DNA of 64,000 nucleotides from Sinomonas sp. ASV486 (GTDB lineage Bacteria > Actinomycetota > Actinomycetes > Actinomycetales > Micrococcaceae). Below are positions 1 through 64,000 of this stretch, one piece after another (position 1 is the first letter of the stretch; every line of letters starts with the position of its first letter). The stretch covers positions 186,001-250,000 of the forward strand of contig NZ_JAVFJK010000006.1 of assembly GCF_030908215.1 (NCBI RefSeq). Reading direction: 5' to 3'. The position numbers were made by a program, and so were the translations under genes. Below the pieces are notes generated by a model, which saw only the letters and a list, made by a program, of their open reading frames with translations, did not search any database and had not been told where the DNA came from.

Positions 1-2
1 TG

Positions 3-740
3 GGCGCCGTCGCGACGAGCATGGTCGTGAGCCTCACCCTCCCCGCCGAGACAGAGGCTGGATGGGTCGAAGGCCTCGCCGACGGGCTCGTCGAGGCCAT
101 CCGAGCCCTCGGAGCCAAGGGCTGCACGGTGGCCGGAGGTGACCTCGGGAGAGGCGGTGAGCTTTCGGTGACGGTCACGGTCCTTGGGAGCCTTGAGGGC
201 CGGGCTCCAGTGCTCCGCTCAGGCGCCCGATCCGGTGACGTGCTCGCCGTGGCCGGGCGGCTCGGTTCGGCGGCCGCGGGCCTCGCGCTCCTCGAGCACG
301 GGCCAGCGTACGGCGTACTGGACGCGGATCTCCGCGACGTGGTCCAGAGCCAGTGCCGTCCCATTCCACCGCTCGCGGCCGGCCCCGCCGCCGCTCGTGC
401 CGGCGCGACGGCGCTCATGGACCTCTCGGACGGGCTCCTCAAAGACGGCGACCGCATGGGCCGGGCGAGCGGCGTCGTGCTCGACCTCGATGAGGCGGCG
501 ATCAGGGATCACGCGGCGCTCCTCAGCGGGCCGGCAGAGGTCCTGGGGGCGGACCCGCTCCCTTGGGTCCTGGGCGGCGGAGAGGACCACGGACTCCTCG
601 CGGCATTTCCCGCAACATCACAGCTGCCTCATGGCTTCACTGCGATAGGCTCGGTGGTGCCTCCGGCCGGTGGGCCGGGCGGAGTCGCCGTCGCTGGGCG
701 TCCCGCGCAACCGAGCGGATGGGATCACTTTGCACGCTAA
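3..740 (+). CDS. thiL: Thiamine-monophosphate kinase ThiL, 5' end outside the window
   Basis: ThiL phosphorylates thiamine monophosphate to the diphosphate cofactor, the last step of thiamine biosynthesis. The frame is open from the window edge: codons before the internal Met at base 21 read GAVATS, which continues the family's N-terminal AAMGA-type segment, so the gene starts upstream. The visible part has the C-terminal half typical of the AIR-synthase/ThiL fold: a glycine-rich GGD stretch, LMDLSDGLLKD around visible residue 135, and GGGEDHGLLAAF near the end. The last bases overlap the start of the following DAK2 gene, suggesting one transcript with recG. A second thiamine gene, thiC, lies at 32.8–34.5 kb. 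Confident from motifs and length. Confidence 0.9.
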   Translation, partial: GAVATSMVVSLTLPAETEAGWVEGLADGLVEAIRALGAKGCTVAGGDLGRGGELSVTVTVLGSLEGRAPVLRSGARSGDVLAVAGRLGSAAAGLALLEHGPAYGVLDADLRDVVQSQCRPIPPLAAGPAAARAGATALMDLSDGLLKDGDRMGRASGVVLDLDEAAIRDHAALLSGPAEVLGADPLPWVLGGGEDHGLLAAFPATSQLPHGFTAIGSVVPPAGGPGGVAVAGRPAQPSGWDHFAR

Positions 741-1758
741 GATCGCCTCGAACGCCGCCGCCATGCGCCGGTGGCTCGCGGATGCCGAGACCGTGCTGGC
801 CAACCACAGCGACCGCCTCAACGCGATCAACATCTTCCCGGTGGCCGACGGCGATACCGGCACCAATCTGTACCACACGGTCTGCGCCGCCTCCGCTGCC
901 GCGGCAGAGGCGCCCGGAAACGACGTCGGAACCCTGCTCGCCGCTGCGGGCCAGGCCGCGATGGAGGACGCCTGGGGCAACTCCGGGACTCTCTTCGCCG
1001 TGTTCCTCGACGCCTTTGCCGCATCGCTCGCCGGACACCAGAGGCTCAGCGCGCCCCTGCTTGCGAGGGCTCTTCACCGTGCCCAGATCCGCGCATGGTC
1101 CGCCCTCAGCGAGCCTGTCGGCGGGACGATGCTCTCGGTCCTCGAGGCTGCGGCCGACGGCGCGGCCTCGGTTTCCGGGAGGGCGGCCCATGAGGACAGC
1201 AACGTTGCCCTGGCCGCGGCGCTCGACGCCGTCGTCGAGGCCGCACTGGGTGCGGTCGTGGCAACCGAGACCCAGCTCGGCGTCCTCACCAAGGCGCGTG
1301 TGGTCGACGCCGGCGGGGTCGGCCTGCTCCTCGTCCTCGCCGCGCTGCGCACCGCAGTCCTCGGGGAAGGCATCCCGGAGGACACCCTCGAGACACTCCA
1401 TGGATTCCGCGTACAGGACCCGCACATCCACGGCGACCAGCCCGAGACCCAGGGGGTCGAGATCATGTGCACGATCACCCTCAGCCCCCTCGATGCCGCC
1501 GACCTCAGACGGCGCCTCGATGAGGTGGGGGATTCCGTGATCATGAGCCCGGTGGGTGCCTTCGACGACGTCGCCGGTGCGTGCCGGTGGCGTGTGCACG
1601 TCCACGTCACGGACCCGGACAGCACCCTGGAGCTGATCCGCACGGTGGGCGAGCCGGAACGTCTGGCCCTCACCGAGCTGCGGTCCGATGCCCCGGGGTC
1701 GGACGGCCAGCCGGCGGAGCATTTCGTGGAGGACACCGGGCGTGGCCGCACAGCGTGA
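730..1758 (+). CDS. DAK2-domain (dihydroxyacetone kinase / FakA-like) protein
   Basis: The N-terminal third carries the DAK2 nucleotide-binding signature INIFPVADGDTGTN followed by WGNSGTL and a helical bundle. The C-terminal part resembles the middle domain of FakA/DegV-associated kinases. Proteins of this type bind ATP-Mg and phosphorylate fatty acids or dihydroxyacetone; the substrate here is not known. The frame is open back to GTG 670, but those first 20 residues lie inside thiL and look unlike the family, so a TTG at 730 preceded by GGGA, or Met 772, is the likelier start. The 3' end overlaps the start of recG by 17 bases. The arrangement thiL–DAK2–recG suggests co-transcription. Confidence 0.85.
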   Translation: MHAKIASNAAAMRRWLADAETVLANHSDRLNAINIFPVADGDTGTNLYHTVCAASAAAAEAPGNDVGTLLAAAGQAAMEDAWGNSGTLFAVFLDAFAASLAGHQRLSAPLLARALHRAQIRAWSALSEPVGGTMLSVLEAAADGAASVSGRAAHEDSNVALAAALDAVVEAALGAVVATETQLGVLTKARVVDAGGVGLLLVLAALRTAVLGEGIPEDTLETLHGFRVQDPHIHGDQPETQGVEIMCTITLSPLDAADLRRRLDEVGDSVIMSPVGAFDDVAGACRWRVHVHVTDPDSTLELIRTVGEPERLALTELRSDAPGSDGQPAEHFVEDTGRGRTA

Positions 1759-3967
1759 CCTCGACCTGTCCAGGCTCCTCGGCGGAGCCTCGGCCAAGAA
1801 GCTCAAGGACCATCTCGGCCTGGCGACGGCGGGCGAACTCCTCGACTACTTCCCCCGCCGGTATGCGGAACGCGGCGAGCTCACGCGCATCGCCGAGCTT
1901 CCGATTGACACTGACGTGACGCTCCTCGCGCGCGTGGTGAAGGCCACGAGCCGGACGATGACCACTCGCAAGGGCCGCATCACGGAGGTCGTGGTCAGCG
2001 ACGGCATCGATGGCGCGCTCGAGACGATGAGTCTCACCTTCTTCAACTCGTTCGCCGCGGCCAAGCAGCTCACGCCGGGCACTGTCGCGATGTTCTCCGG
2101 ACGGGTCGGTGCGTACCGCGGCCGGCTCCAGCTCACCAATCCCGACTACGTGCTGCTCGACGACGATGCCGCGGACGGCGCAAGCGCCGAGGAACTGGCC
2201 AATAAGCCCATCCCGGTGTACCCGGCCACTGCCAAGCTGCCCAGCTGGAAGGTCGCCCAGTCCGCCGCGACTCTCCTCGGGCAGCTCGACCTCGCCTCGC
2301 TCCCCGATCCGCTCCCGTCGGCGCTCCGTGGGAAGTACCGGCTGCCCGGCCTCTCCGACGCCTACCGCATGATCCACACCCCCGCCACGGCGCAGGAGTG
2401 GGCCGTGGCGCGGCGGCGCTTCCAGTACGAGGAGGCCCTCGTGCTGCAGACCGCGCTTGCGCGGCGCAAGGCCCAGCACGCTCAGCTGCCGTCCCGCCCG
2501 AGCCCTGCCCGCCGGGGCGGACTGCTCGATGCCTTCGACGCCCAGCTGCCCTTCACCCTCACCGAGGGCCAGCGTGAGGTGGGGGAGACGCTTGCCGCGG
2601 AGCTCGCGCTGAACCATCCCATGAACCGCCTGTTGCAGGGCGAGGTGGGCTCGGGCAAGACGGTGGTTGCCCTCCGAGCCATGCTGCAGGTGGTCGACGA
2701 CGGCGGGCAGGCAGCCCTCCTTGCGCCCACCGAGGTGCTCGCGGGCCAACACTACGAATCTATCCGCCGGTCGTTGGGGAAGCTGGCCCGGGAGGGGATC
2801 CTCGGAGCCGCGGATGGCGTCGAGGTTGTCCTGCTCACTGGCTCGCAGAGCTCCGGGGAACGGAACCGTTCGCTCCTCGCGGCCGCGAGCGGAGGCGCGG
2901 GGATCGTCGTCGGCACCCATGCGCTCCTGTCTGAGAATGTGCAGTTCGCCGATCTCGGGCTTGTGGTCGTGGATGAGCAGCACCGGTTCGGCGTCGAGCA
3001 GCGCGATGCCCTCCGGGCCAAGAGCCTCGCCACGCCGCACCTGCTCGTCATGACCGCGACACCGATTCCCCGCACCGTCGCCATGACGGTGTTCGGCGAC
3101 CTCGAGACGTCGACTCTGCGCGAGCTTCCCGCGGGCCGCTCGCCGATCGCCACGCACGTTGTCGGGCTCCTCGAGAACCCCGCGTGGGGGCGCCGCATCT
3201 GGGCCCGAGCGCGGGAGGAGGTCGACGCCGGACGCCAGGTCTACGTCGTCTGCCCCGCGATCGGCGAGTCCGGCGAGGACGAGGGAGACCTCGAGTCGCT
3301 CGACGAGGCCACGTGGGGCGGAACCGCGCTAGGACCGGGCGAGGCCCGGAAGCCCGCAGTCTCAGTCGGGGCCACCGTGGCCCAGCTTGCGGAGGAGCCG
3401 GCCCTTGCCGGGTCCAGCATCGGAGTGCTCCACGGCCGTCTGGCCGGCCCTGAGAAGACCGCCGCGATGGAGGACTTCGCCTCCGGGGCCACGGACCTGC
3501 TCGTCGCGACGACGGTCGTCGAGGTGGGCGTCGACGTTCCGAATGCGACCCTCATGGTCATCCTCGACGCCGACAGGTTCGGTATCGCGCAGCTCCACCA
3601 GCTCCGAGGGCGTGTGGGCCGCGGCGGGTATCCGGGAACGTGCCTGCTCGTGACCTCGCTCGAACCGGGGCACCCGAGCCGTGCGCGCCTCGAGGCGGTC
3701 GCCGCGAGCACCGACGGATTCGTCCTCGCCCAGAAGGACCTCGAGCAGCGCCGCGAGGGCGACATCCTCGGAGCCACGCAGTCCGGGCGCCGTTCGACCC
3801 TGCGGCTCCTGAGGGTCCTCCGCGATGCCGAGGTCATCGAGCGCGCCCGCGCCGATGCCCTCGAGATCGTCGCCGACGACCCCGGCTTGGAACGGCATGG
3901 CGCACTGCGCGCCGCCATTGATGCGTACCTCGAACCGGAGAAGGAGGTGTTCCTCGAGCGTGGCTGA
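1742..3967 (+). CDS. recG: ATP-dependent DNA helicase RecG
   Basis: RecG remodels stalled replication forks and branch-migrates recombination intermediates. The N-terminal wedge/OB domain is seen at about residues 1–250. The helicase core follows: Walker A GEVGSGKTVVAL, the DEQH box in DEQHRFGVEQR, TATPIPRTVAMTVFGDL (motif III), and C-terminal motifs VVEVGVDVPNATLM and QLRGRVGRG. Length (741 aa) fits the family. A longer open frame starts at 1688, but GTG 1742 opens directly onto a RecG-like N-terminus and gives a short overlap with the upstream gene. An odd repeat-rich tract follows the stop codon before rsmD. Confidence 0.95.
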   Translation: MAAQRDLDLSRLLGGASAKKLKDHLGLATAGELLDYFPRRYAERGELTRIAELPIDTDVTLLARVVKATSRTMTTRKGRITEVVVSDGIDGALETMSLTFFNSFAAAKQLTPGTVAMFSGRVGAYRGRLQLTNPDYVLLDDDAADGASAEELANKPIPVYPATAKLPSWKVAQSAATLLGQLDLASLPDPLPSALRGKYRLPGLSDAYRMIHTPATAQEWAVARRRFQYEEALVLQTALARRKAQHAQLPSRPSPARRGGLLDAFDAQLPFTLTEGQREVGETLAAELALNHPMNRLLQGEVGSGKTVVALRAMLQVVDDGGQAALLAPTEVLAGQHYESIRRSLGKLAREGILGAADGVEVVLLTGSQSSGERNRSLLAAASGGAGIVVGTHALLSENVQFADLGLVVVDEQHRFGVEQRDALRAKSLATPHLLVMTATPIPRTVAMTVFGDLETSTLRELPAGRSPIATHVVGLLENPAWGRRIWARAREEVDAGRQVYVVCPAIGESGEDEGDLESLDEATWGGTALGPGEARKPAVSVGATVAQLAEEPALAGSSIGVLHGRLAGPEKTAAMEDFASGATDLLVATTVVEVGVDVPNATLMVILDADRFGIAQLHQLRGRVGRGGYPGTCLLVTSLEPGHPSRARLEAVAASTDGFVLAQKDLEQRREGDILGATQSGRRSTLRLLRVLRDAEVIERARADALEIVADDPGLERHGALRAAIDAYLEPEKEVFLERG

Positions 3968-4093
3968 GACAACGGGCGTGGCTGAGGCCAACGGCATGCC
4001 CCCGACAACCGGCGTGGCCGAGCCCATCCGTGTGGCACAGACAACGAGGGTGGCCCAGGCCGCCGGCATAGCCGAGATGATTCGGATCGCCCG
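3958..4093 (+). repeat. Degenerate short repeats between recG and rsmD, possibly encoding a 45-aa peptide
   Basis: The spacer is built from imperfect copies of a unit like GTGGCNNAGACAAC. A frame opening at GTG 3960, which overlaps the recG stop, would give a 45-residue low-complexity peptide with repeated TTGVAE-like steps ending at 4097, overlapping the rsmD start. A similar pattern (cagcacggat repeats) recurs at 4757–4820 inside the next small gene. It could be a short coupled ORF or simply slipped-strand repeat DNA; the sequence does not decide. Confidence 0.45.
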
Positions 4094-4732
4094 ATGAGCA
4101 GGATCATCGCTGGGATCTCCGGCGGTACCACCCTCGCCTCCGTCGCCGGTTCGGGCACCCGCCCGACCACGGACCGGGTCAAAGAGGCGCTCTTCTCGAG
4201 GCTCGAGGCGCTCGGGATGATCTCCCGGGCACGCGTCCTCGACCTGTACGCAGGCTCCGGGGCACTGGGCGTCGAGGCGGTGAGCCGCGGGGCCTCCACG
4301 GCCGAGCTCGTCGAATCGGACACGAAGGCCGTGGCAGTGTGCCAGCGCAACGCGCGCACCGTCAACGACGCCGTCGGCCGGCGTGCGGTGACCGTGCACC
4401 GCGGCAAGGTCGGTGCCTTCCTCGCGGCAACCCTTCCAGGGCGTCACTGGGACCTCGTCTTCATGGACCCTCCGTACCCTCTCGCAGAGGACCAGCTGGC
4501 CCAGGTGCTCACGCTGCTGGCGCCCCACCTCGCCGAGGACGCGATCGTCGTCGTCGAGCGGTCCACGCGCTCGCCCGAGCCGGTGTGGCCCGCGGGCCTC
4601 GCCCACTATGCCGACCGCAAGTACGGTGAGACGCATCTGTGGTTTGCGGAGCCGGCGCCTCAAACTGAAGTGGGTGCGGGGCGCGCTGGGGACGCAGACG
4701 TGTCGGATTCCCCCGATAGCCTGGCTCCATGA
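4094..4732 (+). CDS. rsmD: 16S rRNA (guanine-966-N2)-methyltransferase RsmD
   Basis: RsmD methylates G966 of 16S rRNA in the assembling 30S subunit. The protein starts MSRIIAGISGG and has the conserved TRPTTDRVKEALFSRLE segment, SAM-binding motif VLDLYAGSGALGVEA (about residues 48–62), and catalytic motif MDPPY (about residue 122). Its length of 212 aa includes a C-terminal extension of about 20 residues beyond the fold. In many actinobacteria rsmD sits between recG and coaD, as it does here, though here four other genes intervene before coaD. The stop overlaps the next start. Confidence 0.93.
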   Translation: MSRIIAGISGGTTLASVAGSGTRPTTDRVKEALFSRLEALGMISRARVLDLYAGSGALGVEAVSRGASTAELVESDTKAVAVCQRNARTVNDAVGRRAVTVHRGKVGAFLAATLPGRHWDLVFMDPPYPLAEDQLAQVLTLLAPHLAEDAIVVVERSTRSPEPVWPAGLAHYADRKYGETHLWFAEPAPQTEVGAGRAGDADVSDSPDSLAP

Positions 4733-4977
4733 TGCTCCCGGGCTCGGCCATTGCGTTCAGCACGCAGGTATCCAGCACGGATATAGCCAGCACGGATGTG
4801 GTCGGCGCGGATGTTGCCAGCGCGGACACCGCCGCGGCGTCTGTGCCGTTCTGGTGGGAGATCGTCGCGGCCCTCGCACCGGTCGGGACGCTCGCGGCCG
4901 CTGTCGTCGCGGCGATCGTCGGGCTCAGCACGATCCGCCAGCGCTCGTACCTGCAGGCAGGGAAGGAGATGCTGTGA
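4729..4977 (+). CDS. Small single-pass membrane protein, unknown function
   Basis: An 82-residue protein overlaps rsmD by four bases (ATGA) and the next gene by four (GTGA), so it looks translated as part of that run. Residues 1–40 are a Ser/Thr/Asp/Ala-rich repeat stretch. Residues 42–68 form one hydrophobic helix (WWEIVAALAPVGTLAAAVVAAIVGL), followed by a basic tail. No family was recognised. The coupling on both sides is the main support. Confidence 0.55.
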   Translation: MMLPGSAIAFSTQVSSTDIASTDVVGADVASADTAAASVPFWWEIVAALAPVGTLAAAVVAAIVGLSTIRQRSYLQAGKEML

Positions 4978-5195
4978 GCAAGGACGCCGAAGGCAAGGCC
5001 GCGCTCCCCGGCAAGGGCGAGGGCAAGGACACCGGTGAGACCGACGCGGAGCAGACGCTCGAGCGACGCCCCGGGGCGTCGGACCGCAGGGTCCAGATCG
5101 CCGCGGCCAAGCTGCGCGTGGTCCTCGACGAGAGGCTCAAGCGGCCGACACCGGAATGGGTCAAGCGCCTTGCGGAGCAGAAGCTCGCGAGCTGA
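4974..5195 (+). CDS. Small charged protein, unknown function
   Basis: A 73-residue protein starts at a GTG overlapping the previous stop. The first half is Lys/Gly/Glu-rich and probably disordered. The second half (RRVQIAAAKLRVVLDERLKR, then PTPEWVKRLAEQKL) predicts an amphipathic helical region that resembles small conserved actinobacterial proteins. No function is assigned. It converges with the minus-strand gene that ends at 5199, leaving only three bases between them. Confidence 0.6.
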   Translation: MSKDAEGKAALPGKGEGKDTGETDAEQTLERRPGASDRRVQIAAAKLRVVLDERLKRPTPEWVKRLAEQKLAS

Positions 5196-5198
5196 CGG

Positions 5199-5987
5199 TC
5201 ATCCCGCGAGCGGATCGAGGTCGACGCCGCGCGCGAGCCGTGTCGGGTGGGGTCCGGCTGCGGGCAGGGCTGCCGTCCACTCCTCGGGCCAAGGTGCCCG
5301 GAGCCCGATCGCCACGATGTTCCCCGGGAACCGCGCCGTGAACATGTCCGGCTCGGCCAGCACTGCGACCTCGTCGAAGGCGGAGCGCATTGCGCGCAGC
5401 TGCGAGCGCACCAGAGTGAGCGGCGGATCGTCGCCGATGTTCACGAGGAGGGCACCGCGGGGCGAGAGGAGCCCCGCCGCTTCCCGATAGAAGTCCGGGT
5501 GCGCGATGTGCCCCGGTGCCTCCGGACCGGAGAAGATGTCCAACACGATCACTTCGAACGGCCCCTGCTCGGCGACGGCGGGGAGTTCCCAGCGGGCATC
5601 GCCGAGGTGAAGCGTCAGATCCGTTCCGGGCGCGAGAGGCAGCTGCTCGAGCACGAAGTCGAGGAGCTCGCGTTCGAGCTCGACGGCGGCCTGGACAGAT
5701 CCGGGCCGGGTCGCCGCGATGTACCGCGCGAGAGTCAGCGCGCCGGCGCCGAGATGGAGCGCGCGGATGGGCGAGCCGGCAGAGGCGATGAGGTCGACGA
5801 CGTTGGCGACACGGCGCAGGTACGCATAGAACACGTGGGCCGGATCGGCCAGGTCCACGTGGGACTGCTCGGCGCCGGCGATCGAGAGGACGTACGCCCC
5901 GGGAACGTGCACATCGGGCTCGACACTCGCGTGGGCCCCGATGCCGCGGAGGTACCGGGTGGTCCGCGCGCGGTCGTGCGCGCTCAC
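5199..5987 (-). CDS. Spermidine-synthase-like protein (SAM-fold, fused-domain-free)
   Basis: The 262-aa protein has a Rossmann SAM-binding region, IRALHLGAGALTLARYIA (about residues 70–87), an acidic residue after the second strand (AAVELERELLDF), and VIVLDIFSGPEAPGHI, as in polyamine-synthase-like proteins. Actinobacterial members of this group are often annotated as spermidine synthase, but the aminopropyl-acceptor residues cannot be confirmed by eye, so the activity is open. It starts at a GTG overlapping the aminotransferase stop (GTGA), so the two minus-strand genes form one transcript. A longer frame continues upstream but belongs to the aminotransferase region. Confidence 0.8.
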   Translation of the reverse strand: MSAHDRARTTRYLRGIGAHASVEPDVHVPGAYVLSIAGAEQSHVDLADPAHVFYAYLRRVANVVDLIASAGSPIRALHLGAGALTLARYIAATRPGSVQAAVELERELLDFVLEQLPLAPGTDLTLHLGDARWELPAVAEQGPFEVIVLDIFSGPEAPGHIAHPDFYREAAGLLSPRGALLVNIGDDPPLTLVRSQLRAMRSAFDEVAVLAEPDMFTARFPGNIVAIGLRAPWPEEWTAALPAAGPHPTRLARGVDLDPLAG

Positions 5988-7210
5988 ACGAGGTCCGCGA
6001 GACGTGCGAGCCGGTTGGCGGCTTCGGCCAGAAGAGGCTCCTTCTTGCAGAACGCGAAGCGCAGGAGCGAACGCGTCCGTCGGGCGCCGTCGGCATGGCA
6101 GAAGACGGAGACGGGGATACCCGCGACCCCGACGAGCTCGGGAAGCCGCCGAGCGAGGTCCGCGGCGTCGTCGAACCCGAGGGCCCTGGTGTCCGCTGTG
6201 ATGAAGTAGGTGCCAGCGGGCGAGAACACCTCGAACCCGGCAGCGCGCAGGCCGTCCGAGAGGAGGTCCCGCTTTGCCTTGAGGGTGCTCGCAATGCCGC
6301 GGAAGAACTCGTCGGGGTAGCCGAGGCCGAGCGCCACCGCCTCCTGGAAGGGCGTGCCCGAGCTGTAGGTGAGGAACTGCTTGATGGTGCGGACGCGGCC
6401 CACGAGCTCCTCGGGGCCGGTGACCCACCCGATCTTCCAGCCCGTGAAGGAGAACGTCTTCCCCGCTGAGGAGATCGTCAGCGTGCGCGCGGCCGCACCC
6501 GGCAACGAGGCGACGGGAAGATGCGGTTCGCCGAACACGAGGTGCTCGTAGACTTCGTCGGTGACGACGACCGCGTCGTGCGCCGCGGCGAGCTCGACGA
6601 TCCGGGACAGCACCTCCCGGCCGAACACCGCGCCCGTGGGGTTGTGCGGGTTGTTGACGACGACGAGGCGCGTCTTCGCGCTGAACGCCGCCTCGAGTTC
6701 GACGAGATCGGGCTGGAACGTCGGTGCATGCAGGGGCACCGTGACGTGCTCCGCTCCCGCTAGCCCGATCATGGCGCCGTAGGAGTCGTAGAACGGCTCG
6801 AACGAGATGACCTCGTCGCCGGGTCCCGCGAGCGCGAGGACGGCCGCGGCGATCCCCTCCGTGGCACCGGTGGTCACGATGACCTCGCGCCACGGGTCGA
6901 CTTCGAGGCCGTAGAAGCGCTTCTGGTGGGCGGCGATGGCCTCCCTCAGGCGCGGGATGCCCTGACCCGGGGCGTACTGGTTCGCGCCGGCCAGGATCGC
7001 GGCGCGCGCGGCCTCCGCCATCTCGGCGGGGCCGTCCTCGTCGGGGAACCCCTGGCCGAGGTTGATCGCCCCATGCTTGACGGCGAGCGAGGTCATCTCC
7101 TCGAAGATCGTCAGGCCCAGCTTGCCGTCCGCGCCGAGGAGGTTCGCCCCGGCTGCCGTGCGCTGCCACGCGGATCCCCGCGGCCCGCGCCGCTGTGCAT
7201 CAGGTGTCAT
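5984..7210 (-). CDS. PLP-dependent class I/II aminotransferase
   Basis: A 408-aa fold-type I aminotransferase. Visible marks are NLGQGFPDEDGP near the N-terminus, NPHNPTGAVF (substrate/PLP contact), VVTDEVYEHLVF (the PLP-binding Asp and Tyr), and SSAGKTFSFTGWKIGW with the Schiff-base lysine. This set matches the methionine/kynurenine (YbdL) and DapC-like subgroup. The exact amino donor cannot be fixed from sequence. It is the first gene of a two-gene minus-strand unit and is divergent from coaD, with about 90 bases between. Confidence 0.85.
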   Translation of the reverse strand: MTPDAQRRGPRGSAWQRTAAGANLLGADGKLGLTIFEEMTSLAVKHGAINLGQGFPDEDGPAEMAEAARAAILAGANQYAPGQGIPRLREAIAAHQKRFYGLEVDPWREVIVTTGATEGIAAAVLALAGPGDEVISFEPFYDSYGAMIGLAGAEHVTVPLHAPTFQPDLVELEAAFSAKTRLVVVNNPHNPTGAVFGREVLSRIVELAAAHDAVVVTDEVYEHLVFGEPHLPVASLPGAAARTLTISSAGKTFSFTGWKIGWVTGPEELVGRVRTIKQFLTYSSGTPFQEAVALGLGYPDEFFRGIASTLKAKRDLLSDGLRAAGFEVFSPAGTYFITADTRALGFDDAADLARRLPELVGVAGIPVSVFCHADGARRTRSLLRFAFCKKEPLLAEAANRLARLADLV

Positions 7211-7301
7211 CCCGCCATGCTATCGGCGCCCCGCGGCACGGCGCAGCGGCGCGGCACAGCAGCGCCGCATCGTGACATGCGCCATGCAGTATCTTGGCCG
7301 T

Positions 7302-7784
7302 ATGCGACGCGCGGTATGCCCCGGCTCCTTCGATCCCATCCACAATGGGCATCTCGAGGTGATCGCGCGGGCCGCGAACCTCTTCGACGAGGTCATCGTG
7401 GCCGTGTCGACGAACTATGCCAAGAAGTACCGGTTCGACCTCGAGGAGCGGCTCACCATGGCCCGGCGCACGCTAGGAGCCATCAGCGGGATCCTCGTCG
7501 AGCCGATGGGGGACGGGCTGCTCGCGGAGTACTGCCGGGAGCGCGGGGCCAGCGCGATCGTCAAGGGGCTCCGGTCGTCGTCGGACTTCGACTACGAGCT
7601 GCCGATGGCGATCATGAACCGTCAGCTCACGGGCGTCGAGACGGTGTTCCTCGCCGCCGAGTCGCACTACGTCCACCTGTCCTCGACGCTTGTCAAAGAG
7701 GTCCACGACCTCGGAGGCGACGTCTCGGAGTACGTCCCGCGCTCGGTCTTCGTCCGGCTAGCCGAGACACGCCCCGAACGCTGA
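7302..7784 (+). CDS. coaD: Phosphopantetheine adenylyltransferase CoaD
   Basis: CoaD transfers AMP to 4'-phosphopantetheine, the penultimate step of coenzyme A synthesis. The N-terminus MRRAVCPGSFDPIHNGHLEV holds the nucleotidyltransferase HxGH-type motif. AIVKGLRSSSDFDYE and SSTLVKEV near the C-terminus are also diagnostic. The length (160 aa) is standard. A much longer frame opens upstream, but ATG 7302 gives the exact family N-terminus. Confidence 0.96.
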   Translation: MRRAVCPGSFDPIHNGHLEVIARAANLFDEVIVAVSTNYAKKYRFDLEERLTMARRTLGAISGILVEPMGDGLLAEYCRERGASAIVKGLRSSSDFDYELPMAIMNRQLTGVETVFLAAESHYVHLSSTLVKEVHDLGGDVSEYVPRSVFVRLAETRPER

Positions 7785-7881
7785 CCTCGGAGCGTTGGGC
7801 ACCGCGAACGGGTAGAATGGCCGGGCGCCGCCAGCAGGCCGCTGTCGGGTGAACGCTGTCCGCCGTGGCTGTGTGCCCGGT

Positions 7882-7910
7882 TTGGGGCCTGCCGCCGCAG
7901 AGGCTAGGAT
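7882..7910 (+). promoter_or_regulatory. Probable sigma-70-type promoter of the DUF177–rpmF–rnc–mutM operon
   Basis: TTGGGG at 7882–7887 and TAGGAT at 7905–7910 are separated by exactly 17 bases. Transcription would start near 7917, about 25 bases upstream of the AGGAG at 7933–7937 that precedes the inferred ATT start of the first gene. A second TAGAAT box lies further upstream at about 7813. Confidence 0.55.
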
Positions 7911-7942
7911 AGTGTGTCGGTCTATGTTCTACAGGAGTTCTC

Positions 7943-8497
7943 ATTAAGCGCGAAGCACGTTCGCCTCTGGCGTTCGATGTCAAGGACCTCGGGCGCAGCC
8001 CGGGGACAATGCGGACCCTGACGGAGCATGTACCCGCACCGGGTGGCCTCGGTGTAGCACTCATCGGCGTCAGCGAAGGGTCCCCTGTGGATCTGGACCT
8101 GAGGTTCGAGTCGGTGCACGAGGGGATCCTGGTCTCGGGAACGGCGCACGTCACTGTGACGGGCGAATGCGGCCGCTGCCTGGATCCCATCGAGTACGGA
8201 CTCGATGCCGAGGTGCAAGAGCTTTTCTTCTTCGAGGGCCTCGGGTCCCCGAATGGAGAAGATGATGAAGAGCAACGTCGAGTCGAGCACGATTCCATCG
8301 ATCTTGAGCCGGTGTTGCGGGACGCAGTGGTACCGCTGCTGCCGTTCCAGCCGGTGTGCCGGGAAGACTGCGAAGGCCTGTGCTCCGAATGCGGAGTTCG
8401 CCTCGCGGACGAGCCGGGGCACCACCATGAGGTCGTCGACCCCCGGTGGGCCGCCTTGGCGGATCTGGCGAAGCCAGACCGGCACGACGATGAGTAA
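7943..8497 (+). CDS. DUF177/YceD family protein, apparently starting at ATT
   Basis: YceD-like proteins occur next to rpmF (L32) and are linked to 23S rRNA accumulation. Here the gene directly precedes rpmF. The C-terminal half has the family's paired cysteines (GECGRCLDPI and CREDCEGLCSECG). The first ATG in frame is at 8009, but the 22 codons before it read RSPLAFDVKDLGRSPGTM, which looks like the conserved family N-terminus. An in-frame stop at 7910 limits the start, and no ATG, GTG or TTG occurs between. AGGAG lies five bases before ATT 7943, so an ATT start is the best reading; 8009 is the conservative alternative. Confidence 0.8.
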   Translation: MKREARSPLAFDVKDLGRSPGTMRTLTEHVPAPGGLGVALIGVSEGSPVDLDLRFESVHEGILVSGTAHVTVTGECGRCLDPIEYGLDAEVQELFFFEGLGSPNGEDDEEQRRVEHDSIDLEPVLRDAVVPLLPFQPVCREDCEGLCSECGVRLADEPGHHHEVVDPRWAALADLAKPDRHDDE

Positions 8498-8527
8498 GTG
8501 TTGGCACTTTAGAGAAATGAGTTAGCC

Positions 8528-8731
8528 GTGGCTGTTCCCAAGCGGAAGATGTCTCGCTCGAATACCCGCGCCCGTCGCTCCCAGTGGAAGGCCTCGGTTC
8601 CGACCCTGGTCAAGACCGTCGAGAACGGCCGCGTGACGTACAGCCTCCCGCACCAGGCGAAGGTCGTCACCGACTCCGCCGGTACCGAGCTGTTCCTCGA
8701 GTACAAGGGCCGCAAGGTCGCCGACGTCTGA
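8528..8731 (+). CDS. rpmF: 50S ribosomal protein L32
   Basis: The protein starts with the invariant [20 protein letters not shown] of L32 and is 67 aa long with a GTG start. It lacks the zinc-binding cysteines of C+ L32 forms, so it is the zinc-independent type. It lies between DUF177 and rnc with short gaps, a common order, and is probably in the same transcript. Confidence 0.97.
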
Positions 8732-8747
8732 GTCGGTCGATTCTCGA

Positions 8748-9449
8748 ATGGTCCCTCAGGACGAGCTTCTGGAGCGTCGCGGCGGCGACCTCGACGCCGC
8801 GACGCGCCGGCTTGCCCTGACCCATCGTTCCTACGCCTACGAGAACGGCGGCATACCGACCAACGAGCGGCTCGAGTTCCTAGGTGACTCGGTCCTCGGC
8901 TTCTCGGTGACAGAACTGCTGTACCGGGAGTACCCCGGCCTCGCCGAAGGCGATCTCGCGAAGCGGCGCGCCGCCGTCGTGAGCACCCGTGCCCTCGCCG
9001 GGATTGCCCGCCGCCTCGGCGTGGGCGACTTCATCTTCCTCGGCCAGGGCGAGAAGGTGACGGGCGGCAAGAACAAGTCGTCCATCCTCGCGGACACGAT
9101 GGAGGCGCTCATCGGCGCCACCTACATCTCCAGCGGGCTCGAAGCCGCCCGGCAGTTCGTCGTCGGCCTGGTCAAGCCTCTCCTCGCCGATGCAGCCGTG
9201 CTCGGCGCGGGCACCGACTGGAAGACCCACATCCAGGAGCTGGCCGCGAACCGACAGCTCGGCACCATCCACTATGCCGTGGTAGGCGAAGGCCCCGACC
9301 ATGCCCGCACCTATACGGCCACGCTGCTCATCGGCGGAACGGCGTACGGCACCGGGACCGGCAACTCCAAGAAGGAAGCCGAGCAGCAGTCCGCGGCGAA
9401 CGCGTGGAAGGTCCTCGGGCCTGACGCGACGCTCGCAGCCACTGAGTAG
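8748..9449 (+). CDS. rnc: Ribonuclease III
   Basis: RNase III cleaves double-stranded RNA during rRNA and mRNA processing. The catalytic signature [14 protein letters not shown] (about residues 39–52) contains the acidic metal ligands, and [12 protein letters not shown] carries the second acidic pair. A double-stranded RNA-binding domain follows ([14 protein letters not shown] to [18 protein letters not shown]). The length of 233 aa is typical. The stop is two bases from the mutM start, implying translational coupling. Confidence 0.96.
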
Positions 9450-9451
9450 AG

Positions 9452-10411
9452 ATGCCCGAGCTGCCCGAAGTCGAGGTCGTCCGCCGAGGCCTCGCATCGT
9501 GGGTCGCCGGCCGGCGCATTGAGCGTGCCGACGTCGTGGATCCCCGCTCGGTACGGCGGCACCTGCTCGGACCCGAGGACTTCTCCGGGCAGCTCGAGGG
9601 CGCCCTCGTCCTGGATGCCGTTCGCCGCGGAAAGTACCTGTGGATGCCGCTCGCGGACCCGGACGACGACCGCGCCGACCCCGGCTACGCCCCGCACACG
9701 GCACTCCTCGCGCACCTCGGAATGAGCGGCCAGCTCTTGGTCGAAGACTCCTCCCAGCCGGACGAGAAGCACCTCAAGGTGCGGCTGCGGCTCAGCGATT
9801 CCCCGGACCTGCCGGCGGAACTGCGCTTCGTGGACCAGCGGATCTTCGGCGGGCTCGCGGTCGTGCCGCTCGCCCCGACGCACGACGGCGGCGCGGGGGG
9901 CCGCGCGGAGATTCCCTTCGCGCTCGTCCCGGCAGAGGTCGCGCACATCGGCCGTGATCCCCTGGACCCCCTCTTCAATCCGGATGCCTTCCACACGAGC
10001 CTGCGGGCCAGGCGCACCGGGATCAAGCGCGCGCTCCTGGACCAGACGCTCGTGTCCGGGATCGGCAACATCTATGCTGACGAAGCCCTGTGGGGCGCCC
10101 GACTCCATTACGCCCGGCCGACCGAGACGCTGCGCCGTCCGGAGACCGCGCGGCTCGTGTACGCCGTCCGTGATGTCATGGACCGCGCGCTGGCGGCCGG
10201 CGGCACGAGTTTCGACTCCCTGTACGTCAACGTCAACGGCGCCTCGGGGTACTTCTCGCGCTCGCTCGACGCCTACGGCCGTGTCGGGCTCCCATGCCGA
10301 CGGTGCTCGCAGGAGGGGCGGCCAGGCGTCATTGTGCGGGAACCGTTCATGAACCGATCCTCCTATCGGTGCACCGTGTGCCAGCCGGTTCCGCGCAACG
10401 CTCGCTGGTAG
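9452..10411 (+). CDS. mutM: Formamidopyrimidine-DNA glycosylase MutM (Fpg)
   Basis: MutM removes oxidised purines such as 8-oxoguanine and nicks the abasic site. The N-terminus [13 protein letters not shown] provides the catalytic Pro (after Met removal) and Glu. The helix-two-turn-helix region includes [13 protein letters not shown]. The C-terminal zinc finger is complete, with cysteines in CRRCSQEG and YRCTVCQP. It is 319 aa, slightly longer than usual because of internal loops. It follows rnc immediately. Confidence 0.96.
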
Positions 10412-10433
10412 CACCAGTTCTGTCGGCCCTCAA

Positions 10434-10442
10434 TGGCACAAT
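10434..10442 (+). promoter_or_regulatory. TGGCACAAT extended -10-like box upstream of smc
   Basis: The 9-mer TGGCACAAT lies 48 bases before the smc start. The identical 9-mer precedes rpsP (37354) and rplS (39689), each in a non-coding leader. It reads as an extended -10 element (TGG–CACAAT). No convincing -35 was found, so the call rests on recurrence and position. Confidence 0.4.
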
Positions 10443-10490
10443 GAGGCCACACGACGGGCTACCCACAGAAATCAGGAGGCCAACAGACCT

Positions 10491-13400
10491 TTGCACCTCA
10501 AGACCCTGACGATCCGAGGCTTCAAGTCCTTCGCCTCTGCCACGACCTTCGAATTCGAACCTGGCGTGACGGCCGTTGTCGGCCCCAACGGTTCCGGGAA
10601 GTCGAACGTCGTGGATGCGCTCGCGTGGGTCATGGGGGAGCAGGGCGCCAAGACGCTGCGCGGCGGCAAGATGGAGGACGTCATCTTCGCCGGGACCGCG
10701 GGCCGCCCGCCCCTCGGCCGTGCGCACGTCTCGCTCACCATCGACAATGCCGACGGCGCGCTGCCCATTGAATACGCCGAGGTCACGATCTCGCGCACGC
10801 TCTTCCGCTCGGGCGGCTCCGAGTACGCGATCAACGGCAGCTCGTGCCGTCTCCTGGACATCCAGGAGCTCCTGTCCGATTCGGGCCTGGGCCGCGAGAT
10901 GCACGTGATCGTCGGCCAGGGGCAGCTTGACCGCGTCCTCCACGCGACTCCCGAGGACCGGCGCGGGTTCATCGAGGAGGCCGCCGGAATCCTCAAGCAC
11001 CGCCGGCGCAAGGAACGCACGGTCCGCAAGCTCGAGGCGATGCAGGCGAACCTTGCCCGGCTCGGCGATCTCACGGCCGAGCTCCGCCGGCAGCTGGGAC
11101 CGCTCGGGCGGCAGGCACAGGTTGCACGCCGGGCCCAGACGATCCAAGCCGACGTCCGCGACGCCCGGGCGCGGCTTCTCGCGGACGACATCGCGGGCCT
11201 GCGCGCAGCCATGGAGAAAGAGGAGGCGGACCAGAGCGCCCTCGATGCCCGCCGCGCCGCCGCACAAGGGGAGCTGGATGCTGGCCGAAGGGCCCAAGCA
11301 GAGGTCGAGCGGTCCGCCGCCGCAGCGACGCCGCACGTGAATGCTGCACGCGAGACCTGGTACAGGCTGTCGCAGGGACGGGAACGGCTCCGCGCGCTTG
11401 CGGCGCTCGCCGAAGAGCGGCGCAGGCTCCTCGGATCCCCGGATCCGCCCTCCCGCGGCCGCGATCCGGAGGCACTTGAGCAGCAGGCCGGAGACCTCCG
11501 CCTCGAACTCGAGGCGGTCTCCGATGCCGTGGAGCTGCGTGTCGAGGCACTGACAGAGGCCGAGGAGAGCCGCCTCGCAGCGGAAGAGGCCGCCACAGCC
11601 GAGGACCGCCGGCACACCGCGCTGCTTCGGGCGCAGGCGGACCATCGGGAAGGGCTCGCTCGGCTCGCAGGGCAGGTTGCGGCTGCGCGGAGCCGCGTGG
11701 AGTCGGCCGAGGGTGAGATCGGCCGACTGCGCGAAACCCTCGCCGGCGCGGCGGGGCGAGAGCGAGCCGCCAAGAGCGACTACGTGGCCCTCGAGTCGCA
11801 GATCGCCGGCGTCGAGGCAGGGGAGGAGGACCTCGACACCGCCTACGAGCAGGCGGCGGCGGAGCTGGCGGCCGCCGAAGCCGAGCGGGAGGGCCTGCTC
11901 GAGCGCCGTCGCCGGGCCTCAGCTCGGAAGCAGGCGCTCGAGGCGCGCATCGAAGCATTGACCGCAGGGTTCAAGGATCGGGACGCCACGGGCACCGTGG
12001 CGGGCTCGGCCTCCGGTGTGCTCGGGAGGGTCGCAGACCTCGTGCGGGTCGCTGCGGGCTTCGAGGCCGCGGCGGCCGCCGTGCTCGGACCGTTTGCTGA
12101 GGGCCTCGCCTTGGTTGACGCTGAGGCCGCAGCGGAGGCACTGTCCGACCTCAAGACGGACGACGCCGGGCAGGCGGCACTGCTCGTTGGCGCACACGGG
12201 GCTGGTGCGCCCGCGTATCCGGAGGGGCAGATGAGGCGCCAGATCCATACCGGAGACGGCGAATCGGGCGCGAGATCCATACCCGAGACGGAGAAGTGGG
12301 TGAGGGTGGAACTGCCTGCGGGCGCACGGTGGCTCGCGGACGTCGTCGAACCCGATCCACGCATCGCCGGTGCGGTTGCCCACGTGCTGCGCGGCGCCGC
12401 CGTCGTGCGGACGCTCGGCGAGGCGATCGAGCTGACGTCCTCCTGTCCCGAGCTCACAGCCGCGACGCACGACGGCGATCTGGTCACCGCCGCGGGCCTG
12501 CGCGGGGGATCGCCGGGGGCGCCGTCGACGATCGAGCTGCAGGGGCTCGTCGACGCGGCCCGCGCCGAGCACGCGGCCGCCCAAGCGGAGAACGAGCGAT
12601 GCGGGTTCGCTCTGGCGGGCGCGCAGGAGCGCGAGAATGAGGCCCGGGAGCGTGCGGACGCGGCGCTGGCAGCGCTCAACGACTCCGACGCGCGCTTCGC
12701 GGCCGTGGCCGAGAAGCTTGCGGCTCTTGGGCCGCAGCTGCGCAGCGCGTCGGCCGAAGAGCAGCGCCAGCGCGCCGCCCTCGACGCCGCGTGTGCGCAG
12801 CTCGAGGCCGAACAGGTGGCGCTCGAGGCCGTGGCCGAGCGGCTCGAGCTCGCCGAGGACGCCCCGGACGCCGAGGAACCTGACTCGGGTGACCGCGACC
12901 GGCTCCAGGCCCAGGCCGCCGGCGCGCGGGCGCGGGAGCTCGAGGCGCGGCTCGCCCTGCGCGCCGCGGAGGAACAGCACCGCTCGCTCGAGGGACGCGT
13001 GCAGTCCCTCGAGCGCGCAGCCCAGTCGGAGCGCCGGGCGGCTGAGGAGGCCCGCCGCCGGGCGGAGCAGCGCGCACGCGAGGCGGCTCGGGCGGCGTCG
13101 GTGGTCTCGGCGGCGAGGATCGGGCTGGCCCGCATGGACGAGGCCGTGGCCGCGGCCGATGCCGAGCGCGAGGAGGCCGAGGCGCGCCGGTCCGAGCTCG
13201 ACGAGAGACTCGCTGTGCTGCGCCGCCGCAACGACGAGCTCGCCGGGGAACTCGGCCGCCTCAACGACGCGGCCCACCGGGATGATCTCGCCAGGGCCGA
13301 ACAGCGGCTCCGGCTCGAGGCCCTCGCCGAGCGGGCCGTCGATGAACTCGGCCTTTCGGCCGACGATCTGGTGCGTGAGTTCGGCCCCGATCGCCCCGTT

Positions 13401-14153
13401 CCGGTCCCCGCCGAGGAAGGCGACGACAAGTGGGCCGCCCTGCGCGTCGCGGTCGACGACGACGGCCGTCCGCTCGAGGGCGGGATCACCTTTGTGCGGG
13501 CCGAGCAGGAGAAGCGGCTGCGGAAGGCGGAGCGGGACCTGGCCGCCCTCGGCAGGGTCAACCCGCTCGCCCTCGAGGAGTTCGCTGCCCTCGAGGAGCG
13601 GCATCGCTTCCTCGCTACCCAGCTCGAGGACCTGCAGAAGAGCCGCAAGGATCTGCTGCAGATCATCGCCGAGGTCGATGAGAGGGTCCAGAAGGTCTTC
13701 GCCGAGGCGTACACGGACACGGCCGTCCAGTTCGAGCGTGTGTTCGGCCGGCTCTTCCCGGGCGGGGAGGGGCGGCTGGTGCTGACAGATCCCGACGACC
13801 TCCTCACCACTGGCCTCGAGGTAGAGGCACGCCCGGCCGGAAAGAAGATCAAACGACTCTCCCTCCTCTCCGGCGGCGAGCGATCGCTCACGGCCGTCGC
13901 GTTGCTGGTGGCGATCTTCAAGGCCCGACCTTCGCCGTTCTACGTCATGGACGAGGTCGAGGCGGCCCTCGACGACACGAACCTGGGACGCCTCATCACG
14001 ATCTTCGAGGAGCTGCGCGAATCGAGCCAGCTCATCGTCGTCACTCACCAGAAGCGCACCATGGAGGTCGCGGACGCGCTCTACGGCGTCTCTATGCGCG
14101 GCGACGGAGTCTCGACGGTGATCAGCCAGAAGCTCGAGCGCGTCGAGGCGTGA
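10491..14153 (+). CDS. smc: Chromosome segregation protein SMC
   Basis: SMC is the ATPase arm of the condensin complex that compacts and separates sister chromosomes. Walker A GPNGSGKSNVVDAL is near residue 32. Long Ala/Glu/Arg-rich coiled coils span about 170–500 and 660–1000, and the globular hinge lies between them. Signature motif LSGGERSLTAVALL is at about 1125, and Walker B is FYVMDEVEAALDD. The start is a TTG giving HLKTLTIRGFKSFAS, the usual SMC N-terminus. The length of 1220 aa is normal. Inside the hinge a 32-bp tandem duplication is read in two frames (see repeat entry). smc and ftsY are normally close; here four other genes separate them. Confidence 0.96.
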   Translation: MHLKTLTIRGFKSFASATTFEFEPGVTAVVGPNGSGKSNVVDALAWVMGEQGAKTLRGGKMEDVIFAGTAGRPPLGRAHVSLTIDNADGALPIEYAEVTISRTLFRSGGSEYAINGSSCRLLDIQELLSDSGLGREMHVIVGQGQLDRVLHATPEDRRGFIEEAAGILKHRRRKERTVRKLEAMQANLARLGDLTAELRRQLGPLGRQAQVARRAQTIQADVRDARARLLADDIAGLRAAMEKEEADQSALDARRAAAQGELDAGRRAQAEVERSAAAATPHVNAARETWYRLSQGRERLRALAALAEERRRLLGSPDPPSRGRDPEALEQQAGDLRLELEAVSDAVELRVEALTEAEESRLAAEEAATAEDRRHTALLRAQADHREGLARLAGQVAAARSRVESAEGEIGRLRETLAGAAGRERAAKSDYVALESQIAGVEAGEEDLDTAYEQAAAELAAAEAEREGLLERRRRASARKQALEARIEALTAGFKDRDATGTVAGSASGVLGRVADLVRVAAGFEAAAAAVLGPFAEGLALVDAEAAAEALSDLKTDDAGQAALLVGAHGAGAPAYPEGQMRRQIHTGDGESGARSIPETEKWVRVELPAGARWLADVVEPDPRIAGAVAHVLRGAAVVRTLGEAIELTSSCPELTAATHDGDLVTAAGLRGGSPGAPSTIELQGLVDAARAEHAAAQAENERCGFALAGAQERENEARERADAALAALNDSDARFAAVAEKLAALGPQLRSASAEEQRQRAALDAACAQLEAEQVALEAVAERLELAEDAPDAEEPDSGDRDRLQAQAAGARARELEARLALRAAEEQHRSLEGRVQSLERAAQSERRAAEEARRRAEQRAREAARAASVVSAARIGLARMDEAVAAADAEREEAEARRSELDERLAVLRRRNDELAGELGRLNDAAHRDDLARAEQRLRLEALAERAVDELGLSADDLVREFGPDRPVPVPAEEGDDKWAALRVAVDDDGRPLEGGITFVRAEQEKRLRKAERDLAALGRVNPLALEEFAALEERHRFLATQLEDLQKSRKDLLQIIAEVDERVQKVFAEAYTDTAVQFERVFGRLFPGGEGRLVLTDPDDLLTTGLEVEARPAGKKIKRLSLLSGGERSLTAVALLVAIFKARPSPFYVMDEVEAALDDTNLGRLITIFEELRESSQLIVVTHQKRTMEVADALYGVSMRGDGVSTVISQKLERVEA
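12237..12300 (+). repeat. 32-bp imperfect tandem duplication inside the smc hinge
   Basis: Units 12237–12268 and 12269–12300 match at 27 of 32 positions, sharing agatccatac and gagacgg blocks. Because 32 is not a multiple of three, the second copy is read in a different frame, giving RQIHTGDGESG and then ARSIPETEKW. The reading frame of smc stays open. Confidence 0.75.
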
Positions 14154-14168
14154 GCGAGTCGGGTCAGG

Positions 14169-15038
14169 CTAGATCTGGGCCGCGCTGCTCCATGGCCCTC
14201 GCCACGCGAACGCCGGCCGTTCCTTGGCCAGGAAGGCGCTGACGCCGATGGCCGCGTCGGGGCTGTGTGCCATCTCGCGCTGCCAGTAGGAGCTGAGCTC
14301 CGCGAGGCCGTGGGAGCCTGCCGCGATCTCGTCGATGAGCGACTTATGCGCCCAGGCTGAGAACTGCGAGCCATCCGCGAGCCGGTGTGCGAGTCCGTCG
14401 ACCTCGTGTCGGAGTGTCGCCCGTGGCACGGTGGCGCTCAGGAGACCGGCACGCTGTGCTTCGGGCGCAGTGATGAGGTCGCCCGTGAGGAGAAGGCGCT
14501 TCGCAGTCGCCGGACCCACGAGCCGCACGAGGCGCGCGATTCCCGAGAACGGGTAGACGATGCCCAGTCGTGCGGGGGTAATGCCGATCATGGCGTCCTC
14601 AGTGGCGACGCGGAGGTCGCACGCACCCGCGAGTTCCCACCCGCCGCCGACGCAGTGGCCGTCAATCGCGGCGATGGTCGGCTTCCTGAAGCCTGCGAGG
14701 GCCTCTTCGGCGACAGTGAGGTCGCCGCCCTCGCTGGTCTCCGAGTCCCCGCGGAGGATGGCCTCGACCTCGCGGATGTCGGCACCTGCCGAGAACGTCC
14801 CGCCGGCCCCCTGAACGATGAGGACCTTGATGTCTGGATCGCGCTCAAGCCCTGCCAGGGCTGGCGCGAAGCTTTGCCACATGTGGCGCGAGAGAGCGTT
14901 GCGGCGCCCCGGATTGTCGATCACGAGCCGGGCGATCGGTCCCTCCCGCTCGATCCTGAGCCGCCCCGGGCCTTGGCCCTGCTCGCGGGCCGAAGGCGTG
15001 TTGACGGCGTCGATGTGCCTCAGGACTTCGGCCTTCAT
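14169..15038 (-). CDS. Enoyl-CoA hydratase/isomerase family protein
   Basis: A crotonase-fold protein of 289 aa. NPGRRNALSRHMW, GAGGTFSAGADIREVE (oxyanion hole and CoA contact) and AIDGHCVGGGWELAGACDLRVA are the standard crotonase motifs. Whether it is a hydratase, isomerase or hydrolase cannot be decided. ATG 15038 overlaps the stop of the CoA-transferase upstream (ATGA), so they are co-translated. Together with the transporter and LysR gene it forms a likely catabolic cluster for an organic acid. It converges on smc with only 15 bases between. Confidence 0.88.
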   Translation of the reverse strand: MKAEVLRHIDAVNTPSAREQGQGPGRLRIEREGPIARLVIDNPGRRNALSRHMWQSFAPALAGLERDPDIKVLIVQGAGGTFSAGADIREVEAILRGDSETSEGGDLTVAEEALAGFRKPTIAAIDGHCVGGGWELAGACDLRVATEDAMIGITPARLGIVYPFSGIARLVRLVGPATAKRLLLTGDLITAPEAQRAGLLSATVPRATLRHEVDGLAHRLADGSQFSAWAHKSLIDEIAAGSHGLAELSSYWQREMAHSPDAAIGVSAFLAKERPAFAWRGPWSSAAQI

Positions 15039-16291
15039 GCGACTGCCTGCTCTCGCCCGTCGGCTGTGAGGATGACGCCGGCGTCGATCAGCGCTGTCAC
15101 GCGTCGCGGGGGGAGCCCGAGCTCCTCGAGGACATCCCTCGTATGTTCGCCGAGGGCCGGGGGAGCCTTCCGCACCGCGAGCGGCGAGCGGTCGAGCGAG
15201 AGCGGCCCGCGCAGGAGCGGAAGATGCGAGCCGTCCGCGCGACGGACCGACGTGACCATTGCGAGGTGCTTGACCTGCTCGTCGGCGAAGGCCTGGGCGT
15301 AGGTGTAGATGGGGCCGGTGGGGATCGAGGCTTCTCGCAGGACGGCGAGCCAATGGTTCCCAGGCTGTGCGCGGAGCTTCTCTTCGAGGGCGGCTGAGAG
15401 ACTTGACCTGTTCTGGCTCCGCAGCGCCCCGGTGCAATAGGCGGGATCGGAGGCGAGCTCGGGTGCCCCGACCAGGGAGCACAGCTGCTCCCACTGGCGT
15501 TCGGTCCCCACCGCCACGATGATCGGCAGGTCTGCCGTCTGGAAGACGCCATAAGGCGCGAGAACGGGGTGACTGTTGCCCTGGGGCTCGGGCACGGTGC
15601 CGGCGCTGAGGTAGGCCTGGCCTTGGAAGGCCGAGAGGGACAGGGCGGATTCCAGGAGGGACGTGGAGACCTCGCGCCCGCCGCACGAGCGTTCACGCCC
15701 GCAGAGCGCGGCAGCGACGCCGAGGGCGAGATAGATCCCGGAGACCATGTCGATGATGGGAACGCCCACGCGCAGGGGATGCTCAGCGTCCTCGCCCGTG
15801 ACAGACATGAGCCCCGACATTCCCTGGGCCACCTGGTCGAGGCCTGCCGACTGGCTGAGCGGACCCGTCGCGCCGAATCCGCTCACCGACGCGATGATGA
15901 TCACCGGCTTGGCCTGGCGGAGCGCGTCCGGGTCGAGTCCCATGCTGCTCAGGACGCCCGGCCGGAAGTTCTCGACGACCACGTCGGAGCTCATCGCAAG
16001 GTCCCAGAGGATCGTTCGGCCTTCGTCGGTGTAGAGGTCGACGGCGACCGACTGCTTGCTCCGGTTTGCAGAATCGAAGTAGAGGCTGTGCTCGCCTTCG
16101 AAGGGCGGCCACGAACGGCTTGAGTCGCCCCCTCGGGAGCTCTCGACCTTGATGATCTCGGCGCCGAGATCCCCGAGCAGCGCAGTCGCCCAAGGACCAG
16201 CAAGGGCGCGGCTGAGGTCGAGGATCCGAATGCCGTCCAGAGGCAGTGCCTTCCCGGCGTGGACCGAGTCTGGCCGTGGTGTGTGGTTCAT
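15035..16291 (-). CDS. CaiB/BaiF-type CoA-transferase (family III)
   Basis: Family III CoA-transferases move CoA between carboxylic acids. The protein (418 aa) begins near LPLDGIRILDLSRALAGPWATALLGDLGAEIIKVE, with the invariant early segment, and has the catalytic Asp region VPIIDMVSGIYLALGVAAAL. ATG 16291 follows AAGGAGTCC. The next gene is a crotonase, and a LysR regulator is divergent upstream. The substrate is not known; the neighbouring MHS transporter suggests a dicarboxylic or aromatic-type acid taken up from outside. Confidence 0.88.
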   Translation of the reverse strand: MNHTPRPDSVHAGKALPLDGIRILDLSRALAGPWATALLGDLGAEIIKVESSRGGDSSRSWPPFEGEHSLYFDSANRSKQSVAVDLYTDEGRTILWDLAMSSDVVVENFRPGVLSSMGLDPDALRQAKPVIIIASVSGFGATGPLSQSAGLDQVAQGMSGLMSVTGEDAEHPLRVGVPIIDMVSGIYLALGVAAALCGRERSCGGREVSTSLLESALSLSAFQGQAYLSAGTVPEPQGNSHPVLAPYGVFQTADLPIIVAVGTERQWEQLCSLVGAPELASDPAYCTGALRSQNRSSLSAALEEKLRAQPGNHWLAVLREASIPTGPIYTYAQAFADEQVKHLAMVTSVRRADGSHLPLLRGPLSLDRSPLAVRKAPPALGEHTRDVLEELGLPPRRVTALIDAGVILTADGREQAVA

Positions 16292-16417
16292 CGTGAGGAC
16301 TCCTTGGGATGCGGTGCTGCGTGCATCTGGCGCTGGGATCCCAGGGCGTCCAGCCCCGGGCCCTTCCACGATCACAGCCTTGATACAGTGCAGGCAAGAA
16401 CAGATAGGGCAGAATGC

Positions 16418-16435
16418 ATGTGCATGAGTGCACAT
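16418..16435. promoter_or_regulatory. Operator-like dyad between the CoA-transferase and LysR genes
   Basis: ATGTGCA–TGAG–TGCACAT is a perfect 7-bp inverted repeat with a 4-base spacer in the divergent intergenic region, a usual place for a LysR operator. Its left part, ATGTGCATGAG, recurs exactly upstream of the transporter gene at 18959–18969. Confidence 0.6.
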
Positions 16436-16454
16436 CAATGGGCAGGGAGGGCCG

Positions 16455-17393
16455 ATGGTCGATTTCAAGGGGCTGCCGAGTCCGGATGATCTGCTCATCC
16501 TCCTCACGGTGGCGCGGCTCGGGCGCTTCACGGCTGTCGCAGAGGCGCTCGAAACCACGCACACGACGGTTTCTCGGCGGGTCGCCGCGCTCGACAGGAG
16601 GCTCGGCGGGCGGACGCTCGCCCGGACACCCCATGGGTGGGAGCTGACCGAACTAGGACGGCGTGCGGTTGCAGCCGCTGAGGGCATCGAATCGAGCCTC
16701 GGCGACCTCTCCGCGAGCATGGCGAATAAGGACGAGTCCCTCACCGGCCACGTGAGGGTCGGCGCGTCGGATGCGTTCGGTGCGCTGATCGTGGCCCCAG
16801 CCCTCGCGCGGTTGCAGGAGGAGCATCGGCTCCTGCGCGTGGAGCTCGTGACGGCGACCAGGCGTCTGAGCCGGAACCGCTCGGGCTTCGATCTCGAGAT
16901 CGTCCCGGGCACGGCGGAGGCGCCCCGCGTCCAGGCCGTCGTCGTGACAGACCACGTACGTCGGCTGTACGCAGGCAGGGGATACGTGCGCAGGCGCGGC
17001 ATGCCGCACTCCCTTGAGGAGCTCACCGGCCACGCGTTCGTGGGGTACGCCGAATCGGCGCTCCAAGTCGCTGAACTCGCCTACGGCCGGCAGAGCATCA
17101 CCGATGAGCCGGCTGCCTTCCAGGCGACGAGCATCTTCCCCCAGGCCGAGGCCGTCCGTGCGAACGCCGGAATCGGGCTTCTCCCCGAGTACGTGGTCCG
17201 GGGCCACAGCGACTTCGTGCCCGTGCTCCACCATGAGTTCGAGCGCCACGTCCGCTTCTGGGCGGCTGCACGATCGGAGTCGATGCGCTCGCCCGCCGTC
17301 CGTGCGGTGGTCTCGTACCTCCTTGAGGAGGCCCAGCGCCGCCGGCACCAGCTTCTTCCTCCTCCGAGGATCTGGGACGAGGAGGAGGCATAA
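16455..17393 (+). CDS. LysR-family transcriptional regulator
   Basis: The N-terminal winged helix is clear: DDLLILLTVARLGRFTAVAEALETTHTTVSRRVAALDRRLGGRTLART. A periplasmic-binding-like effector domain follows from about residue 90. ATG 16455 is preceded by GGGAGG; a longer frame from 16428 lacks a comparable site. It is 312 aa. It is divergent from the CoA-transferase/crotonase pair and convergent with the MHS transporter, so it probably controls that uptake and activation cluster, with a CoA ester or the free acid as effector (inference). Confidence 0.88.
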   Translation: MVDFKGLPSPDDLLILLTVARLGRFTAVAEALETTHTTVSRRVAALDRRLGGRTLARTPHGWELTELGRRAVAAAEGIESSLGDLSASMANKDESLTGHVRVGASDAFGALIVAPALARLQEEHRLLRVELVTATRRLSRNRSGFDLEIVPGTAEAPRVQAVVVTDHVRRLYAGRGYVRRRGMPHSLEELTGHAFVGYAESALQVAELAYGRQSITDEPAAFQATSIFPQAEAVRANAGIGLLPEYVVRGHSDFVPVLHHEFERHVRFWAAARSESMRSPAVRAVVSYLLEEAQRRRHQLLPPPRIWDEEEA

Positions 17394-17402
17394 CCGCGTC
17401 GG

Positions 17403-17448
17403 CACGCAGCTGCGCGGCCGGGAGTGGTCCCGGCCGCGCAGCTGCGTG
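17403..17448. terminator. Strong hairpin between convergent LysR and transporter genes
   Basis: A perfect 21-bp stem (CACGCAGCTGCGCGGCCGGG… and its complement) with a 4-base loop GTGG fills the whole spacer between two convergent genes. No U-tract follows, which is common for GC-rich actinobacterial terminators; it could serve both strands. Confidence 0.75.
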
Positions 17449-17451
17449 GGC

Positions 17452-18843
17452 TCAGCGGGCCTGTGCCCCGTCCAGAGGGGCCGCCTGCGCCTCCGCAGCG
17501 GGGGATGCACCATGCAGCGCGGCGTCCTGCACATCGAGCTCGCGGAGGTCGATGCCGCGTGTCTCCTTGAGTGCCAGCACCGCGACCGCCGTGACAGCGC
17601 ACGAGCCGAGGAGATACAGGGCAATCGGTGTCGATGACTGGTAGGTGCCCAGCAGGGCCGTAGCGATGATCGGGGCCACCGATCCCGAGGCGATGGAGGT
17701 CACCTGTGACCCGATCGACAGCCCGGAGTAGCGCATCCTCGTGGGGAACATCTCGGCCATGATCGATGGCTGCCCGGAGTACATGAGCGCGTGGCACGCG
17801 AGTCCGAACAGGATCGCGCACAGGATGAGCACGTCGTTACCGCTGTCCATCATCGGGAAGGCGAGGAATCCCCACGTTGCGCCGGCGACCGCACCGAGGA
17901 AGTACGTTGGCTTGCGCCCCCACGTGTCCAAGAGCCGCCCCGCGGCCGGGACCATGAAGAAGTGGATCGCGTGCGCTACGAGGAGCAGGAGGAGGATGCG
18001 CGAGGTATCGACGTGGACGATGATCTTCAGGTATGTGATGGAGAAGGTCACGACGAGGTAGTAGATGACGTTCTCTGCGAAGCGGATGCCCATCGCGGTG
18101 AGGATCCGTCGGGGATAGCGCCGCACGACCTCGAGCACGCCCGAGCGTTCGGCCGACTCGTCGTCGTGCGCCGACTCGAGGAAGATCGGTGCGTCGCTCA
18201 CCTTGGTCCGGATGTAGTAGCCGATCACCACGATGACCGCGGAGAGCCAGAAGCCGATGCGCCATCCCCAGCCCAGGAAGGACTCCGGGCTGAGGGTCGC
18301 CGAGAGGACGAGGAGAACCGCGGTCGCAAGCAGGTTGCCCAGCGGCACCCCCGCCTGCGGCCAGGAAGCCCAGAAGCCGCGTGAGCGGTTGGGACTGTGC
18401 TCGGCGACGAGGAGGGCCGCTCCGCCCCACTCGCCTCCCACCGCGAACCCCTGCAGGAACCGCAGGGCCACGAGGGTGATCGGCGCCCCATAGCCCCACA
18501 GTGCAAATCCGGGAAGGCAGCCCATGAGGAAGGTGGCGGTGCCGACGAGCACGATGCTGAGCTGGAGGAGCTTCTTCCGGCCGAACCTGTCACCGAAGTG
18601 CCCGAACACAAGGCCCCCGACGGGCCTGGCCACGAAACCGACCGCATAGGTCAGGAACGCGTCCATGATCCCGTCGAGTTCGGAGTGGGCGTTGGGGAAG
18701 AAGAGCTTCCCGAAGACGAGGTTGGCCGCCGTCGCATAGAGGAAGAACTCGTACCACTCCACGACGGTCCCGGCCATGGATGCGCCGACGACGCTCCTCA
18801 GCCCTTTCGCCACTGATTCACCGGTGCCGTGCTGCACGCTCAT
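17452..18843 (-). CDS. MHS-family MFS transporter (metabolite:H+ symporter)
   Basis: A 463-aa, 12-helix transporter starting VVGASMAGTVVEWYEFFLYATAANLVF, the typical start of the ProP/ShiA/KgtP subgroup, with the loop motif GHFGDRFGRKKLL between helices 2 and 3 and GGEWGGAALLVAEH in helix 5. ATG 18843 is preceded by AGGGAG; a longer open frame upstream is not needed. Substrates in this subgroup are organic acids, betaines and similar compounds. Its location beside the CoA-transferase and crotonase genes, and the shared ATGTGCATGAG sequence, suggest it imports their substrate. Confidence 0.88.
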   Translation of the reverse strand: MSVQHGTGESVAKGLRSVVGASMAGTVVEWYEFFLYATAANLVFGKLFFPNAHSELDGIMDAFLTYAVGFVARPVGGLVFGHFGDRFGRKKLLQLSIVLVGTATFLMGCLPGFALWGYGAPITLVALRFLQGFAVGGEWGGAALLVAEHSPNRSRGFWASWPQAGVPLGNLLATAVLLVLSATLSPESFLGWGWRIGFWLSAVIVVIGYYIRTKVSDAPIFLESAHDDESAERSGVLEVVRRYPRRILTAMGIRFAENVIYYLVVTFSITYLKIIVHVDTSRILLLLLVAHAIHFFMVPAAGRLLDTWGRKPTYFLGAVAGATWGFLAFPMMDSGNDVLILCAILFGLACHALMYSGQPSIMAEMFPTRMRYSGLSIGSQVTSIASGSVAPIIATALLGTYQSSTPIALYLLGSCAVTAVAVLALKETRGIDLRELDVQDAALHGASPAAEAQAAPLDGAQAR

Positions 18844-18958
18844 GGATGTCTCCCTTTGACTGCCGATTCCCTGATGTGATCTCCGCCACGCCAGACGTCC
18901 CGAGTATGTCAACGGCAAATGTGCAGAACAATGATGGTTATCGCAGACCTGATGAACG

Positions 18959-18969
18959 CTCATGCACAT
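18959..18969 (-). promoter_or_regulatory. Half-operator ATGTGCATGAG upstream of the MHS transporter
   Basis: On the minus strand this 11-mer is identical to the left part of the dyad at 16418–16435. It lies about 115 bases upstream of the transporter start and 26 bases before ftsY. It supports common control by the LysR protein, though half-sites of this length can occur by chance. Confidence 0.4.
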
Positions 18970-18995
18970 CGCCGCCCTGTGAGAAGCTAGGGGGC

Positions 18996-20219
18996 GTGAC
19001 AGACCTCTCCGCCCTGCTGCCCATCATCATCATCGTCGGGATCGTGGTCCTGATCGTTGCCGGGATCGTCATCGGCCTCGTGAGCGGACGCCGGAAGAAG
19101 ATCACCTACACCGGCCCGCGCGACGCGAACGACCAGACCGTCGCCCCGGCGCCCCCGCGCGGCGCCGTCGACGGCGAACCCGCGCCGGGAGCCGGCGTCG
19201 GAACGCTCCCGGCCCCGGCGGAGCCGGAGGCTGGCGCGCCCGAGGAGGACGTCCTTGACGAGGCGGTCGCCGAGCGCGTTCCGACCGAGACCCCCGCGCC
19301 TGTCGCGGGTCGGCTCCAGCGCCTGCGCGAACGGCTCGTCAAGAGCAACAGCCTGTTCGGCAAGGGGCTGCTCGCCCTCCTTTCGAGCGACACCATCGAC
19401 GAGAACGTGTGGGACGAGGTCGAGGAGACCCTCCTGCTCGCAGACATCGGCACCGAGCCGAGCCTCGAGCTCGTCGGCACGCTGCGCGACCGCGTGAAGG
19501 TCATGGGTACCCGCAGCCCTGAGGACGTCAAGACGATGCTTCGCGAGGAGCTCGTCAAGCTGGTCGATCCGGGCATGGACCGCGAGCTCAGGATCTCGCG
19601 CGTGGACGGCAAGCCCGCCGTGGTCCTCGTGGTCGGTGTGAACGGCGTCGGCAAGACGACGACGGTGGGCAAGCTGGCCCGCGTCCTCGTCGCGGAGGAC
19701 AAGGATGTGCTCCTCGGCGCGGCCGACACGTTCCGCGCCGCCGCAGCGCAGCAGCTCGCCACGTGGGGCGCGCGCGTCGGCGTGCCGACCGTGAAGTCCG
19801 ACGTCGACGGCGCCGATCCGGCCTCGGTGGCCTTCGAGGCGGTCAAGGCGGGCATCGAGCAGGAGGTCGACGTGGTCATGATCGACACCGCTGGGCGGCT
19901 GCAGAACAAGGTCGGGCTCATGGACGAGCTCGGCAAAGTCAAGCGCGTCATCGAGAAGCAGGCCGAGGTCGACGAGGTCCTCCTCGTCCTCGACGCGACC
20001 ACCGGCCAGAACGGCCTCACGCAGGCCAAGGTCTTCGGTGAAGTCGTTGACATCACGGGCATCGTCCTGACCAAGCTCGACGGCACCGCGAAGGGCGGCA
20101 TCGTCGTCGCCATCCAGAAGCAGCTCGGTGTCCCCGTCAAGCTCGTGGGTCTTGGCGAGGGCCCCGACGACCTCGCGCCCTTCGACCCCGAGGCGTTCGT
20201 CGACGCGATCCTCGCCTGA
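18996..20219 (+). CDS. ftsY: Signal recognition particle receptor FtsY
   Basis: FtsY is the membrane receptor that docks the Ffh–ribosome complex. From GTG 18996 the protein opens with a hydrophobic helix (LLPIIIIVGIVVLIVAGIVIGL), then an acidic Ala/Pro/Glu-rich linker to about residue 100, then the NG domain: GVNGVGKTTTVGKLA (G1), DTFRAAAAQQL, DTAGRLQNK (G3) and LTKLDGTAKGG (G4). It is 407 aa. The frame is open further upstream, but that stretch overlaps the divergent promoter region of the transporter. Its partner Ffh is encoded at 30.8 kb. Confidence 0.95.
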   Translation: MTDLSALLPIIIIVGIVVLIVAGIVIGLVSGRRKKITYTGPRDANDQTVAPAPPRGAVDGEPAPGAGVGTLPAPAEPEAGAPEEDVLDEAVAERVPTETPAPVAGRLQRLRERLVKSNSLFGKGLLALLSSDTIDENVWDEVEETLLLADIGTEPSLELVGTLRDRVKVMGTRSPEDVKTMLREELVKLVDPGMDRELRISRVDGKPAVVLVVGVNGVGKTTTVGKLARVLVAEDKDVLLGAADTFRAAAAQQLATWGARVGVPTVKSDVDGADPASVAFEAVKAGIEQEVDVVMIDTAGRLQNKVGLMDELGKVKRVIEKQAEVDEVLLVLDATTGQNGLTQAKVFGEVVDITGIVLTKLDGTAKGGIVVAIQKQLGVPVKLVGLGEGPDDLAPFDPEAFVDAILA

Positions 20220-20335
20220 GGCGGCGTAGCGGGCGGCGTAGCGCACGCCGCGGGACCTTGACACGGGTGTTCGGCACGGAGCACCGTATTGGGGCGGGGC
20301 GCGTTCCATTCCTGGCCTGAGCACTAGGAGGAGCG

Positions 20336-23300
20336 ATGCTCTTCGCCCGCCGAACGTCCGTCCTCGCCGCCGCGACCGCGGCCCTCATCGCATCGTTCGG
20401 CCTGGTGGCTGTCCCGGCGCACGCCGCCTCGGCGCCCGCCTTTGTGCAGCAGGGGTCCGCCCACAAGGGTGGGGCCGCCTCCCTGGCCGTCACCCCTGCC
20501 TCGGCTGTCACAGCGGGGAACCGCCTCATCGTCGAGGTGGGGATCTGGAACTCCTCTTCGGCGACCGCCGCCAGCGTCACAGACACGGCCGGAAACACCT
20601 ACACCGAGCTCATCCACTTCGCAGCATCCGAGCACACCGAGCTGAGCGTGTGGAGCGCGCCCATCACAGCGGGCGGCGGGACCAAGCCGACGGTTACGGT
20701 CAAGCCGACGTCCACGGCCGATGTCGGCCTCGCCGTCCTCGAGTACTCAGGACTCTCGACGGCGGCCGGGGTCGCCGCGATGGATGTGCACGCCCAGACG
20801 TCGGGGACGACGTCGGGGGCCGGCGCGGTCGCGTCCGGGCCCACCCCCGCCACGTCCGGAGACGGCGAACTCGCAGTGGGCTTCTACGCGGATTCGGGCT
20901 TCGGGGCAACCCTCGGGGGAGGCTCCGGGTTCACGCTCCGGACGGCCATCTCCAATGCTTCCGACATGGAGCTCGCCGTCGAGGATGCCGCCGTGGGCGC
21001 GGGCGTCGCTGAGAACGCGGCATTCACGACCGCGGCGAACACCACGTGGCTCGCGGCCACGATTGTGTTCCGGCCTGCCAGCGCAGCGAACCCCACCGCC
21101 CCGGCCGCACCGACCGGCGTAGCAGCGACTGCCGGCAACGCCGCGGCCACGGTGTCCTGGACCGCGCCCCCTGACGGCGGCTCGCAGATCTCCTCCTACA
21201 CGGTCACGCCCCTTGCCGGCGGCGCGGCGCAGACTCCCACAACGGTGAGCGGCGCCCCGCCGGCCACCTCGGTCCAGGTCGCGGGCCTCGCGAACGGCAC
21301 GTCCTACACGTTCACGGTCACCGCCACGAACGCAGTCGGCACCGGGCCCGCATCGGCACCTTCGAACGCGGTCATCCCGAGCACCACTACGAACGGCCAG
21401 TGGAGCGCCCTGGCGACCTGGCCGGTCGTCGCCGTCCACTCCGTAGTCCTCGATTCCGGCAAGCTCCTCGTGTGGGACGGCTGGGAGACACCCGAGCCGA
21501 CGTCGGTCTACGACCCCGCGGCGAAGACGTTCACCACCGTGACCGCGCCCTCGAGCATTTTCTGCTCGGGCAACGCGAAACTCCCGGACGGGAGGGTGCT
21601 CGTGGCGGGCGGCTACGGCGTCACGACGACCGGCAATCTCGGATTGACGGACGCGAGCGTGTTCGACCCAGCGGGCCAGACCTGGAACCGGGTGGCCAGC
21701 ATGAACTCGCCGCGGTGGTATCCGGACCTCGTCGAGCTCCCCGATGGAAGGTTCGTGGCGATCAGCGGGAATTCTTCCAGTGCCTCGGCATGGGCGGACA
21801 CCCCGGAGGTCTATGACCCTGCGGCGAACACGTGGACCTCCCTGTCCAAGATCAGCACCCCTCAGATCCACGAGGAGGAGTACCCCTTCTCCTTCCTTGC
21901 GCCCAACGGCAAGGTCTTCACAATCGGCCCGGCTGAGGACGTGTCCTACTGGCTTGACGCCTCCGCCCAGACCTGGACCCCGGTCGGGGCGAGCGGGATC
22001 ACGAATGGGTCTGCGGTCATGTACCGGCCCGGCAGGATCCTCTACACGGGCGGCGCCCAGAGCGTGATCACGACGACACCGGCCCGCGCCGGGGCGGCAA
22101 CAATCGACCTGACATCGGCGTCACCCGCCTGGACGCCGATCGCACCGACGCACTATCCCCGCGTCTACCACACCCTCGTGACGCTTGCCGACGGCCGGGT
22201 GCTCGCCGTGGGCGGTGCGCCGAGCTCTGACCAGACCCAGGTGACGACTGGCGTCCTGCCTGCGGAGATCTGGGACCCGGCCACGGGCGCGTGGAGCGTC
22301 ATCGGCTCGCTCGCCGCCGCCCGCACCTACCATTCGACTGCAGTGCTGCAGCCCGACGGGAGCGTCCTCGTGGCCGGGGGCGGGCACGAGGACTCCCTCA
22401 GCAATCCGGGACAGTACAGCGCCCAGGTGTACTCGCCGTCGTACCTGCAATCCGGGGCGAGACCGGCGATCAGCCAGACGCCGGCCGCCGCCTACTACGG
22501 GACCACCTTCAGTGTGGGCACTCAGGACGCGGCATCGATCTCGGCCGTCAACCTCGTCTCGTTCGGCGCGGACACCCACCAGGCGGACATGGACCAGCAC
22601 TTTGTGCCCCTGACCTTCACGGCCGGGCCCGGGGCGCTGAGCGTCCAAGCGCCGGCGAACGGAGGAATGACGCCGCCGGGGGACTACATGCTGTTCATCG
22701 TCAACAGCAGCGGGGTGCCGTCCATGGCGGCGACCGTGCACATCGGACCGCAGCCCTCAGTCCCCGCGGCGCCCATGGCTGTTCAGGCCACGGCCGGCAA
22801 TGCGTCGGCCATCGCCGGCTGGACCGCTCCTGACAATGGCGGATCCCCCATCACGTCCTACACCGTCACCCCGTGGACCGCCGGATCGCCCCTGGCTCCA
22901 ACCACGGTGACGGGCAGCCCGGTCCCGACCACCGCTAACGTGACCGGATTGACCAACGGAACAGCGTATACGTTCACGGTCACGGCGGCCAACGCGGCTG
23001 GCACGTCTGCGGCATCGGCGCCCTCGAACAGCGTCACGCCGTCCGTGGCCGTCGTGCCCGCGTTCGTCCAGCAGGCCTCCACCCACGTCGCCAACGTCCC
23101 GTCGGCGACAGTGTCCACCGGCCAGCCGGTGCGCTCCGGCGACAGGCTCGTCGTCGAGGTCGGGGTCTGGGGCCCGGGGTCGCCGACGGCGAGCGGGGTG
23201 ACGGACTCGGCCGGCAACACCTACACCGAACTGACGCATTTCACGGCCTCGGATCACACCGAGCTGAGCGTCTGGAGTGCCCCGATCACGGGCGGCGGAG

Positions 23301-23707
23301 CGTCACCGGTGAGCGTCACGGCGTCGACGACGGCGCCTGCGGACGTCGGAGTCGGCGTGCTCGAGTACGCCGGGCTCTCCACGGCCGCCGGCTCTGGAGC
23401 GCTCGACGTCCAGGCCCACGCGACCGGGACCACGGGGAGCTCCGGCGGGTCCGTCGCCTCCGGCGCCACCACAGCCGTCTCCGGTGCGAATGAGCTCGCG
23501 ATCGGGTTCTACGCCGACTCCGGGTTCGGTGACGCTCTGGGCCCGGGCGTCGGCTTCACCCAGCGGGTTAACGTCTCGTCCACCCAAGACATGGAGTTCG
23601 TGGTCGAGGACCAGCTCCCGGCCGCCGGGGCAACCCCGTCGGCTGCGTTCACAACCGGAGCGCGCACCACGTGGCTCGCTGCGGCCGTGGTGCTCAGACA
23701 CGGCTGA
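20336..23707 (+). CDS. Secreted galactose-oxidase-like copper radical oxidase with duplicated flanking domains and two FN3 domains
   Basis: A 1123-aa exported protein. Residues 1–31 are a Sec signal peptide ending AHA-A. A beta-rich domain (about 32–247) is repeated at the C-terminus (about 902–1123); both copies share VTD-x-AGNTYTEL, HTELSVWSAPIT, LEYSGLSTAAG-type and ADSGFG segments. Fibronectin type III domains lie at about 250–343 and 807–898. The centre (about 345–805) is a kelch propeller plus DUF1929-like domain with candidate copper-site residues of galactose oxidase/GlxA: Cys410 in FCSGNAKLPDGRVLVAGG, Tyr462 in RWYPDL, Tyr665–His666 in RTYHST, and His748 in DTHQADMDQ. The likely role is oxidation of sugars or polysaccharide ends at the cell surface. 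AGGAG precedes the ATG. Confidence 0.82.
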   Translation: MLFARRTSVLAAATAALIASFGLVAVPAHAASAPAFVQQGSAHKGGAASLAVTPASAVTAGNRLIVEVGIWNSSSATAASVTDTAGNTYTELIHFAASEHTELSVWSAPITAGGGTKPTVTVKPTSTADVGLAVLEYSGLSTAAGVAAMDVHAQTSGTTSGAGAVASGPTPATSGDGELAVGFYADSGFGATLGGGSGFTLRTAISNASDMELAVEDAAVGAGVAENAAFTTAANTTWLAATIVFRPASAANPTAPAAPTGVAATAGNAAATVSWTAPPDGGSQISSYTVTPLAGGAAQTPTTVSGAPPATSVQVAGLANGTSYTFTVTATNAVGTGPASAPSNAVIPSTTTNGQWSALATWPVVAVHSVVLDSGKLLVWDGWETPEPTSVYDPAAKTFTTVTAPSSIFCSGNAKLPDGRVLVAGGYGVTTTGNLGLTDASVFDPAGQTWNRVASMNSPRWYPDLVELPDGRFVAISGNSSSASAWADTPEVYDPAANTWTSLSKISTPQIHEEEYPFSFLAPNGKVFTIGPAEDVSYWLDASAQTWTPVGASGITNGSAVMYRPGRILYTGGAQSVITTTPARAGAATIDLTSASPAWTPIAPTHYPRVYHTLVTLADGRVLAVGGAPSSDQTQVTTGVLPAEIWDPATGAWSVIGSLAAARTYHSTAVLQPDGSVLVAGGGHEDSLSNPGQYSAQVYSPSYLQSGARPAISQTPAAAYYGTTFSVGTQDAASISAVNLVSFGADTHQADMDQHFVPLTFTAGPGALSVQAPANGGMTPPGDYMLFIVNSSGVPSMAATVHIGPQPSVPAAPMAVQATAGNASAIAGWTAPDNGGSPITSYTVTPWTAGSPLAPTTVTGSPVPTTANVTGLTNGTAYTFTVTAANAAGTSAASAPSNSVTPSVAVVPAFVQQASTHVANVPSATVSTGQPVRSGDRLVVEVGVWGPGSPTASGVTDSAGNTYTELTHFTASDHTELSVWSAPITGGGASPVSVTASTTAPADVGVGVLEYAGLSTAAGSGALDVQAHATGTTGSSGGSVASGATTAVSGANELAIGFYADSGFGDALGPGVGFTQRVNVSSTQDMEFVVEDQLPAAGATPSAAFTTGARTTWLAAAVVLRHG

Positions 23708-23739
23708 TCCGGCCCTGACCGCCTCGACCGGGTGGCGCG

Positions 23740-24960
23740 TCAGGTCACGTCCCTCTCGCGGATCGGGAGCTGGCGCTCCGACGCGGCGGCTGCCCGCCAC
23801 GTCCACAGCGGCAGGGCCGCGAGCAGGCAGAGACCGGACACCGCGAACGCCCACCCATAGCCGACGCCGTCGGCGAGCGCGCCCGCCGCGAGCGGGCCGA
23901 GGATGCTGCCCACATCGGAGGACATCTGGAACACGGCCAGGGGCCGGCCTCCGCTGCGGTCCGAGCCGATGGTGTCCGCCACCGTCGCCTGAAGCGACGG
24001 TCCGAGGAAGCCCGCGCCGAATCCCGCGGCCACGGAGAGCGCGAAGAACACTGCTTCCGAGCCGCTGAAGCCGAGGAAAGCCGTCGGTACGGCGGTGGCG
24101 ACGAGGCCGAGCACGGCCACCGGCCGACGGCCCCAGCGGTCCGCCAGCCGCCCAGAGAAGGTGAGGGCCGTTGCCGTCCCGGCCGCGTACAGCGCGAGCG
24201 CGAGTCCCGCGGCCTGGGGCCCCGCGCCGAGGGCCGCCGAGGCGAACAAGGGCACGAGCGCCATGCGGATCCCGAAGGCGGCCCACCCGTTCGCGAAGTT
24301 CGATCCGACGGCCGCTCGGTAGGGGGCCTGGCCGAGCGCCTCGGTGAGGTCGAGCGGCGGGCGCGCGGTCGCCGTCGTGCGCTGCCCCCCGGAGACTCGG
24401 CCCAGCAGGAGGTGCACGACGGCGGCCGCCACCACGAGCGCGACGGCGTAGACAATGAACGGCACCCGCAGCCCGAAGCCGGCCAGGAGGCCGCCGATGA
24501 CGGGCCCGGCGATGTTGCCGAGCAGGAAGGACCCCGCGTAGAGCCCGCTCACACGGCCCCGGGCGTCGGGCGGGGCGAGCCGGACCATGAGCCCGGACGC
24601 CGAGATCGTGAACATGGTCGAGCCGATCCCGCCGAGGCCCCGGACGGCCAGGAGGGTCCAATAGTCGGGCGCGAACGCGCAGGCAGCGCTCGAGGCCGCG
24701 ACGAGCAGGAGCCCGGCGACGTACACAGGCCGCTCCCCGAGCCGGTCCACGAGCGAACCCGCAGTGGGGGCGAGGACGAGACGGGCGAGCGCGAAGGCGC
24801 TCACGATCACCGAGGCTGCCGTGGCCCCGACGCCGAAGCTCGTGGCCAGCTGGGGCAGCACGGGGGCGACGAGCCCGAAGCCGAGGGCAATGACGAACGC
24901 AGCGGTGATGAGCACCCAGACGTCGCGGGGCACCGGAGATCGCGGAGAGCGGCTGGGCAT
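23740..24960 (-). CDS. MFS transporter, exporter-type
   Basis: A 406-aa, 12-helix major facilitator. Helix 2–3 loop GSLVDRLGERPVYVAGLL and helix 8–9 loop GRLADRWGRRPVAVLGL are the family loops. Helix 5 contains a Gly-rich SGLYAGSFLLGNIAGPVIGGLLAG stretch typical of drug:H+ antiporter-1 exporters. The substrate is not predictable. It converges with the oxidase gene and is divergent from the amtB operon, whose GlnR-like boxes begin 15 bases upstream of its start. Confidence 0.82.
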   Translation of the reverse strand: MPSRSPRSPVPRDVWVLITAAFVIALGFGLVAPVLPQLATSFGVGATAASVIVSAFALARLVLAPTAGSLVDRLGERPVYVAGLLLVAASSAACAFAPDYWTLLAVRGLGGIGSTMFTISASGLMVRLAPPDARGRVSGLYAGSFLLGNIAGPVIGGLLAGFGLRVPFIVYAVALVVAAAVVHLLLGRVSGGQRTTATARPPLDLTEALGQAPYRAAVGSNFANGWAAFGIRMALVPLFASAALGAGPQAAGLALALYAAGTATALTFSGRLADRWGRRPVAVLGLVATAVPTAFLGFSGSEAVFFALSVAAGFGAGFLGPSLQATVADTIGSDRSGGRPLAVFQMSSDVGSILGPLAAGALADGVGYGWAFAVSGLCLLAALPLWTWRAAAASERQLPIRERDVT

Positions 24961-24974
24961 GGCTCCACCTTAAC

Positions 24975-25012
24975 GAAATGTCCCCGAAACACTCGTGTGA
25001 CCGAGCCTTAAC
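24975..25012 (+). promoter_or_regulatory. GlnR-type operator array upstream of amtB (copy 1)
   Basis: Four pentamers with exact 6-base spacing: GAAAT (24975), GAAAC (24986), GTGAC (24997) and TTAAC (25008). This matches the actinobacterial GlnR pattern of alternating GTnAC/GnAAC boxes. It sits 150 bases before the amtB start, so nitrogen-limitation control is expected. An equally spaced array precedes the second amtB. Confidence 0.72.
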
Positions 25013-25163
25013 ACACCGCTGGGAGTTGTAACGGTGCCGCAATGTGGCCCGCGCCTCATCGAAACACCTCCGGAGGACTCTGGTTCCAGAAGGCCCGAGC
25101 GGGAGCTGGGAACAGCAACCGAAGGGGCCTGGCAGTTCCGTCCACCCCCCGAAAGGCAATCCC

Positions 25164-26564
25164 ATGACCACCACCTTCAGCGCTGGGGACACCGCCTGGG
25201 TGCTCGCCGCGGCGGCGCTTGTGCTGCTGATGACGCCCGGGCTCGCGTTCTTCTACGGCGGCATGACGCGCGCCAAGTCAGTCCTGAACATGATGATGAT
25301 GAGCTTCGGTGCAATCGCCCTCGTGGGCGTGCTCTGGGTGCTCATCGGATACTCAATGTCCTTCGGCACCGACTGGTTCGGTGGCCTCGTGGGCAACTTC
25401 GACAAGTTCGCCCTGCACGGGACGCTCTCGACCGGCGACGACATGGCGCTGGCAGGGACGATCCCGGAACTGGCCTTCGTGGGCTTCCAAGGCGTCTTCG
25501 CGATCATCACCGTCGCGCTGATCTCCGGCGCGATCGCCGACCGCGCCAAGTTCGGCGCCTGGATGGTCTTCGCGTTCTTCTTCTCGATCCTCGTCTACTT
25601 CCCGGTTGCCCACTGGGTGTTCGACGCCAACAAGGACGCCAACGGCAACTTCATCGGCGGCTGGCTCAACGGTCTCGGCGTGATTGACTTCGCCGGTGGC
25701 ACCGCCGTCCACATCAACGCCGGCGCGGCCGGTCTGGCGCTCGCCCTCATCCTGGGCAAGCGCAACGGCTTCGGCAAGGACCCGAACCACCGTCCGCACA
25801 ACCTCCCGTTCGTGATGCTCGGCGCGGGCCTCCTGTGGTTCGGCTGGTTCGGCTTCAACGCGGGCTCGGCCCTCGGGGCCAACGGCGTGGCCGCGTTTGC
25901 CTGGATCAACACGCTCGTGGCCCCCTGCGCGGCGGTGCTCGGATGGCTCATCGTGGAGAAGCTGCGCGACGGCCATGCGACATCCCTCGGTGCGGCCTCG
26001 GGCGCAGTGGCCGGCCTCGTGGCCGTCACCCCCGCGTGTGCCGCGATCTCGCCGCTCTGGGCCATCGTGCTCGGTCTCCTCGCCGGGGCGGTCTGCGCCC
26101 TCGCCGTAGGCCTCAAGTACCGGTTCGGCTACGACGACTCGCTTGACGTGGTGGGCGTCCACCTCGTCGGCGGCATCGTCGGCACGCTCTTCATCGGCCT
26201 CGCGGCGGGACCCGGTGCCCCGTCCAAGGGCCAGGGCCTGTTCTACGGCGGCGGCTTCGAACTCCTCGGCAAGCAGGCTATCGGCGCGGGTTCGGTGCTC
26301 GTGTACTCGTTCGTCCTCTCCCTCGTGATCGGCTGGATCATCTCCAAGACGATGGGCTTCCGGGTCTCGACCGAGGCGGAGGAGGCCGGCGTCGACATTG
26401 CGCTCCACGCCGAGACGGCCTACTCGGCCGGCACGGCAGGCTCGACGGGCGCCAGCTTCCACCCGCTCGGTTCCAAGGCCCAGGCCGAGGTCGACGCGTT
26501 CAACGCAGACGACCTCCTGGCTCGGCCATCAGGCAAGCAGAGTGGAAAGAAGATCAACGCATGA
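25164..26564 (+). CDS. amtB: Ammonium transporter AmtB (copy 1)
   Basis: A 466-aa Amt-family ammonium channel with 11 predicted helices. Typical segments are FFYGGMTRAKSVLNMMMMSF, PVAHWVF, DFAGGTAVHINAGAAGLALAL (pore His) and GAGLLWFGWFGFNAGSAL. The twin pore histidines are present (HINAG, and VGVHLVGGIVGTLFIGL). ATG 25164 follows GAAAGG. The stop overlaps glnK by four bases. The cytoplasmic tail is longer than in many homologues. A close paralogue lies 600 bases downstream at 27171. Confidence 0.94.
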   Translation: MTTTFSAGDTAWVLAAAALVLLMTPGLAFFYGGMTRAKSVLNMMMMSFGAIALVGVLWVLIGYSMSFGTDWFGGLVGNFDKFALHGTLSTGDDMALAGTIPELAFVGFQGVFAIITVALISGAIADRAKFGAWMVFAFFFSILVYFPVAHWVFDANKDANGNFIGGWLNGLGVIDFAGGTAVHINAGAAGLALALILGKRNGFGKDPNHRPHNLPFVMLGAGLLWFGWFGFNAGSALGANGVAAFAWINTLVAPCAAVLGWLIVEKLRDGHATSLGAASGAVAGLVAVTPACAAISPLWAIVLGLLAGAVCALAVGLKYRFGYDDSLDVVGVHLVGGIVGTLFIGLAAGPGAPSKGQGLFYGGGFELLGKQAIGAGSVLVYSFVLSLVIGWIISKTMGFRVSTEAEEAGVDIALHAETAYSAGTAGSTGASFHPLGSKAQAEVDAFNADDLLARPSGKQSGKKINA

Positions 26565-26899
26565 AACTCATCACGGCGATCGTCCGACCCGAGAAGCTCG
26601 ACGTGATCCGGGAAGCCCTCGAGGCCTACGGGGTCCAGGGCATCACGGTGAGTGCGGCGAGCGGCTATGGCCAGCAGCGCGGCTACACCGAGGTCTACCG
26701 CGGCGCCGAGTACAGCGTGGACCTCCTCCCGAAGATCCGCATCGAAGTCCTCGCCACGGACGATCAGACCGATGACATCCTCGATGTGATCATCACGACG
26801 TCCAACACCGGACGGGCCGGGGACGGCAAGGTCTGGACCGTGGACGTCCACGAGGCGATTCGGGTCAGGACCGGTGAGCGCGGGGCGGCAGCGATCTAG
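26561..26899 (+). CDS. glnK: PII nitrogen regulatory protein GlnK (copy 1)
   Basis: A 112-aa PII signal protein. MKLITAIVRPEKLDVIREAL starts the fold. The T-loop GYTEVYRGAEYSVD contains the Tyr51 region modified by uridylylation or adenylylation, and the C-terminus VHEAIRVRTGERG is the second PII signature. Translation overlaps amtB (ATGA), as expected for a protein that binds and blocks the channel. A strong hairpin follows. Confidence 0.94.
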   Translation: MKLITAIVRPEKLDVIREALEAYGVQGITVSAASGYGQQRGYTEVYRGAEYSVDLLPKIRIEVLATDDQTDDILDVIITTSNTGRAGDGKVWTVDVHEAIRVRTGERGAAAI

Positions 26900-26940
26900 C
26901 GGCCCCACGGAGATACGAGAGACAAGACAGATAACTGGAC

Positions 26941-26972
26941 GGACGACGGCGGGTTCCCACCCGCCGTCGTCC
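26941..26972 (+). terminator. Hairpin terminator after amtB–glnK copy 1
   Basis: GGACGACGGCGGGT – TCCC – ACCCGCCGTCGTCC gives a perfect 14-bp stem 41 bases after the glnK stop. A related ACGACGGCGGG hairpin follows the second copy at 29003, so the terminator may have been duplicated with the operon. Confidence 0.75.
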
Positions 26973-27024
26973 GCTTGGGTGGGGGCGCGGAGACGGACCG
27001 GACAGGATCAGCGAGGGGCTCCGC

Positions 27025-27062
27025 GAAACATGGCGTTAACCTTTGCGTGACCGGCACTTAAC
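27025..27062 (+). promoter_or_regulatory. GlnR-type operator array upstream of amtB (copy 2)
   Basis: Four pentamers with exact 6-base spacing: GAAAC (27025), TTAAC (27036), GTGAC (27047) and TTAAC (27058). The GTGACCG-n2-CTTAACA segment is shared with the array upstream of copy 1, followed in both by a TGTAACG block. It lies 110 bases before the amtB2 start. Confidence 0.75.
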
Positions 27063-27170
27063 AATGGGCCCGATCCTGTAACGCGAGGGCAACATGGGCG
27101 GTGCGGGAAGGAAACACCGGGACGGGATTCTTGAGTAACTGCTCCAGTCCCGTCGAAAGGCCACGCGAAC

Positions 27171-28604
27171 ATGAACACTGGCGACACAGCCTGGGTCCTC
27201 GTCTCGGCTGCCCTCGTGCTCCTCATGTCTCCGGGACTGGCCATCTTCTACGGGGGCATGACCCGGGTGAAGTCGATGCTCAACATGATGATGATGAGCT
27301 TCGGGGCCCTCGCCCTCGTCGGTGTGCTGTGGGTGCTGTTCGGGTACTCGATCGCGTTCGGGACGGACGCTGGAGGAGGCCTCTTCGGCAACCCGTTCGA
27401 GGACTTCGGCCTGCACAACCTCCTCGCGACGGACGGCTCGATGCCGCTCGTCGGCACGATTCCCGAGATCGTGTTCGTCGGGTTCCAGGGCGTCTTCGCG
27501 ACCGTCACGGTGGCACTCGTATCGGGCGCCATCGCCGACCGCGCCAAGTTCGGCTCGTGGATGGTCTTTGCGGGCCTGTTCGCCGTGCTCGTCTACTTCC
27601 CTGTGGCCCACTGGGTGTTCGACTCGAAGAAGGACGCCTCGGGCACGTTCATCGGCGGCTGGCTCAACCACCTCGGCCTCATCGACTTCGCGGGCGGCAC
27701 AGCCGTCGAAGTCCTCGCAGGCGCCGCGGGCCTCGCCCTTGCCCTCGTGCTCGGCAAGCGCGTCGGGTTCGGCAAGGACCCCGAGCACCGCCCCCACAAC
27801 CTCCCGCTCGTCATGCTGGGCGCCGGCCTCCTGTGGTTCGGCTGGTTCGGCTTCAACGCCGGTTCGGCCCTCGCCGCCAACGGCGAGGCGGGCTTTGCCT
27901 GGATCAACACGCTCGTTGCCCCATGCGCCGCCGTGCTCTCGTGGCTGGTGGTCGAGCGGGTGCGCGACGGGCACGCCACCTCGTTCGGCGCCGCTTCCGG
28001 TGCGGTCGCGGGCCTCGTCGCGATCACGCCGTCGTGCGCCACGATCGACCCCGTGTGGGCGATCGCGCTCGGCATCGTCGCTGGCGCGGTCTGCGCACTG
28101 GCCGTGGGCCTGAAGTACCGCCTCGGCTTCGACGACTCGCTCGACGTGGTGGGCGTGCACCTCGTCGGCGGCATCGTCGGCACGCTCTTCATCGGCCTCG
28201 TGGCCGATCCGGCTGCTCCAGTTCCGGGCCAGGGCCTGTTCTACGGCGGCGGCTTCGCCCTCCTGGGAACCCAGGCCCTCGGAACCGGTGCCGTCCTCGT
28301 CTACTCCTTCGGTGTGGCCCTCGGACTCGGCTTCGCGATCAAGGCGGTCATGGGCTTCCGGGTGGCCCGGGATGTCGAGGAGGCCGGCGTCGACCTCGTG
28401 ATCCACGCCGAGACGGCGTACGCCGCGCATGCAGTTCCGGCCGGTGTGGGCGGCGGCTTCCACCCGCTGGGTGTGCGCCACACCGTCGAGACGATCCTCG
28501 AACAGCATCTCGAGAAGCTCCACCAGCCTGGTGTGACGCGCACTGCAGCACATTCAGAGGGGGTGCTCGCCGGAATGGTTCCGGCAGGTACTGTTGGCCC
28601 GTGA
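27171..28604 (+). CDS. amtB: Ammonium transporter AmtB (copy 2)
   Basis: A 477-aa Amt protein very similar to copy 1 throughout the membrane core (GDTAWVLVSAALVLLMSPGL, LNMMMMSFGALALVGVLWVLFGYS, GAGLLWFGWFGFNAGSAL). One visible difference is in the first pore-histidine segment: copy 1 reads GGTAVHINAGAAGLAL and this copy reads GGTAVEVLAGAAGLAL, so the His is replaced by Glu. The second histidine segment (VGVHLVGG) is kept. That substitution resembles the acidic variant known in some Amt-type channels and could change transport properties. Its C-terminal tail also differs. The stop overlaps glnK2. Confidence 0.92.
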   Translation: MNTGDTAWVLVSAALVLLMSPGLAIFYGGMTRVKSMLNMMMMSFGALALVGVLWVLFGYSIAFGTDAGGGLFGNPFEDFGLHNLLATDGSMPLVGTIPEIVFVGFQGVFATVTVALVSGAIADRAKFGSWMVFAGLFAVLVYFPVAHWVFDSKKDASGTFIGGWLNHLGLIDFAGGTAVEVLAGAAGLALALVLGKRVGFGKDPEHRPHNLPLVMLGAGLLWFGWFGFNAGSALAANGEAGFAWINTLVAPCAAVLSWLVVERVRDGHATSFGAASGAVAGLVAITPSCATIDPVWAIALGIVAGAVCALAVGLKYRLGFDDSLDVVGVHLVGGIVGTLFIGLVADPAAPVPGQGLFYGGGFALLGTQALGTGAVLVYSFGVALGLGFAIKAVMGFRVARDVEEAGVDLVIHAETAYAAHAVPAGVGGGFHPLGVRHTVETILEQHLEKLHQPGVTRTAAHSEGVLAGMVPAGTVGP

Positions 28605-28939
28605 AGCTCATTACCGCCATCGTCCGGCCCGAGAAGCTCGACGCCATCCGTGAACAGCTCGAGTCCGAGGGCGTCCAGGGCCTGACCGTGAGTGGTGCGA
28701 GCGGTTATGGCCGCCAGCGCGGCTACGTCCAGGTGTACCGCGGCGCCGAGTACAGCGTGGACCTGATCCCCAAGATCCGGATCGAGGTCCTCTCCACGGA
28801 CGAGCAGGCGGAGGAGATCCTCGAATCCATGATCACTGCGGCCTCGACCGGCTCCCAGGGCGACGGCAAGATCTGGGTCGTCGAGGTCCAGGACGCGGTT
28901 CGCGTCCGCACCGGGGAGCGCGGCGCCTCAGCCATCTGA
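28601..28939 (+). CDS. glnK: PII nitrogen regulatory protein GlnK (copy 2)
   Basis: A 112-aa PII protein starting at GTG 28601, four bases inside the amtB2 stop. It is close to copy 1 across the whole length: the T-loop reads GYVQVYRGAEYSVD, so the modifiable Tyr51 is kept, and the C-terminal signature VQDAVRVRTGERG is present. Each AmtB therefore has its own cognate PII. No glnD follows in this window; instead a hairpin and then a minus-strand gene. Confidence 0.93.
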   Translation: MKLITAIVRPEKLDAIREQLESEGVQGLTVSGASGYGRQRGYVQVYRGAEYSVDLIPKIRIEVLSTDEQAEEILESMITAASTGSQGDGKIWVVEVQDAVRVRTGERGASAI

Positions 28940-29002
28940 GGCCGACTTCCTGGGCGGTGCCCCTTCGCGGTGCCCGTGAGCAGTCCCGCGGCGAGGCGGG
29001 CG

Positions 29003-29029
29003 CACGACGGCGGGACCAGCCCGCCGTCG
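29003..29029 (+). terminator. Hairpin terminator after amtB–glnK copy 2
   Basis: ACGACGGCGGG – ACCAG – CCCGCCGTCGT forms a perfect 11-bp stem in the spacer between glnK2 and the convergent dehydrogenase gene. It may act on both strands. Confidence 0.7.
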
Positions 29030-29078
29030 TCCGCCCGCCTTTGACCTGCCGTCAGGGGCCGGAGGCGCACGCAGCGCT

Positions 29079-30602
29079 TCAGGCGTCGTCGCCCGACGTC
29101 GGGCCCTCGAGCCCTCCCTCGGTTCCGTCCTCGCCCTTCGCCGAGGTGGCCCAGCCCGCTGGACCACCGCTGCCGGCCGGGTAGGCATCCATCGGCACCT
29201 CGTCAGCGGCCCACGCGTTGAGCACGGGCTCGACGACGCGCCAGCAGCTCTCGGCGGTGTCACCGCGCACGGACAGCAGGGGGTCGCCGTTCAGCACGCC
29301 GTCGAGGACCTCGCCGTAGGGGAGGAGATCGGTCTCGCCGAGGTCGGCGTCGAGTGTGACCCGGTTGAGGTTCAGGACGTCGCCGGGTCCATTGACGTCG
29401 ACGTCGAGCTGGAGGACGTCAGGGCCGAACCCGATGCGGAGGCGGTTCGGCTCGTCGACGCCACGGAATCCTTCGGGCAGGTGCGGCACGGGCTTGAACG
29501 TGACCACGGCCTCCTTGCGCTTGGCCCCGAGGGCCTTGCCGGAGCGGAGGATGAACGGCACCCCCGCCCAACGCCAGCTCGCGAGGGTCACGGTGATCTC
29601 GGCGAGCGTCTCCGTGCCCCTGGACGGGTCGACTCCGGGTTCCGACGTGTAGTCCGGGACATCGCGGCCGGCGAGGTTCCCGGCCGTGTAGCGGGCACGG
29701 CGCGTCGAGCCGCTGAACGGCGCCTCAACCCGGGCTGAGCGCAGTACGGAGCTGATGCCATCGCGCAGGTCGCGTTCGTCGAGCCGTGCGGGCGCGTCCA
29801 TCGCGATGATCGCAAGCACATGCAGCAGGTGGCTCTGGATCATGTCCCGGAGCGCGCCGGCGCGGTCGTAGTAGCCCGCGCGCCCCTCGAGGGCGAGGTC
29901 CTCGTCGAAGAAGATCTCTACTTTCTCGATGTGGTCGCGGTTCCAGACAGGCTCGAGGAAGTTGTTCGCGAAGCGCAGACCCAGGATGTTCAGGACCGTT
30001 CCCTTGCCGAGGAAGTGGTCTATCCGGTGGATCTGGCTTTCGGGGACCAGCTGGCGGAGCGTGTTGTTGAGCTCCGCCGCGGAGGCTTCGGACGAGCCGA
30101 ACGGCTTCTCGAGGGCCAGACGCGTGCCCTCGGGCAGCTCGGAGGCCTTGAGGAGGCTGCACGCCTTCTGGCTCACGGCGGGCGGGAGGGCGAAGTAGAC
30201 CGCGACCGGAGCCGGAAGCCTGGCGATCTCGCCGGCGAGCGCGCCGGGCGCCGTGACATCGAGGTTCTCGTAGGTCGACTCGCGTCGGATCCGTTCGAGT
30301 TCGGCTCGCCCGGCGTCCGTGGCGTCCTTGAGGGAATCCTCCGTGGCGTCGTGAACCCGCTGCGACCACTGGTCCGCGGTCCAGTCCTCGGAACCCGCGC
30401 CCACTACCGTGAGGCCCGCGTGCCGGCCCGTCGCGAGCAGCCTCGCGAGGCCGGGGAACAGGAGGCGGCCAGTGAGGTCGCCGGATGCCCCGAGGATCAG
30501 CAGGCTACGCACGGCGGGCGAGGACCCGCGCGGCGCTTCGGCGGCAGGCCGTGTCTCATCGGTGTGGTCAGTGTGCTGTGTCGTATCCGGTGTCTGCGTC
30601 AC
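29079..30602 (-). CDS. zwf: Glucose-6-phosphate dehydrogenase family protein
   Basis: The first enzyme of the oxidative pentose phosphate pathway, making NADPH from glucose-6-phosphate. NADP-binding GASGDLTGRLLFPGLARL is at about residue 37, and catalytic RIDHFLGKGTVLNILGLRFAN lies in the middle. LALEKPFGSS is also conserved. It is 507 aa from GTG 30602. It is not beside opcA, tal or tkt, which usually accompany the main actinobacterial zwf, so this may be a second copy with a different sugar-phosphate or cofactor preference (inference). The open frame extends far upstream antisense to ffh, but that is not coding. Confidence 0.88.
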   Translation of the reverse strand: MTQTPDTTQHTDHTDETRPAAEAPRGSSPAVRSLLILGASGDLTGRLLFPGLARLLATGRHAGLTVVGAGSEDWTADQWSQRVHDATEDSLKDATDAGRAELERIRRESTYENLDVTAPGALAGEIARLPAPVAVYFALPPAVSQKACSLLKASELPEGTRLALEKPFGSSEASAAELNNTLRQLVPESQIHRIDHFLGKGTVLNILGLRFANNFLEPVWNRDHIEKVEIFFDEDLALEGRAGYYDRAGALRDMIQSHLLHVLAIIAMDAPARLDERDLRDGISSVLRSARVEAPFSGSTRRARYTAGNLAGRDVPDYTSEPGVDPSRGTETLAEITVTLASWRWAGVPFILRSGKALGAKRKEAVVTFKPVPHLPEGFRGVDEPNRLRIGFGPDVLQLDVDVNGPGDVLNLNRVTLDADLGETDLLPYGEVLDGVLNGDPLLSVRGDTAESCWRVVEPVLNAWAADEVPMDAYPAGSGGPAGWATSAKGEDGTEGGLEGPTSGDDA

Positions 30603-30765
30603 GGGGCAAGCATGCCACCTCGTCCGGTTGGTAACCTTGAGGATGGTCAGATCCGTCCTCGGCGGGTCGGGCTCCAAGGCGATACCACTCAAAGGCGATG
30701 CTGCGGCCGGACTAAGCGTCCGGCAGTGACGCTCACCGAACCACGACTGAAAGCGACTGGGGCAC

Positions 30766-32355
30766 GTGTTCAACTCCCTCTCTGACCGTCTCACTGCGAC
30801 GTTCAAGAATCTCCGCGGCAAGGGCCGCCTGAGCGAGGCGGACGTCGACGCCACAGTCCGGGAGATCCGCCGGGCGCTGCTCGACGCCGATGTCGCCGTG
30901 CCCGTGGTCCGCGACTTCGCCGCCCGTATCCGCGAGCGTGCGCTAGGCGCGGAAGTCTCCGGCGCGCTGAACCCGAGCCAGCAGATCGTGAAGATTGTCA
31001 ACGAGGAGCTGCAGGGCATCCTCGGTGGCGAGACGCGCCGCCTGAGGCTCGCTAAGAACCCGCCGACAGTCATCATGCTCGCGGGCCTCCAGGGCGCTGG
31101 CAAGACGACCCTCGCCGGAAAGCTCGGCAAGTGGCTCAAGGCCCAGGGCCACTCCCCGCTGCTCGTCGCAGCAGATCTCCAGCGCCCCAACGCCGTCACC
31201 CAGCTCCAGGTGGTCGGCCAGCGCGCGGGCGTGGCCGTGTTCGCCCCCCACCCCGGCATCCAGTCCGAGTTCGAGGCCCCGACGGGCAACCCGGTCGCGG
31301 TGGCACGGGACGGCGTGGCCGAGGCGCGCGCCAAGCTGCACGACGTCGTCATCGTGGACACCGCCGGCCGTCTCGGCGTCGACGCCGAGATGATGCAGCA
31401 GGCCGCGGACATCCGCGCTGCCGTGGACCCGGACGAAGTGCTGTTCGTCATCGACGCGATGATCGGCCAGGACGCCGTCAACACGGCCAAGGCGTTCGAG
31501 GAGGGCGTCGACTTCACGGGCGTCGTGCTTTCTAAGCTCGACGGCGATGCCCGTGGCGGTGCTGCGCTCTCGGTCGCGTCGGTGACGGGGCGCCCGGTCA
31601 TGTTCGCCTCCACCGGTGAGGGCCTCGACGACTTCGAGCTCTTCCACCCGGACCGCATGGCTTCCCGCATCCTCGACATGGGGGATGTCCTGACGCTCAT
31701 CGAGCAGGCCGAGCAGAGCTGGGACAAGGACGAAGCCGCCCGGATGGCGAAGAAGTTCGCCGACCAGGAGGACTTCACCCTCGAGGACTTCCTCGCCCAG
31801 ATGCAGCAGATCCGCAAGATGGGCTCGATGAAGAAGATGCTCATGATGATGCCGGGCGCCGCCCAGTTCCGGCAGCAGCTCGAGCAGTTCGACGAGCGGG
31901 AGATCGACCGCGTCGAGGCCATTGTCCGGTCTATGACGCCGCACGAGCGCGTGGCCCCCAAGATCATCAACGGCTCGCGCCGTGCCCGCATCGCGCGAGG
32001 CTCTGGGGTGCACGTCTCGGAGGTCAACGGACTGCTCGAGCGCTTCGGCCAGGCGCAGAAGATGATGCGCAAGATGGCCCAGGGCGGCGGGATCCCCGGC
32101 ATGCCAGGGATCCCCGGCACCGGCGGCTTCGGCGGAGCCAAGAAGGGTCCCGCGAAGGGCAAGAAGAAGGCGAAGTCGGGCAATCCGGCCAAGGCGGCGC
32201 AGCAGCTCCGTGAGGCGGAGGCCAGGCGGACCGCCGGTGCATCCAAGGCGCTCGATACCGCACAGGGGTCTTCCTTCGGCGGGGCGCAGGCGCAGGATTT
32301 CGACCCGTCCTCGCTCAATCTGCCCAAGGGCTTCGAGAAGTACCTCGGCAAGTAG
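30766..32355 (+). CDS. ffh: Signal recognition particle protein Ffh
   Basis: Ffh binds signal peptides on the ribosome and, with 4.5S RNA, targets them to FtsY. GTG 30766 opens FNSLSDRLTATFKNLRGKGRL. The NG domain has GLQGAGKTTLAGKLG (G1), DTAGRLGVD (G3) and LSKLDGDARGG (G4). The methionine-rich M domain follows from about residue 330 (MKKMLMMMPGAAQF; GSRRARIARGSGVHVSEVNGLLERF, the RNA-binding part). The C-terminal extension is Gly/Lys/Ala-rich. It is 529 aa. A large hairpin follows. Confidence 0.96.
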   Translation: MFNSLSDRLTATFKNLRGKGRLSEADVDATVREIRRALLDADVAVPVVRDFAARIRERALGAEVSGALNPSQQIVKIVNEELQGILGGETRRLRLAKNPPTVIMLAGLQGAGKTTLAGKLGKWLKAQGHSPLLVAADLQRPNAVTQLQVVGQRAGVAVFAPHPGIQSEFEAPTGNPVAVARDGVAEARAKLHDVVIVDTAGRLGVDAEMMQQAADIRAAVDPDEVLFVIDAMIGQDAVNTAKAFEEGVDFTGVVLSKLDGDARGGAALSVASVTGRPVMFASTGEGLDDFELFHPDRMASRILDMGDVLTLIEQAEQSWDKDEAARMAKKFADQEDFTLEDFLAQMQQIRKMGSMKKMLMMMPGAAQFRQQLEQFDEREIDRVEAIVRSMTPHERVAPKIINGSRRARIARGSGVHVSEVNGLLERFGQAQKMMRKMAQGGGIPGMPGIPGTGGFGGAKKGPAKGKKKAKSGNPAKAAQQLREAEARRTAGASKALDTAQGSSFGGAQAQDFDPSSLNLPKGFEKYLGK

Positions 32356-32413
32356 TCCGAAACCGGTAAAACGGCGTACAAGAGTAGGACGGCGAGCGGA
32401 CGTCAGCGAAAGT

Positions 32414-32468
32414 ACGACGGCGAAGGGGCGCCTCCCAGACACAGCGGGAGGCGCCCCTTCGCCGTCGT
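32414..32468 (+). terminator. Very long perfect hairpin after ffh
   Basis: A 23-bp perfect stem (32414–32436 with 32446–32468, core CGAAGGGGCGCCTCCC) with a 9-base loop lies 60 bases after the ffh stop. It is not followed by a U-tract. It is the probable ffh terminator. Confidence 0.75.
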
Positions 32469-32504
32469 GCGCCTCCCCACGCCGAGTTCCGGCCCCCTGA
32501 GCGC

Positions 32505-32733
32505 GAGGTCACCCCGTGTGCCGCCGAGGTCACCCCGGGTAGCGCTGAGGTCACCTGAGCGAGCCGCAGACCACCCTTTGCGGCCCCGGCGAAGTCGGGT
32601 TGTTGCGCGCAAAGGGCATCACTACTTGCCCTATTCCGAACCTTGGCTCGGCGAAAACGGGACTGAACTCGCGTCCCCATGGGGTGACCTCGCACTCACT
32701 TGGGGTGACCTCGCGCTCACATGGGGTGACCTC
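32505..32733. repeat. Composite inverted repeat: three 21-bp direct repeats facing three more
   Basis: GAGGTCACCCC occurs at 32505 and 32526, with a shorter copy GAGGTCACC at 32547, at a 21-base period. The reverse complement GGGGTGACCTC occurs at 32681, 32702 and 32723, also every 21 bases. About 125 bases separate the arms. The unit does not code for anything on either strand that resembles a protein. The array fills the space between the ffh terminator and the end of thiC. Confidence 0.85.
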
Positions 32734-32771
32734 GGCGTCAGGAGGCCCGACCTCGGCGGGAGGAGGACCGG

Positions 32772-34625
<1,854 letters not shown>

Positions 34626-34665
34626 TGGACGCGTTGGACCTTAGCACGGTCGCTACGCTGGGTGC

Positions 34666-35781
34666 ATGCATGACGCTGTCCACCTGAGTGGTCCCGTGCT
34701 GGCAGGCCTCCACGACGAACGGCCGGAGGCTTGGATGGCGGGCGGTCGGATCACCTATGTCGCACCGCCGGGGCCCGTGGCCCGAACGGTTGCGGGCTGG
34801 GCCGTCCCGGGCCTCGTGGACGCGCACTGCCACATCGGGCTGGTTCCGGGAGGGGCGCCCGACGACGCCGCGGCGCTCGCCCACGCTCGGACCGAGGCCG
34901 CCGCCGGGGTGCTCCTGGTGCGGGACTGCGGCAGCCCCACCGACACGCGCTGGCTGCAGGCGCGCGACGACGTCCCTCGCCTCGTGCGGGCCGGCCGGCA
35001 TCTTGCGCGGTCGCACCGCTATCTCCGCGGCCTCGCGCACGAGGTAGCGCCCGAGGGCCTCGTCGAGGCCGTGCGCAAGGAAGCGCGCGCAGGCGACGGA
35101 TGGGTCAAGCTCGTGGCCGACTGGATTGACCGGGAAGCCGGCGACCTCGCACCCGCGTTCCCACCCGCCATCGTGCGCGAGGCCGTCGCCGCGGCGCATG
35201 CCGAGGGTGCAAGGGTCACCGCGCACACCTTCGCCGAGGAGACGATCGACCACCTCATCGATGCGGGCATCGACTGCCTCGAGCACGCGACCGGCCTCCA
35301 GGAGCGGCACCTCCCTCGCCTCGCCGATGCGGGCATTCCCATCGTGCCGACCCTGGTCAATATTGCGACGTTCCCCCAGATCGCCGCCACTGGCGAGGCG
35401 AAGTTCCCGCGTTATGCAGCGCACATGCGCGCCCTCTGGGAGCGCCGCCACGAGCGGATCGCCGCGGCACATGCGGCCGGCGTGCCCGTCTATGCGGGCA
35501 CCGACGCCGGGACGGTGATCGCCCACGGGCGCATTGCCGATGAGGTGGCGGAGCTCGCCGTCGCCATCGGCCCCGCAGCGGCGCTCGACGCCGCTTGCTG
35601 GTCCTCGAGGCGCTGGCTCGGCGTTGCGGCGCTCGATGAGGGGGAGGCGGCCGACGTCGTGGTGGTGGCGGACGATCCGCGCCGCGACGTCGGGACGCTC
35701 GCCGCGCCTCTGGCCGTGTTCCGCAACGGTGCGCTGGTCGCGGGCAGGGGAGTAGGCGAGGGAATATCTCCGGTTGATTGA
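34666..35781 (+). CDS. Amidohydrolase family protein (imidazolonepropionase-like)
   Basis: A 371-aa metal-dependent hydrolase. The metal-site motif VDAHCHIGL is at about residue 50. Further metal ligands are suggested by VTAHTFAEETIDHLIDAGIDCLEHATG and by the C-terminal AGTDAGTVI. A composite beta-sandwich made of both ends (AWMAGGRITYVAPPGP; EGEAADVVVVADDPR) completes the fold. The substrate cannot be predicted, but the closest subgroup hydrolyses cyclic amides or dipeptides. It starts about 40 bases beyond the thiC riboswitch and is divergent from it. Confidence 0.82.
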   Translation: MHDAVHLSGPVLAGLHDERPEAWMAGGRITYVAPPGPVARTVAGWAVPGLVDAHCHIGLVPGGAPDDAAALAHARTEAAAGVLLVRDCGSPTDTRWLQARDDVPRLVRAGRHLARSHRYLRGLAHEVAPEGLVEAVRKEARAGDGWVKLVADWIDREAGDLAPAFPPAIVREAVAAAHAEGARVTAHTFAEETIDHLIDAGIDCLEHATGLQERHLPRLADAGIPIVPTLVNIATFPQIAATGEAKFPRYAAHMRALWERRHERIAAAHAAGVPVYAGTDAGTVIAHGRIADEVAELAVAIGPAAALDAACWSSRRWLGVAALDEGEAADVVVVADDPRRDVGTLAAPLAVFRNGALVAGRGVGEGISPVD

Positions 35782-35806
35782 AGCTTCAAGTAACCATACA
35801 CTTGAA
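35778..35806. promoter_or_regulatory. TTGAAGCTTCAA palindrome upstream of the VOC dioxygenase
   Basis: A 12-bp perfect palindrome TTGAAGCTTCAA (35778–35789) is followed by CTTGAA (35801–35806), making a second inverted pair with TTCAAG. This arrangement just upstream of a glyoxalase/catechol-dioxygenase gene resembles MarR-type quinone-responsive operators. The same core occurs at 43566–43581 within element 1. Confidence 0.6.
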
Positions 35807-35837
35807 TCAGACTCGACCGGCACTCTAGGAGCCACCC

Positions 35838-36728
35838 ATGACCACGCAAGCCTCGTCCGCCGCCACGCAGGACCTCCTGCCCGCTGATCTCACCATGGGC
35901 ACGGTGATGCTCAAGGTCGGCGACATGAAGCTCATGCTCGACTACTATCAGCGTGCTCTGGGGCTCGTCCCGATCTCCGAGTCCTTTGGCGGCGTCTACC
36001 TCGGACGGCAGGGGCTTCCGGTGATCCACCTCAGCCCGGCTGCTGGCCTGCAGATTCCCGGCCGCGGCGAGGCGGGCCTGTTCCACACCGCGATCCTCTT
36101 CGACAGCCGCGCGGATCTCGCGGCCACCGTGGCGACTGCCGCGCAGTACGAGCCGCGTCTGTTCGCCGGCAGCGCAGACCACCTGGTCTCGGAGGCGTTC
36201 TACTTCACCGACCCCGAGGGCAACGGCGTGGAGCTCTACTTCGACAAGCCGCGCGACACATGGCAGTGGAACGGCGACCACGTGGTGATGGACTCGCTTC
36301 CCCTGCCCCCACAGGTATTCCTGAACCAGAACCTCACCGAGGCATCCCTCGACGGTCAGCGCGAGTCGGTGGCTGGCATCGGGCACGTCCATCTCCAGGT
36401 CGGCGACGTGGAGACCGCCCAGAGGTTCTACGTCGACACGCTCGGTTTCGAGAAGACCGCGGGATGGCACGGTCAGGCGCTCTTCGTCTCGGCAGGTCGG
36501 TACCACCACCATATGGCGATGAATGTGTGGAACTCACGCGGCGTCGGGCCCCGCCGGGACACGCTGGGCCTCGGCGAGGTCCTCATCAAGGTCCAGGCGC
36601 AGGATGATGTGCTCGCAGCGGCCGATCGCCTCAAGGTCGGCGGCATCGCCACCCAGCACACGGGTGCCGAGCTGCGCTTCGAGGATCCGTGGCGCAACCA
36701 GATCCGCATGGCCGTCGTGGAAGCCTGA
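35838..36728 (+). CDS. VOC-family extradiol dioxygenase/glyoxalase (CatE-like)
   Basis: A 296-aa protein with two vicinal-oxygen-chelate domains: residues 12–125 (MGTVMLKVGDMKLMLDYYQRAL … DPEGNGVELYFDKPRD) and about 170–290 (IGHVHLQVGDVETAQRFYVDTLG … FEDPWRNQIRMAV). Such two-domain proteins open catechols or detoxify quinones. Candidate metal ligands are His178 and the Glu of ELYF. The MarR-type palindrome upstream fits regulation by phenolic or quinone stress; no matching MarR gene is nearby. It sits alone between the amidohydrolase and a small acidic protein gene. Confidence 0.82.
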   Translation: MTTQASSAATQDLLPADLTMGTVMLKVGDMKLMLDYYQRALGLVPISESFGGVYLGRQGLPVIHLSPAAGLQIPGRGEAGLFHTAILFDSRADLAATVATAAQYEPRLFAGSADHLVSEAFYFTDPEGNGVELYFDKPRDTWQWNGDHVVMDSLPLPPQVFLNQNLTEASLDGQRESVAGIGHVHLQVGDVETAQRFYVDTLGFEKTAGWHGQALFVSAGRYHHHMAMNVWNSRGVGPRRDTLGLGEVLIKVQAQDDVLAAADRLKVGGIATQHTGAELRFEDPWRNQIRMAVVEA

Positions 36729-36839
36729 CACTCCCTGCGCTACGCTCAACGTGTCCGCGCTCGCCGCGGACACCGTGAACGGCAGCCATGGCGAGCCGCC
36801 ACGTGCCAAGAGAGCCAAGTGCCCATTGAGGGGGAACCA

Positions 36840-37295
36840 GTGTCCGCTCCCAGTCCCTTCGCTGAGATCTTCGTCTCCACCCATGAAGATGCGATCGCCA
36901 GGGCAGCCAAGCTCGACGGCGGCGTCTCCGACGACACCGGGGGTCTGCGTATTCCGGGCGTTTCCGACTACGAGATCGAACAGCTCGGCACCCTTGTCGG
37001 CGCGGCCGTGCATGCGCCCGGGGCGGATTACGAGCTGAGCATGGTCGATGTCGGCTCGGACAGCCTCCTGGCCGTTCCATCGTCCATGGTCCGGGCCCTC
37101 GCAGACCTCCTCGGCTACGAGTCCGAGGAGGGCGAGGGGAACGCCGTCGAGCGTGTGGCCGCAGCATGGGTCGATCAGGAGGATTTGCCGTTCGAGGCGC
37201 GGGAGGCCTACGACTACGTCGAGCAGCTCGCCAAACTCGCGGCCGACGTCGACGACTCGGATCGGCAGGAGCTCTACGTCTGGGCGGGGTCCTGA
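36840..37295 (+). CDS. Small acidic protein, conserved-looking, unknown function
   Basis: A 151-aa acidic protein (rich in Asp, Glu, Ala) beginning SAPSPFAEIFVSTHEDAIARAAKL. No catalytic motif or membrane segment was seen. GTG 36840 is preceded by GGGGGAA at a suitable distance; another GTG at 36819 is possible. The length and regular codon composition support it as a real gene. It lies alone before the rpsP operon. Confidence 0.65.
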   Translation: MSAPSPFAEIFVSTHEDAIARAAKLDGGVSDDTGGLRIPGVSDYEIEQLGTLVGAAVHAPGADYELSMVDVGSDSLLAVPSSMVRALADLLGYESEEGEGNAVERVAAAWVDQEDLPFEAREAYDYVEQLAKLAADVDDSDRQELYVWAGS

Positions 37296-37353
37296 GCCGG
37301 CCCCTCGCGCAAGCACCCGGGGGCGCAGGCAGAATGCAAAACACCGCGGCATC

Positions 37354-37362
37354 TGGCACAAT
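37354..37362 (+). promoter_or_regulatory. TGGCACAAT box in the rpsP leader
   Basis: The 9-mer TGGCACAAT lies about 140 bases before the rpsP start and is identical to boxes upstream of smc and rplS. It is probably the extended -10 element of the rpsP–KH–rimM–trmD operon promoter. The remaining leader, about 130 nt, has no gene. Confidence 0.45.
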
Positions 37363-37501
37363 AGACAGGTACTCGATCCGCGCGGCCCCCTCTCTCCGTG
37401 TGCATCGTGTTGACAAAGAGCCCTGACGAAGTACGGCCCGCCCCACGGGAGCGAAAAGGTCCGGGCTCGCCTCATGTTCAGAAACAGGAGTGACCACAAC
37501 C

Positions 37502-37924
37502 GTGGCCGTTAAGATTCGACTCAAGCGCTTCGGCAAGATGCGCGCCCCGTACTACCGCATCGTCGTCGCCGACTCGCGCACCAAGCGCGATGGCCGTGCC
37601 ATCGAGGAGATCGGCAAGTACCACCCCACCGAGGAGCCCTCGTTCATCGAGGTCAACTCCGAGCGTGCCCAGTACTGGCTCGGTGTCGGCGCCCAGCCGA
37701 CCGAGCAGGTCGCCGCGCTGCTCAAGATCACCGGTGACTGGCAGAAGTTCAAGGGTCTCCCGGGCACCGAGGGCACCCTCCGGACGCGTCAGGGCAAGGA
37801 GGCCTTCGTGGCCCCCGAGAAGAGCTCCGTGATCGTCCCCGAGGCCCCCAAGGCAGCCAAGGAAGAGGCTCCGGCCGAGAACCCTGCTGGAGCTGACGCT
37901 TCCGCCGAGGCTGAGGCTGAGTAA
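37502..37924 (+). CDS. rpsP: 30S ribosomal protein S16
   Basis: The protein starts [20 protein letters not shown], the S16 N-terminus, with [19 protein letters not shown] following. It is 140 aa, longer than the usual 80–90 because of an Ala/Glu/Pro-rich acidic tail typical of actinobacterial S16. GTG 37502 gives the family start with AGGAG 11 bases upstream; the open frame from GTG 37490 adds an unlikely MTTT. It starts the rpsP–KH–rimM–trmD operon. Confidence 0.95.
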
Positions 37925-37925
37925 C

Positions 37926-38168
37926 TTGCTGGCTGAGGCACTCGAGCACCTCGTCCGCGGCATCGTGGACAACCCGGATGACGTCACGGTCCAGGCGAAG
38001 AGCAACCGCCGTGGGGACATCCTCGAGGTCCGAGTCCACCAGGAGGACCTCGGCCGCGTGATCGGCCGTCAGGGCCGCACCGCCCGCGCCCTGCGCACCG
38101 TGGTGGCGGCCCTCGCCGACGGTGAGGCGGTCCGGGTCGACGTGGTCGACACCGACCATCGCCGCTGA
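37926..38168 (+). CDS. khpA: KH-domain RNA-binding protein (YlqC/KhpA-like)
   Basis: An 80-aa single KH domain with the RNA-binding loop VIGRQGRTARALRTVV. KhpA forms a dimer with KhpB and binds mRNAs and small RNAs. The TTG start is two bases after the rpsP stop. The order rpsP–khpA–rimM–trmD is common in Gram-positive bacteria, which supports the call. Confidence 0.9.
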   Translation: MLAEALEHLVRGIVDNPDDVTVQAKSNRRGDILEVRVHQEDLGRVIGRQGRTARALRTVVAALADGEAVRVDVVDTDHRR

Positions 38169-38265
38169 CGCAGTCCCACAGCAGCATCCGGCCCCTCCGC
38201 CCGCTAGGGTGGAGGGGCCGTGCCGTTCCCGGCCCGCACAACAACTCAGGAGAGCACACAACCCG

Positions 38266-38826
38266 ATGCATGTTCAGGTCGCCAGGCTCGGTAAGCCGCA
38301 CGGCATCCGCGGAGAGGTCACCGCACAGGTCTTCACGGACGCCCCCGAGGACCGGTTCGTGCCCGGCGTGGAGTTCACCGTCGAACCCGACGCGCACGGA
38401 CCCCTGACCCTGCTCGGGGCACGGTGGAACAAGGACATCCTCCTGCTCTCCTTCGCCGAGGTCTCCGACCGGAACCGCGCCGAGGAGCTGCGCGGGGCGA
38501 TGCTCTTCGTCGACACCGAGGAGCTCGAGGACGACGACGAGGGCTGGTACGAGCACGAGCTCGTGGGCCTCACCGTCCGCGTGGACGGTGAGGACGTCGG
38601 CACCGTGGCCGCGCTCCGGACCCTTCCGGTCCAGGATCTCCTGGTCATCGAAACTCCCCAGGGCGAGGTGCTCGTCCCCTTCGTCGAGGAAATCGTCCCG
38701 GAGGTCGACACGGAGGGCGGCTTCATCGTCGTCGTCCCCCCGCCCGGCCTTTTCGAGCTCAACCGCGAGGCTCCGGACGCAGCCCCAGAAGGCGAGCCAG
38801 CGCGGCAGCCGAACGGGGAAGCCTAG
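38266..38826 (+). CDS. rimM: 16S rRNA processing protein RimM
   Basis: RimM assists 30S maturation by binding S19. The N-terminus MHVQVARLGKPHGIRGEVTAQVFTD is the first domain signature. The PRC-barrel domain follows (WYEHELVGLTVRVDGEDVGTVAAL … LPVQDLLVIETPQGEVLVPFVEEIVPEVD). It is 186 aa with a short Pro/Ala-rich tail. ATG 38266 is used; the GTG of trmD follows the stop directly. Confidence 0.93.
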   Translation: MHVQVARLGKPHGIRGEVTAQVFTDAPEDRFVPGVEFTVEPDAHGPLTLLGARWNKDILLLSFAEVSDRNRAEELRGAMLFVDTEELEDDDEGWYEHELVGLTVRVDGEDVGTVAALRTLPVQDLLVIETPQGEVLVPFVEEIVPEVDTEGGFIVVVPPPGLFELNREAPDAAPEGEPARQPNGEA

Positions 38827-39651
38827 GTGCGCATCGACGTCGTCAGTATCTTCCCGGAGTACCTTGCGCCGCTGGCGCTCTCGCTCCTCGGGCGGGCCCA
38901 GGAGGATGGGCTCCTGACTCTCGCGGTGCACGATCTCCGTGAGTTCACCTTCGACCGCCACCGCACCGTGGACGATACCCCCTACGGCGGCGGCGCCGGG
39001 ATGGTCATGAAGGCGGAGCCTTGGGCGCTCGCCCTCGAGGCGGTGCTCGCCGAGCAGACCGGGGAGGCATCTGCGGCGAACCTTCACGACGGCGCCTCGG
39101 TCGCCCCCCGCCGCCCCGTGCTCGTGGTCCCGTCCCCAGCGGGGGCCGTGTTCACGCAGGCCATGGCCTACGAGCTCGCCGAGGAGCCGACCTTGGCCTT
39201 CGCGTGCGGACGCTATGAGGGCATCGACGAGCGGGTCCTCGAGTGGGCCTCAGAGGCCTTCGACGTTCGCCCGGTGAGCCTCGGCGACTACGTGCTCAAC
39301 GGGGGAGAAGTGGCGGTCATGGCCATGGTCGAGGCCATAGGGCGCCTCGTGCCCGGTGTCGTCGGCAACCCAGAGTCCCTCGTCGAGGAGTCCCACTCCG
39401 ACGGACTACTCGAGTATCCCGTGTACACCAAGCCGTCGTCGTGGCGCGGGCACGAGGTCCCGGAGGTCCTGCTCTCGGGGAACCACGGCAAGATTGCCAC
39501 ATGGCGGCTCGAGCAGCAGCTCCGGCGCACCGCGGCGCGCCGGCCTGAGCTCCTCGACGGCGCCGACGCCGCCGCCTACGGGAAGGCCGAGCGAGCGGTC
39601 CTGCGCGAGCTCGGCTACGAGGTCGCTGACGGCAGGCTCCGCCGGGCCTGA
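38827..39651 (+). CDS. trmD: tRNA (guanine37-N1)-methyltransferase TrmD
   Basis: TrmD methylates G37 next to the anticodon and prevents +1 frameshifting. The SPOUT-fold knot is visible: [31 protein letters not shown] and [31 protein letters not shown]. The C-terminal domain contains [24 protein letters not shown]. It is 274 aa, about 30 longer than E. coli TrmD. GTG start directly after the rimM stop. Confidence 0.96.
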
Positions 39652-39688
39652 ACGGCGCGGCGCCGATATGCGCCGGACCCGGCGTCTG

Positions 39689-39697
39689 TGGCACAAT
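39689..39697 (+). promoter_or_regulatory. TGGCACAAT box at the head of the rplS leader
   Basis: The 9-mer shared with smc and rpsP begins 186 bases before rplS. The rest of the trmD–rplS spacer (39652–39874) holds no gene and could form a structured leader; no specific ribosomal-protein autoregulatory fold was recognised. Confidence 0.45.
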
Positions 39698-39874
39698 GGA
39701 TCGTTGTGTCTACCGGGCACGGGACCTGCCACAGGGGGCCCTGGCCAACGGATGAGGGCACACCGCCTCGCCGGGACCTTCGGCTGGCGGTCAAGGATTC
39801 GGGTCCGGTCGCTTCCATGCGGCGCGGACCGCGCACCAAAGCGGGTGACCTGTGGCATCTGCCAGGAGAAGATC

Positions 39875-40234
39875 ATGAACATTCTCGACTCCGTCGACGC
39901 CGCCTCGCTGCGGTCCGACATTCCGGTTTTTGCTCCCGGTGACACCATCAAGGTGCACGTGAACATCATCGAGGGCAAGAACTCCCGCGTCCAGGTCTTC
40001 CAGGGCTTCGTCGTCGGCCGTCAGGGCCACGGCGTGCGCGAGACCTTCACGGTCCGCAAGGTCTCCTTCGGTGTCGGCGTCGAGCGTACCTTCCCGGTGC
40101 ACTCCCCGATCATCGACAAGATCGAGGTTGTGACCAAGGGTGACGTGCGCCGCGCGAAGCTCTACTACATGCGCGAGCTCCGCGGCAAGGCCGCGAAGAT
40201 CAAGGAGAAGCGCGACTACAGCAACGCCAAGTAG
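39875..40234 (+). CDS. rplS: 50S ribosomal protein L19
   Basis: The 119-aa protein has L19 hallmarks: [57 protein letters not shown] and the C-terminus [25 protein letters not shown] 39875 follows AGGAGAA. The longer open frame upstream lies in the leader and is not coding. Two signal peptidase genes follow closely. Confidence 0.97.
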
Positions 40235-40251
40235 CCTCAGCGCTGCTTCGC

Positions 40252-40944
40252 GTGCTCAACGCTTCCATACCTGAAGAAGTGGTAAGGCCAGAACGCCAGT
40301 CCCGTCTGCGGGGCTGGCGTTCGGTCGTTCTGGCCGTCACCGTCGCGCTCATCGTCTGGGGCGTCATCAGGGCCCTCGTTCTCGACGTCTTCTACATCCC
40401 CTCCGGTTCGATGGAGCCGCTCCTTGCTCCCGGCGACCGGATCGCCGTCGTGCGGACGTCCTCCGACTCCGAGCCGATTCGCCGTGGGGACGTCGTCGTC
40501 TTTGACGGGAGGGGCTCGTTCGCGCCGCTGAGCTCCGGCCGGGGCTGGGGGGCGGATCTCGTCCAGAGCGCCGCAGAATGGTTCGGCCTCGTGCCGAACG
40601 AGACGGTCTACGTCAAGCGTGTGATCGGCGTCGGCGGGGACCACGTCCGGTGCTGCACGGCCGGGGGGAAGATCGAGGTGAACGGCGAGCCCGTCGATGA
40701 GCCGTACGTCTACGCCGGTGACGCGCCGAGCACACAGGCGTTCGACGTCGTCGTCCCGTCCGGGCGCCTGTGGCTCCTCGGCGACCACCGCTCGGTGTCC
40801 TCGGACTCCAGGGCCCTCCTGGGTGCTCCCGGGGGTGGGCTTGTGCGCACCGACAAGGTCATCGGGCGACCGACGGCGATCCTGTGGCCACTTGATAGAT
40901 TGGGCGGGTTGACCACTCACGCGACACCGAAGGACACTCATTGA
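40252..40944 (+). CDS. lepB: Signal peptidase I (first of two)
   Basis: Signal peptidase I cleaves signal peptides at the outer face of the membrane. One N-terminal transmembrane helix (VVLAVTVALIVWGVIRALVLD) precedes the catalytic serine motif YIPSGSMEPLL; the general-base lysine is in VYVKRVIGVGGDHV; LLGDHRSVSSDSR is the box-E motif. It is 230 aa from GTG 40252, 17 bases after rplS. Its end touches the second lepB, so the two are coupled. Confidence 0.92.
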   Translation: MLNASIPEEVVRPERQSRLRGWRSVVLAVTVALIVWGVIRALVLDVFYIPSGSMEPLLAPGDRIAVVRTSSDSEPIRRGDVVVFDGRGSFAPLSSGRGWGADLVQSAAEWFGLVPNETVYVKRVIGVGGDHVRCCTAGGKIEVNGEPVDEPYVYAGDAPSTQAFDVVVPSGRLWLLGDHRSVSSDSRALLGAPGGGLVRTDKVIGRPTAILWPLDRLGGLTTHATPKDTH

Positions 40945-41693
40945 TGCGCAGCCGAGACGCCGGACCCGACGCCACCGGAGCGGGGCCGGAACCCGGAGCT
41001 TCCGCGTCTGAGGACCACAGCGCCAGACGTAGCGGCCTTATGGCCTGGCTGCGGGAGATCGCCATCATCCTCGGCGTTGCCATCGTCCTCTCGTTCCTCA
41101 TCAAGACCTTCCTCTTCAAGGCGTTCTATATCCCCTCAGAGTCGATGGTGCCCACACTCGAGGAGAACGACCGCATCTTCGTGAACCTCTTCGTGCCCCG
41201 GAACTTCGCGCTCGAGCGCGGCGAGGTGGTGGTGTTCAAGGACACCAAGGGGTGGCTGCCAGCCGTCCCGGCCACGACCTCGAATCCCGTGACGGACACC
41301 CTCGAGTTCGTCGGCCTGCTCCCTGACACCTCCCAGCAGCACCTCATCAAGCGGGTCATCGGGCTTCCCGGCGACCACGTGGTCTGCTGCGACGCCTCCC
41401 AGCGCCTCACGGTCAACGGGCAGGCGCTCACCGAACCCTACGTGAACCCCGCCGAGACTCCTCGGGTGGTCCCGTTCGACGTCACTGTGCCCGCAGGGAG
41501 CATCTGGGTTATGGGGGACAACCGCAACCACTCGGCGGATTCCCGCTACCATGAGGGCATCCAGCCCGGTTCCGGGTTTGTCTCCATCGGAGACGTCGAG
41601 GGACAGGCAGCGGTGATCGCGTGGCCGCTGAACCGGATCCGCTCGCTGGACAGCTACCCGGACGCATTCAAAGACGTGCCCGCACCGAAATGA
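40944..41693 (+). CDS. lepB: Signal peptidase I (second of two)
   Basis: A 249-aa signal peptidase I with a cytosolic N-terminal stretch of about 30 residues, a helix (EIAIILGVAIVLSFLIKTFLFKAF), catalytic YIPSESMVPTLEENDRI, the lysine motif LIKRVIGLPGDHVVC and VMGDNRNHSADSRYHEG. It differs from the first copy in the serine box (SES instead of SGS), so the two may prefer different substrates. ATG 40944 overlaps the preceding stop; its stop overlaps rnhB (ATGA). Confidence 0.92.
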   Translation: MRSRDAGPDATGAGPEPGASASEDHSARRSGLMAWLREIAIILGVAIVLSFLIKTFLFKAFYIPSESMVPTLEENDRIFVNLFVPRNFALERGEVVVFKDTKGWLPAVPATTSNPVTDTLEFVGLLPDTSQQHLIKRVIGLPGDHVVCCDASQRLTVNGQALTEPYVNPAETPRVVPFDVTVPAGSIWVMGDNRNHSADSRYHEGIQPGSGFVSIGDVEGQAAVIAWPLNRIRSLDSYPDAFKDVPAPK

Positions 41694-42472
41694 GCACCCA
41701 CGCAGCAGTCGGCAGGACGCGGGGCCTCGCGCCGCGGCGCACGACGGCGCCCACTCTGCGTTTCGTGAACCGGCTCGCTGCAGCCTACGGTCCCCTGATC
41801 GCCGGGTGCGACGAGGTGGGCCGCGGAGCCCTCGCGGGACCCGTCAGCGTAGGGATCGTGGTGGTCGATGCGCGCAGCGTCGTGACCCGCACCGTGCTCC
41901 GGGACAGCAAGCTGCTCACTCCGGAGCGCCGGGTCGAACTCGTCCCCCTCGTGCGCTCGTGGGGCGTGGGCTGTGCCGTCGGGCACGCCAGTGCACAGGA
42001 GATTGACGAGGTCGGAATCATGGACGCGCTCCGCCTCGCTGGCGTGCGAGCTCTCGACGAGCTTGCTGCGGCCGGCGTGGTCCCTGACGTAGTTCATCTC
42101 GATGGCAACTACAACTGGCTCTCGCGCGGAGGCCAGGCGTCCCTCTTCGACCCTCCTGCTGCGCTGCCTGCCGTTCCCGTCGAGACCACGATCAAGGCGG
42201 ACCTTTCGTGCCAGGCGGTGGCGGCGGCGAGCATTCTGGCCAAGGTGGCGCGGGATGCGATCATGGTCGGCTACGGCAGCGTCGATCCCCGGTTCGGCTG
42301 GGCTGTTAACAAGGGGTACGCCACCGCCGAGCACCGGGCGGCGATCCTCGAGCACGGACCGACCGAGCTGCACCGCCGTTCCTGGCACCTCGGCACTGCC
42401 GAGGATGAGCAGACTGCCGAGGAAGCCATCGTGTCCGAGGGGGACCTCGGCGGGAGGAAGATAGGACTATGA
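41690..42472 (+). CDS. rnhB: Ribonuclease HII
   Basis: RNase HII removes ribonucleotides from DNA and RNA primers. The catalytic DEVGRG box is present in LIAGCDEVGRGALAGPVSVG, with DSKLLTPERR and the later VHLDGNYNW and ADLSCQAVAAASILAKVARD segments. It is 260 aa from ATG 41690. A longer open frame begins inside lepB and is ignored. It overlaps its neighbours on both sides by four bases. Confidence 0.94.
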   Translation: MSTHAAVGRTRGLAPRRTTAPTLRFVNRLAAAYGPLIAGCDEVGRGALAGPVSVGIVVVDARSVVTRTVLRDSKLLTPERRVELVPLVRSWGVGCAVGHASAQEIDEVGIMDALRLAGVRALDELAAAGVVPDVVHLDGNYNWLSRGGQASLFDPPAALPAVPVETTIKADLSCQAVAAASILAKVARDAIMVGYGSVDPRFGWAVNKGYATAEHRAAILEHGPTELHRRSWHLGTAEDEQTAEEAIVSEGDLGGRKIGL

Positions 42473-42792
42473 GCGCCGAAGACCTTGAGAACTACGAGAC
42501 GGACATGGAGCTCCAGCTCTACCGCGAATACCGGGACGTCATCTCGCTGTTCAGCTATGTGGTGGAGACGGAGCGCCGGTTCTATCTCGCCAACCATGTG
42601 GATCTACAGGCACGCTCCGCCGACGGCGAGGTCTACTTCGACCTGACTCTGCAGGACGCGTGGGTCTGGGACGTGTACCGCAGCGCGCGCTTCGTCAAGA
42701 GCGTCCGCGTCATCACGTTCAAAGACGTCAATGTCGAGGAGCTTCCCAAGGTTGAGGACCTCGGTCTGCCCAAGGGCGGCCTCGGCACCTAG
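42469..42792 (+). CDS. DUF2469 family protein
   Basis: A 107-aa acidic protein (ENYETDMELQLYREYRDVISLFSYVVETERRFYLAN) widely conserved in actinobacteria between rnhB and yraN. Its function is not established. Translation is coupled to rnhB (ATGA). The position and sequence make the family assignment firm. Confidence 0.9.
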   Translation: MSAEDLENYETDMELQLYREYRDVISLFSYVVETERRFYLANHVDLQARSADGEVYFDLTLQDAWVWDVYRSARFVKSVRVITFKDVNVEELPKVEDLGLPKGGLGT

Positions 42793-42892
42793 CGCCCTTC
42801 GCTTCTCCTCCACAAGAGCCGGTTCCGGCGTGTCGTCCACATAGCGCTGGAGGCCCGTTCCGCGCCCGATGGGATCGAACCAGTCTGGTTCC

Positions 42893-43249
42893 ATGAGAGC
42901 CAAGGACAGACTCGGTCAGCGCGGGGAACGCCTCGCGGAAGAGTACCTTCGGTCAACGGGCGCGGCCATTCTGGACCGCAACTGGCGTTGTCGCGAGGGA
43001 GAGCTGGACATAGTCGCCGCGGACGCCGGGACGCTTGTGGCCGTCGAGGTCAAGGCGCGCCGCTCGTGGGACTTCGGGCATCCTTTCGAGGCGGTCGACG
43101 CCGCGAAGCTCGGCCGCATCGTGCACCTCCTGAGCGCGTGGGCCGCGGTGCACGGGGTCCACAGCCGGGCCAGGCGCATTGACGTCATCGCCGTGACGGG
43201 TCCGGCCGGGGAACGCTCGGTCATCGAGCACCTCAAGGGCGTGGCCTGA
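42893..43249 (+). CDS. yraN: YraN/UPF0102 family nuclease-fold protein
   Basis: A 118-aa protein with the UPF0102 pattern: GQRGERLAEEYLRSTGAAILDRNWRCREGELDIVAAD, then VAVEVKARRS. The D…EVK residues are those of the restriction-endonuclease-like fold, but activity in this family is uncertain. ATG 42893 gives the usual start (RAKD-LGQRGE); an ATG at 42869 is possible. It overlaps comM by one base (TGATG), and yraN–comM–dprA is a common competence cluster. Confidence 0.9.
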   Translation: MRAKDRLGQRGERLAEEYLRSTGAAILDRNWRCREGELDIVAADAGTLVAVEVKARRSWDFGHPFEAVDAAKLGRIVHLLSAWAAVHGVHSRARRIDVIAVTGPAGERSVIEHLKGVA

Positions 43250-43566
43250 TGGCCGGCATCGGCAGGGCTCTTGGGGTGGCTCTCGTGGGCCTCAACGGCT
43301 ACCTCGTCGAGGTCGAGGCAGACATCGGGCAGACACTGCCCAGCTTCGTGCTGCTCGGACTTCCCGACTCCGCGCTCAGCGAGGCCCGCGAGCGTATCCG
43401 CAGCGCGGCGAAGAACAGCGGGCTCCCGTTGAGCCGGCGAAAGCTCACGGTGAACCTCATTCCGGCGTCGCTGCCGAAGCGCGGCACGGGCTTCGATCTT
43501 GCCAAACCGCAAATTTGGCACCCCTTGCAGCCGTTGATCGCCTCGGCGCATACTGGCGGCAGGTAG
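43249..43566 (+). pseudogene. comM: comM 5' fragment (ComM/YifB, Mg-chelatase-like), cut by element 1
   Basis: ComM is a hexameric helicase that extends branch migration during natural transformation. Residues 1–85 are normal: MAGIGRALGVALVGLNGYLVEVEADIG, LLGLPDSALSEARERIRSA, and LTVNLIPASLPKRGTGFDLA. After Ala85 the sequence turns into element DNA (KPQIWHP…) and stops 20 codons later. The rest of comM resumes at 51431 beyond element 1. The fragment lacks the ATPase domain and should be inactive. Confidence 0.92.
43495..43520. other. attL of element 1
   Basis: The comM codon pair GATCTT runs into GCCAAACCGC. The right junction reads GGTTTGG followed by CCTGGCC. Joining the two element-side halves gives GGTTTGGCCTGGCCAAACC, a perfect 9-1-9 inverted repeat, as expected for a large serine integrase attP; this supports the boundary. 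Confidence 0.8.
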
Positions 43567-43581
43567 GTTGAAGCTTCAACC
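43566..43581. promoter_or_regulatory. 16-bp perfect palindrome GGTTGAAGCTTCAACC in element 1
   Basis: It lies 37 bases before the small plus-strand gene at 43618 and contains the TTGAAGCTTCAA core found upstream of the chromosomal VOC dioxygenase at 35778. It is likely an operator; the regulator is not in the element. Confidence 0.6.
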
Positions 43582-43617
43582 AACCGGAACACCGAGAACA
43601 CCGAGAGGGCGAGAACA

Positions 43618-43857
43618 ATGGCAGCATCGACAGTCCAGGACCTCTTCTACTGGGACTCCAAGACGGGCAAGACCTCGAAGGCGTGGAACGTCCGCCGGGC
43701 AGACACCGTCAAGCGGTTGACCAAGCTCGCTGGGGAGGCGGAGGCCGCCGAATTCGCGGCCATGATCAAGAAGGCGCCGGATCGCCGCGAACCGTGGATG
43801 TCCAAGAGCGGTCATGTGGTTATCTTCTTCACCGAGAGGCAGGACGAGTGGGCCTGA
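43618..43857 (+). CDS. Small protein of element 1, unknown function
   Basis: A 79-aa protein (ASTVQDLFYWDSKTGKTSKAWNVRR … SGHVVIFFTERQDEWA) on the plus strand, opposite to the other element genes. It is mixed charged, without membrane segments or recognised motif. It follows the GGTTGAAGCTTCAACC palindrome and ends before a strong bidirectional terminator, so it has its own transcription unit. Its position at the attL end, away from the replication and capsid genes, is a usual place for satellite cargo. Confidence 0.65.
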   Translation: MAASTVQDLFYWDSKTGKTSKAWNVRRADTVKRLTKLAGEAEAAEFAAMIKKAPDRREPWMSKSGHVVIFFTERQDEWA

Positions 43858-43884
43858 GCCTCTGAACCCTGCCGCTGCGAAAAA

Positions 43885-43906
43885 GGGGCCTCCCGAAGGA
43901 GGCCCC
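43885..43906. terminator. Bidirectional terminator in element 1
   Basis: GGGGCCTCC – CGAA – GGAGGCCCC forms a 9-bp stem with AAAAA before it and ATTTTC after it, so it can stop transcripts from both the plus-strand gene on the left and the minus-strand gene on the right. Confidence 0.88.
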
Positions 43907-43927
43907 ATTTTCATGGAAGCGCGAGGA

Positions 43928-44242
43928 TCAGACATCCTTCGGATCTGTGGCGATGTAGCCGCGCGGCGCGATCGCTTTGATGTCCGGACGCTGCGGCGCT
44001 TCGGTGATCCCCAAGAACGTTAGGGGATCCTTTCCGTCGCGGTGTATCCTCTGCCCTCCGACTGTGAGGGTTACGTCGAAGAACAATGGGGAGATCTCCC
44101 CCCGACGATTTGTCTCGACGCTGAAGCTTTCCAGTTTCCCGACCACGTAGGCGGTATCCGTCAGACCCAATCTGATCAGTTGGCCAATGTAGCCCCCATG
44201 AAGCTCAGCGGCATACACCTTGTGCTCATCTTGCTCGTTCAT
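43928..44242 (-). CDS. Hypothetical protein of element 1
   Basis: A 104-aa protein (MNEQDEHKVYAAELHGGYIGQLIRLG … GYIATDPKDV) with alternating hydrophobic beta-like stretches and no recognised domain. Base composition is less GC-rich than the flanking chromosome, as for the neighbouring gene. It is the last gene before the terminator at 43885 on the minus strand. Probably accessory cargo; function unknown. Confidence 0.6.
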   Translation of the reverse strand: MNEQDEHKVYAAELHGGYIGQLIRLGLTDTAYVVGKLESFSVETNRRGEISPLFFDVTLTVGGQRIHRDGKDPLTFLGITEAPQRPDIKAIAPRGYIATDPKDV

Positions 44243-44284
44243 TAGCTCTCCCCACCCTTCGCTTGAGTGCCTCCGAAGGGAAGG

Positions 44285-44794
44285 CTACAGGACGGAAGAA
44301 CTGCGGCGTTGAGGGTTCCAGCCACGCTTGGCCGAGGACTCGATACCCAACTCTTCTCGCACACCGTCGGCGAAACGTTCGACCGCCGAACTGTACGCCG
44401 AAACCTCAGGTATGCCTCGTGCCACAAGAGGCATCTTCTGCGCTGGAAGGTCAGCCTGCCGCAGTTGCATCAGACTCACGATTACGTCGGCATAGGCCTT
44501 GTTGACCTTGGGCGGTGCGAGGACCTCGACGCCGCTGCCGATCAGTTGGTCGGTCAAGGCCTCTATGCGGTCATCCCGAAGCCCATCGGAGTTCCTGAGG
44601 ATCATTGAGGAAATCGTCTCCATCGCTCCAAGCTGCTTCATGTAGAACTCGTACATAAGCTGACGGAGCCAGATCTTGTGTTCCCGCTTCCCTGATGAGA
44701 TGTGGATCATCCACGCGAAAACACCAGAGATGACCGCGCCACCGATTGCGCCACCGACTGCACTCCCGAGGAATGCGGCCCATACAGGATCCAT
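44285..44794 (-). CDS. Single-pass membrane protein of element 1, unknown function
   Basis: A 169-aa protein with one N-terminal helix rich in Gly/Ala (AAFLGSAVGGAIGGAVISGVFAWMI, residues 5–29) and a cytosolic helical region that ends in a basic tail. No family was recognised. It lies on the minus strand between the capsid gene and the left end, in lower-GC DNA than the chromosome. A small membrane-anchored cargo protein in this position of a satellite could take part in superinfection exclusion or abortive defence, but nothing in the sequence proves it. Confidence 0.6.
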   Translation of the reverse strand: MDPVWAAFLGSAVGGAIGGAVISGVFAWMIHISSGKREHKIWLRQLMYEFYMKQLGAMETISSMILRNSDGLRDDRIEALTDQLIGSGVEVLAPPKVNKAYADVIVSLMQLRQADLPAQKMPLVARGIPEVSAYSSAVERFADGVREELGIESSAKRGWNPQRRSSSVL

Positions 44795-45315
44795 GCCCTC
44801 AACCTAGCCGAGCGTTTACTGATATGCACCAGACATGCCGTAGTTGACTATCGGTCTTGCGATCTCGATCGACCCTTATGGCCATAGCAGGGAAGGGGTC
44901 AAAGACGCCATCAAGACGCACAGCCTTCCCCAGCGTCCTTGCTGCTCGCGCGCGAACGTGCGCGCGTGTATCGCGCGCGTGAGAGCGACGTCTTGGCCGG
45001 TCGGGCGGGCTTTCGGGCCTCAGATCCACTGCAAACGATCCACCGGCGCACAGAGCGCTACCCGGCGAAGCGCTCAGCCCCGATCTGGCCTCGGCTTTCT
45101 TGCCTGCCCCTACCCCTGCCGCGCCTTGGCTGCGGGCGCCCGGTGGCACGTGCATCAGTTGCATCGCGTCGCGGCGCAGAACGGCTCGGCGCCAGAGGGT
45201 GTCCCGGCCGCACGCGCTCCGGGAGCGAAGGCGGAGCGATGCGATCCTCTGACGCCGAGCCGTTTGGAGGGCGACGCGCACGAGGACCACTCCACAGGTG
45301 CGCGCCGCCCCGTCT
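44795..45315. other. Gene-free stretch of element 1, between the capsid gene and the left-end cargo
   Basis: No convincing gene on either strand: the open frames here have Arg/Pro/Ser-rich shadow composition and no ribosome site. It contains an alternating CG-rich tract near 44945–44985 (gcgcgcgaacgtgcgcgcgtgt) able to fold on itself. It probably holds the promoter of the 44285–44794 gene and the capsid-gene terminator. Confidence 0.5.
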
Positions 45316-46842
45316 CTAGGCGATGCCGCTGATCACAGACACCGCTGCGGGCCTTGCAACACCAAGAGTGAGGCGCTCGGTCGCCCGAACCTTCACGAGG
45401 CCCGACTGGAAGTCGGTGCCGCTGGAGTTGGTCATCTCGAGGGTGATGCCCTGTCGGAGGAAAGCAACGCCTGCAAGTGAGGTATTAAGAAGGACGCCGG
45501 TACCCTGAGTGAGCTGGGTCGTGGTGTGGACGGGCACCCCCCAGAGCGAATCAACGGCGACCTCCCCCGGGTTCCCCAGAAGATAGTTTCCGGTGCCGGT
45601 GGCCTTGGTGCGCCTAATGAGCGACCAGTCGCTGGGATTCAGCAGGATCGCGTCGGGCTCCGTGTAGGCGGACCCGTTGCGCAGATCGGCGATGGCCTCC
45701 TCGACAAGATCCAGGTTGTTCTCGCTGCCCTTGGCACGGGTCAGCACTCCAGCTGTCTGGAGAAGACCGCGGATGTTGGGCGCCGTACCATTCCCGTAAA
45801 GGAGTTGGTAGTTTTCCTGGTCAATTATGAGCCGAGTCAGCTCGGTGTTGACATAATCGCGAAATGATGTGAAGTCAGCTGTGATCTCATCTGTCAAGGT
45901 TGTAAAGATGCCGACCTTCTGGGCGGTCAGAATCAGCTGCGTCGTGTTCAGCACGGCCTCGGGCATCGTCTGGCCAGCGCCCACGGCGCCAGCCGTGCCG
46001 GTCGTGTTGACGCTCGGAACCGTGAAGGCCGCGCCAGCGCTGCCGGTGTCCGTGTAGGACGTGGTGCCGATGGGCTGAGCGTTGACCTTCACGCTCTCGT
46101 TGCCTGCCGTGTTGCCCCGGTACAGGTTCCAGCCGGTGACGCCGGTCGGGAAGGCGCCCACGCTCAGGGCCTGCTGCTGGTTCGCGGTCAGGGTTGCCGT
46201 AACCTCGGTGCTGCCCGTGGTCTCGCCGGTCGGCGTGACGTACGTGGCCTTCCAGAAATACGAGCCGGCGCCGAACGTGCCGCCAGCCGAGGCCGAGCCC
46301 AGAGCCAGGGTCGGCGCGGCAATCTGGTTCGAGGCCACGCTCGTGGAGCTGTGCTGCACGAACTCGATGCTTGGAGCGGACATCGCCGACGAGGGGAGCA
46401 GGTCGAGGATGCGCGTGGGCTCGTGGATCTTCGGAACGAGGCCGCCGAATTCGGGCGGCAGCTGCCCGTCCGTGGCAGTGCTCGACGTCGTGTCCTTGAG
46501 GCCGAGCTCGGCCCGGAAGTTCGAGCCCGACTTGATGCGCGCGTAGGCCTCGCGCGTGACCTCGGTGGGCATCTTGAGGCTCGGCACCGCCTTGCCACGG
46601 CGCGGGGCGTCGGGGTCGAACGTGCCGTCTTCCTCGGACAGCGCGCTGGCGCCGACCGCGAGGCGCCTTGCCTGCGCCTTGACCTGCTCGTCCGAGTAGC
46701 CGTTGAGGTCTCGCATCTTCTGGCCGATGACCGTGAGGCGCTGGACCTTCTGCGTGTTGGATAGCGTGAGATCGTCGCGGATGAGCTGCGCCTCCGCGTT
46801 CAGCTGCATCAGCCTGATCTGGTTCTGGTTGCCGGTAGGCAT
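45316..46842 (-). CDS. HK97-fold major capsid protein of element 1
   Basis: A 508-aa capsid subunit. ATG 46842 follows AAGGGGACA; an open frame further upstream lies in a GGC-repeat region and is unlikely coding. Residues 1–120 are helical (a delta-domain-like scaffold). PEFGGLVPKIHEPTRILDLLPSSAM opens the HK97 fold. Residues about 175–290 hold an inserted Gly/Thr-rich beta region (FWKATYVTPTGETTGSTEV … GWNLYRGN). The fold resumes with TDEITADFTSFRDYVNTELTRLI, LLYGNGTAPNIRGLL, ILLNPSDWSLIRRTK and LWGVPVHTTTQL. It is the only clear structural gene in the element, so particles would need a helper phage or would be unusually simple. Confidence 0.9.
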   Translation of the reverse strand: MPTGNQNQIRLMQLNAEAQLIRDDLTLSNTQKVQRLTVIGQKMRDLNGYSDEQVKAQARRLAVGASALSEEDGTFDPDAPRRGKAVPSLKMPTEVTREAYARIKSGSNFRAELGLKDTTSSTATDGQLPPEFGGLVPKIHEPTRILDLLPSSAMSAPSIEFVQHSSTSVASNQIAAPTLALGSASAGGTFGAGSYFWKATYVTPTGETTGSTEVTATLTANQQQALSVGAFPTGVTGWNLYRGNTAGNESVKVNAQPIGTTSYTDTGSAGAAFTVPSVNTTGTAGAVGAGQTMPEAVLNTTQLILTAQKVGIFTTLTDEITADFTSFRDYVNTELTRLIIDQENYQLLYGNGTAPNIRGLLQTAGVLTRAKGSENNLDLVEEAIADLRNGSAYTEPDAILLNPSDWSLIRRTKATGTGNYLLGNPGEVAVDSLWGVPVHTTTQLTQGTGVLLNTSLAGVAFLRQGITLEMTNSSGTDFQSGLVKVRATERLTLGVARPAAVSVISGIA

Positions 46843-46920
46843 TGGAATGTCCCCTTGAAGGTGAATGTGGGCGATGGCCGGAAGGTCCGATGGACCCTCG
46901 ATTGAGCTCGACCAGCTACA

Positions 46921-47009
46921 TCCAGCGGCGGCGGTGGCACTCGGCGGGCGGCGGCGGCGGCATTGCTGCGGCGGCGGCGGCACCGCTCTGGCGGCGGCGG
47001 CGGGGGGAC
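46921..47009. repeat. (GGC)n-rich tract upstream of the capsid gene
   Basis: Four blocks of repeated GGC triplets, broken by short spacers (cactcg, attgct, accgct), lie between the capsid gene and the small upstream gene. It is not in a recognisable coding frame. It could be slipped-strand repeat DNA within the capsid mRNA leader. Confidence 0.6.
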
Positions 47010-47067
47010 GCGAGCTAAAGCTCTTGTTCCTTGATATTCAATTGGTAGTGCACTATCACTTTAGGTT

Positions 47068-47244
47068 CTAGTCGCGGAGTGGGCAATCGGGCGCGTGCGC
47101 TGCGGTGCCGCACACGACGCACGGGGGGATGTCGAAGAGCAGGTTCTCCTCGGCCTCCTGTACCGCGCGGGCCTCTCGTTCGATCTGCTTGGCGTACTGG
47201 GCGATCTCTTCGTCGGAAGGCTGTGGGGCGTCTTGTGGCGTCAT
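47068..47244 (-). CDS. 58-aa small protein with a zinc-knuckle-like C-terminus, element 1
   Basis: From ATG 47244 the frame gives TPQDAPQPSDEEIAQYAKQIEREARAVQEAEENLLFDIPPCVVCGTAAHAPDCPLRD. The CVVC-…-H-…-C pattern resembles a small zinc knuckle. It overlaps the upstream gene by four bases, which supports translation. Function unknown; it is the last small gene before the capsid gene. Confidence 0.6.
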   Translation of the reverse strand: MTPQDAPQPSDEEIAQYAKQIEREARAVQEAEENLLFDIPPCVVCGTAAHAPDCPLRD

Positions 47245-47513
47245 TTCGGGCTCCTGTGGGTACTTGTGCCGGGTTGATCGGGCGAGACCGCCACGGCGGC
47301 ATCTGGAAGGGATGGGCGATCAATCAGACGGGCGCGGGCCTTGCCGTACGTCTCACCGGGCTGGATGGGCTGCTCCCCGAGGTCGGAGGCGAGGCTCCTG
47401 AGAGACCACACCAAGAAGGCGTGCTGCATCGGGGGATCGTCGTGGAGCACGCGCCCCAGCTGCTCGCGGGCCAGGAATCGCCGGATCAGCTGGGCGCGCA
47501 CGGCGCGGGTCAC
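47241..47513 (-). CDS. 90-aa protein of element 1, unknown function
   Basis: GTG 47513 overlaps the preceding stop (GTGA) and the protein ends in the same overlap style with the next gene. It begins TRAVRAQLIRRFLAREQLGRVLHDD, a basic helical start, and ends in a Pro/Ser-rich tail. A larger open frame exists upstream but is out of phase with the coupled gene. It could be a small nucleic-acid-binding or terminase-like subunit; no firm family. Confidence 0.55.
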   Translation of the reverse strand: MTRAVRAQLIRRFLAREQLGRVLHDDPPMQHAFLVWSLRSLASDLGEQPIQPGETYGKARARLIDRPSLPDAAVAVSPDQPGTSTHRSPK

Positions 47514-47659
47514 CGGTGCTTCTTCCGGGCCGCCGCGCGGCGTGCAGCACGGTTGCACGGCTCGCCCTCGGGCGGCGGTGCCTTGGGCGACGGAGCACCA
47601 TGATGATTGAGGAGGCCCTTCGGCTTCGGGAGGTTCTTTCGGCGATCCTTCTCGGTCAT
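47510..47659 (-). CDS. 49-aa basic protein of element 1
   Basis: From ATG 47659 the frame reads TEKDRRKNLPKPKGLLNHHG … CNRAARRAAARKKHR, very basic at both ends. It is coupled to the next gene by a GTGA overlap. Such short basic proteins are frequent in satellites and phages; DNA binding is only an inference. Confidence 0.55.
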   Translation of the reverse strand: MTEKDRRKNLPKPKGLLNHHGAPSPKAPPPEGEPCNRAARRAAARKKHR

Positions 47660-47662
47660 GTG

Positions 47663-47887
47663 TCAATCTCCTAGGTCGGTCTCGACGGTGATCACGAGGC
47701 GGTACGAACCGCCATGGGCGCAATGAGCCAGACGGTGGCCGAGGTCGCCGTCGAGTTCGGGGCCGCCGCTGCCGTGGAGGTGCTTCCGGCGGCAGTAGGG
47801 ACAGAGCACGGTGAGCAGCCACGTGACCGGCCACTTCCTCTGGAACACGACGGACAGCACCGGGGCGACGGGGTCGGTGTCATGCAT
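47663..47887 (-). CDS. 74-aa protein with zinc-ribbon-like motif, element 1
   Basis: The likely start is ATG 47887 (HDTDPVAPVLSVVFQRKWPVTWLLTVLCPYCRRKHLHG), 16 codons inside a longer open frame. CPYCRRKHLH followed by HRLAHCAHGG looks like a small zinc-binding site. It lies four bases upstream of the 49-aa gene. Function unknown; it belongs to the coupled run between the replication ATPase and the capsid gene. Confidence 0.6.
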   Translation of the reverse strand: MHDTDPVAPVLSVVFQRKWPVTWLLTVLCPYCRRKHLHGSGGPELDGDLGHRLAHCAHGGSYRLVITVETDLGD

Positions 47888-48005
47888 GGGTGATGGGTTC
47901 CCTTCGTGGTGGATTGAACTGTGGCCTTTGAACAACTGCGGCGGGCTTTAGCAAGCCCGCCCGCCGCAGTAGTTTGGAACTGCGGCGCGCCGTACTGCGC
48001 CATAG

Positions 48006-49553
48006 TTAGCCGGTGTTGCAGAACAGGTCTGTTCCGCCTCCCTTGCCCTTGTGCGGCTTGGCCACAAGGACCCCCGAAACTATGGCGGCTTCTATGGCGG
48101 CGCGAACGCTGCCGTCGGCGCCGACCACGTCCCGAACTATGGCGGTCCGGCTGACGCCCGGATTCGCCTTCACGTATTCCTCCACAGCGGCCTGAATCTC
48201 GCTCTCGCGGGCGGCCTCGGCGGCCTGCCGTGGGCCGCCCATGCCGGACAGCGAGAGCGTCAGCGTGTCCTGGTCGAAGTAGAGGGCATCCTCGGATATC
48301 TCGCTCTCGCGGTCGCTGCGGATTGTGGCGCGGAAGTACCGCGTGGGCCTTGCCTTTTCCTTGCGGAGCCAGACGAGCGAGTCGGCCCAGTCCTCAAGTG
48401 CCGTAGAGCCGCGCACATGGTCCCCCTCCCAGCCCGCATGGGCGGTGAGCACCATCTCCGTCGCGCCGACCTCCTGCCGGGCGAACCGGTCCAGATCGTT
48501 CAGCCACGCCGATACTTCGCCGGCGTCGTTCTGCGACTTCCCGGTGTAGGCGCGCCCGAACGGGTCCGCTATCAGAACCTCGACTCCGTGGAGGGAAAGC
48601 TGCTCGGCCAGCCGCGCCCGCTCGCCTGGATGGTCCAGCGGACTGGTGCGCCCGCGGAAGTTGGCGATGTAGAGCCGGTCGGGCGGGATGCCGTGCCGCT
48701 GCGCCCACTGCGCGATCTGGTGTGGGCTGACCTCGTAGTTCAGGAACCCGACGGTGCCCTGCACGGGCCGCACGAGGAACGAGCCCAGGAACGGCTCACC
48801 CGTGATGACCGAGCGGGCGAGGTTCAGGGCGAACACCGTCTTGCCGGTCTTGCGCATGGCGACGGCGAGCATGTTGGCCTCGGCCCCGAGCAGACCCTCG
48901 ATGCGCGGCGGCGGCGCGGGCGGTCGGGCCAGAATGTCGGCCAGCATGCCACCATCGAGGGGCGCCATGACCCCGCGCTGCTCAGCGGCAAACCTGCCCT
49001 TGGCAGCCTCGACTACTCGGAGGCGGCGCAGCTGCTGTTCCACCTCGCGCTCGAATGACGAGCCCTCCTGCTCCTGCTGCTGCTCGTCGTGCGGCAAGGG
49101 CACGGCACCGAAATCCTCGTCCGCGGTGCTGGGCCTGCCGCTGATGTCCGCCCATCTGATGCCGAAGATCTCAAGGATCTGCTCTCGCGGCGTCGTGCAG
49201 GACCAGCAGTGGACGAGGACCTTGCCGTCGGGAAGCTCCCGCACCGACAGCGATGGATTGCGGTCGCCATGAGCGTGAGCCGGCGACGGGCAGGAAATGA
49301 GCCAATTCCGGCTCAGCTCGCCGTCCTTGAATTCCGAGGCGCTTTCTACGACCTGACGTTCGAGCCGTTCCGCCGCTGTGAGCAGGCGGTCAATGCCCCG
49401 GAGCTGCAATTCCTCGGGAGACGGAATAGGGCAGCGGTCGCGAATGTCTCCGAAACTCACCCACTGCCCATCATGGGTGAAGTACGGTAGCCTTGCATTG
49501 TCTCGGTCGGCCCCGGAGGTTTCGCCCCCTTCGGGGTCTTCCTCTGTGCTCAC
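48006..49553 (-). CDS. Primase-zinc/RecA-like replication ATPase of element 1
   Basis: A 515-aa protein with two parts. Residues about 80–130 carry a primase-like zinc motif, CPSPAHAHGDRNPSLSVREL followed by VHCWSC, as in phage CHC2-type primases. Residues about 215–430 form a RecA-fold ATPase of the AAA_25/RepA kind: Walker A MRKTGKTVFAL, Walker B EVLIADPFG, then a sensor-like TEMVLTAHAG. A winged-helix-like C-terminus ends the protein. It probably acts as primase-helicase for replication of the excised element. It overlaps the small upstream gene by four bases. Confidence 0.85.
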   Translation of the reverse strand: MSTEEDPEGGETSGADRDNARLPYFTHDGQWVSFGDIRDRCPIPSPEELQLRGIDRLLTAAERLERQVVESASEFKDGELSRNWLISCPSPAHAHGDRNPSLSVRELPDGKVLVHCWSCTTPREQILEIFGIRWADISGRPSTADEDFGAVPLPHDEQQQEQEGSSFEREVEQQLRRLRVVEAAKGRFAAEQRGVMAPLDGGMLADILARPPAPPPRIEGLLGAEANMLAVAMRKTGKTVFALNLARSVITGEPFLGSFLVRPVQGTVGFLNYEVSPHQIAQWAQRHGIPPDRLYIANFRGRTSPLDHPGERARLAEQLSLHGVEVLIADPFGRAYTGKSQNDAGEVSAWLNDLDRFARQEVGATEMVLTAHAGWEGDHVRGSTALEDWADSLVWLRKEKARPTRYFRATIRSDRESEISEDALYFDQDTLTLSLSGMGGPRQAAEAARESEIQAAVEEYVKANPGVSRTAIVRDVVGADGSVRAAIEAAIVSGVLVAKPHKGKGGGTDLFCNTG

Positions 49554-49771
49554 GCCGGATCACCGCTTACGAGCAGATCGACAATCCGCGCCACCTGAGC
49601 GTCGGTGAGCGGCGGGGCCTGCGCCACCACGCGCGCCACCTGCGCTTCGAGATTGAGGGCGCGGAGGTCGCGCTGGAGCGCCTGGACGGCGGGGCTGTCG
49701 CCCTTTCCGCGAGAGTAGGCGACGGCGATCTGGCCTGCGAGCGAGCGGGCCTTGGGATTCTTCGATGGCAT
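49550..49771 (-). CDS. 73-aa protein coupled to the replication ATPase, element 1
   Basis: A small helical protein (PSKNPKARSLAGQIAVAYSRGKGD … VARVVAQAPPLTDAQVARIVDLL). Its C-terminal half resembles the 39-aa protein at 54552 in element 2 (VARIVAQAPPLSPERLAQLAAIL), so this is a shared satellite module. The stop overlaps the ATPase start (ATGA). Function unknown. The 190 bases between it and the integrase hold no gene and include the promoter region. Confidence 0.7.
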   Translation of the reverse strand: MPSKNPKARSLAGQIAVAYSRGKGDSPAVQALQRDLRALNLEAQVARVVAQAPPLTDAQVARIVDLLVSGDPA

Positions 49772-49961
49772 TGCAGAACACCTTTGCGGCGAGCCCCGTG
49801 GGCGACGGCCCTATCGGTTTTCCGGTGTTCTGCGGAGAATGGGGAAGCGGCCTCCCCGCTGAGGCCCGATACGAATTACTGTAGCTGGCACAATGCGTCG
49901 TGACAAGCGGACTGCGCAACCGCGCTATTTCCAATCAATCAATTGCTGCGCCGCCGCGCTA

Positions 49962-51416
49962 CTATTTCCAATCGACGCGAATATAGTCAGGATTGAAATA
50001 GGGATTGCCCGGAATGTGGCCCTTCGGCCTGCCGCGCGGCGCCGGTTCGATCGTGACGGTGGCCAGCGCGTCGATCATGCCGCGCTGCCGATTGACCGGG
50101 GCGTCGAGGTACCACTGGCCCGGGTCTGCGGCGTTCATGGCCTCTGAGAGCACGTCGCCGTCCGCGGCGGCGGACAGCTTCTGCTCGGCGTCCTCGATCA
50201 GGCCGTCCAGCCGCGCCGTGGCCGCGTGCACCTGCTGGCCGTCCAGCAGGCCGAGCGCGTAGTCGTCGCCCAGTCCCGAGAGCCGCTCCCGGTACCCCCT
50301 CAGGTCGGCCCTCAGCTTCTCCAGATCGGCGCGGTGCGGTCGCTGCTGGCTGCGTCTTGTGAGAATTCGCTCTCGAACATCGGGGGCCCGAAGGCGAGCC
50401 GCAATCACGGCATTCACGTAGGCGTCCGTCTGGGGCATGTCCCTCGTCAGGTGCGGCCCCGTCGAGCATCGGTAGATGCGGCGCACCGTCCGGCCCGTGC
50501 CCGATGTCGCGGCGGAGCGGACCCGGGCGCCGCAGACCCCGCACCGGAACAGTCCGCCGCCGAGCCACCGGACGTCGGAGCCGTACTGGGTGCGGCGCTT
50601 GGGGTCCGTGAGGATGCTGCGCACGGCGTACCACTTGTCCTCGGGGATGATCGCGGGCCACGATGCCTTCCCGGTGATCTTGCCGCCCGCCTCCATCAGC
50701 CCGGCGTTCCGTGGGCGAAGCAGGAGGCTGCGGAGCGCGATGGGGGTCATCGGCTGGGCCTTCTTGGATGAGGTCGTGATGCCTGCCGCCCGCATGTCCC
50801 GCGCCGCGCTGGCAAGGCTGCTTCCGGAGACAATCGCGTCAGCCGCGCGCTCCAGGGCTTCGGCCTCGTCGGGCCGGACAGTGACGCCGTCGGCCTCGTA
50901 GCCGAAGGGCCTGCGCCCGCCGCGCCACTCGCCGCGCGCCACGTTGTCGGCCTTGGCACGCGCCACGCGCTCAGCGGTGCGCTCGGCCTCGGCGGCGTCC
51001 CATGCCGCCACGGTGCGCGCCAGCGCTCGCCCATCCGCGGTCGAGAGATCATACTGGCCGGACACGACGGTGCGGATCAGCACGCCGGTCTCGTCGTGCA
51101 GCCGGATCAGGGCTTCCCACTCCAGTGGGCGACGCGTGAGGCGGGAATTGCTGTACGCCAGGATCACCCCGAACAGGCCAGCGCGCACACCCTTGATCAG
51201 TTCTTCGTAGCGCGGGCGCGCCTTGCGGGACTTGGTGCTGGCGCCAGTGTCGTTCTCCACGAACACGCGGGCCACTTCGAGGCCGAGCCGCGCCGCCAGC
51301 GCGCGGCAGTCCGCTTCTTGCCGTTCGACGCCGAGTGCCTTGCCCTCTGGGTCGCTTGAGATGCGGCAGTACACCGCTGCCGCCGCTGCTGCTGTGGGCT
51401 GTGCCATAAATGCCAT
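49962..51416 (-). CDS. int: Large serine integrase of element 1
   Basis: A 484-aa integrase that recombines attP with attB. The catalytic domain has AVYCRISSDPEG (catalytic Ser), DTGASTKSRKARPRYEEL and SRLTRRPLEWEAL. A recombinase domain follows (RRPFGYEADG … SLLLRPRNAGL), then a zinc ribbon (LFRCGVCGARV … YRCSTG) and a coiled-coil segment. The start is 15 bases from the attR core. No obvious directionality factor gene lies beside it. It is unrelated in detail to the element 2 integrase, which fits the use of different target sites. Confidence 0.93.
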   Translation of the reverse strand: MAFMAQPTAAAAAAVYCRISSDPEGKALGVERQEADCRALAARLGLEVARVFVENDTGASTKSRKARPRYEELIKGVRAGLFGVILAYSNSRLTRRPLEWEALIRLHDETGVLIRTVVSGQYDLSTADGRALARTVAAWDAAEAERTAERVARAKADNVARGEWRGGRRPFGYEADGVTVRPDEAEALERAADAIVSGSSLASAARDMRAAGITTSSKKAQPMTPIALRSLLLRPRNAGLMEAGGKITGKASWPAIIPEDKWYAVRSILTDPKRRTQYGSDVRWLGGGLFRCGVCGARVRSAATSGTGRTVRRIYRCSTGPHLTRDMPQTDAYVNAVIAARLRAPDVRERILTRRSQQRPHRADLEKLRADLRGYRERLSGLGDDYALGLLDGQQVHAATARLDGLIEDAEQKLSAAADGDVLSEAMNAADPGQWYLDAPVNRQRGMIDALATVTIEPAPRGRPKGHIPGNPYFNPDYIRVDWK

Positions 51417-51420
51417 TGTA

Positions 51421-51440
51421 AAGGTTTGGCCTGGCCATCG
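51421..51440. other. attR of element 1
   Basis: GGTTTGGCC from the element runs into TGGCCATCGCT, where comM resumes in frame (L-A-I-A). GGTTTGGC is the inverted complement of GCCAAACC at the left end. The base before GCC differs (CTTGCC left, CTGGCC right), so the exact crossover dinucleotide is not fixed. Confidence 0.8.
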
Positions 51441-52654
51441 CTGTCGCTTCTCTCGCGGCGGCCGAGGACCTCAGGCCGCCCGCCGGCGTCGTCTTCCTGG
51501 CCGAGCTGGGGCTCGACGGGCAGCTGCGGCCTGTACGCGGAGTCCTTCCCGCCGTGATGGCAGCCGTCCGGGCTGGCCGGCCCGACGTGGTGGTCGCTGC
51601 GGCGAATGCGCAGGAGGCTTCGCTTGTCCCAGGGGTGAGGGTCCATGCCTACGAATCGCTGGGTCAGCTCGCACTGGAACTCGGGGCCGACCCGAAGGCC
51701 GTCTCGGTGCCGCCCGAACACGATACCGGGCGAACCGAGGCTGCGAGGCAGCAGGTGCCAGTACCGCTCGCCGCACCGGACCTGCGCGACGTCGCCGGAC
51801 AGCCTGAGGCCCGTACAGCGATCGAGGTGGCTGCCGCGGGAGGCCACCACATCATGCTCGTCGGACCGCCGGGTGCCGGGAAGACGATGCTCGCGGAGCG
51901 CCTTCCCGGCATTCTGCCGGATCTCGACGACGAGGCTGCGATGGAGGTGACGGCAATCCACTCCCTATCCGGTATCCCCGGGACGGGCAGCGACCTGATT
52001 CGACGCCCTCCGTTCGAGAGCCCGCACCATACCGCGAGCGCGCCCGCGATCATCGGCGGCGGCTCCGGAATTCCGAGACCCGGCGCAGCTTCGCGTGCCC
52101 ACCGTGGGGTGCTGTTCCTCGACGAGGCTCCCGAGTATGAACGACGCGTCCTGGACTCGCTGCGCCAGCCACTCGAGAGCGGTGAGCTCGTCATCCACAG
52201 GGCGGCGGGCGCGGCCGCCTACCCTGCTAGATTCCAGCTCGTCCTCGCAGCCAATCCTTGCCCGTGCGGCCAGGGAAGCGGCAAGGGACTCGACTGCACG
52301 TGCACTGCCCAGTCGAAGCGGCGGTACTTCGGACGCATCTCGGGCCCGCTCCTCGACCGAGTGGACATCCAGCTGCCCGTCAACAGGCTCTCGGCGGTGG
52401 ACTTCGGCGCCGGTACGACTGGCGAGGCGACGGCGGTCGTGGCGCCGCGCGTCCTCGAGGCGCGACGCCGGCAGCTGGACCGGTTGGGTCCATACGGCCT
52501 CGAGACGAATGCCCAGGTTCCCGGGCGCCTGCTCCGTGGTCAGCTCAGGCTCGACCCGGGCGCCACGAGGTTGTTGGACCGGGCGATGGCCAATAACACA
52601 CTCACGGCCCGTGGATTCGACAGGGTCCTCCGCCTAGCTAAGACGCTAGAATAG
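51431..52654 (+). pseudogene. comM: comM central fragment between elements 1 and 2
   Basis: From Leu at 51431 the frame continues ComM without gap: RPPAGVVFLAELGLDGQLRPVRG, Walker A VGPPGAGKTMLAERLPGILP, LDEAPEYERRVLDSLRQPLESG, then LAANPCPCGQGSG and RISGPLLDRVDIQLPV. It ends DRVLRLAKTLE and stop, where an intact protein would continue RLAWTLADL for about 20–25 residues. Element 2 replaces that C-terminus. Together with the 5' fragment about 489 of the expected 510–515 residues are present, split over two pieces. Confidence 0.92.
52634..52649. other. Likely comM–element 2 junction (attL of element 2)
   Basis: comM identity is lost in this stretch, just before the integrase start at 52660. 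CTAGC–TAAGAC–GCTAG is an imperfect-dyad centre of the kind used by serine integrases. The partner attR lies beyond the window, so the crossover point cannot be proven here. Confidence 0.55.
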
Positions 52655-52659
52655 CAGAT

Positions 52660-54057
52660 GTGGATGCGATCGTATACCTCAGAATCAGCCAGGACCGCAC
52701 GGGTGAGCAGGCGGGCGTCGGGCGGCAGCGAGACGCCTGCCTACAACGTTGCGAGGAGCGCGGCTGGACGGTTGTCGCGGTCGAGCAGGACAACGACGTC
52801 TCCGCGGCGGGCAAGCGCCGCCGGCCCGGGTTCGAGGCCATGCTGAACGCGATCGAGAATGGGCGCGCCCAGTTCGTCGTGGCGTGGGACCTCACCCGCC
52901 TACAGCGCAATCGGCGGGACGAACTCCGTCTCTACGAGGCGTGCAAGGCCGCAGAGGCGGGGCTGTCCCTCATCAACGGGCCGGAACTGGACTTCAGGAC
53001 AGCCACAGGGCGCCTCGTGGCCGATCAGCTGGGCTCGCTGGCCAGATATGAGATCGAACTCAAGTCAGACCGCCAGGCGGCCGCACAGGCCCAGGCTGCA
53101 CGCAAGGGGAGGCGTTCGGGTGGACGCCGTCCCTTCGGCTACGAGTCGGACGGACTGAAGGTGCGCGAGGTGGAGGCGCAGGCGATCCGGGAAGGCTATG
53201 CCGCGGTGCTCGCGGGGGAGAGCCTCGGGGAGGTCGCTCGGAGGTGGAACGCCGCCGGCCTCCTGCCCGAGCAGAAGCGCTACGCGGAGGGCCACAAGGG
53301 CAGCGCCTCCCAATGGCGGCGGGACAGCGTTCGCGTAGTGCTCCTGAATCCGCGGAACGTCGCCAGGAGGGCATACAAGGGCGAGGTGGTCGCGGATGCC
53401 GTCTGGCCGCCGATTGTGGACGTCCCCACGTTCGAGGCCGTACGGGCAGTGCTGACCAATCCCGACCGGCGCCGACGGACCGCTACAAGCGCGCGGCGGC
53501 TGCTCTCCGGTGTCGCGGTGTGCGGCCTCTGCGGGGCGACGGTCCATGCAGGGGGCACGACGCGGCCCGGGGTCGCCAACTACCGGTGCTCGGGCTCCAC
53601 GGGCCACTTCGCACGCATGGCCGAGCCTGTGGAGGACTACGTCGCCCGCATCGTCGTCGCGAGGCTGTCCATGGCCGACGCCAGGGAACTCGTGTCATCA
53701 AGAGACCACCCCGACGCCGACCGGCTGCTCGCCGAGTCCAACGGCATCCGGGAGCGGCTCGACTGGCTGGCCGCGCAGTACGCAGTGGGCCAGATCACCG
53801 ATTCCCAGCTTGCCACCGGCACCAAGATCCTCCGGGAGCGCGACGCCGAGATCCAGGCCACCCTGGCCGACGCTGGCAAGGTGGACGTCCTGGGCCCACT
53901 CATCGCCGCGGAGGACGTGCAGGAACAGTGGGACGGGCTCAGTACGTCCTCACAGCGTCGAGCCATCGACACCCTCATGACGGTCACGATCTACCCTCCG
54001 GGAAGGGGCACCCGGACGTTCCGTCCCGAGACCGTGACGATCGAATGGAAGGTCTGA
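52660..54057 (+). CDS. int: Large serine integrase of element 2
   Basis: A 465-aa integrase. Catalytic motif IVYLRISQDRTGEQAGVGRQ, then VSAAGKRRRPGFEAML and VAWDLTRLQRNRRDELRLYEA. The recombinase domain includes GGRRPFGYESDGLKV … RVVLLNPRNVARRAY. The zinc ribbon is CGLCGATVHAGGTTRPGVANYRCSGS. A coiled coil follows. It opens with GTG 52660, five bases after the comM stop, directly at the junction, as expected for an element whose attP adjoins int. Confidence 0.93.
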   Translation: MDAIVYLRISQDRTGEQAGVGRQRDACLQRCEERGWTVVAVEQDNDVSAAGKRRRPGFEAMLNAIENGRAQFVVAWDLTRLQRNRRDELRLYEACKAAEAGLSLINGPELDFRTATGRLVADQLGSLARYEIELKSDRQAAAQAQAARKGRRSGGRRPFGYESDGLKVREVEAQAIREGYAAVLAGESLGEVARRWNAAGLLPEQKRYAEGHKGSASQWRRDSVRVVLLNPRNVARRAYKGEVVADAVWPPIVDVPTFEAVRAVLTNPDRRRRTATSARRLLSGVAVCGLCGATVHAGGTTRPGVANYRCSGSTGHFARMAEPVEDYVARIVVARLSMADARELVSSRDHPDADRLLAESNGIRERLDWLAAQYAVGQITDSQLATGTKILRERDAEIQATLADAGKVDVLGPLIAAEDVQEQWDGLSTSSQRRAIDTLMTVTIYPPGRGTRTFRPETVTIEWKV

Positions 54058-54325
54058 TACTGATCTGGCATCAATCAGCGGCCCGTCAAGTCATGTTCAG
54101 GATGGCTGGGCGGGTCGCTTTCTGCTGCCAGCAATTCGTAGCTATTGCCAGCCACTGCTAGCCGCAATTCCCAAGAATTCCTATTCGGGCTATCCCGCTG
54201 GCTGGCCGGGTAATTGCCTGTTGGTCATCGAACGGCACTTTCATACACTCAAGATAGAGGCGATAAAGAAAAGCTTCGCTTCGGCGGAAAGGCAATTCGG
54301 CCCAGACCGCCCGTTCTAAGGAGTC

Positions 54326-54555
54326 ATGTCCGACCCAAGCCAGCACCCAGCCGGGTCAACCCGGTAAGCAGCCCAGTCAAACTCTTCAGCATCGCCGACG
54401 TGCAGTCGATGTACGGCGTCTCCCGCGGATGGGTCCTTCTACGCATCAAGGACGGATCCCTGACGCCGCTCAAGCTCGGCCGATTCGTCAAGTTCACAGC
54501 GGATGAGGTCTACGGGCTCGTGAAGGGCCCTGACGGCAAGGGGGCCTTCCAGTGA
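54326..54555 (+). CDS. Excisionase-like HTH protein of element 2, with an apparent frameshift
   Basis: The C-terminal 60 residues (KLFSIADVQSMYGVSRGWVLLRIKDGSLTPLKLGRFVKFTADEV) are a MerR/excisionase-type HTH domain. In that frame no good start lies close upstream. AAGGAG followed by ATG 54326 opens SDPSQHPAGSTR in another frame and stops at 54367. A one-base insertion at CCCGG|TAA would fuse the two into a normal 76-aa protein. So the gene is either mutated, misassembled, or uses a recoded +1 shift. It is a good candidate for the recombination directionality factor. The stop overlaps the next gene. Confidence 0.65.
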
Positions 54556-54671
54556 GCGCGGCGGACATTGAGGCCGCCGTCGCCCGTATCGTTGCCCAGG
54601 CCCCGCCGCTGAGCCCCGAGCGCCTGGCCCAGCTCGCCGCGATCCTGCGGACCGCCAAGTCGGGCCGGTGA
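54552..54671 (+). CDS. 39-aa protein of element 2, shared with element 1
   Basis: GTG 54552 overlaps the HTH stop. The sequence SAADIEAAVARIVAQAPPLSPERLAQLAAILRTAKSGR matches the C-terminal half of the 73-aa protein of element 1. Conservation in two independent elements supports it as a real gene; its function is unknown. Confidence 0.65.
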   Translation: MSAADIEAAVARIVAQAPPLSPERLAQLAAILRTAKSGR

Positions 54672-54675
54672 TTAT

Positions 54676-54897
54676 GTGGCAGATGCCGAACAGAACGGAA
54701 GACGTCCTACCGCATGGGGGAACGGTAGGACGTCTCCGACGGTCACCATCGCCAAATGGGCCGATCCAATTGTGCCACGCGACCTCGACACCCTCGCGTA
54801 TGACCGAGGCCTCGCCGACGGGCTAGCCCTAGCCGCGCGCATGGCCCGGGCCGAGGACATGCTGGACCACCTCGCCGACGACGGGGGGCACGCGTGA
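54676..54897 (+). CDS. 73-aa protein of element 2, unknown function
   Basis: GTG 54676 opens ADAEQNGRRPTAWGNGRTSPTVTIAKWADPIVPRDLDTLAYDRGLADGLALAARMARAEDMLDHLADDGGHA, with an amphipathic helical C-terminus. It overlaps the following initiator gene by four bases (GTGA). No recognised domain; its place suggests a replication accessory role. Confidence 0.65.
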   Translation: MADAEQNGRRPTAWGNGRTSPTVTIAKWADPIVPRDLDTLAYDRGLADGLALAARMARAEDMLDHLADDGGHA

Positions 54898-56132
54898 GCA
54901 CCCGCGACGCAAGAGCAGGTGGGGCAGCAGCCCCGCCGCCGGTTCCGTTCCACACATGGTGCACCGCGCTATGGGCCAGTGACCTCGCCCCCACCACGAA
55001 GCTCGTAGGTCTATGCCTGGGGTTCCACGCTGACAACAGGACCGGGCGCAATGCCCGCCCGGGCATCGACGCGCTCGTCACGAAGACTGGCGTAGGCCAG
55101 AGCCAGGTGAGGCAGCACCTGAAGGTGCTCGCGGCGCGCGGGTTCATCGTCCAGGAGACCCGTGGTGTCAACAGGGGCAACCAGGGTGCACGGGCGAGCC
55201 GCTATCGGCTCGCGATCCCGGACCAGGGCGACGTGCAGACCGACACAGGCACCACAGCAGTCCCGGAACCGGGGACGTCCACCACAACCGGCAACCCACT
55301 TCCGGTTGTACCAACGGCACCCGACGACAGCACAACCGCCGGTGGGTCGGCGGTTGTGCCCCCATCCGCAACCGCCGGTGGATCAGCGGTTGCGGATGCC
55401 ACAACCGCCGGTGGACCGACGGTTGTACAACCGCCGGTTTCGGAGTCCACAACAGCCGGTGGACCGGCACCTACCAGCACAGGACCAGCTCATGCTTCTT
55501 TCTCACCTACCAGCTCGAAGACTTTGGGAACGTCACCATCTCCGGAAGTCTCACCAGCGCGCGAGGACGAACACGAACAGGCCGCTGCACACGAAGCCCT
55601 CGAACGACGACGGCCAGGGACCCGGAAGACCGAGCCCGAGGACCACGACCTCGAAGAGACCCACCCCGCCGACACCGCCGACAAGGAGCCTGCCATGTAC
55701 ACCGAACCCGCCGGGTGGGACGACATCCCACCGAACGACGACGAGCCACTCGACCCCGAAGAGGAAGAGCGCCTCAAGCGCCTGCCATGGCGACGCGGAC
55801 GCAGCACCGGCCACCAGCCCGACCACGGCACTCCGTCCTGGATGACCGACCCCCGCATCGACCCCTGGGGCGGCAGCGCCGTCGGCACACCACCGCCGTC
55901 CGGACCAGAACCCGAGACGGCCGGACATCCGACTTCGGAAATTCCGAAGGTCCGGACCTACCCCGAGCCCACCCACGACCAGATCGCCGCAGCCCGCGCC
56001 GACGGCTGGGGCATCGTCGAAGACCAGCAGCCCACCATCCGCACCACCACAGCCGACGAGACCGGCCCAGAAGAGCCCTGGGGACTCATCCCACTCCCCG
56101 AACCCGAGACGACGACACGGAGCACCCGATGA
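54894..56132 (+). CDS. Winged-helix replication-initiator candidate of element 2
   Basis: A 412-aa protein. Residues about 20–105 form a winged-helix domain (WASDLAPTTKLVGLCLGFHADNRTGRNARPGIDALVTKTGVGQSQVRQHLKVLAARGFIVQE), as in helix-turn-helix initiators of phages and satellites. Residues about 125–200 are low-complexity and contain repeated TTAGG peptides, encoded by palindromic iterons (see repeat entry). The remaining half is acidic, Pro/Thr-rich and probably disordered. An initiator role fits its position after int/HTH and the presence of iterons inside the gene, as with lambda O; no replicative ATPase is visible. It could also be a plain HTH regulator. Confidence 0.65.
   Translation: MSTRDARAGGAAAPPPVPFHTWCTALWASDLAPTTKLVGLCLGFHADNRTGRNARPGIDALVTKTGVGQSQVRQHLKVLAARGFIVQETRGVNRGNQGARASRYRLAIPDQGDVQTDTGTTAVPEPGTSTTTGNPLPVVPTAPDDSTTAGGSAVVPPSATAGGSAVADATTAGGPTVVQPPVSESTTAGGPAPTSTGPAHASFSPTSSKTLGTSPSPEVSPAREDEHEQAAAHEALERRRPGTRKTEPEDHDLEETHPADTADKEPAMYTEPAGWDDIPPNDDEPLDPEEEERLKRLPWRRGRSTGHQPDHGTPSWMTDPRIDPWGGSAVGTPPPSGPEPETAGHPTSEIPKVRTYPEPTHDQIAAARADGWGIVEDQQPTIRTTTADETGPEEPWGLIPLPEPETTTRSTR
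55284..55466. repeat. Palindromic iterons inside the initiator candidate (possible origin)
   Basis: Four direct copies of an ACAACCGCCGGTGG-type core start at 55332, 55369, 55401 and 55450. Three are also hairpins: CACAACCGCC…GGCGGTTGTG (55331–55358), TCCGCAACCGC…GCGGTTGCGGA (55365–55396) and ACAACCG…CGGTTGT (55401–55426). An outlying dyad ACAACCGG…CCGGTTGT lies at 55284–55309. Palindromic structure beyond the coding need suggests a DNA-level role. Confidence 0.65.
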
Positions 56133-56470
56133 CCGCCGAACGACCCCTCATCGACCCGGCCAGGCACTGGTCGATGAGCCCGAGATACCGCATCGCCGAA
56201 TGCGTGAACCATCTAGGCGAGGCGAGTTACTGGATCCTGGACACCGAGGGCCCCAGCGAAGTCACCGTACAGATCCCCACCCACGAGCGGCTAGGGAAGC
56301 TCCCCAGGGACATCCGCGACCGGCTCGGCCTGCTGTGCGGCGCCCAGACCCACTCAGGAGCCCCCTGCCGGGCCCGCGTCAACGCATTCGGCACCCACTG
56401 CCCCCGCCACAGCAGCAAGCCAGCACAGGGCAGCCTGCCGCTCGAAGAACAGCAGGAGATGAACCCGTGA
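56129..56470 (+). CDS. 113-aa protein of element 2 with a C-terminal cysteine/histidine cluster
   Basis: ATG 56129 overlaps the previous stop. The N-terminal half (SMSPRYRIAECVNHLGEASYWILDTE) looks like a small alpha/beta domain. The C-terminal part has CGAQTHSGAPCRARVNAFGTHCPRH, a Cys/His cluster of the HGGAP/zinc-binding type seen in phage and plasmid proteins. The larger open frame that starts upstream is a shadow. Function unknown. Confidence 0.65.
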   Translation: MTAERPLIDPARHWSMSPRYRIAECVNHLGEASYWILDTEGPSEVTVQIPTHERLGKLPRDIRDRLGLLCGAQTHSGAPCRARVNAFGTHCPRHSSKPAQGSLPLEEQQEMNP

Positions 56471-56640
56471 ACTACGCTGCCCGCGGCCAAGGCCGCGAAG
56501 CCTCCGAAAACCAAGACCTCCGCGACGAACTCGCCGAGGCACACGCCGACGCCCTGTACTGGCGAACCCTGTACCTCGCCACCAGGGCATCACTGGAAAA
56601 GTTCTACCGTGCCTCCCGCGGCATCACGACGGAGGACTGA
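56467..56640 (+). CDS. 57-aa protein of element 2
   Basis: GTG 56467 overlaps the preceding stop (GTGA). The frame reads NYAARGQGREASENQDLRDELAEAHADALYWRTLYLATRASLEKFYRASRGITTED, a probable single coiled helix. Function unknown; supported by coupling. Confidence 0.55.
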   Translation: MNYAARGQGREASENQDLRDELAEAHADALYWRTLYLATRASLEKFYRASRGITTED

Positions 56641-56643
56641 CCC

Positions 56644-56820
56644 GTGGCCAAGCAGAAGCACGACACCGGAGTCAAGAAGCGCCGCGCACGCGAACTCGAC
56701 GCCAAGATCAAGCAGATCCTCAACAGGGCGGCTGCACACCGCGCATGGGGACGCAGGCAGCGCGCACAAGACGCCGCCCTAGACCTCGACGCCCTACGGG
56801 ACCGCCTCGAACGGATGTGA
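56644..56820 (+). CDS. 58-aa basic protein of element 2
   Basis: GTG 56644 opens AKQKHDTGVKKRRARELDAKIKQILNRAAAHRAWGRRQRAQDAALDLDALRDRLERM, three bases after the previous stop. It is highly basic and helical and could bind nucleic acid. No family recognised. It closes the leftward coupled run that began at the HTH gene. Confidence 0.55.
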   Translation: MAKQKHDTGVKKRRARELDAKIKQILNRAAAHRAWGRRQRAQDAALDLDALRDRLERM

Positions 56821-56881
56821 GTCCGACCCCTTATGCAGGGTTCGGGTTGAGGTCAGAGATCCGGAGCAATCCGGGGGGGCG

Positions 56882-57823
56882 CTACATCATACCGATCGCG
56901 TGCTGCGTGAGGGCCGTGAACGCATCAACGGCCCACTGCACGGTGCCGGTCGCAGCAAGGTCGGCAAGCTTTGCGACGAGGCCCTTGATGATGCCAGTAC
57001 GAGGACTCTCCTGCTGTATCTCCTCGTCAAGGTCATCGACCACACCGCGTGCCTCGGCCTCGGCGTCTCGGGAGATGCCCATCGACGACGAGTTCAACAG
57101 CGCCCGCGCCGAGTCGATAACCTTGGCAACCTCATCGACTTGGTTCTGCGTCAGAGTGTTCGACTGGTTCACATGACTGCTGGCGACCGAGAGGTTCACA
57201 CCCTGCGAGCCGGTGACATTGATGTTGTTCACTGTGATTCCTGCCCCTGTGAGTGCAGCACTTGCCGACTGCACCGTCTCGACTGCGTCAATCCCCGCCG
57301 ATGTAATCGATGGTCGCAACAAGCTGCCGACATACGTGCGGTGTCCCTTGATGTACCCCTTCTCAAGCAGCCAGTCAGCCGCCCTGCGAACCTCGTCCTC
57401 GGTGTACTGCGAGCCGAGGTAGCTGGAGGTCGGCGACAACAGGAAGTCCTGGACTCCCGAAGGCGCTGAGCCCGAAAGGTTGGCCTCGTAGAGCCATCGA
57501 AGCAAGGCGTCCCGAGCCTCTTTGTAGCGGCGCACCGGGTCCGTTTGGAGTTGCTGGAACTCCCGTGCGGCATCGATGCCCGGTTGCTTCAGCACCACCG
57601 ACCCGATCCCCGAATACGTGGGCCAGAACTCGATCCAGCCTCTGGACTGAAGGGCCTCCAAGTCACCCCCGAGGCTTGAATCTGTGAATCCCCAACGTGA
57701 TGGGTCGGCTTCCAGGTCCCCGATCTCGACCTGGTGGTCCACGGTGGGTTCGAATCCGCCCAGGACTGTCATGAGATGCAACTGCCGCAGGCCTGAACCC
57801 GACTGAGCGAGTGCTTCGATCAT
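56882..57823 (-). CDS. Minus-strand 313-aa cargo gene of element 2, unknown function
   Basis: The only minus-strand gene of any size in the visible part of element 2. The N-terminal two thirds looks helical with winged-helix-like segments (DLEALQSRGWIEFW, RRAADWLLEKGYIKG). Residues about 200–230 contain a polar Asn/Ser/Val repeat (ITVNNINVTGSQGVNLSVASSHVNQSN). A coiled segment and an amphipathic C-terminal helix follow (GLVAKLADLAATGTVQWAVDAFTALTQHAIG). This layout resembles N-terminal sensor plus C-terminal effector proteins of abortive-infection or conflict systems, but no family was assigned. Opposite orientation and isolated transcription favour accessory cargo. Confidence 0.6.
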   Translation of the reverse strand: MIEALAQSGSGLRQLHLMTVLGGFEPTVDHQVEIGDLEADPSRWGFTDSSLGGDLEALQSRGWIEFWPTYSGIGSVVLKQPGIDAAREFQQLQTDPVRRYKEARDALLRWLYEANLSGSAPSGVQDFLLSPTSSYLGSQYTEDEVRRAADWLLEKGYIKGHRTYVGSLLRPSITSAGIDAVETVQSASAALTGAGITVNNINVTGSQGVNLSVASSHVNQSNTLTQNQVDEVAKVIDSARALLNSSSMGISRDAEAEARGVVDDLDEEIQQESPRTGIIKGLVAKLADLAATGTVQWAVDAFTALTQHAIGMM

Positions 57824-58075
57824 GCTCTACATTCCCCCTAAGTGAGTGCGATGAGGCCCACCATAGCCCAACCCATCGCCCGCCCAGCCGCCCACCCGCC
57901 GCAGTGCTCGAATGCCGCGCCCAGGCGTGCGCGCGCGTGTGCGAACGCGAATCATTCTCACCCTGTGGCGTCGTGTTGGGGTACTCCCGAATGCAACGCG
58001 GTATTCCAACAAAGCTATGCGGTGCAGTAGGGCCAATTACTGGATTGCGCGACACGTGAGGCGTAGACTTAAGAC

Positions 58076-58669
58076 ATGATGCAACAGGCGAAGGGTCAGA
58101 CCGTCGCGTACATCCGCGTCAGCACCCTCGACCAGAACCCCGTACGCCAGTTCGAGGCCGTCGGCGAAGTGGACCGCGTGTTCGAGGACCGTATCTCCGG
58201 CGGCAGCCGTGACGGCCGTACAGCCCTCCAGGAGATGCTCGGCTACATCCGCGCCGACGACCTCGTGCGGGTCGCTTCAATGGACCGGCTGGCCCGCTCA
58301 TTGATCGACCTCAAGGCGATCGTCGGCGAGATCGTGGCCAAGGGTGCCGCAGTGCAGTTCGTCAAGGAGCGCCTCACGTTCGAGCCCGGCGCCGAGGACA
58401 AGTTCGCTGTCTTCCAGCTGCACGTGCTGGGCGCAGTGGCAGAGCTTGAGCGCTCACTGATCAAGGAGCGACAGGCAGACGGCATCAAGGCAGCCAAGGC
58501 ACGCGGCGTGTACAAGGGCCGAGGTCGAGCACTCAAGCCAGCACAGCTCACAGAAGCCCGCCAGCTCATCGCTGACGACCTCCCCAAGGCCGAGGTGGCC
58601 AGGAGGCTCGGCGTGGACCGTTCGACCCTGTACCGGGCGCTGAGCAGGGCCGAGAGGGAGCCCCTGTGA
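58076..58669 (+). CDS. Resolvase/invertase-type serine recombinase of element 2
   Basis: A 197-aa small serine recombinase: catalytic TVAYIRVSTLDQNPVRQFEAV, then DRISGGSRDGRTALQEML and SMDRLARSLIDLKAIV. The C-terminal HTH reads PKAEVARRLGVDRSTLYRAL. It is the third serine recombinase in this region and is too small to be a phage integrase. Possible roles are dimer resolution, DNA inversion, or a remnant of a transposon. No inverted-repeat ends were found beside it. It is divergent from the minus-strand cargo gene. Confidence 0.9.
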   Translation: MMQQAKGQTVAYIRVSTLDQNPVRQFEAVGEVDRVFEDRISGGSRDGRTALQEMLGYIRADDLVRVASMDRLARSLIDLKAIVGEIVAKGAAVQFVKERLTFEPGAEDKFAVFQLHVLGAVAELERSLIKERQADGIKAAKARGVYKGRGRALKPAQLTEARQLIADDLPKAEVARRLGVDRSTLYRALSRAEREPL

Positions 58670-58865
58670 GGGGCCACCCCCAGGGTGGGGGTACCTGCCC
58701 GGCCACAGAACCCCCACCGGCACGGAGCCCCCACGGGCCAGCCAGGGCCCCAGGGGTGGGGGGTGGAATCTATCCGGAGTGGTGCCGCCAACCCGGACTA
58801 CCCCCTCGACGTGTACGCCACGTGCGCGCGTAGCCCGAGGTTTTCATCGAACAACTAGGAGTTTT

Positions 58866-59423
58866 GTGAGCGAAGAGGTTGAGAAGCGTCCACCGTGGAG
58901 TCGTGCACCGTTCGCGAAGGGCCACACGAAGTCTGTGCAGCACGGCGCCCGCAGTGAGCGCATGTTGGCGCCGTTGGCCGCGGAGATCGAGGCGGAGGCG
59001 CGGGCGAGCAGTGACTGGCCGGCCCATCTCGACGATGCGAGGTACTCCGCCGAGGTCGCGAGCTGGTGCTGGAGCGAAGCGGTGTGCGCGAGGCTCAGGG
59101 AGTTCTTGGCCGGGTCGGACCCGTTGGAGTGGCTCCAGGAGACCCAGGACACGGACGAGAGCGTCCAGGTGTCCGAGGGTGGCAGCAGTCGCCGTCGCGC
59201 GCGGACGGTGAGGCAGCAGAGCGCGCTTGAGCAGCTGGGCAGGTGGGAGCGCACAGCGGGGCAGCGGCGTGCGGCGCTGGGCTTGACGCCGGTGAGCGCC
59301 GCGAAGCTTAGCCGCGACTTGATGCTGGCGAGGAAGTCCGCCTCCGGCATGGACATGGCGAGGCTGATAGAGCAGGCGCAGGCTGAGGATCTTGGGGAGG
59401 TGGAGTCCGGTGACGCCGAGTGA
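58866..59423 (+). CDS. Terminase small subunit-like protein of element 2
   Basis: A 185-aa protein. GTG 58866 follows AGGAG. The start SEEVEKRPPWSRAPFAKGHTKSVQHGARSERMLAPLAAEI and end WERTAGQRRAALGLTPVSAAKLSRDL match the general pattern of actinophage terminase small subunits, which recognise packaging sites. The GC-rich, hairpin-forming spacer upstream (58670–58860, with ACCCCC-AGGGT-GGGGGT) is where such a protein could bind. No large terminase follows, so packaging would depend on a helper. The next gene overlaps its end. Confidence 0.72.
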   Translation: MSEEVEKRPPWSRAPFAKGHTKSVQHGARSERMLAPLAAEIEAEARASSDWPAHLDDARYSAEVASWCWSEAVCARLREFLAGSDPLEWLQETQDTDESVQVSEGGSSRRRARTVRQQSALEQLGRWERTAGQRRAALGLTPVSAAKLSRDLMLARKSASGMDMARLIEQAQAEDLGEVESGDAE

Positions 59424-59646
59424 GGCCCTCCAGCTCGTGCTGGACCTCGCGGCGGCGTTCGACCGTGACGACCTGCCGTCGGTGAGGCTCCTGCTGGCGG
59501 CCCGGTCGCGCGATGAGCTGGCGTTCGTGCTGCTGTCCGCGGTCCAGGTCGCCATGAAGGTTTCCCTGGACCTGGCCGAGGAGCCGGTGGGTCCGATGGG
59601 CCCGATGCTGGCCGCCGTCGAGGTCTTGCGGGAGGCCATGGAATAG
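59410..59646 (+). CDS. 78-aa protein of element 2
   Basis: GTG 59410 lies inside the terminase-like gene's end, giving a 14-base overlap. The frame reads TPSEALQLVLDLAAAFDRDDLPSVRLLLAARSRDELAFVLLSAVQVAMKVSLDLAEE, helical and hydrophobic without a membrane segment. No function recognised; it is a tight partner of the terminase-like gene. Confidence 0.6.
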   Translation: MTPSEALQLVLDLAAAFDRDDLPSVRLLLAARSRDELAFVLLSAVQVAMKVSLDLAEEPVGPMGPMLAAVEVLREAME

Positions 59647-59702
59647 GGAAATTCACGCGCACGCCTGGCAGGAGCCCTTTTTTGCGGCTGGGCGACCCAG
59701 AA

Positions 59703-59909
59703 TCAGGCTTCTCCCGGCTTTTCAGGGCAGGGGTGGTGTGATTGCCTTAATAGGGGGGTCGAATCGCTCTGCGGGGCTCCTGTGGCTTTTCTCCTCGCGA
59801 GGGTGCTGACCCGATCAGCGAGGCCCATGGCGAATTCGTCCAGCTCGTCCTCGGACATCTCGTCGATGTCCTTGTCCGGCCGGAGGAAGAACCGCTCGTT
59901 CTCAGCCAT
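59703..59909 (-). CDS. 68-aa minus-strand protein of element 2
   Basis: AENERFFLRPDKDIDEMSEDELDEFAMGLADRVSTLARRKATG… is acidic at the N-terminus and basic later. It is the second minus-strand gene in the visible part. It might be a small regulator. The support is modest: good length and composition, no close ribosome site. Confidence 0.45.
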   Translation of the reverse strand: MAENERFFLRPDKDIDEMSEDELDEFAMGLADRVSTLARRKATGAPQSDSTPLLRQSHHPCPEKPGEA

Positions 59910-60053
59910 GGTGGCTGTCCCTTATCTTCGATAGCACCCTATTAGCATAATTGAGTTTCCTCCCATTCGCTCATACAATTGAGACCGGAAGCAATTCCCC
60001 CGAACCGACCCCCCTCTTGGAGTTATGTGGCCCCTTCCAAACTGAAGATCACC

Positions 60054-60081
60054 AAGCCGGAGACAAGCGTCTCCGGCTTTT
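60054..60081 (+). terminator. Rho-independent terminator upstream of the late-looking genes of element 2
   Basis: AAGCCGGAGAC – AAGC – GTCTCCGGCTT gives a perfect 11-bp stem followed by TT. It stands directly before the ribosome site of the gene at 60101, so it may act as an attenuator for the protease-containing run or end a short upstream transcript. Confidence 0.8.
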
Positions 60082-60100
60082 GCGCGCCTGGGAGGCCGTG

Positions 60101-60250
60101 ATGCAGGTTGACCTCGACCCCAAGACCTACGAGCGGATCAAGATGATCGCCCGTCGCGAGGACCGCCTCATCAAGGGCGTCGTGCGGCGCGCCATCGAGG
60201 CGGCTTACCCCGAGGACGCAGAGGAGGCCCGCGATGACGGCGATCGCTGA
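60101..60250 (+). CDS. 49-aa ribbon-helix-helix-like protein of element 2
   Basis: ATG 60101 follows GGGAGG. The sequence QVDLDPKTYERIKMIARREDRLIKGVVRRAIEAAY fits a CopG/Arc-type ribbon-helix-helix DNA-binding domain. A longer open frame upstream crosses the terminator and is not used. It overlaps the next gene. It is likely a local repressor. Confidence 0.7.
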   Translation: MQVDLDPKTYERIKMIARREDRLIKGVVRRAIEAAYPEDAEEARDDGDR

Positions 60251-61079
60251 ACCCGAACTCCTGGAGCCGACGGAGGCGCCCGGGGCCGAACTGAGGCCGT
60301 ACTACCGCCTCACCGTCACCGACGAACAAGTTCTTGCGTATGCCCGCCTGGCGGACGCCGCGGAACGCGCCCGGGAGGCGCTGGCCCGGCTGAAGAACCG
60401 GCGCGACGAAGTGGACCGGCAGCTCGCGGACCTCGCGGCCGAGGTCCAGACCCGTGCCGCCCAGAGGGCCGCGGCTGAGGCCGACGCAGACGCAGCCGCC
60501 GACCGCGGCGACGTCGATGCGGTCGCGGCGGCGACCAGTTACCTCGGCGCACTCGACCGTGTCGAGAAGGCCCGGGCGCTCCGCACCGAGGCTGTGCGCG
60601 CCGATGCGGCCAAGGTTGCCGAGCAGATCGCGACGGCCGCCCAAGAGGCCCAGGAGGCCGCCGATGCACTCGCGGCGGCGCCGATCGGCGTTCCCCGGAG
60701 TGATGTCGATGCGGTCGCCAGGGGCCAGATCGTGGCACTCGTCGAGGCGTGGCCGGGCGATGACCTTGTGCACTTCGTCGAGACGGTGCTCCCGCGGATT
60801 CCTGACTTGGTCGCGGCGTACGCACAGGAGGACCCCGAGGGCTTCATGGCATGCGTCCCACGTGGCGGCCCCGACACACCCGAACCGGCCCCGCACGAGA
60901 TCACGCCCGAGGAGGCCGCCCAGGTCCTCGCCGAGCACCGGCGAGAACAGAACGCGGCTTCCTGGAATGCCGCGGCTCAGGCTCGCGACGCGGCCCAAGG
61001 GCTGGCCGTGAGCGTGCCCACACCCGCCCAGGAGACAGCGGCGACCGAGTGGGCGTGGATGACCGGAGGCACCCAGTGA
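60234..61079 (+). CDS. Coiled-coil protein of element 2 (scaffold candidate)
   Basis: A 281-aa protein. Residues about 35–150 are a long Ala/Glu/Arg-rich coiled coil (ADAAERAREALARLKNRRDEVDRQLADLAAEVQTRAAQRAAAEADADAAAD). The C-terminal part is acidic and contains EAWPGDDLVHFVETVLPRIPDLV. It lies just before the prohead protease, a normal position for a scaffolding or portal-associated protein, but no portal motif is present. Coupled at both ends. Confidence 0.6.
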   Translation: MTAIAEPELLEPTEAPGAELRPYYRLTVTDEQVLAYARLADAAERAREALARLKNRRDEVDRQLADLAAEVQTRAAQRAAAEADADAAADRGDVDAVAAATSYLGALDRVEKARALRTEAVRADAAKVAEQIATAAQEAQEAADALAAAPIGVPRSDVDAVARGQIVALVEAWPGDDLVHFVETVLPRIPDLVAAYAQEDPEGFMACVPRGGPDTPEPAPHEITPEEAAQVLAEHRREQNAASWNAAAQARDAAQGLAVSVPTPAQETAATEWAWMTGGTQ

Positions 61080-61753
61080 TACCGGAAGACACCATCACTT
61101 TCGACGTCCCGATCACTAAGGCGATCGCGGCCGACGCGGCGCCAGACTCCACCGTCTACGTCGAAGGCCTGTGCACGGATGATGATCTCGATCTCGACTC
61201 CCAGATCATCGACCGCGACTTCGCCATCAAGGGCCTGGGCACGTGGTTCGCGGACTGGGGGAACGTCCGGGTCATGCACTCCCCGAACCTCGCGCCCGCT
61301 GGCAAGGCGGTGCAGATGGAGGTCCGGCCGGAGGGCATCTGGGTCCGGACCCACGTCGTCGAGCCCACCGCGGTGCAGCTCGTCAAAGCGGGCGTGTACT
61401 CCGCGTACTCCGTGGGTGTCTCCCAGCCAAGGGTGGTCCACGACCGGATCGCGAAGAATGGCCGCGTCGTGGACGGCATCTTCTCGGAGATCTCCCTCGT
61501 GGACTTCCCCGCGAACCCGCGCTCACGGTTCACGCTCGCGAAGCGGGCCCACAGCGGCCTCATCGAGGTGGTCGAGAAGATCGTCGGCGCACCCGAGACC
61601 CTCGCGGACCGCGTCCGGCGACTCCAGGACCGCGAGCTTGAGGAACTGGTCCGCCAGGCACGGCACCCGAACTCGGACATCGCCCGCCCCGCCCTCGGAA
61701 TCCTCATCAACAAGGTCGGGCCGATCACGGCCGCCGACCTCGTCAACGGCTAA
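61076..61753 (+). CDS. HK97-type prohead protease of element 2
   Basis: A 225-aa serine protease of family U35 that matures capsids. GTG 61076 overlaps the previous stop. VYVEGLCTDDDLDLDSQIIDRDF opens the fold, the catalytic His is in VRVMHSPNLAPAGKA, and the Ser is in YSAYSVGVSQP. FSEISLVDFPANPRSRF matches the C-terminal family signature. A longer frame upstream (from 60851) is a shadow. A capsid gene would be expected nearby but is not present before the window ends. Confidence 0.88.
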   Translation: MIPEDTITFDVPITKAIAADAAPDSTVYVEGLCTDDDLDLDSQIIDRDFAIKGLGTWFADWGNVRVMHSPNLAPAGKAVQMEVRPEGIWVRTHVVEPTAVQLVKAGVYSAYSVGVSQPRVVHDRIAKNGRVVDGIFSEISLVDFPANPRSRFTLAKRAHSGLIEVVEKIVGAPETLADRVRRLQDRELEELVRQARHPNSDIARPALGILINKVGPITAADLVNG

Positions 61754-61770
61754 GAGAAAGGACACACGTC

Positions 61771-62064
61771 ATGGACAACACCCCAACCGCCCCCGCCCCG
61801 CCTCAGCCGGACCCCGACGCGGCTCGCATGAGCCCGTCGTCCACCGACTGGCAGCACGGCGACGTCATGGCCCGCCTCGGCGGCGTCCACATCGTCCCGG
61901 GCATCGCCCCGACCGGCGAGGTGACCAAGGGACCCGATGGTGACAGGGCCCTCGCCTCGAACCTGTCCGGTGTGCCGCTCGCGACCGCAGTGTTCGCCAG
62001 CGCCCGGAGCCGTCCGACCCCGGTGGACCCCGAAGCACTCCCACGGCTGGGAGGTGCCGAATGA
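61771..62064 (+). CDS. 97-aa protein of element 2
   Basis: A Pro/Ala-rich protein (DNTPTAPAPPQPDPDAARMSPSSTDW … PRLGGAE) with one central ordered-looking stretch (GDVMARLGGVHIVPGIAPTGEV). It follows the protease by 17 bases, after GAAAGG. Function unknown; it may be a minor capsid-associated protein. Confidence 0.55.
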   Translation: MDNTPTAPAPPQPDPDAARMSPSSTDWQHGDVMARLGGVHIVPGIAPTGEVTKGPDGDRALASNLSGVPLATAVFASARSRPTPVDPEALPRLGGAE

Positions 62065-62234
62065 GCGGCGTCCAGCACCGTGACGGCGCCTCCGGGCAGA
62101 TCGTCAGCGGACCCCCGCACGACTCGCCGACCGAGGTAACGCATCCGGACAACTCCAGCTCGGAGGCGTTCAGACGCTCGTTCCAGCGCGCGCCGCTCAC
62201 CGAGGGCCGGGCGGCCCCGGCCCCGTCCGACTGA
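62061..62234 (+). CDS. 57-aa protein of element 2
   Basis: ATG 62061 overlaps the previous stop. The frame reads SGVQHRDGASGQIVSGPPHDSPTEVTHPDNSSSEAFRRSFQRAPLTEGRAAPAPSD, Ser/Pro-rich and probably disordered. Function unknown; supported by coupling only. The 190-base spacer that follows holds no gene. Confidence 0.5.
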   Translation: MSGVQHRDGASGQIVSGPPHDSPTEVTHPDNSSSEAFRRSFQRAPLTEGRAAPAPSD

Positions 62235-62427
62235 CCACCACAGCTTCCGGCGCCGGGGCTCCTGACCCGGCCCCGGGGACCGCACCAATGCCATGAGGCG
62301 GCCCGCCACGACGAGGACAGCGGCACCTAGACCGGGCGAATGGCGAGGCGGCCCGGCATGTGACGGCCTCGTTGGTCTCCGCGGGGCTTGTTACTCCTAG
62401 GTGGTGAGATGGGGCAGGATTGCTAGC

Positions 62428-63927
62428 ATGCACGACGACCTCCTTGCCCATGCCGAGATCAATCGGGTGGCAGCCCTAGCCGGGCTCGATTCGAAGAGCC
62501 AAGACAGGCTCGGACAGTTCTTCACTCCGGCAGCGGCAGCAGTCCTCATCGCGAGCATGCCGAGACTGCCCCAGGAAGGTCGAATTTCTGTTCTTGATCC
62601 CGGAGCTGGATCCGGGATGTTGTCTGCGGCCATCGTTTCGCGAGTGCTCGCCGAGCGACCGAACGTATCCGTTCATGTGGTTGCGGTTGAGTGTGACGAG
62701 GCTGTGGTACCGCGGTTGGCCGACACGCTTGAAGCGTGCGTGGTGGCGGGTGGGGGTCGAGTAACGTTCGATATTGTGACGGGCGACTTCATCTCTGTCG
62801 CTACGGGCTTCATCGCTGACCCGAGGCTCACAGGCTTCGATCTGGTCATCCAGAATCCTCCGTACGCCAAACTCGCGGCATCGTCGCCGGTGAGGACCGC
62901 AGTTCGCGAGTTCGGGGCCGACGCCCCCAACCTGTACGCGGCCTTCCTGGCCGTCGCGGCGCAGACTCTCGCGCCGGGGGGCCAATTGGTGGCGATCACG
63001 CCGCGCTCGTTCTGCAATGGGCCGTACTTTGGAGCGTTCCGCTCCTACCTCCTCCATGAACTCGCCCTCGACCGTGTGCATGTGTTCGAGTCCCGGTCGA
63101 CCGTCTTCGCCGACACCGGGGTATTGCAGGAGAACGTCATCATTTCGGCAACGAAGCACGGCAGACGAGAGACAGTGACACTTTCGATTAGTAGGGGCCA
63201 CGAGGACGACGCGTCCCACCGCCAAGTGCCATACGCCGACGTGCTACGCCCCGACGACCTCAACCAATTCATTCGGATCGCCACGGATGACGCCGACACT
63301 GCCATCGCCGAGGAAATGATGGGCCTGCCGTGTACGCTCGCTTCGCTCGGCGTAACCGTGTCCACAGGTCGTGTCGTCGACTTCCGGTCGCGCGAGTGCC
63401 TGCGCTACGAAGGCATCGAAGGGGGGCTTCCCCTGATCTACCCCGGCAATGTTCGCGAGGGCCGCGTGCTCTGGCCCCGGGAGATTCAGAAGGCGCAGTG
63501 GTTCATACCCCTCACCGAGGGGGACGAGAAGATGCTCGTCCCCGAGGGCTGGTACTGCGTCGTTAAGAGGTTCTCGGCCAAGGAAGAGCGGCGACGTATA
63601 GTGGCCGCGGTATGGTCTCCTGAGACCACCCCTGGCCCGGTCGCCTTCGAGAACCACGTCAACGTACTTCATGTGAAGGGTGGGGGCCTCGACCGCCACT
63701 TGGCCTACGGTCTCTCGCTATGGCTGAACTCTTCGGTCGTGGACAAGTTCTTCAGGACCTTCTCGGGCCACACACAGGTCAATGCGACTGATCTCCGGAC
63801 GATGCGCTTCCCGGACACCGCCGCACTCGTGCGGCTCGGCACGGGAGCACCGGAAGCTCTTCCTGGCCAAGACGCGATCGACGCACTCGTTGCCCGCCTG
63901 CTCTACTCGGCCGAGGTAGCCGCATGA
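62428..63927 (+). CDS. N6-adenine DNA methyltransferase of BsuBI/PstI type
   Basis: A 499-aa gamma-class adenine methyltransferase. Motif X/I region RLGQFFTPAAAAVLIASM and SVLDPGAGSGMLSAAIV bind SAM; NPPYAKLAA is the catalytic motif IV (NPPY). It resembles Eco57I-like and BsuBI/PstI methylases, and the following gene is the matching nuclease start. ATG 62428 has AGGA eight bases upstream; GTG 62401 lacks a ribosome site. The pair is cargo in element 2 and would protect the host against other phages while addicting it to the element. Confidence 0.9.
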   Translation: MHDDLLAHAEINRVAALAGLDSKSQDRLGQFFTPAAAAVLIASMPRLPQEGRISVLDPGAGSGMLSAAIVSRVLAERPNVSVHVVAVECDEAVVPRLADTLEACVVAGGGRVTFDIVTGDFISVATGFIADPRLTGFDLVIQNPPYAKLAASSPVRTAVREFGADAPNLYAAFLAVAAQTLAPGGQLVAITPRSFCNGPYFGAFRSYLLHELALDRVHVFESRSTVFADTGVLQENVIISATKHGRRETVTLSISRGHEDDASHRQVPYADVLRPDDLNQFIRIATDDADTAIAEEMMGLPCTLASLGVTVSTGRVVDFRSRECLRYEGIEGGLPLIYPGNVREGRVLWPREIQKAQWFIPLTEGDEKMLVPEGWYCVVKRFSAKEERRRIVAAVWSPETTPGPVAFENHVNVLHVKGGGLDRHLAYGLSLWLNSSVVDKFFRTFSGHTQVNATDLRTMRFPDTAALVRLGTGAPEALPGQDAIDALVARLLYSAEVAA

Positions 63928-64000
63928 ACGCGAACGACATTGTGGCGGAGGCACGCATCCTCCTGGGCATGCTCGGTATGGACGCTGAGCGCACCAATGA
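63924..64000 (+). CDS. BsuBI/PstI-family restriction endonuclease, N-terminus only
   Basis: ATG 63924 overlaps the methylase stop (ATGA). The 25 codons visible read NANDIVAEARILLGMLGMDAERTN, which fits the start of BsuBI/PstI endonucleases (helix then NERS-type segment). The rest is outside the window. The order methylase then nuclease and the overlap are as expected for this R-M type; the assignment from so short a piece is tentative. Confidence 0.6.
   Translation, partial: MNANDIVAEARILLGMLGMDAERTN

What the first reader, a model, noticed from the sequence alone, without database searches (positions are those of the whole stretch)
43249..64000. comM is broken twice, by two different serine-integrase elements at two different sites
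Seen: the comM frame runs to Ala85, stops, resumes at 51431, and ends again at about 52640, each break beside its own large serine integrase (484 aa and 465 aa, clearly different). Known: comM is a hotspot for AbaR islands in Acinetobacter, and comK carries serine-integrase prophage in Listeria. Inference: comM in this lineage offers at least two attB sites, so the competence gene may be a shared landing pad for satellites, and excision could act as a switch for transformation. Two independent hits within 9 kb in one gene is unusual.
Basis: partly seen in the sequence, partly recalled or inferred. Interest (0 to 1): 0.85.

Follow-up and report, generated by a model that had tools for sequence, protein, structure and literature searches.

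The report
Competence gene split by two elements
A bacterial gene thought to help cells recombine DNA from outside, comM, has been cut at two places by two different virus-like elements that each insert at their own exact spot; the gene is already known as a favourite landing place for such elements, and what stands out here is two of its landing spots filled at once in one copy.

Summary
Confirmed. The only comM of this Micrococcaceae genome is in three pieces. Element 1 (7,933 bp, core CT at 43498 and 51431) splits it inside codon 84. Element 2 (14,600 bp, core CT at 52634 and, beyond the window, 67234) cuts off the last 30 residues. Each has its own large serine integrase (32% identical). 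A genome of the same species has site 1 empty, equal to the window's joined flanks in 45 of 46 bases, and a different element at site 2: integrase-made insertions, not an assembly error. Relatives of integrase 1 occupy site 1 in six other genomes seen, relatives of integrase 2 occupy site 2 in two; other integrases break comM near Walker A and Walker B. The landing-pad reading is right but known in kind: Durrant et al. 2022 report that 12.4% of predicted site-specific serine integrases hit magnesium-chelatase homologues, and comM insertions are described in Acinetobacter, Wolbachia and others. Excision as a transformation switch has no support here. The additions are two sites filled in one gene, exact att sites, and a multi-site map. 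The two window sites are only slightly more conserved than comM on average, so why they were chosen stays open.

The parts
43249..43499 (+). comM, 5' piece (codons 1-83 and the first two bases of codon 84), cut inside the ChlI domain
   Evidence: PF13541 1-64/121, E 3.7e-18; 83 of 83 codons identical to the same-species genome G255
43498..43499 (.). site 1 left junction: core dinucleotide CT of attL1
   Evidence: left flank follows the same-species empty site up to and including CT, then departs
43500..51430 (-). element 1 (7,933 bp from core to core): capsid, AAA/primase-like protein and integrase, all three on the - strand
45316..46848 (-). major capsid protein of element 1
   Evidence: PF05065 E 1.3e-26 (longer reading of the frame); phrog_10 major head protein E 8.4e-36
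48006..49553 (-). AAA_25 / primase-like protein of element 1
   Evidence: PF13481 E 2.2e-26; phrog_906 E 2.3e-11
49962..51416 (-). large serine integrase 1 (484 aa); start codon about 15 bp from the attR1 core
   Evidence: PF00239 and PF07508 over cut-off, PF13408 under it; phrog_95 integrase E 4.1e-78
51431..51432 (.). site 1 right junction: core CT of attR1
   Evidence: from CT onward follows the same-species empty site
51431..52635 (+). comM, middle piece (rest of ChlI, whole Mg_chelatase AAA+ domain, most of Mg_chelatase_C)
   Evidence: PF13541 63-121, PF01078 E 9.2e-87, PF13335 1-73/94
52634..52635 (.). site 2 left junction: core CT of attL2; the comM frame reads on as LAKTLE and stops at 52654
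52636..64000 (+). element 2, part inside the window; it continues to the attR2 core at 67234-67235 (14,600 bp from core to core)
52660..54057 (+). large serine integrase 2 (465 aa), start about 25 bp from the attL2 core
   Evidence: PF00239 and PF07508 over cut-off, PF13408 under it; 73% and 75% identical to integrases at the same site in G010 and G255
54214..54555 (+). small helix-turn-helix protein, weak excisionase-like match
   Evidence: HTH_17 E 0.0013, under the curated cut-off; phrog_66 E 0.0019
54894..56132 (+). replication-initiator-like protein of element 2
   Evidence: phrog_1032 E 4.1e-8; no Pfam match at 0.001
60851..61753 (+). protein of element 2 with a weak head-maturation-protease match
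   Evidence: phrog_21715 (unknown function) E 1.1e-16, phrog_80 E 6.3e-5; no Pfam match at 0.001
62401..63927 (+). type II DNA methyltransferase; a PstI/BsuBI-type endonuclease follows at about 64026-64868 outside the window
   Evidence: PADLOC MTase_II E 1.4e-165 and REase_II E 5.1e-126; PF06616 E 1e-58 for the endonuclease

Best explanation
Two large serine integrases, each with its own specificity, inserted two different phage-like elements into two attB sites of the single comM gene. Each crossover is at a 2-bp CT core and leaves attL and attR without loss of host bases (shown for site 1 by the empty site of the same species; for site 2 inferred from reading frame and same-genus relatives). 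Site 1 lies in the codons for Phe-Asp-Leu-Ala in the ChlI domain, site 2 in the codons for Leu-Ala-Trp near the C-terminus. comM can then no longer give a full protein (inference), so incoming DNA should be integrated less well if the strain is transformable (inference from comM work in other bacteria). The insertions look recent on the scale of strain divergence, because the comM pieces show no decay (inference).
For: Anatomy. Same-species genome G255 has comM codons 1-493 in one frame; the window's site-1 flanks joined at CT equal its empty site in 45 of 46 bases. G255 carries another element, about 9.6 kb with an integrase 75% identical to integrase 2, at site 2, with the comM tail beyond it. 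Chromosome flanks of the two genomes are 99.4-99.6% identical, the comM middle piece 98.7%. Half-site symmetry of the inferred attP: 14 of 22 (element 1, arms offset by one base) and 12 of 22 (element 2); shuffles P = 0.0003 and 0.0097, best of three offsets. Integrase-1 relatives sit at site 1 in A. rhombi, A. wenxiniae, a Pseudarthrobacter, a Microbacterium, a Terrabacter and G078; integrase-2 relatives at site 2 in G255 and G010. In a tree of 130 serine recombinases the six labelled site-1 rows fall on one side of a branch (SH-aLRT 99) and the three site-2 rows likewise (100), counted against labelled rows only. No decay: 484 codons compared with G255, 15 synonymous and 1 non-synonymous differences, no stop (one search counted 16, one of them an element base). 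AbaR insertion inactivates comM and lowers transformation in A. baumannii (PMC7508600, passages).
Against: No recombination was observed. The symmetry of the inferred attP of element 1 is centred half a base off the CT core. G010's left site-2 junction reads GT, not CT, at the matching codon, and its right junction was not found in the 21 kb read beyond it. Relatives of these integrases are mostly not at comM: with E up to 1e-60 in 295 family genomes, comM lies in the 1.5-kb flanks of 4 of 16 places for integrase 1 and 3 of 24 for integrase 2, the window's own included. The smallest supported set around the six site-1 rows holds nine further rows with no comM in the DNA held. Host transformability is untested.
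Confidence: 0.92

Rival explanations
1. Anti-competence targeting (a rival on why comM is the target): the elements gain by breaking comM, since recombination with imported DNA can cure integrated elements.
For: Croucher et al. argue this, list comM insertions, and report two distinct sites of comFA hit by integrases 34.1% identical (PMC4774983, passages). Durrant et al. report strong enrichment of DNA competence genes among targets. ComEC and DprA matches are present in this genome. Micrococcus luteus, of the same family (recalled), is naturally transformable (abstracts in the listing). Two of the three occupied sites of the species compared lie where comM loses only 30 residues, yet G010 with such an insertion also has a frame break.
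Against: Wolbachia phage WO uses the same gene (PMC9203015, passages) in a host that to my knowledge is not competent (recalled). Site 2 removes only the last 30 residues, and whether that inactivates the protein is unknown. Nothing here measures benefit.
Confidence: 0.4
2. Safe landing (the other answer to why comM): comM is used because it is near-universal, single-copy and dispensable; loss of function is a by-product, and a second insertion into a dead gene costs nothing.
For: A comM match was found in 148 of 149 family genomes and 141 of 148 phylum genomes. Two of five mapped break sites are among the most conserved stretches (11-codon windows in 29 intact relatives: Walker B LDE at the 98th and the stretch before it at the 89th percentile of DNA conservation); over all five the mean is higher than for random positions, P = 0.019.
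Against: The sites filled in the window are ordinary: site 1 at the 64th and site 2 at the 66th percentile, Walker A at the 63rd; the sites were chosen after the fact, so the P value is generous. comM is constrained within the species (15:1). One double occupancy is too few to test a cost-free second hit.
Confidence: 0.45
3. Regulated switch: one or both elements excise on cue and rebuild comM, as the first reader suggests by analogy with comK prophage.
For: Both integrases have full domain sets and both att pairs look intact; element 2 has a weak excisionase-like protein.
Against: Both elements would have to leave for the whole gene to return; the same-species genome holds a different element at site 2, which speaks for turnover and not for a stable partnership; no directionality factor was identified.
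Confidence: 0.05
4. Assembly artefact or naturally split comM.
For: The genome is a 19-contig draft, and no reads were available.
Against: All three pieces and dprA lie on one 288,544-bp contig; junctions have the register expected of an integrase crossover and agree with the same-species single-contig genome; 12 of 13 same-genus relatives have an unbroken comM.
Confidence: 0.02

Closest known systems
Large-serine-recombinase elements in magnesium-chelatase/ATP-dependent-protease genes (Durrant et al. 2022, PMC10083194)
   Same: What I take to be the same gene family, and the same kind of integrase; targeted by 12.4% of predicted site-specific integrases, with distantly related recombinases on the same gene cluster.
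   Different: The part read (section 6) does not describe two sites filled in one gene copy or a map of sites along the protein; its supplements were not read.
Prophage sr1WO in the Wolbachia magnesium-chelatase gene (PMC9203015, passages)
   Same: Serine-recombinase prophage splitting the same gene; attB inferred from an uninterrupted relative.
   Different: The passages describe one prophage per gene copy, in an insect endosymbiont.
AbaR islands in Acinetobacter comM (PMC7508600, passages)
   Same: Mobile island disrupting comM, with measured loss of transformation.
   Different: Built of transposons Tn6019/Tn6018, not inserted by a serine integrase.
Mobile elements in comM, comFA, comYC and comK (Croucher et al. 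2016, PMC4774983, passages)
   Same: Competence genes as repeated targets, including two sites in one gene (comFA) by divergent integrases.
   Different: There the two comFA sites were hit in different genera; here two sites are filled in one gene of one genome.

Membership tests
Large serine integrases | Resolvase catalytic domain + Recombinase + zinc-ribbon domains | tested here: met
   PF00239 and PF07508 over the curated cut-off for both; PF13408 at E about 4e-4, under its cut-off
Large serine integrases | 2-bp core shared by attL, attR and the empty site | tested here: met
   CT at both ends of both elements; empty site 1 seen in G255; for site 2 the empty site is inferred from frame and same-genus relatives
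Large serine integrases | Integrase gene beside one attachment site, attP with dyad symmetry | tested here: met
   about 15 and 25 bp from the cores; 14 of 22 (arms offset by one base) and 12 of 22 symmetric positions, P 0.0003 and 0.0097
Large serine integrases | Catalyses attB x attP recombination | not testable with these tools
   needs an assay
Known comM/Mg-chelatase-targeted elements | Insertion inside the comM coding sequence beside a site-specific integrase, with intact copies in relatives | tested here: met
AbaR-type islands | Transposition genes and a short target-site duplication (recalled) | tested here: not met
   serine integrases adjoin the junctions; joining the site-1 flanks at CT gives the empty site with no duplication beyond the core. 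Transposition genes were not searched for separately.
Capsid-carrying phage satellites (cfPICI-like, criteria recalled) | Integrase, replication gene and capsid gene in a small element without tail genes | tested here: inconclusive
   element 1 has all three in 7.9 kb and no portal, terminase or tail match among the 10 frames scanned; element 2 has only a weak head-protease match among 10 frames scanned
Capsid-carrying phage satellites (cfPICI-like, criteria recalled) | Induced and packaged with the help of another phage | not testable with these tools
   needs induction experiments
Programmed gene-interrupting elements (comK prophage, skin type) | Regulated excision that restores the gene | not testable with these tools
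   no directionality factor identified; weak HTH match only

The most novel reading that the evidence does not exclude
comM is a multi-berth dock: at least five separate target sites along its length (FDLA in the ChlI domain, the Walker A region, just before Walker B, Walker B itself, and the C-terminal LAW codons), each used by its own integrase lineages, tyrosine as well as serine type; the first insertion makes later ones cost-free, so the gene turns over quickly: at least three insertions in two strains of one species about 99.4% identical.
Probability: 0.5. Interest if true: 0.6.

Novelty: new member of a known kind. Interest (0 to 1): 0.45.

Why it matters
It gives exact core positions and inferred attB/attP pairs for two actinobacterial integrases on one host gene, so two insertion systems could be tested side by side. 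It is also a natural case for asking whether elements aim at comM to suppress transformation or use it because it is a safe, near-universal place to land.

Tried and rejected
Direct-repeat search over element 1 with short seeds listed 20 of at least 60 low-identity families and did not show the att sites; they came from comparison with the empty site. Complete phages with these integrases: 243 and 684 phage records match, all under 60% identity; the highest among the ten rows listed per search is 34.7% and 38.8%. IMG/VR: 15 loci for integrase 2 and 25 for integrase 1, one of them 70% identical to integrase 2 (L169), not examined for att sites. Cargo: 24 reading frames of the two elements against the window and loci L038-L215; one element-2 frame matched the G255 element (57% over 67 aa), none matched the G010 element, and six others matched other loci at 27-49%.

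The idea that the insertion sites lie on conserved codons was tested late and holds only in part: the two Walker B sites stand out, the window's own two sites do not. My first odds for the safe-landing reading (0.5) were lowered to 0.45, and those for anti-competence raised from 0.35 to 0.4, for that reason. The first codon count (16 synonymous) took in one element base and was redone.

Broken comM candidates dropped from the counts: G127 and G135 break at contig ends; G197 and G148 are adjacent pieces that read as frame breaks and were not fetched; G448 has a break with no serine integrase found; G086 and G035 and G346, G438, G450, G359, G362 were not followed up; G006 and G154 hold an extra partial copy besides a whole comM. 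L118 has a weak comM match (28% over 138 aa) that I did not count. Literature on two elements in one comM: searches; no listed title or abstract start told of such a case, but most hits were not opened, and supplements could not be read.
Full report
What is there. The window lies in a 288,544-bp contig of a 4.28-Mb, 19-contig draft genome. The genome has one comM. It is in three pieces: 43249-43499, 51431-52635, and a 30-residue tail at about 67235-67332, beyond the window and overlapping the start of dprA. Between the first two lies element 1 (7,933 bp), between the last two element 2 (14,600 bp).

Site 1. The left flank reads ...GGCTTCGATCT and the right flank CTGGCCATCGC.... Genome G255, marked as the same species, has the site empty, and the joined flanks equal it in 45 of 46 bases. 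The left junction departs from the empty site right after CT and the right junction joins it at CT, so the core is CT, inside codon 84. Integrase 1 starts about 15 bp from the core.

Site 2. The left junction ends the comM frame in LAKTLE; the native codons go on as LAWSVADLAG on the far side of the element. The core in frame is again CT. G255 has another element at the same site, about 9.6 kb, with an integrase 75% identical and a capsid gene; of 15 element-2 frames besides the integrase only one matched it (57% over 67 aa). G010, of the same genus, has a 73% identical integrase directly after its comM residue 495; its comM also has a frame break near residue 370, its left junction reads GT in place of CT, and its right junction was not found in the 21 kb read beyond.

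How common. Of the 13 same-genus relatives, 12 have comM aligned in one stretch to residue 518-523 of 523 (L009-L020); G010 is the other. In the family survey (149 genomes, 148 with a match) I count as broken at site 1 the window, G057, G152, G049 and G201, and at Walker B G198 and G067: at least 7 of 149. G201 shows only a right junction on a contig that ends about 0.5 kb on, and G049 only a left one, with no serine integrase found in the roughly 12 kb of element side read. G040 has no match. In the phylum survey (148 genomes, 141 with a match) insertions near Walker B were checked in G361 (tyrosine-type integrase, PF00589 E 1.3e-9; about 21.8 kb) and G372 (serine integrase), and G444 has a serine integrase at a one-sided break before Walker A. 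Listings of these searches were cut and contig-end cases were not all followed, so these are lower bounds.

The same from the integrase side. Of 16 places related to integrase 1 and 24 related to integrase 2 in 295 family genomes (E up to 1e-60), comM lies in the 1.5-kb flanks of 4 and 3, the window's own included. Of the 80 named loci related to integrase 1, 7 have a clear comM piece in the DNA held: L089, L090, L091, L093, L098 at site 1, L117 and L149 near Walker B. So comM is one target among others for these families.

Site map. Site-1 junctions were printed for nine genomes, the window included (G152, G057, G078, L089, L093, L098, G201, G049; 13 junction sequences); all show CT at the same codon. 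One-sided cases prove little, since the host codon itself begins with CT; both sides were read in four (window, G152, G057, G078). Integrase-1 relatives were seen beside six of the other eight. Breaks at the Walker B LDE codons: G361, G067, G198, L117 (Williamsia sterculiae). Slightly upstream: G372 and L149 (a Chloroflexota MAG). Walker A region: G104 (recombinase seen by tblastn only, 24-27%), G444, and one end in G067, which may be a second multiply broken comM but spans contigs. The motif names are recalled.

Are the sites conserved? In 29 intact relatives, 11-codon windows at the five sites have DNA-conservation percentiles of 64 (site 1), 63 (Walker A), 89 (before Walker B), 98 (Walker B) and 66 (site 2); the mean beats random positions with P = 0.019, with sites picked after the fact. 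Conservation thus fits the Walker B sites and says little about the two sites of the window.

Integrase lineages. In a tree of 130 recombinases (135 kept, five dropped; quick method, SH-aLRT support), the six site-1 rows are on one side of a branch (99) and the three site-2 rows likewise (100), counted against labelled rows only. The two rows from the LDE site (L087, L117) share a set of four (99); the two from just upstream (L211, L149) lie elsewhere. The smallest supported set with all site-1 rows also holds nine rows with no comM in the DNA held, so targets have changed or other targets exist. G104 and G198 were too distant to enter, and G078 was found later (44% identical to integrase 1).

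Selection and age. Between the window and G255, 484 comM codons show 15 synonymous and 1 non-synonymous differences and no stop. The flanks are 99.4-99.6% identical, the comM middle piece 98.7%, which I do not explain. The gene was under constraint, and the pieces have not decayed since the insertions. Two different elements at site 2 in strains this close, plus element 1 in one of them, imply at least three insertions in comM in a recent period (inference; replacement of one element by another is a form of this).

Function. ComM is described as a hexameric, transformation-specific helicase of Gram-negative bacteria (PMC11612176, abstract), and its disruption by AbaR lowers transformation in A. 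baumannii (PMC7508600, passages). Transfer to this actinobacterium is inference. ComEC and DprA family matches are present, but E. coli also rings for both, so they do not show competence.

What is known. Magnesium-chelatase/ATP-dependent-protease homologues, which I take to be the comM/YifB family, are targeted by 12.4% of predicted site-specific large serine recombinases, with enrichment of competence genes among targets (PMC10083194, section 6). comM insertions in several Gram-negative species and two sites in comFA are described in PMC4774983 (passages), and sr1WO insertions in the Wolbachia gene in PMC9203015 (passages). The landing-pad idea is established. I found no account of two sites filled in one comM in the searches listed under Tried and rejected.

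Elements. Element 1 carries a capsid protein, a primase/AAA-like protein and the integrase. Element 2 carries a replication-initiator-like protein, a small resolvase, a weak head-protease match and a PstI/BsuBI-type restriction-modification pair. They look like small phage satellites or reduced prophages; helper dependence is untested.

Verdict. The kind is known; the double filling, the exact att sites and the multi-site map are the additions. The excision switch is unsupported.

Noticed in passing
L084:2331-3341 (G006) and L221:807-1742 (G154): An extra partial comM copy that ends at the Walker B codons, in genomes that also hold a whole comM (in G006 about 16 kb away, 99.5% identical over 1,011 bp); perhaps left by an element that carried comM DNA away.
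   Followed up: partly
L209:1660-2978 (G361): A tyrosine-type integrase directly after a comM break at the same Walker B codons that serine integrases use; the insertion is about 21.8 kb.
   Followed up: partly
L086 and L087 (G067): comM broken at Walker A on one contig and at Walker B, beside a serine integrase, on another: a possible second multiply broken comM in another genus.
   Followed up: partly
window 62401-63927 and L006:26-868: Element 2 carries a type II restriction-modification pair of the PstI/BsuBI kind.
   Followed up: partly
L006:2929-3339 and L077:10516-10713: A small protein at the right end of both site-2 elements (57% identical over 67 aa), the only frame besides the integrase found shared between them.
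   Followed up: no
window 43618-43857; L050:2966-3181 and L051:3159-3386: A 79-aa frame of element 1 has relatives (49% and 42%) beside other serine recombinases, not at comM, in G255 and G003.
   Followed up: no
window 56882-57823: A 313-aa protein with a weak match to a candidate defence family (PDC-M14B) and a 30% relative inside the G104 comM insertion (L085:11976-12776).
   Followed up: no
L053 (G000:C18:171040-172338): A further large serine recombinase in the same genome, 37% identical to integrase 1, with no comM in its 1.5-kb flanks.
   Followed up: no
window 51431-52635 against G255: The comM middle piece is less alike between the two strains (98.7%) than the chromosome flanks (99.4-99.6%), almost all by synonymous changes.
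   Followed up: no
L079:4239-4261 (G010): A comM with a site-2 insertion also has a frame break near residue 370, a possible sign of decay.
   Followed up: no
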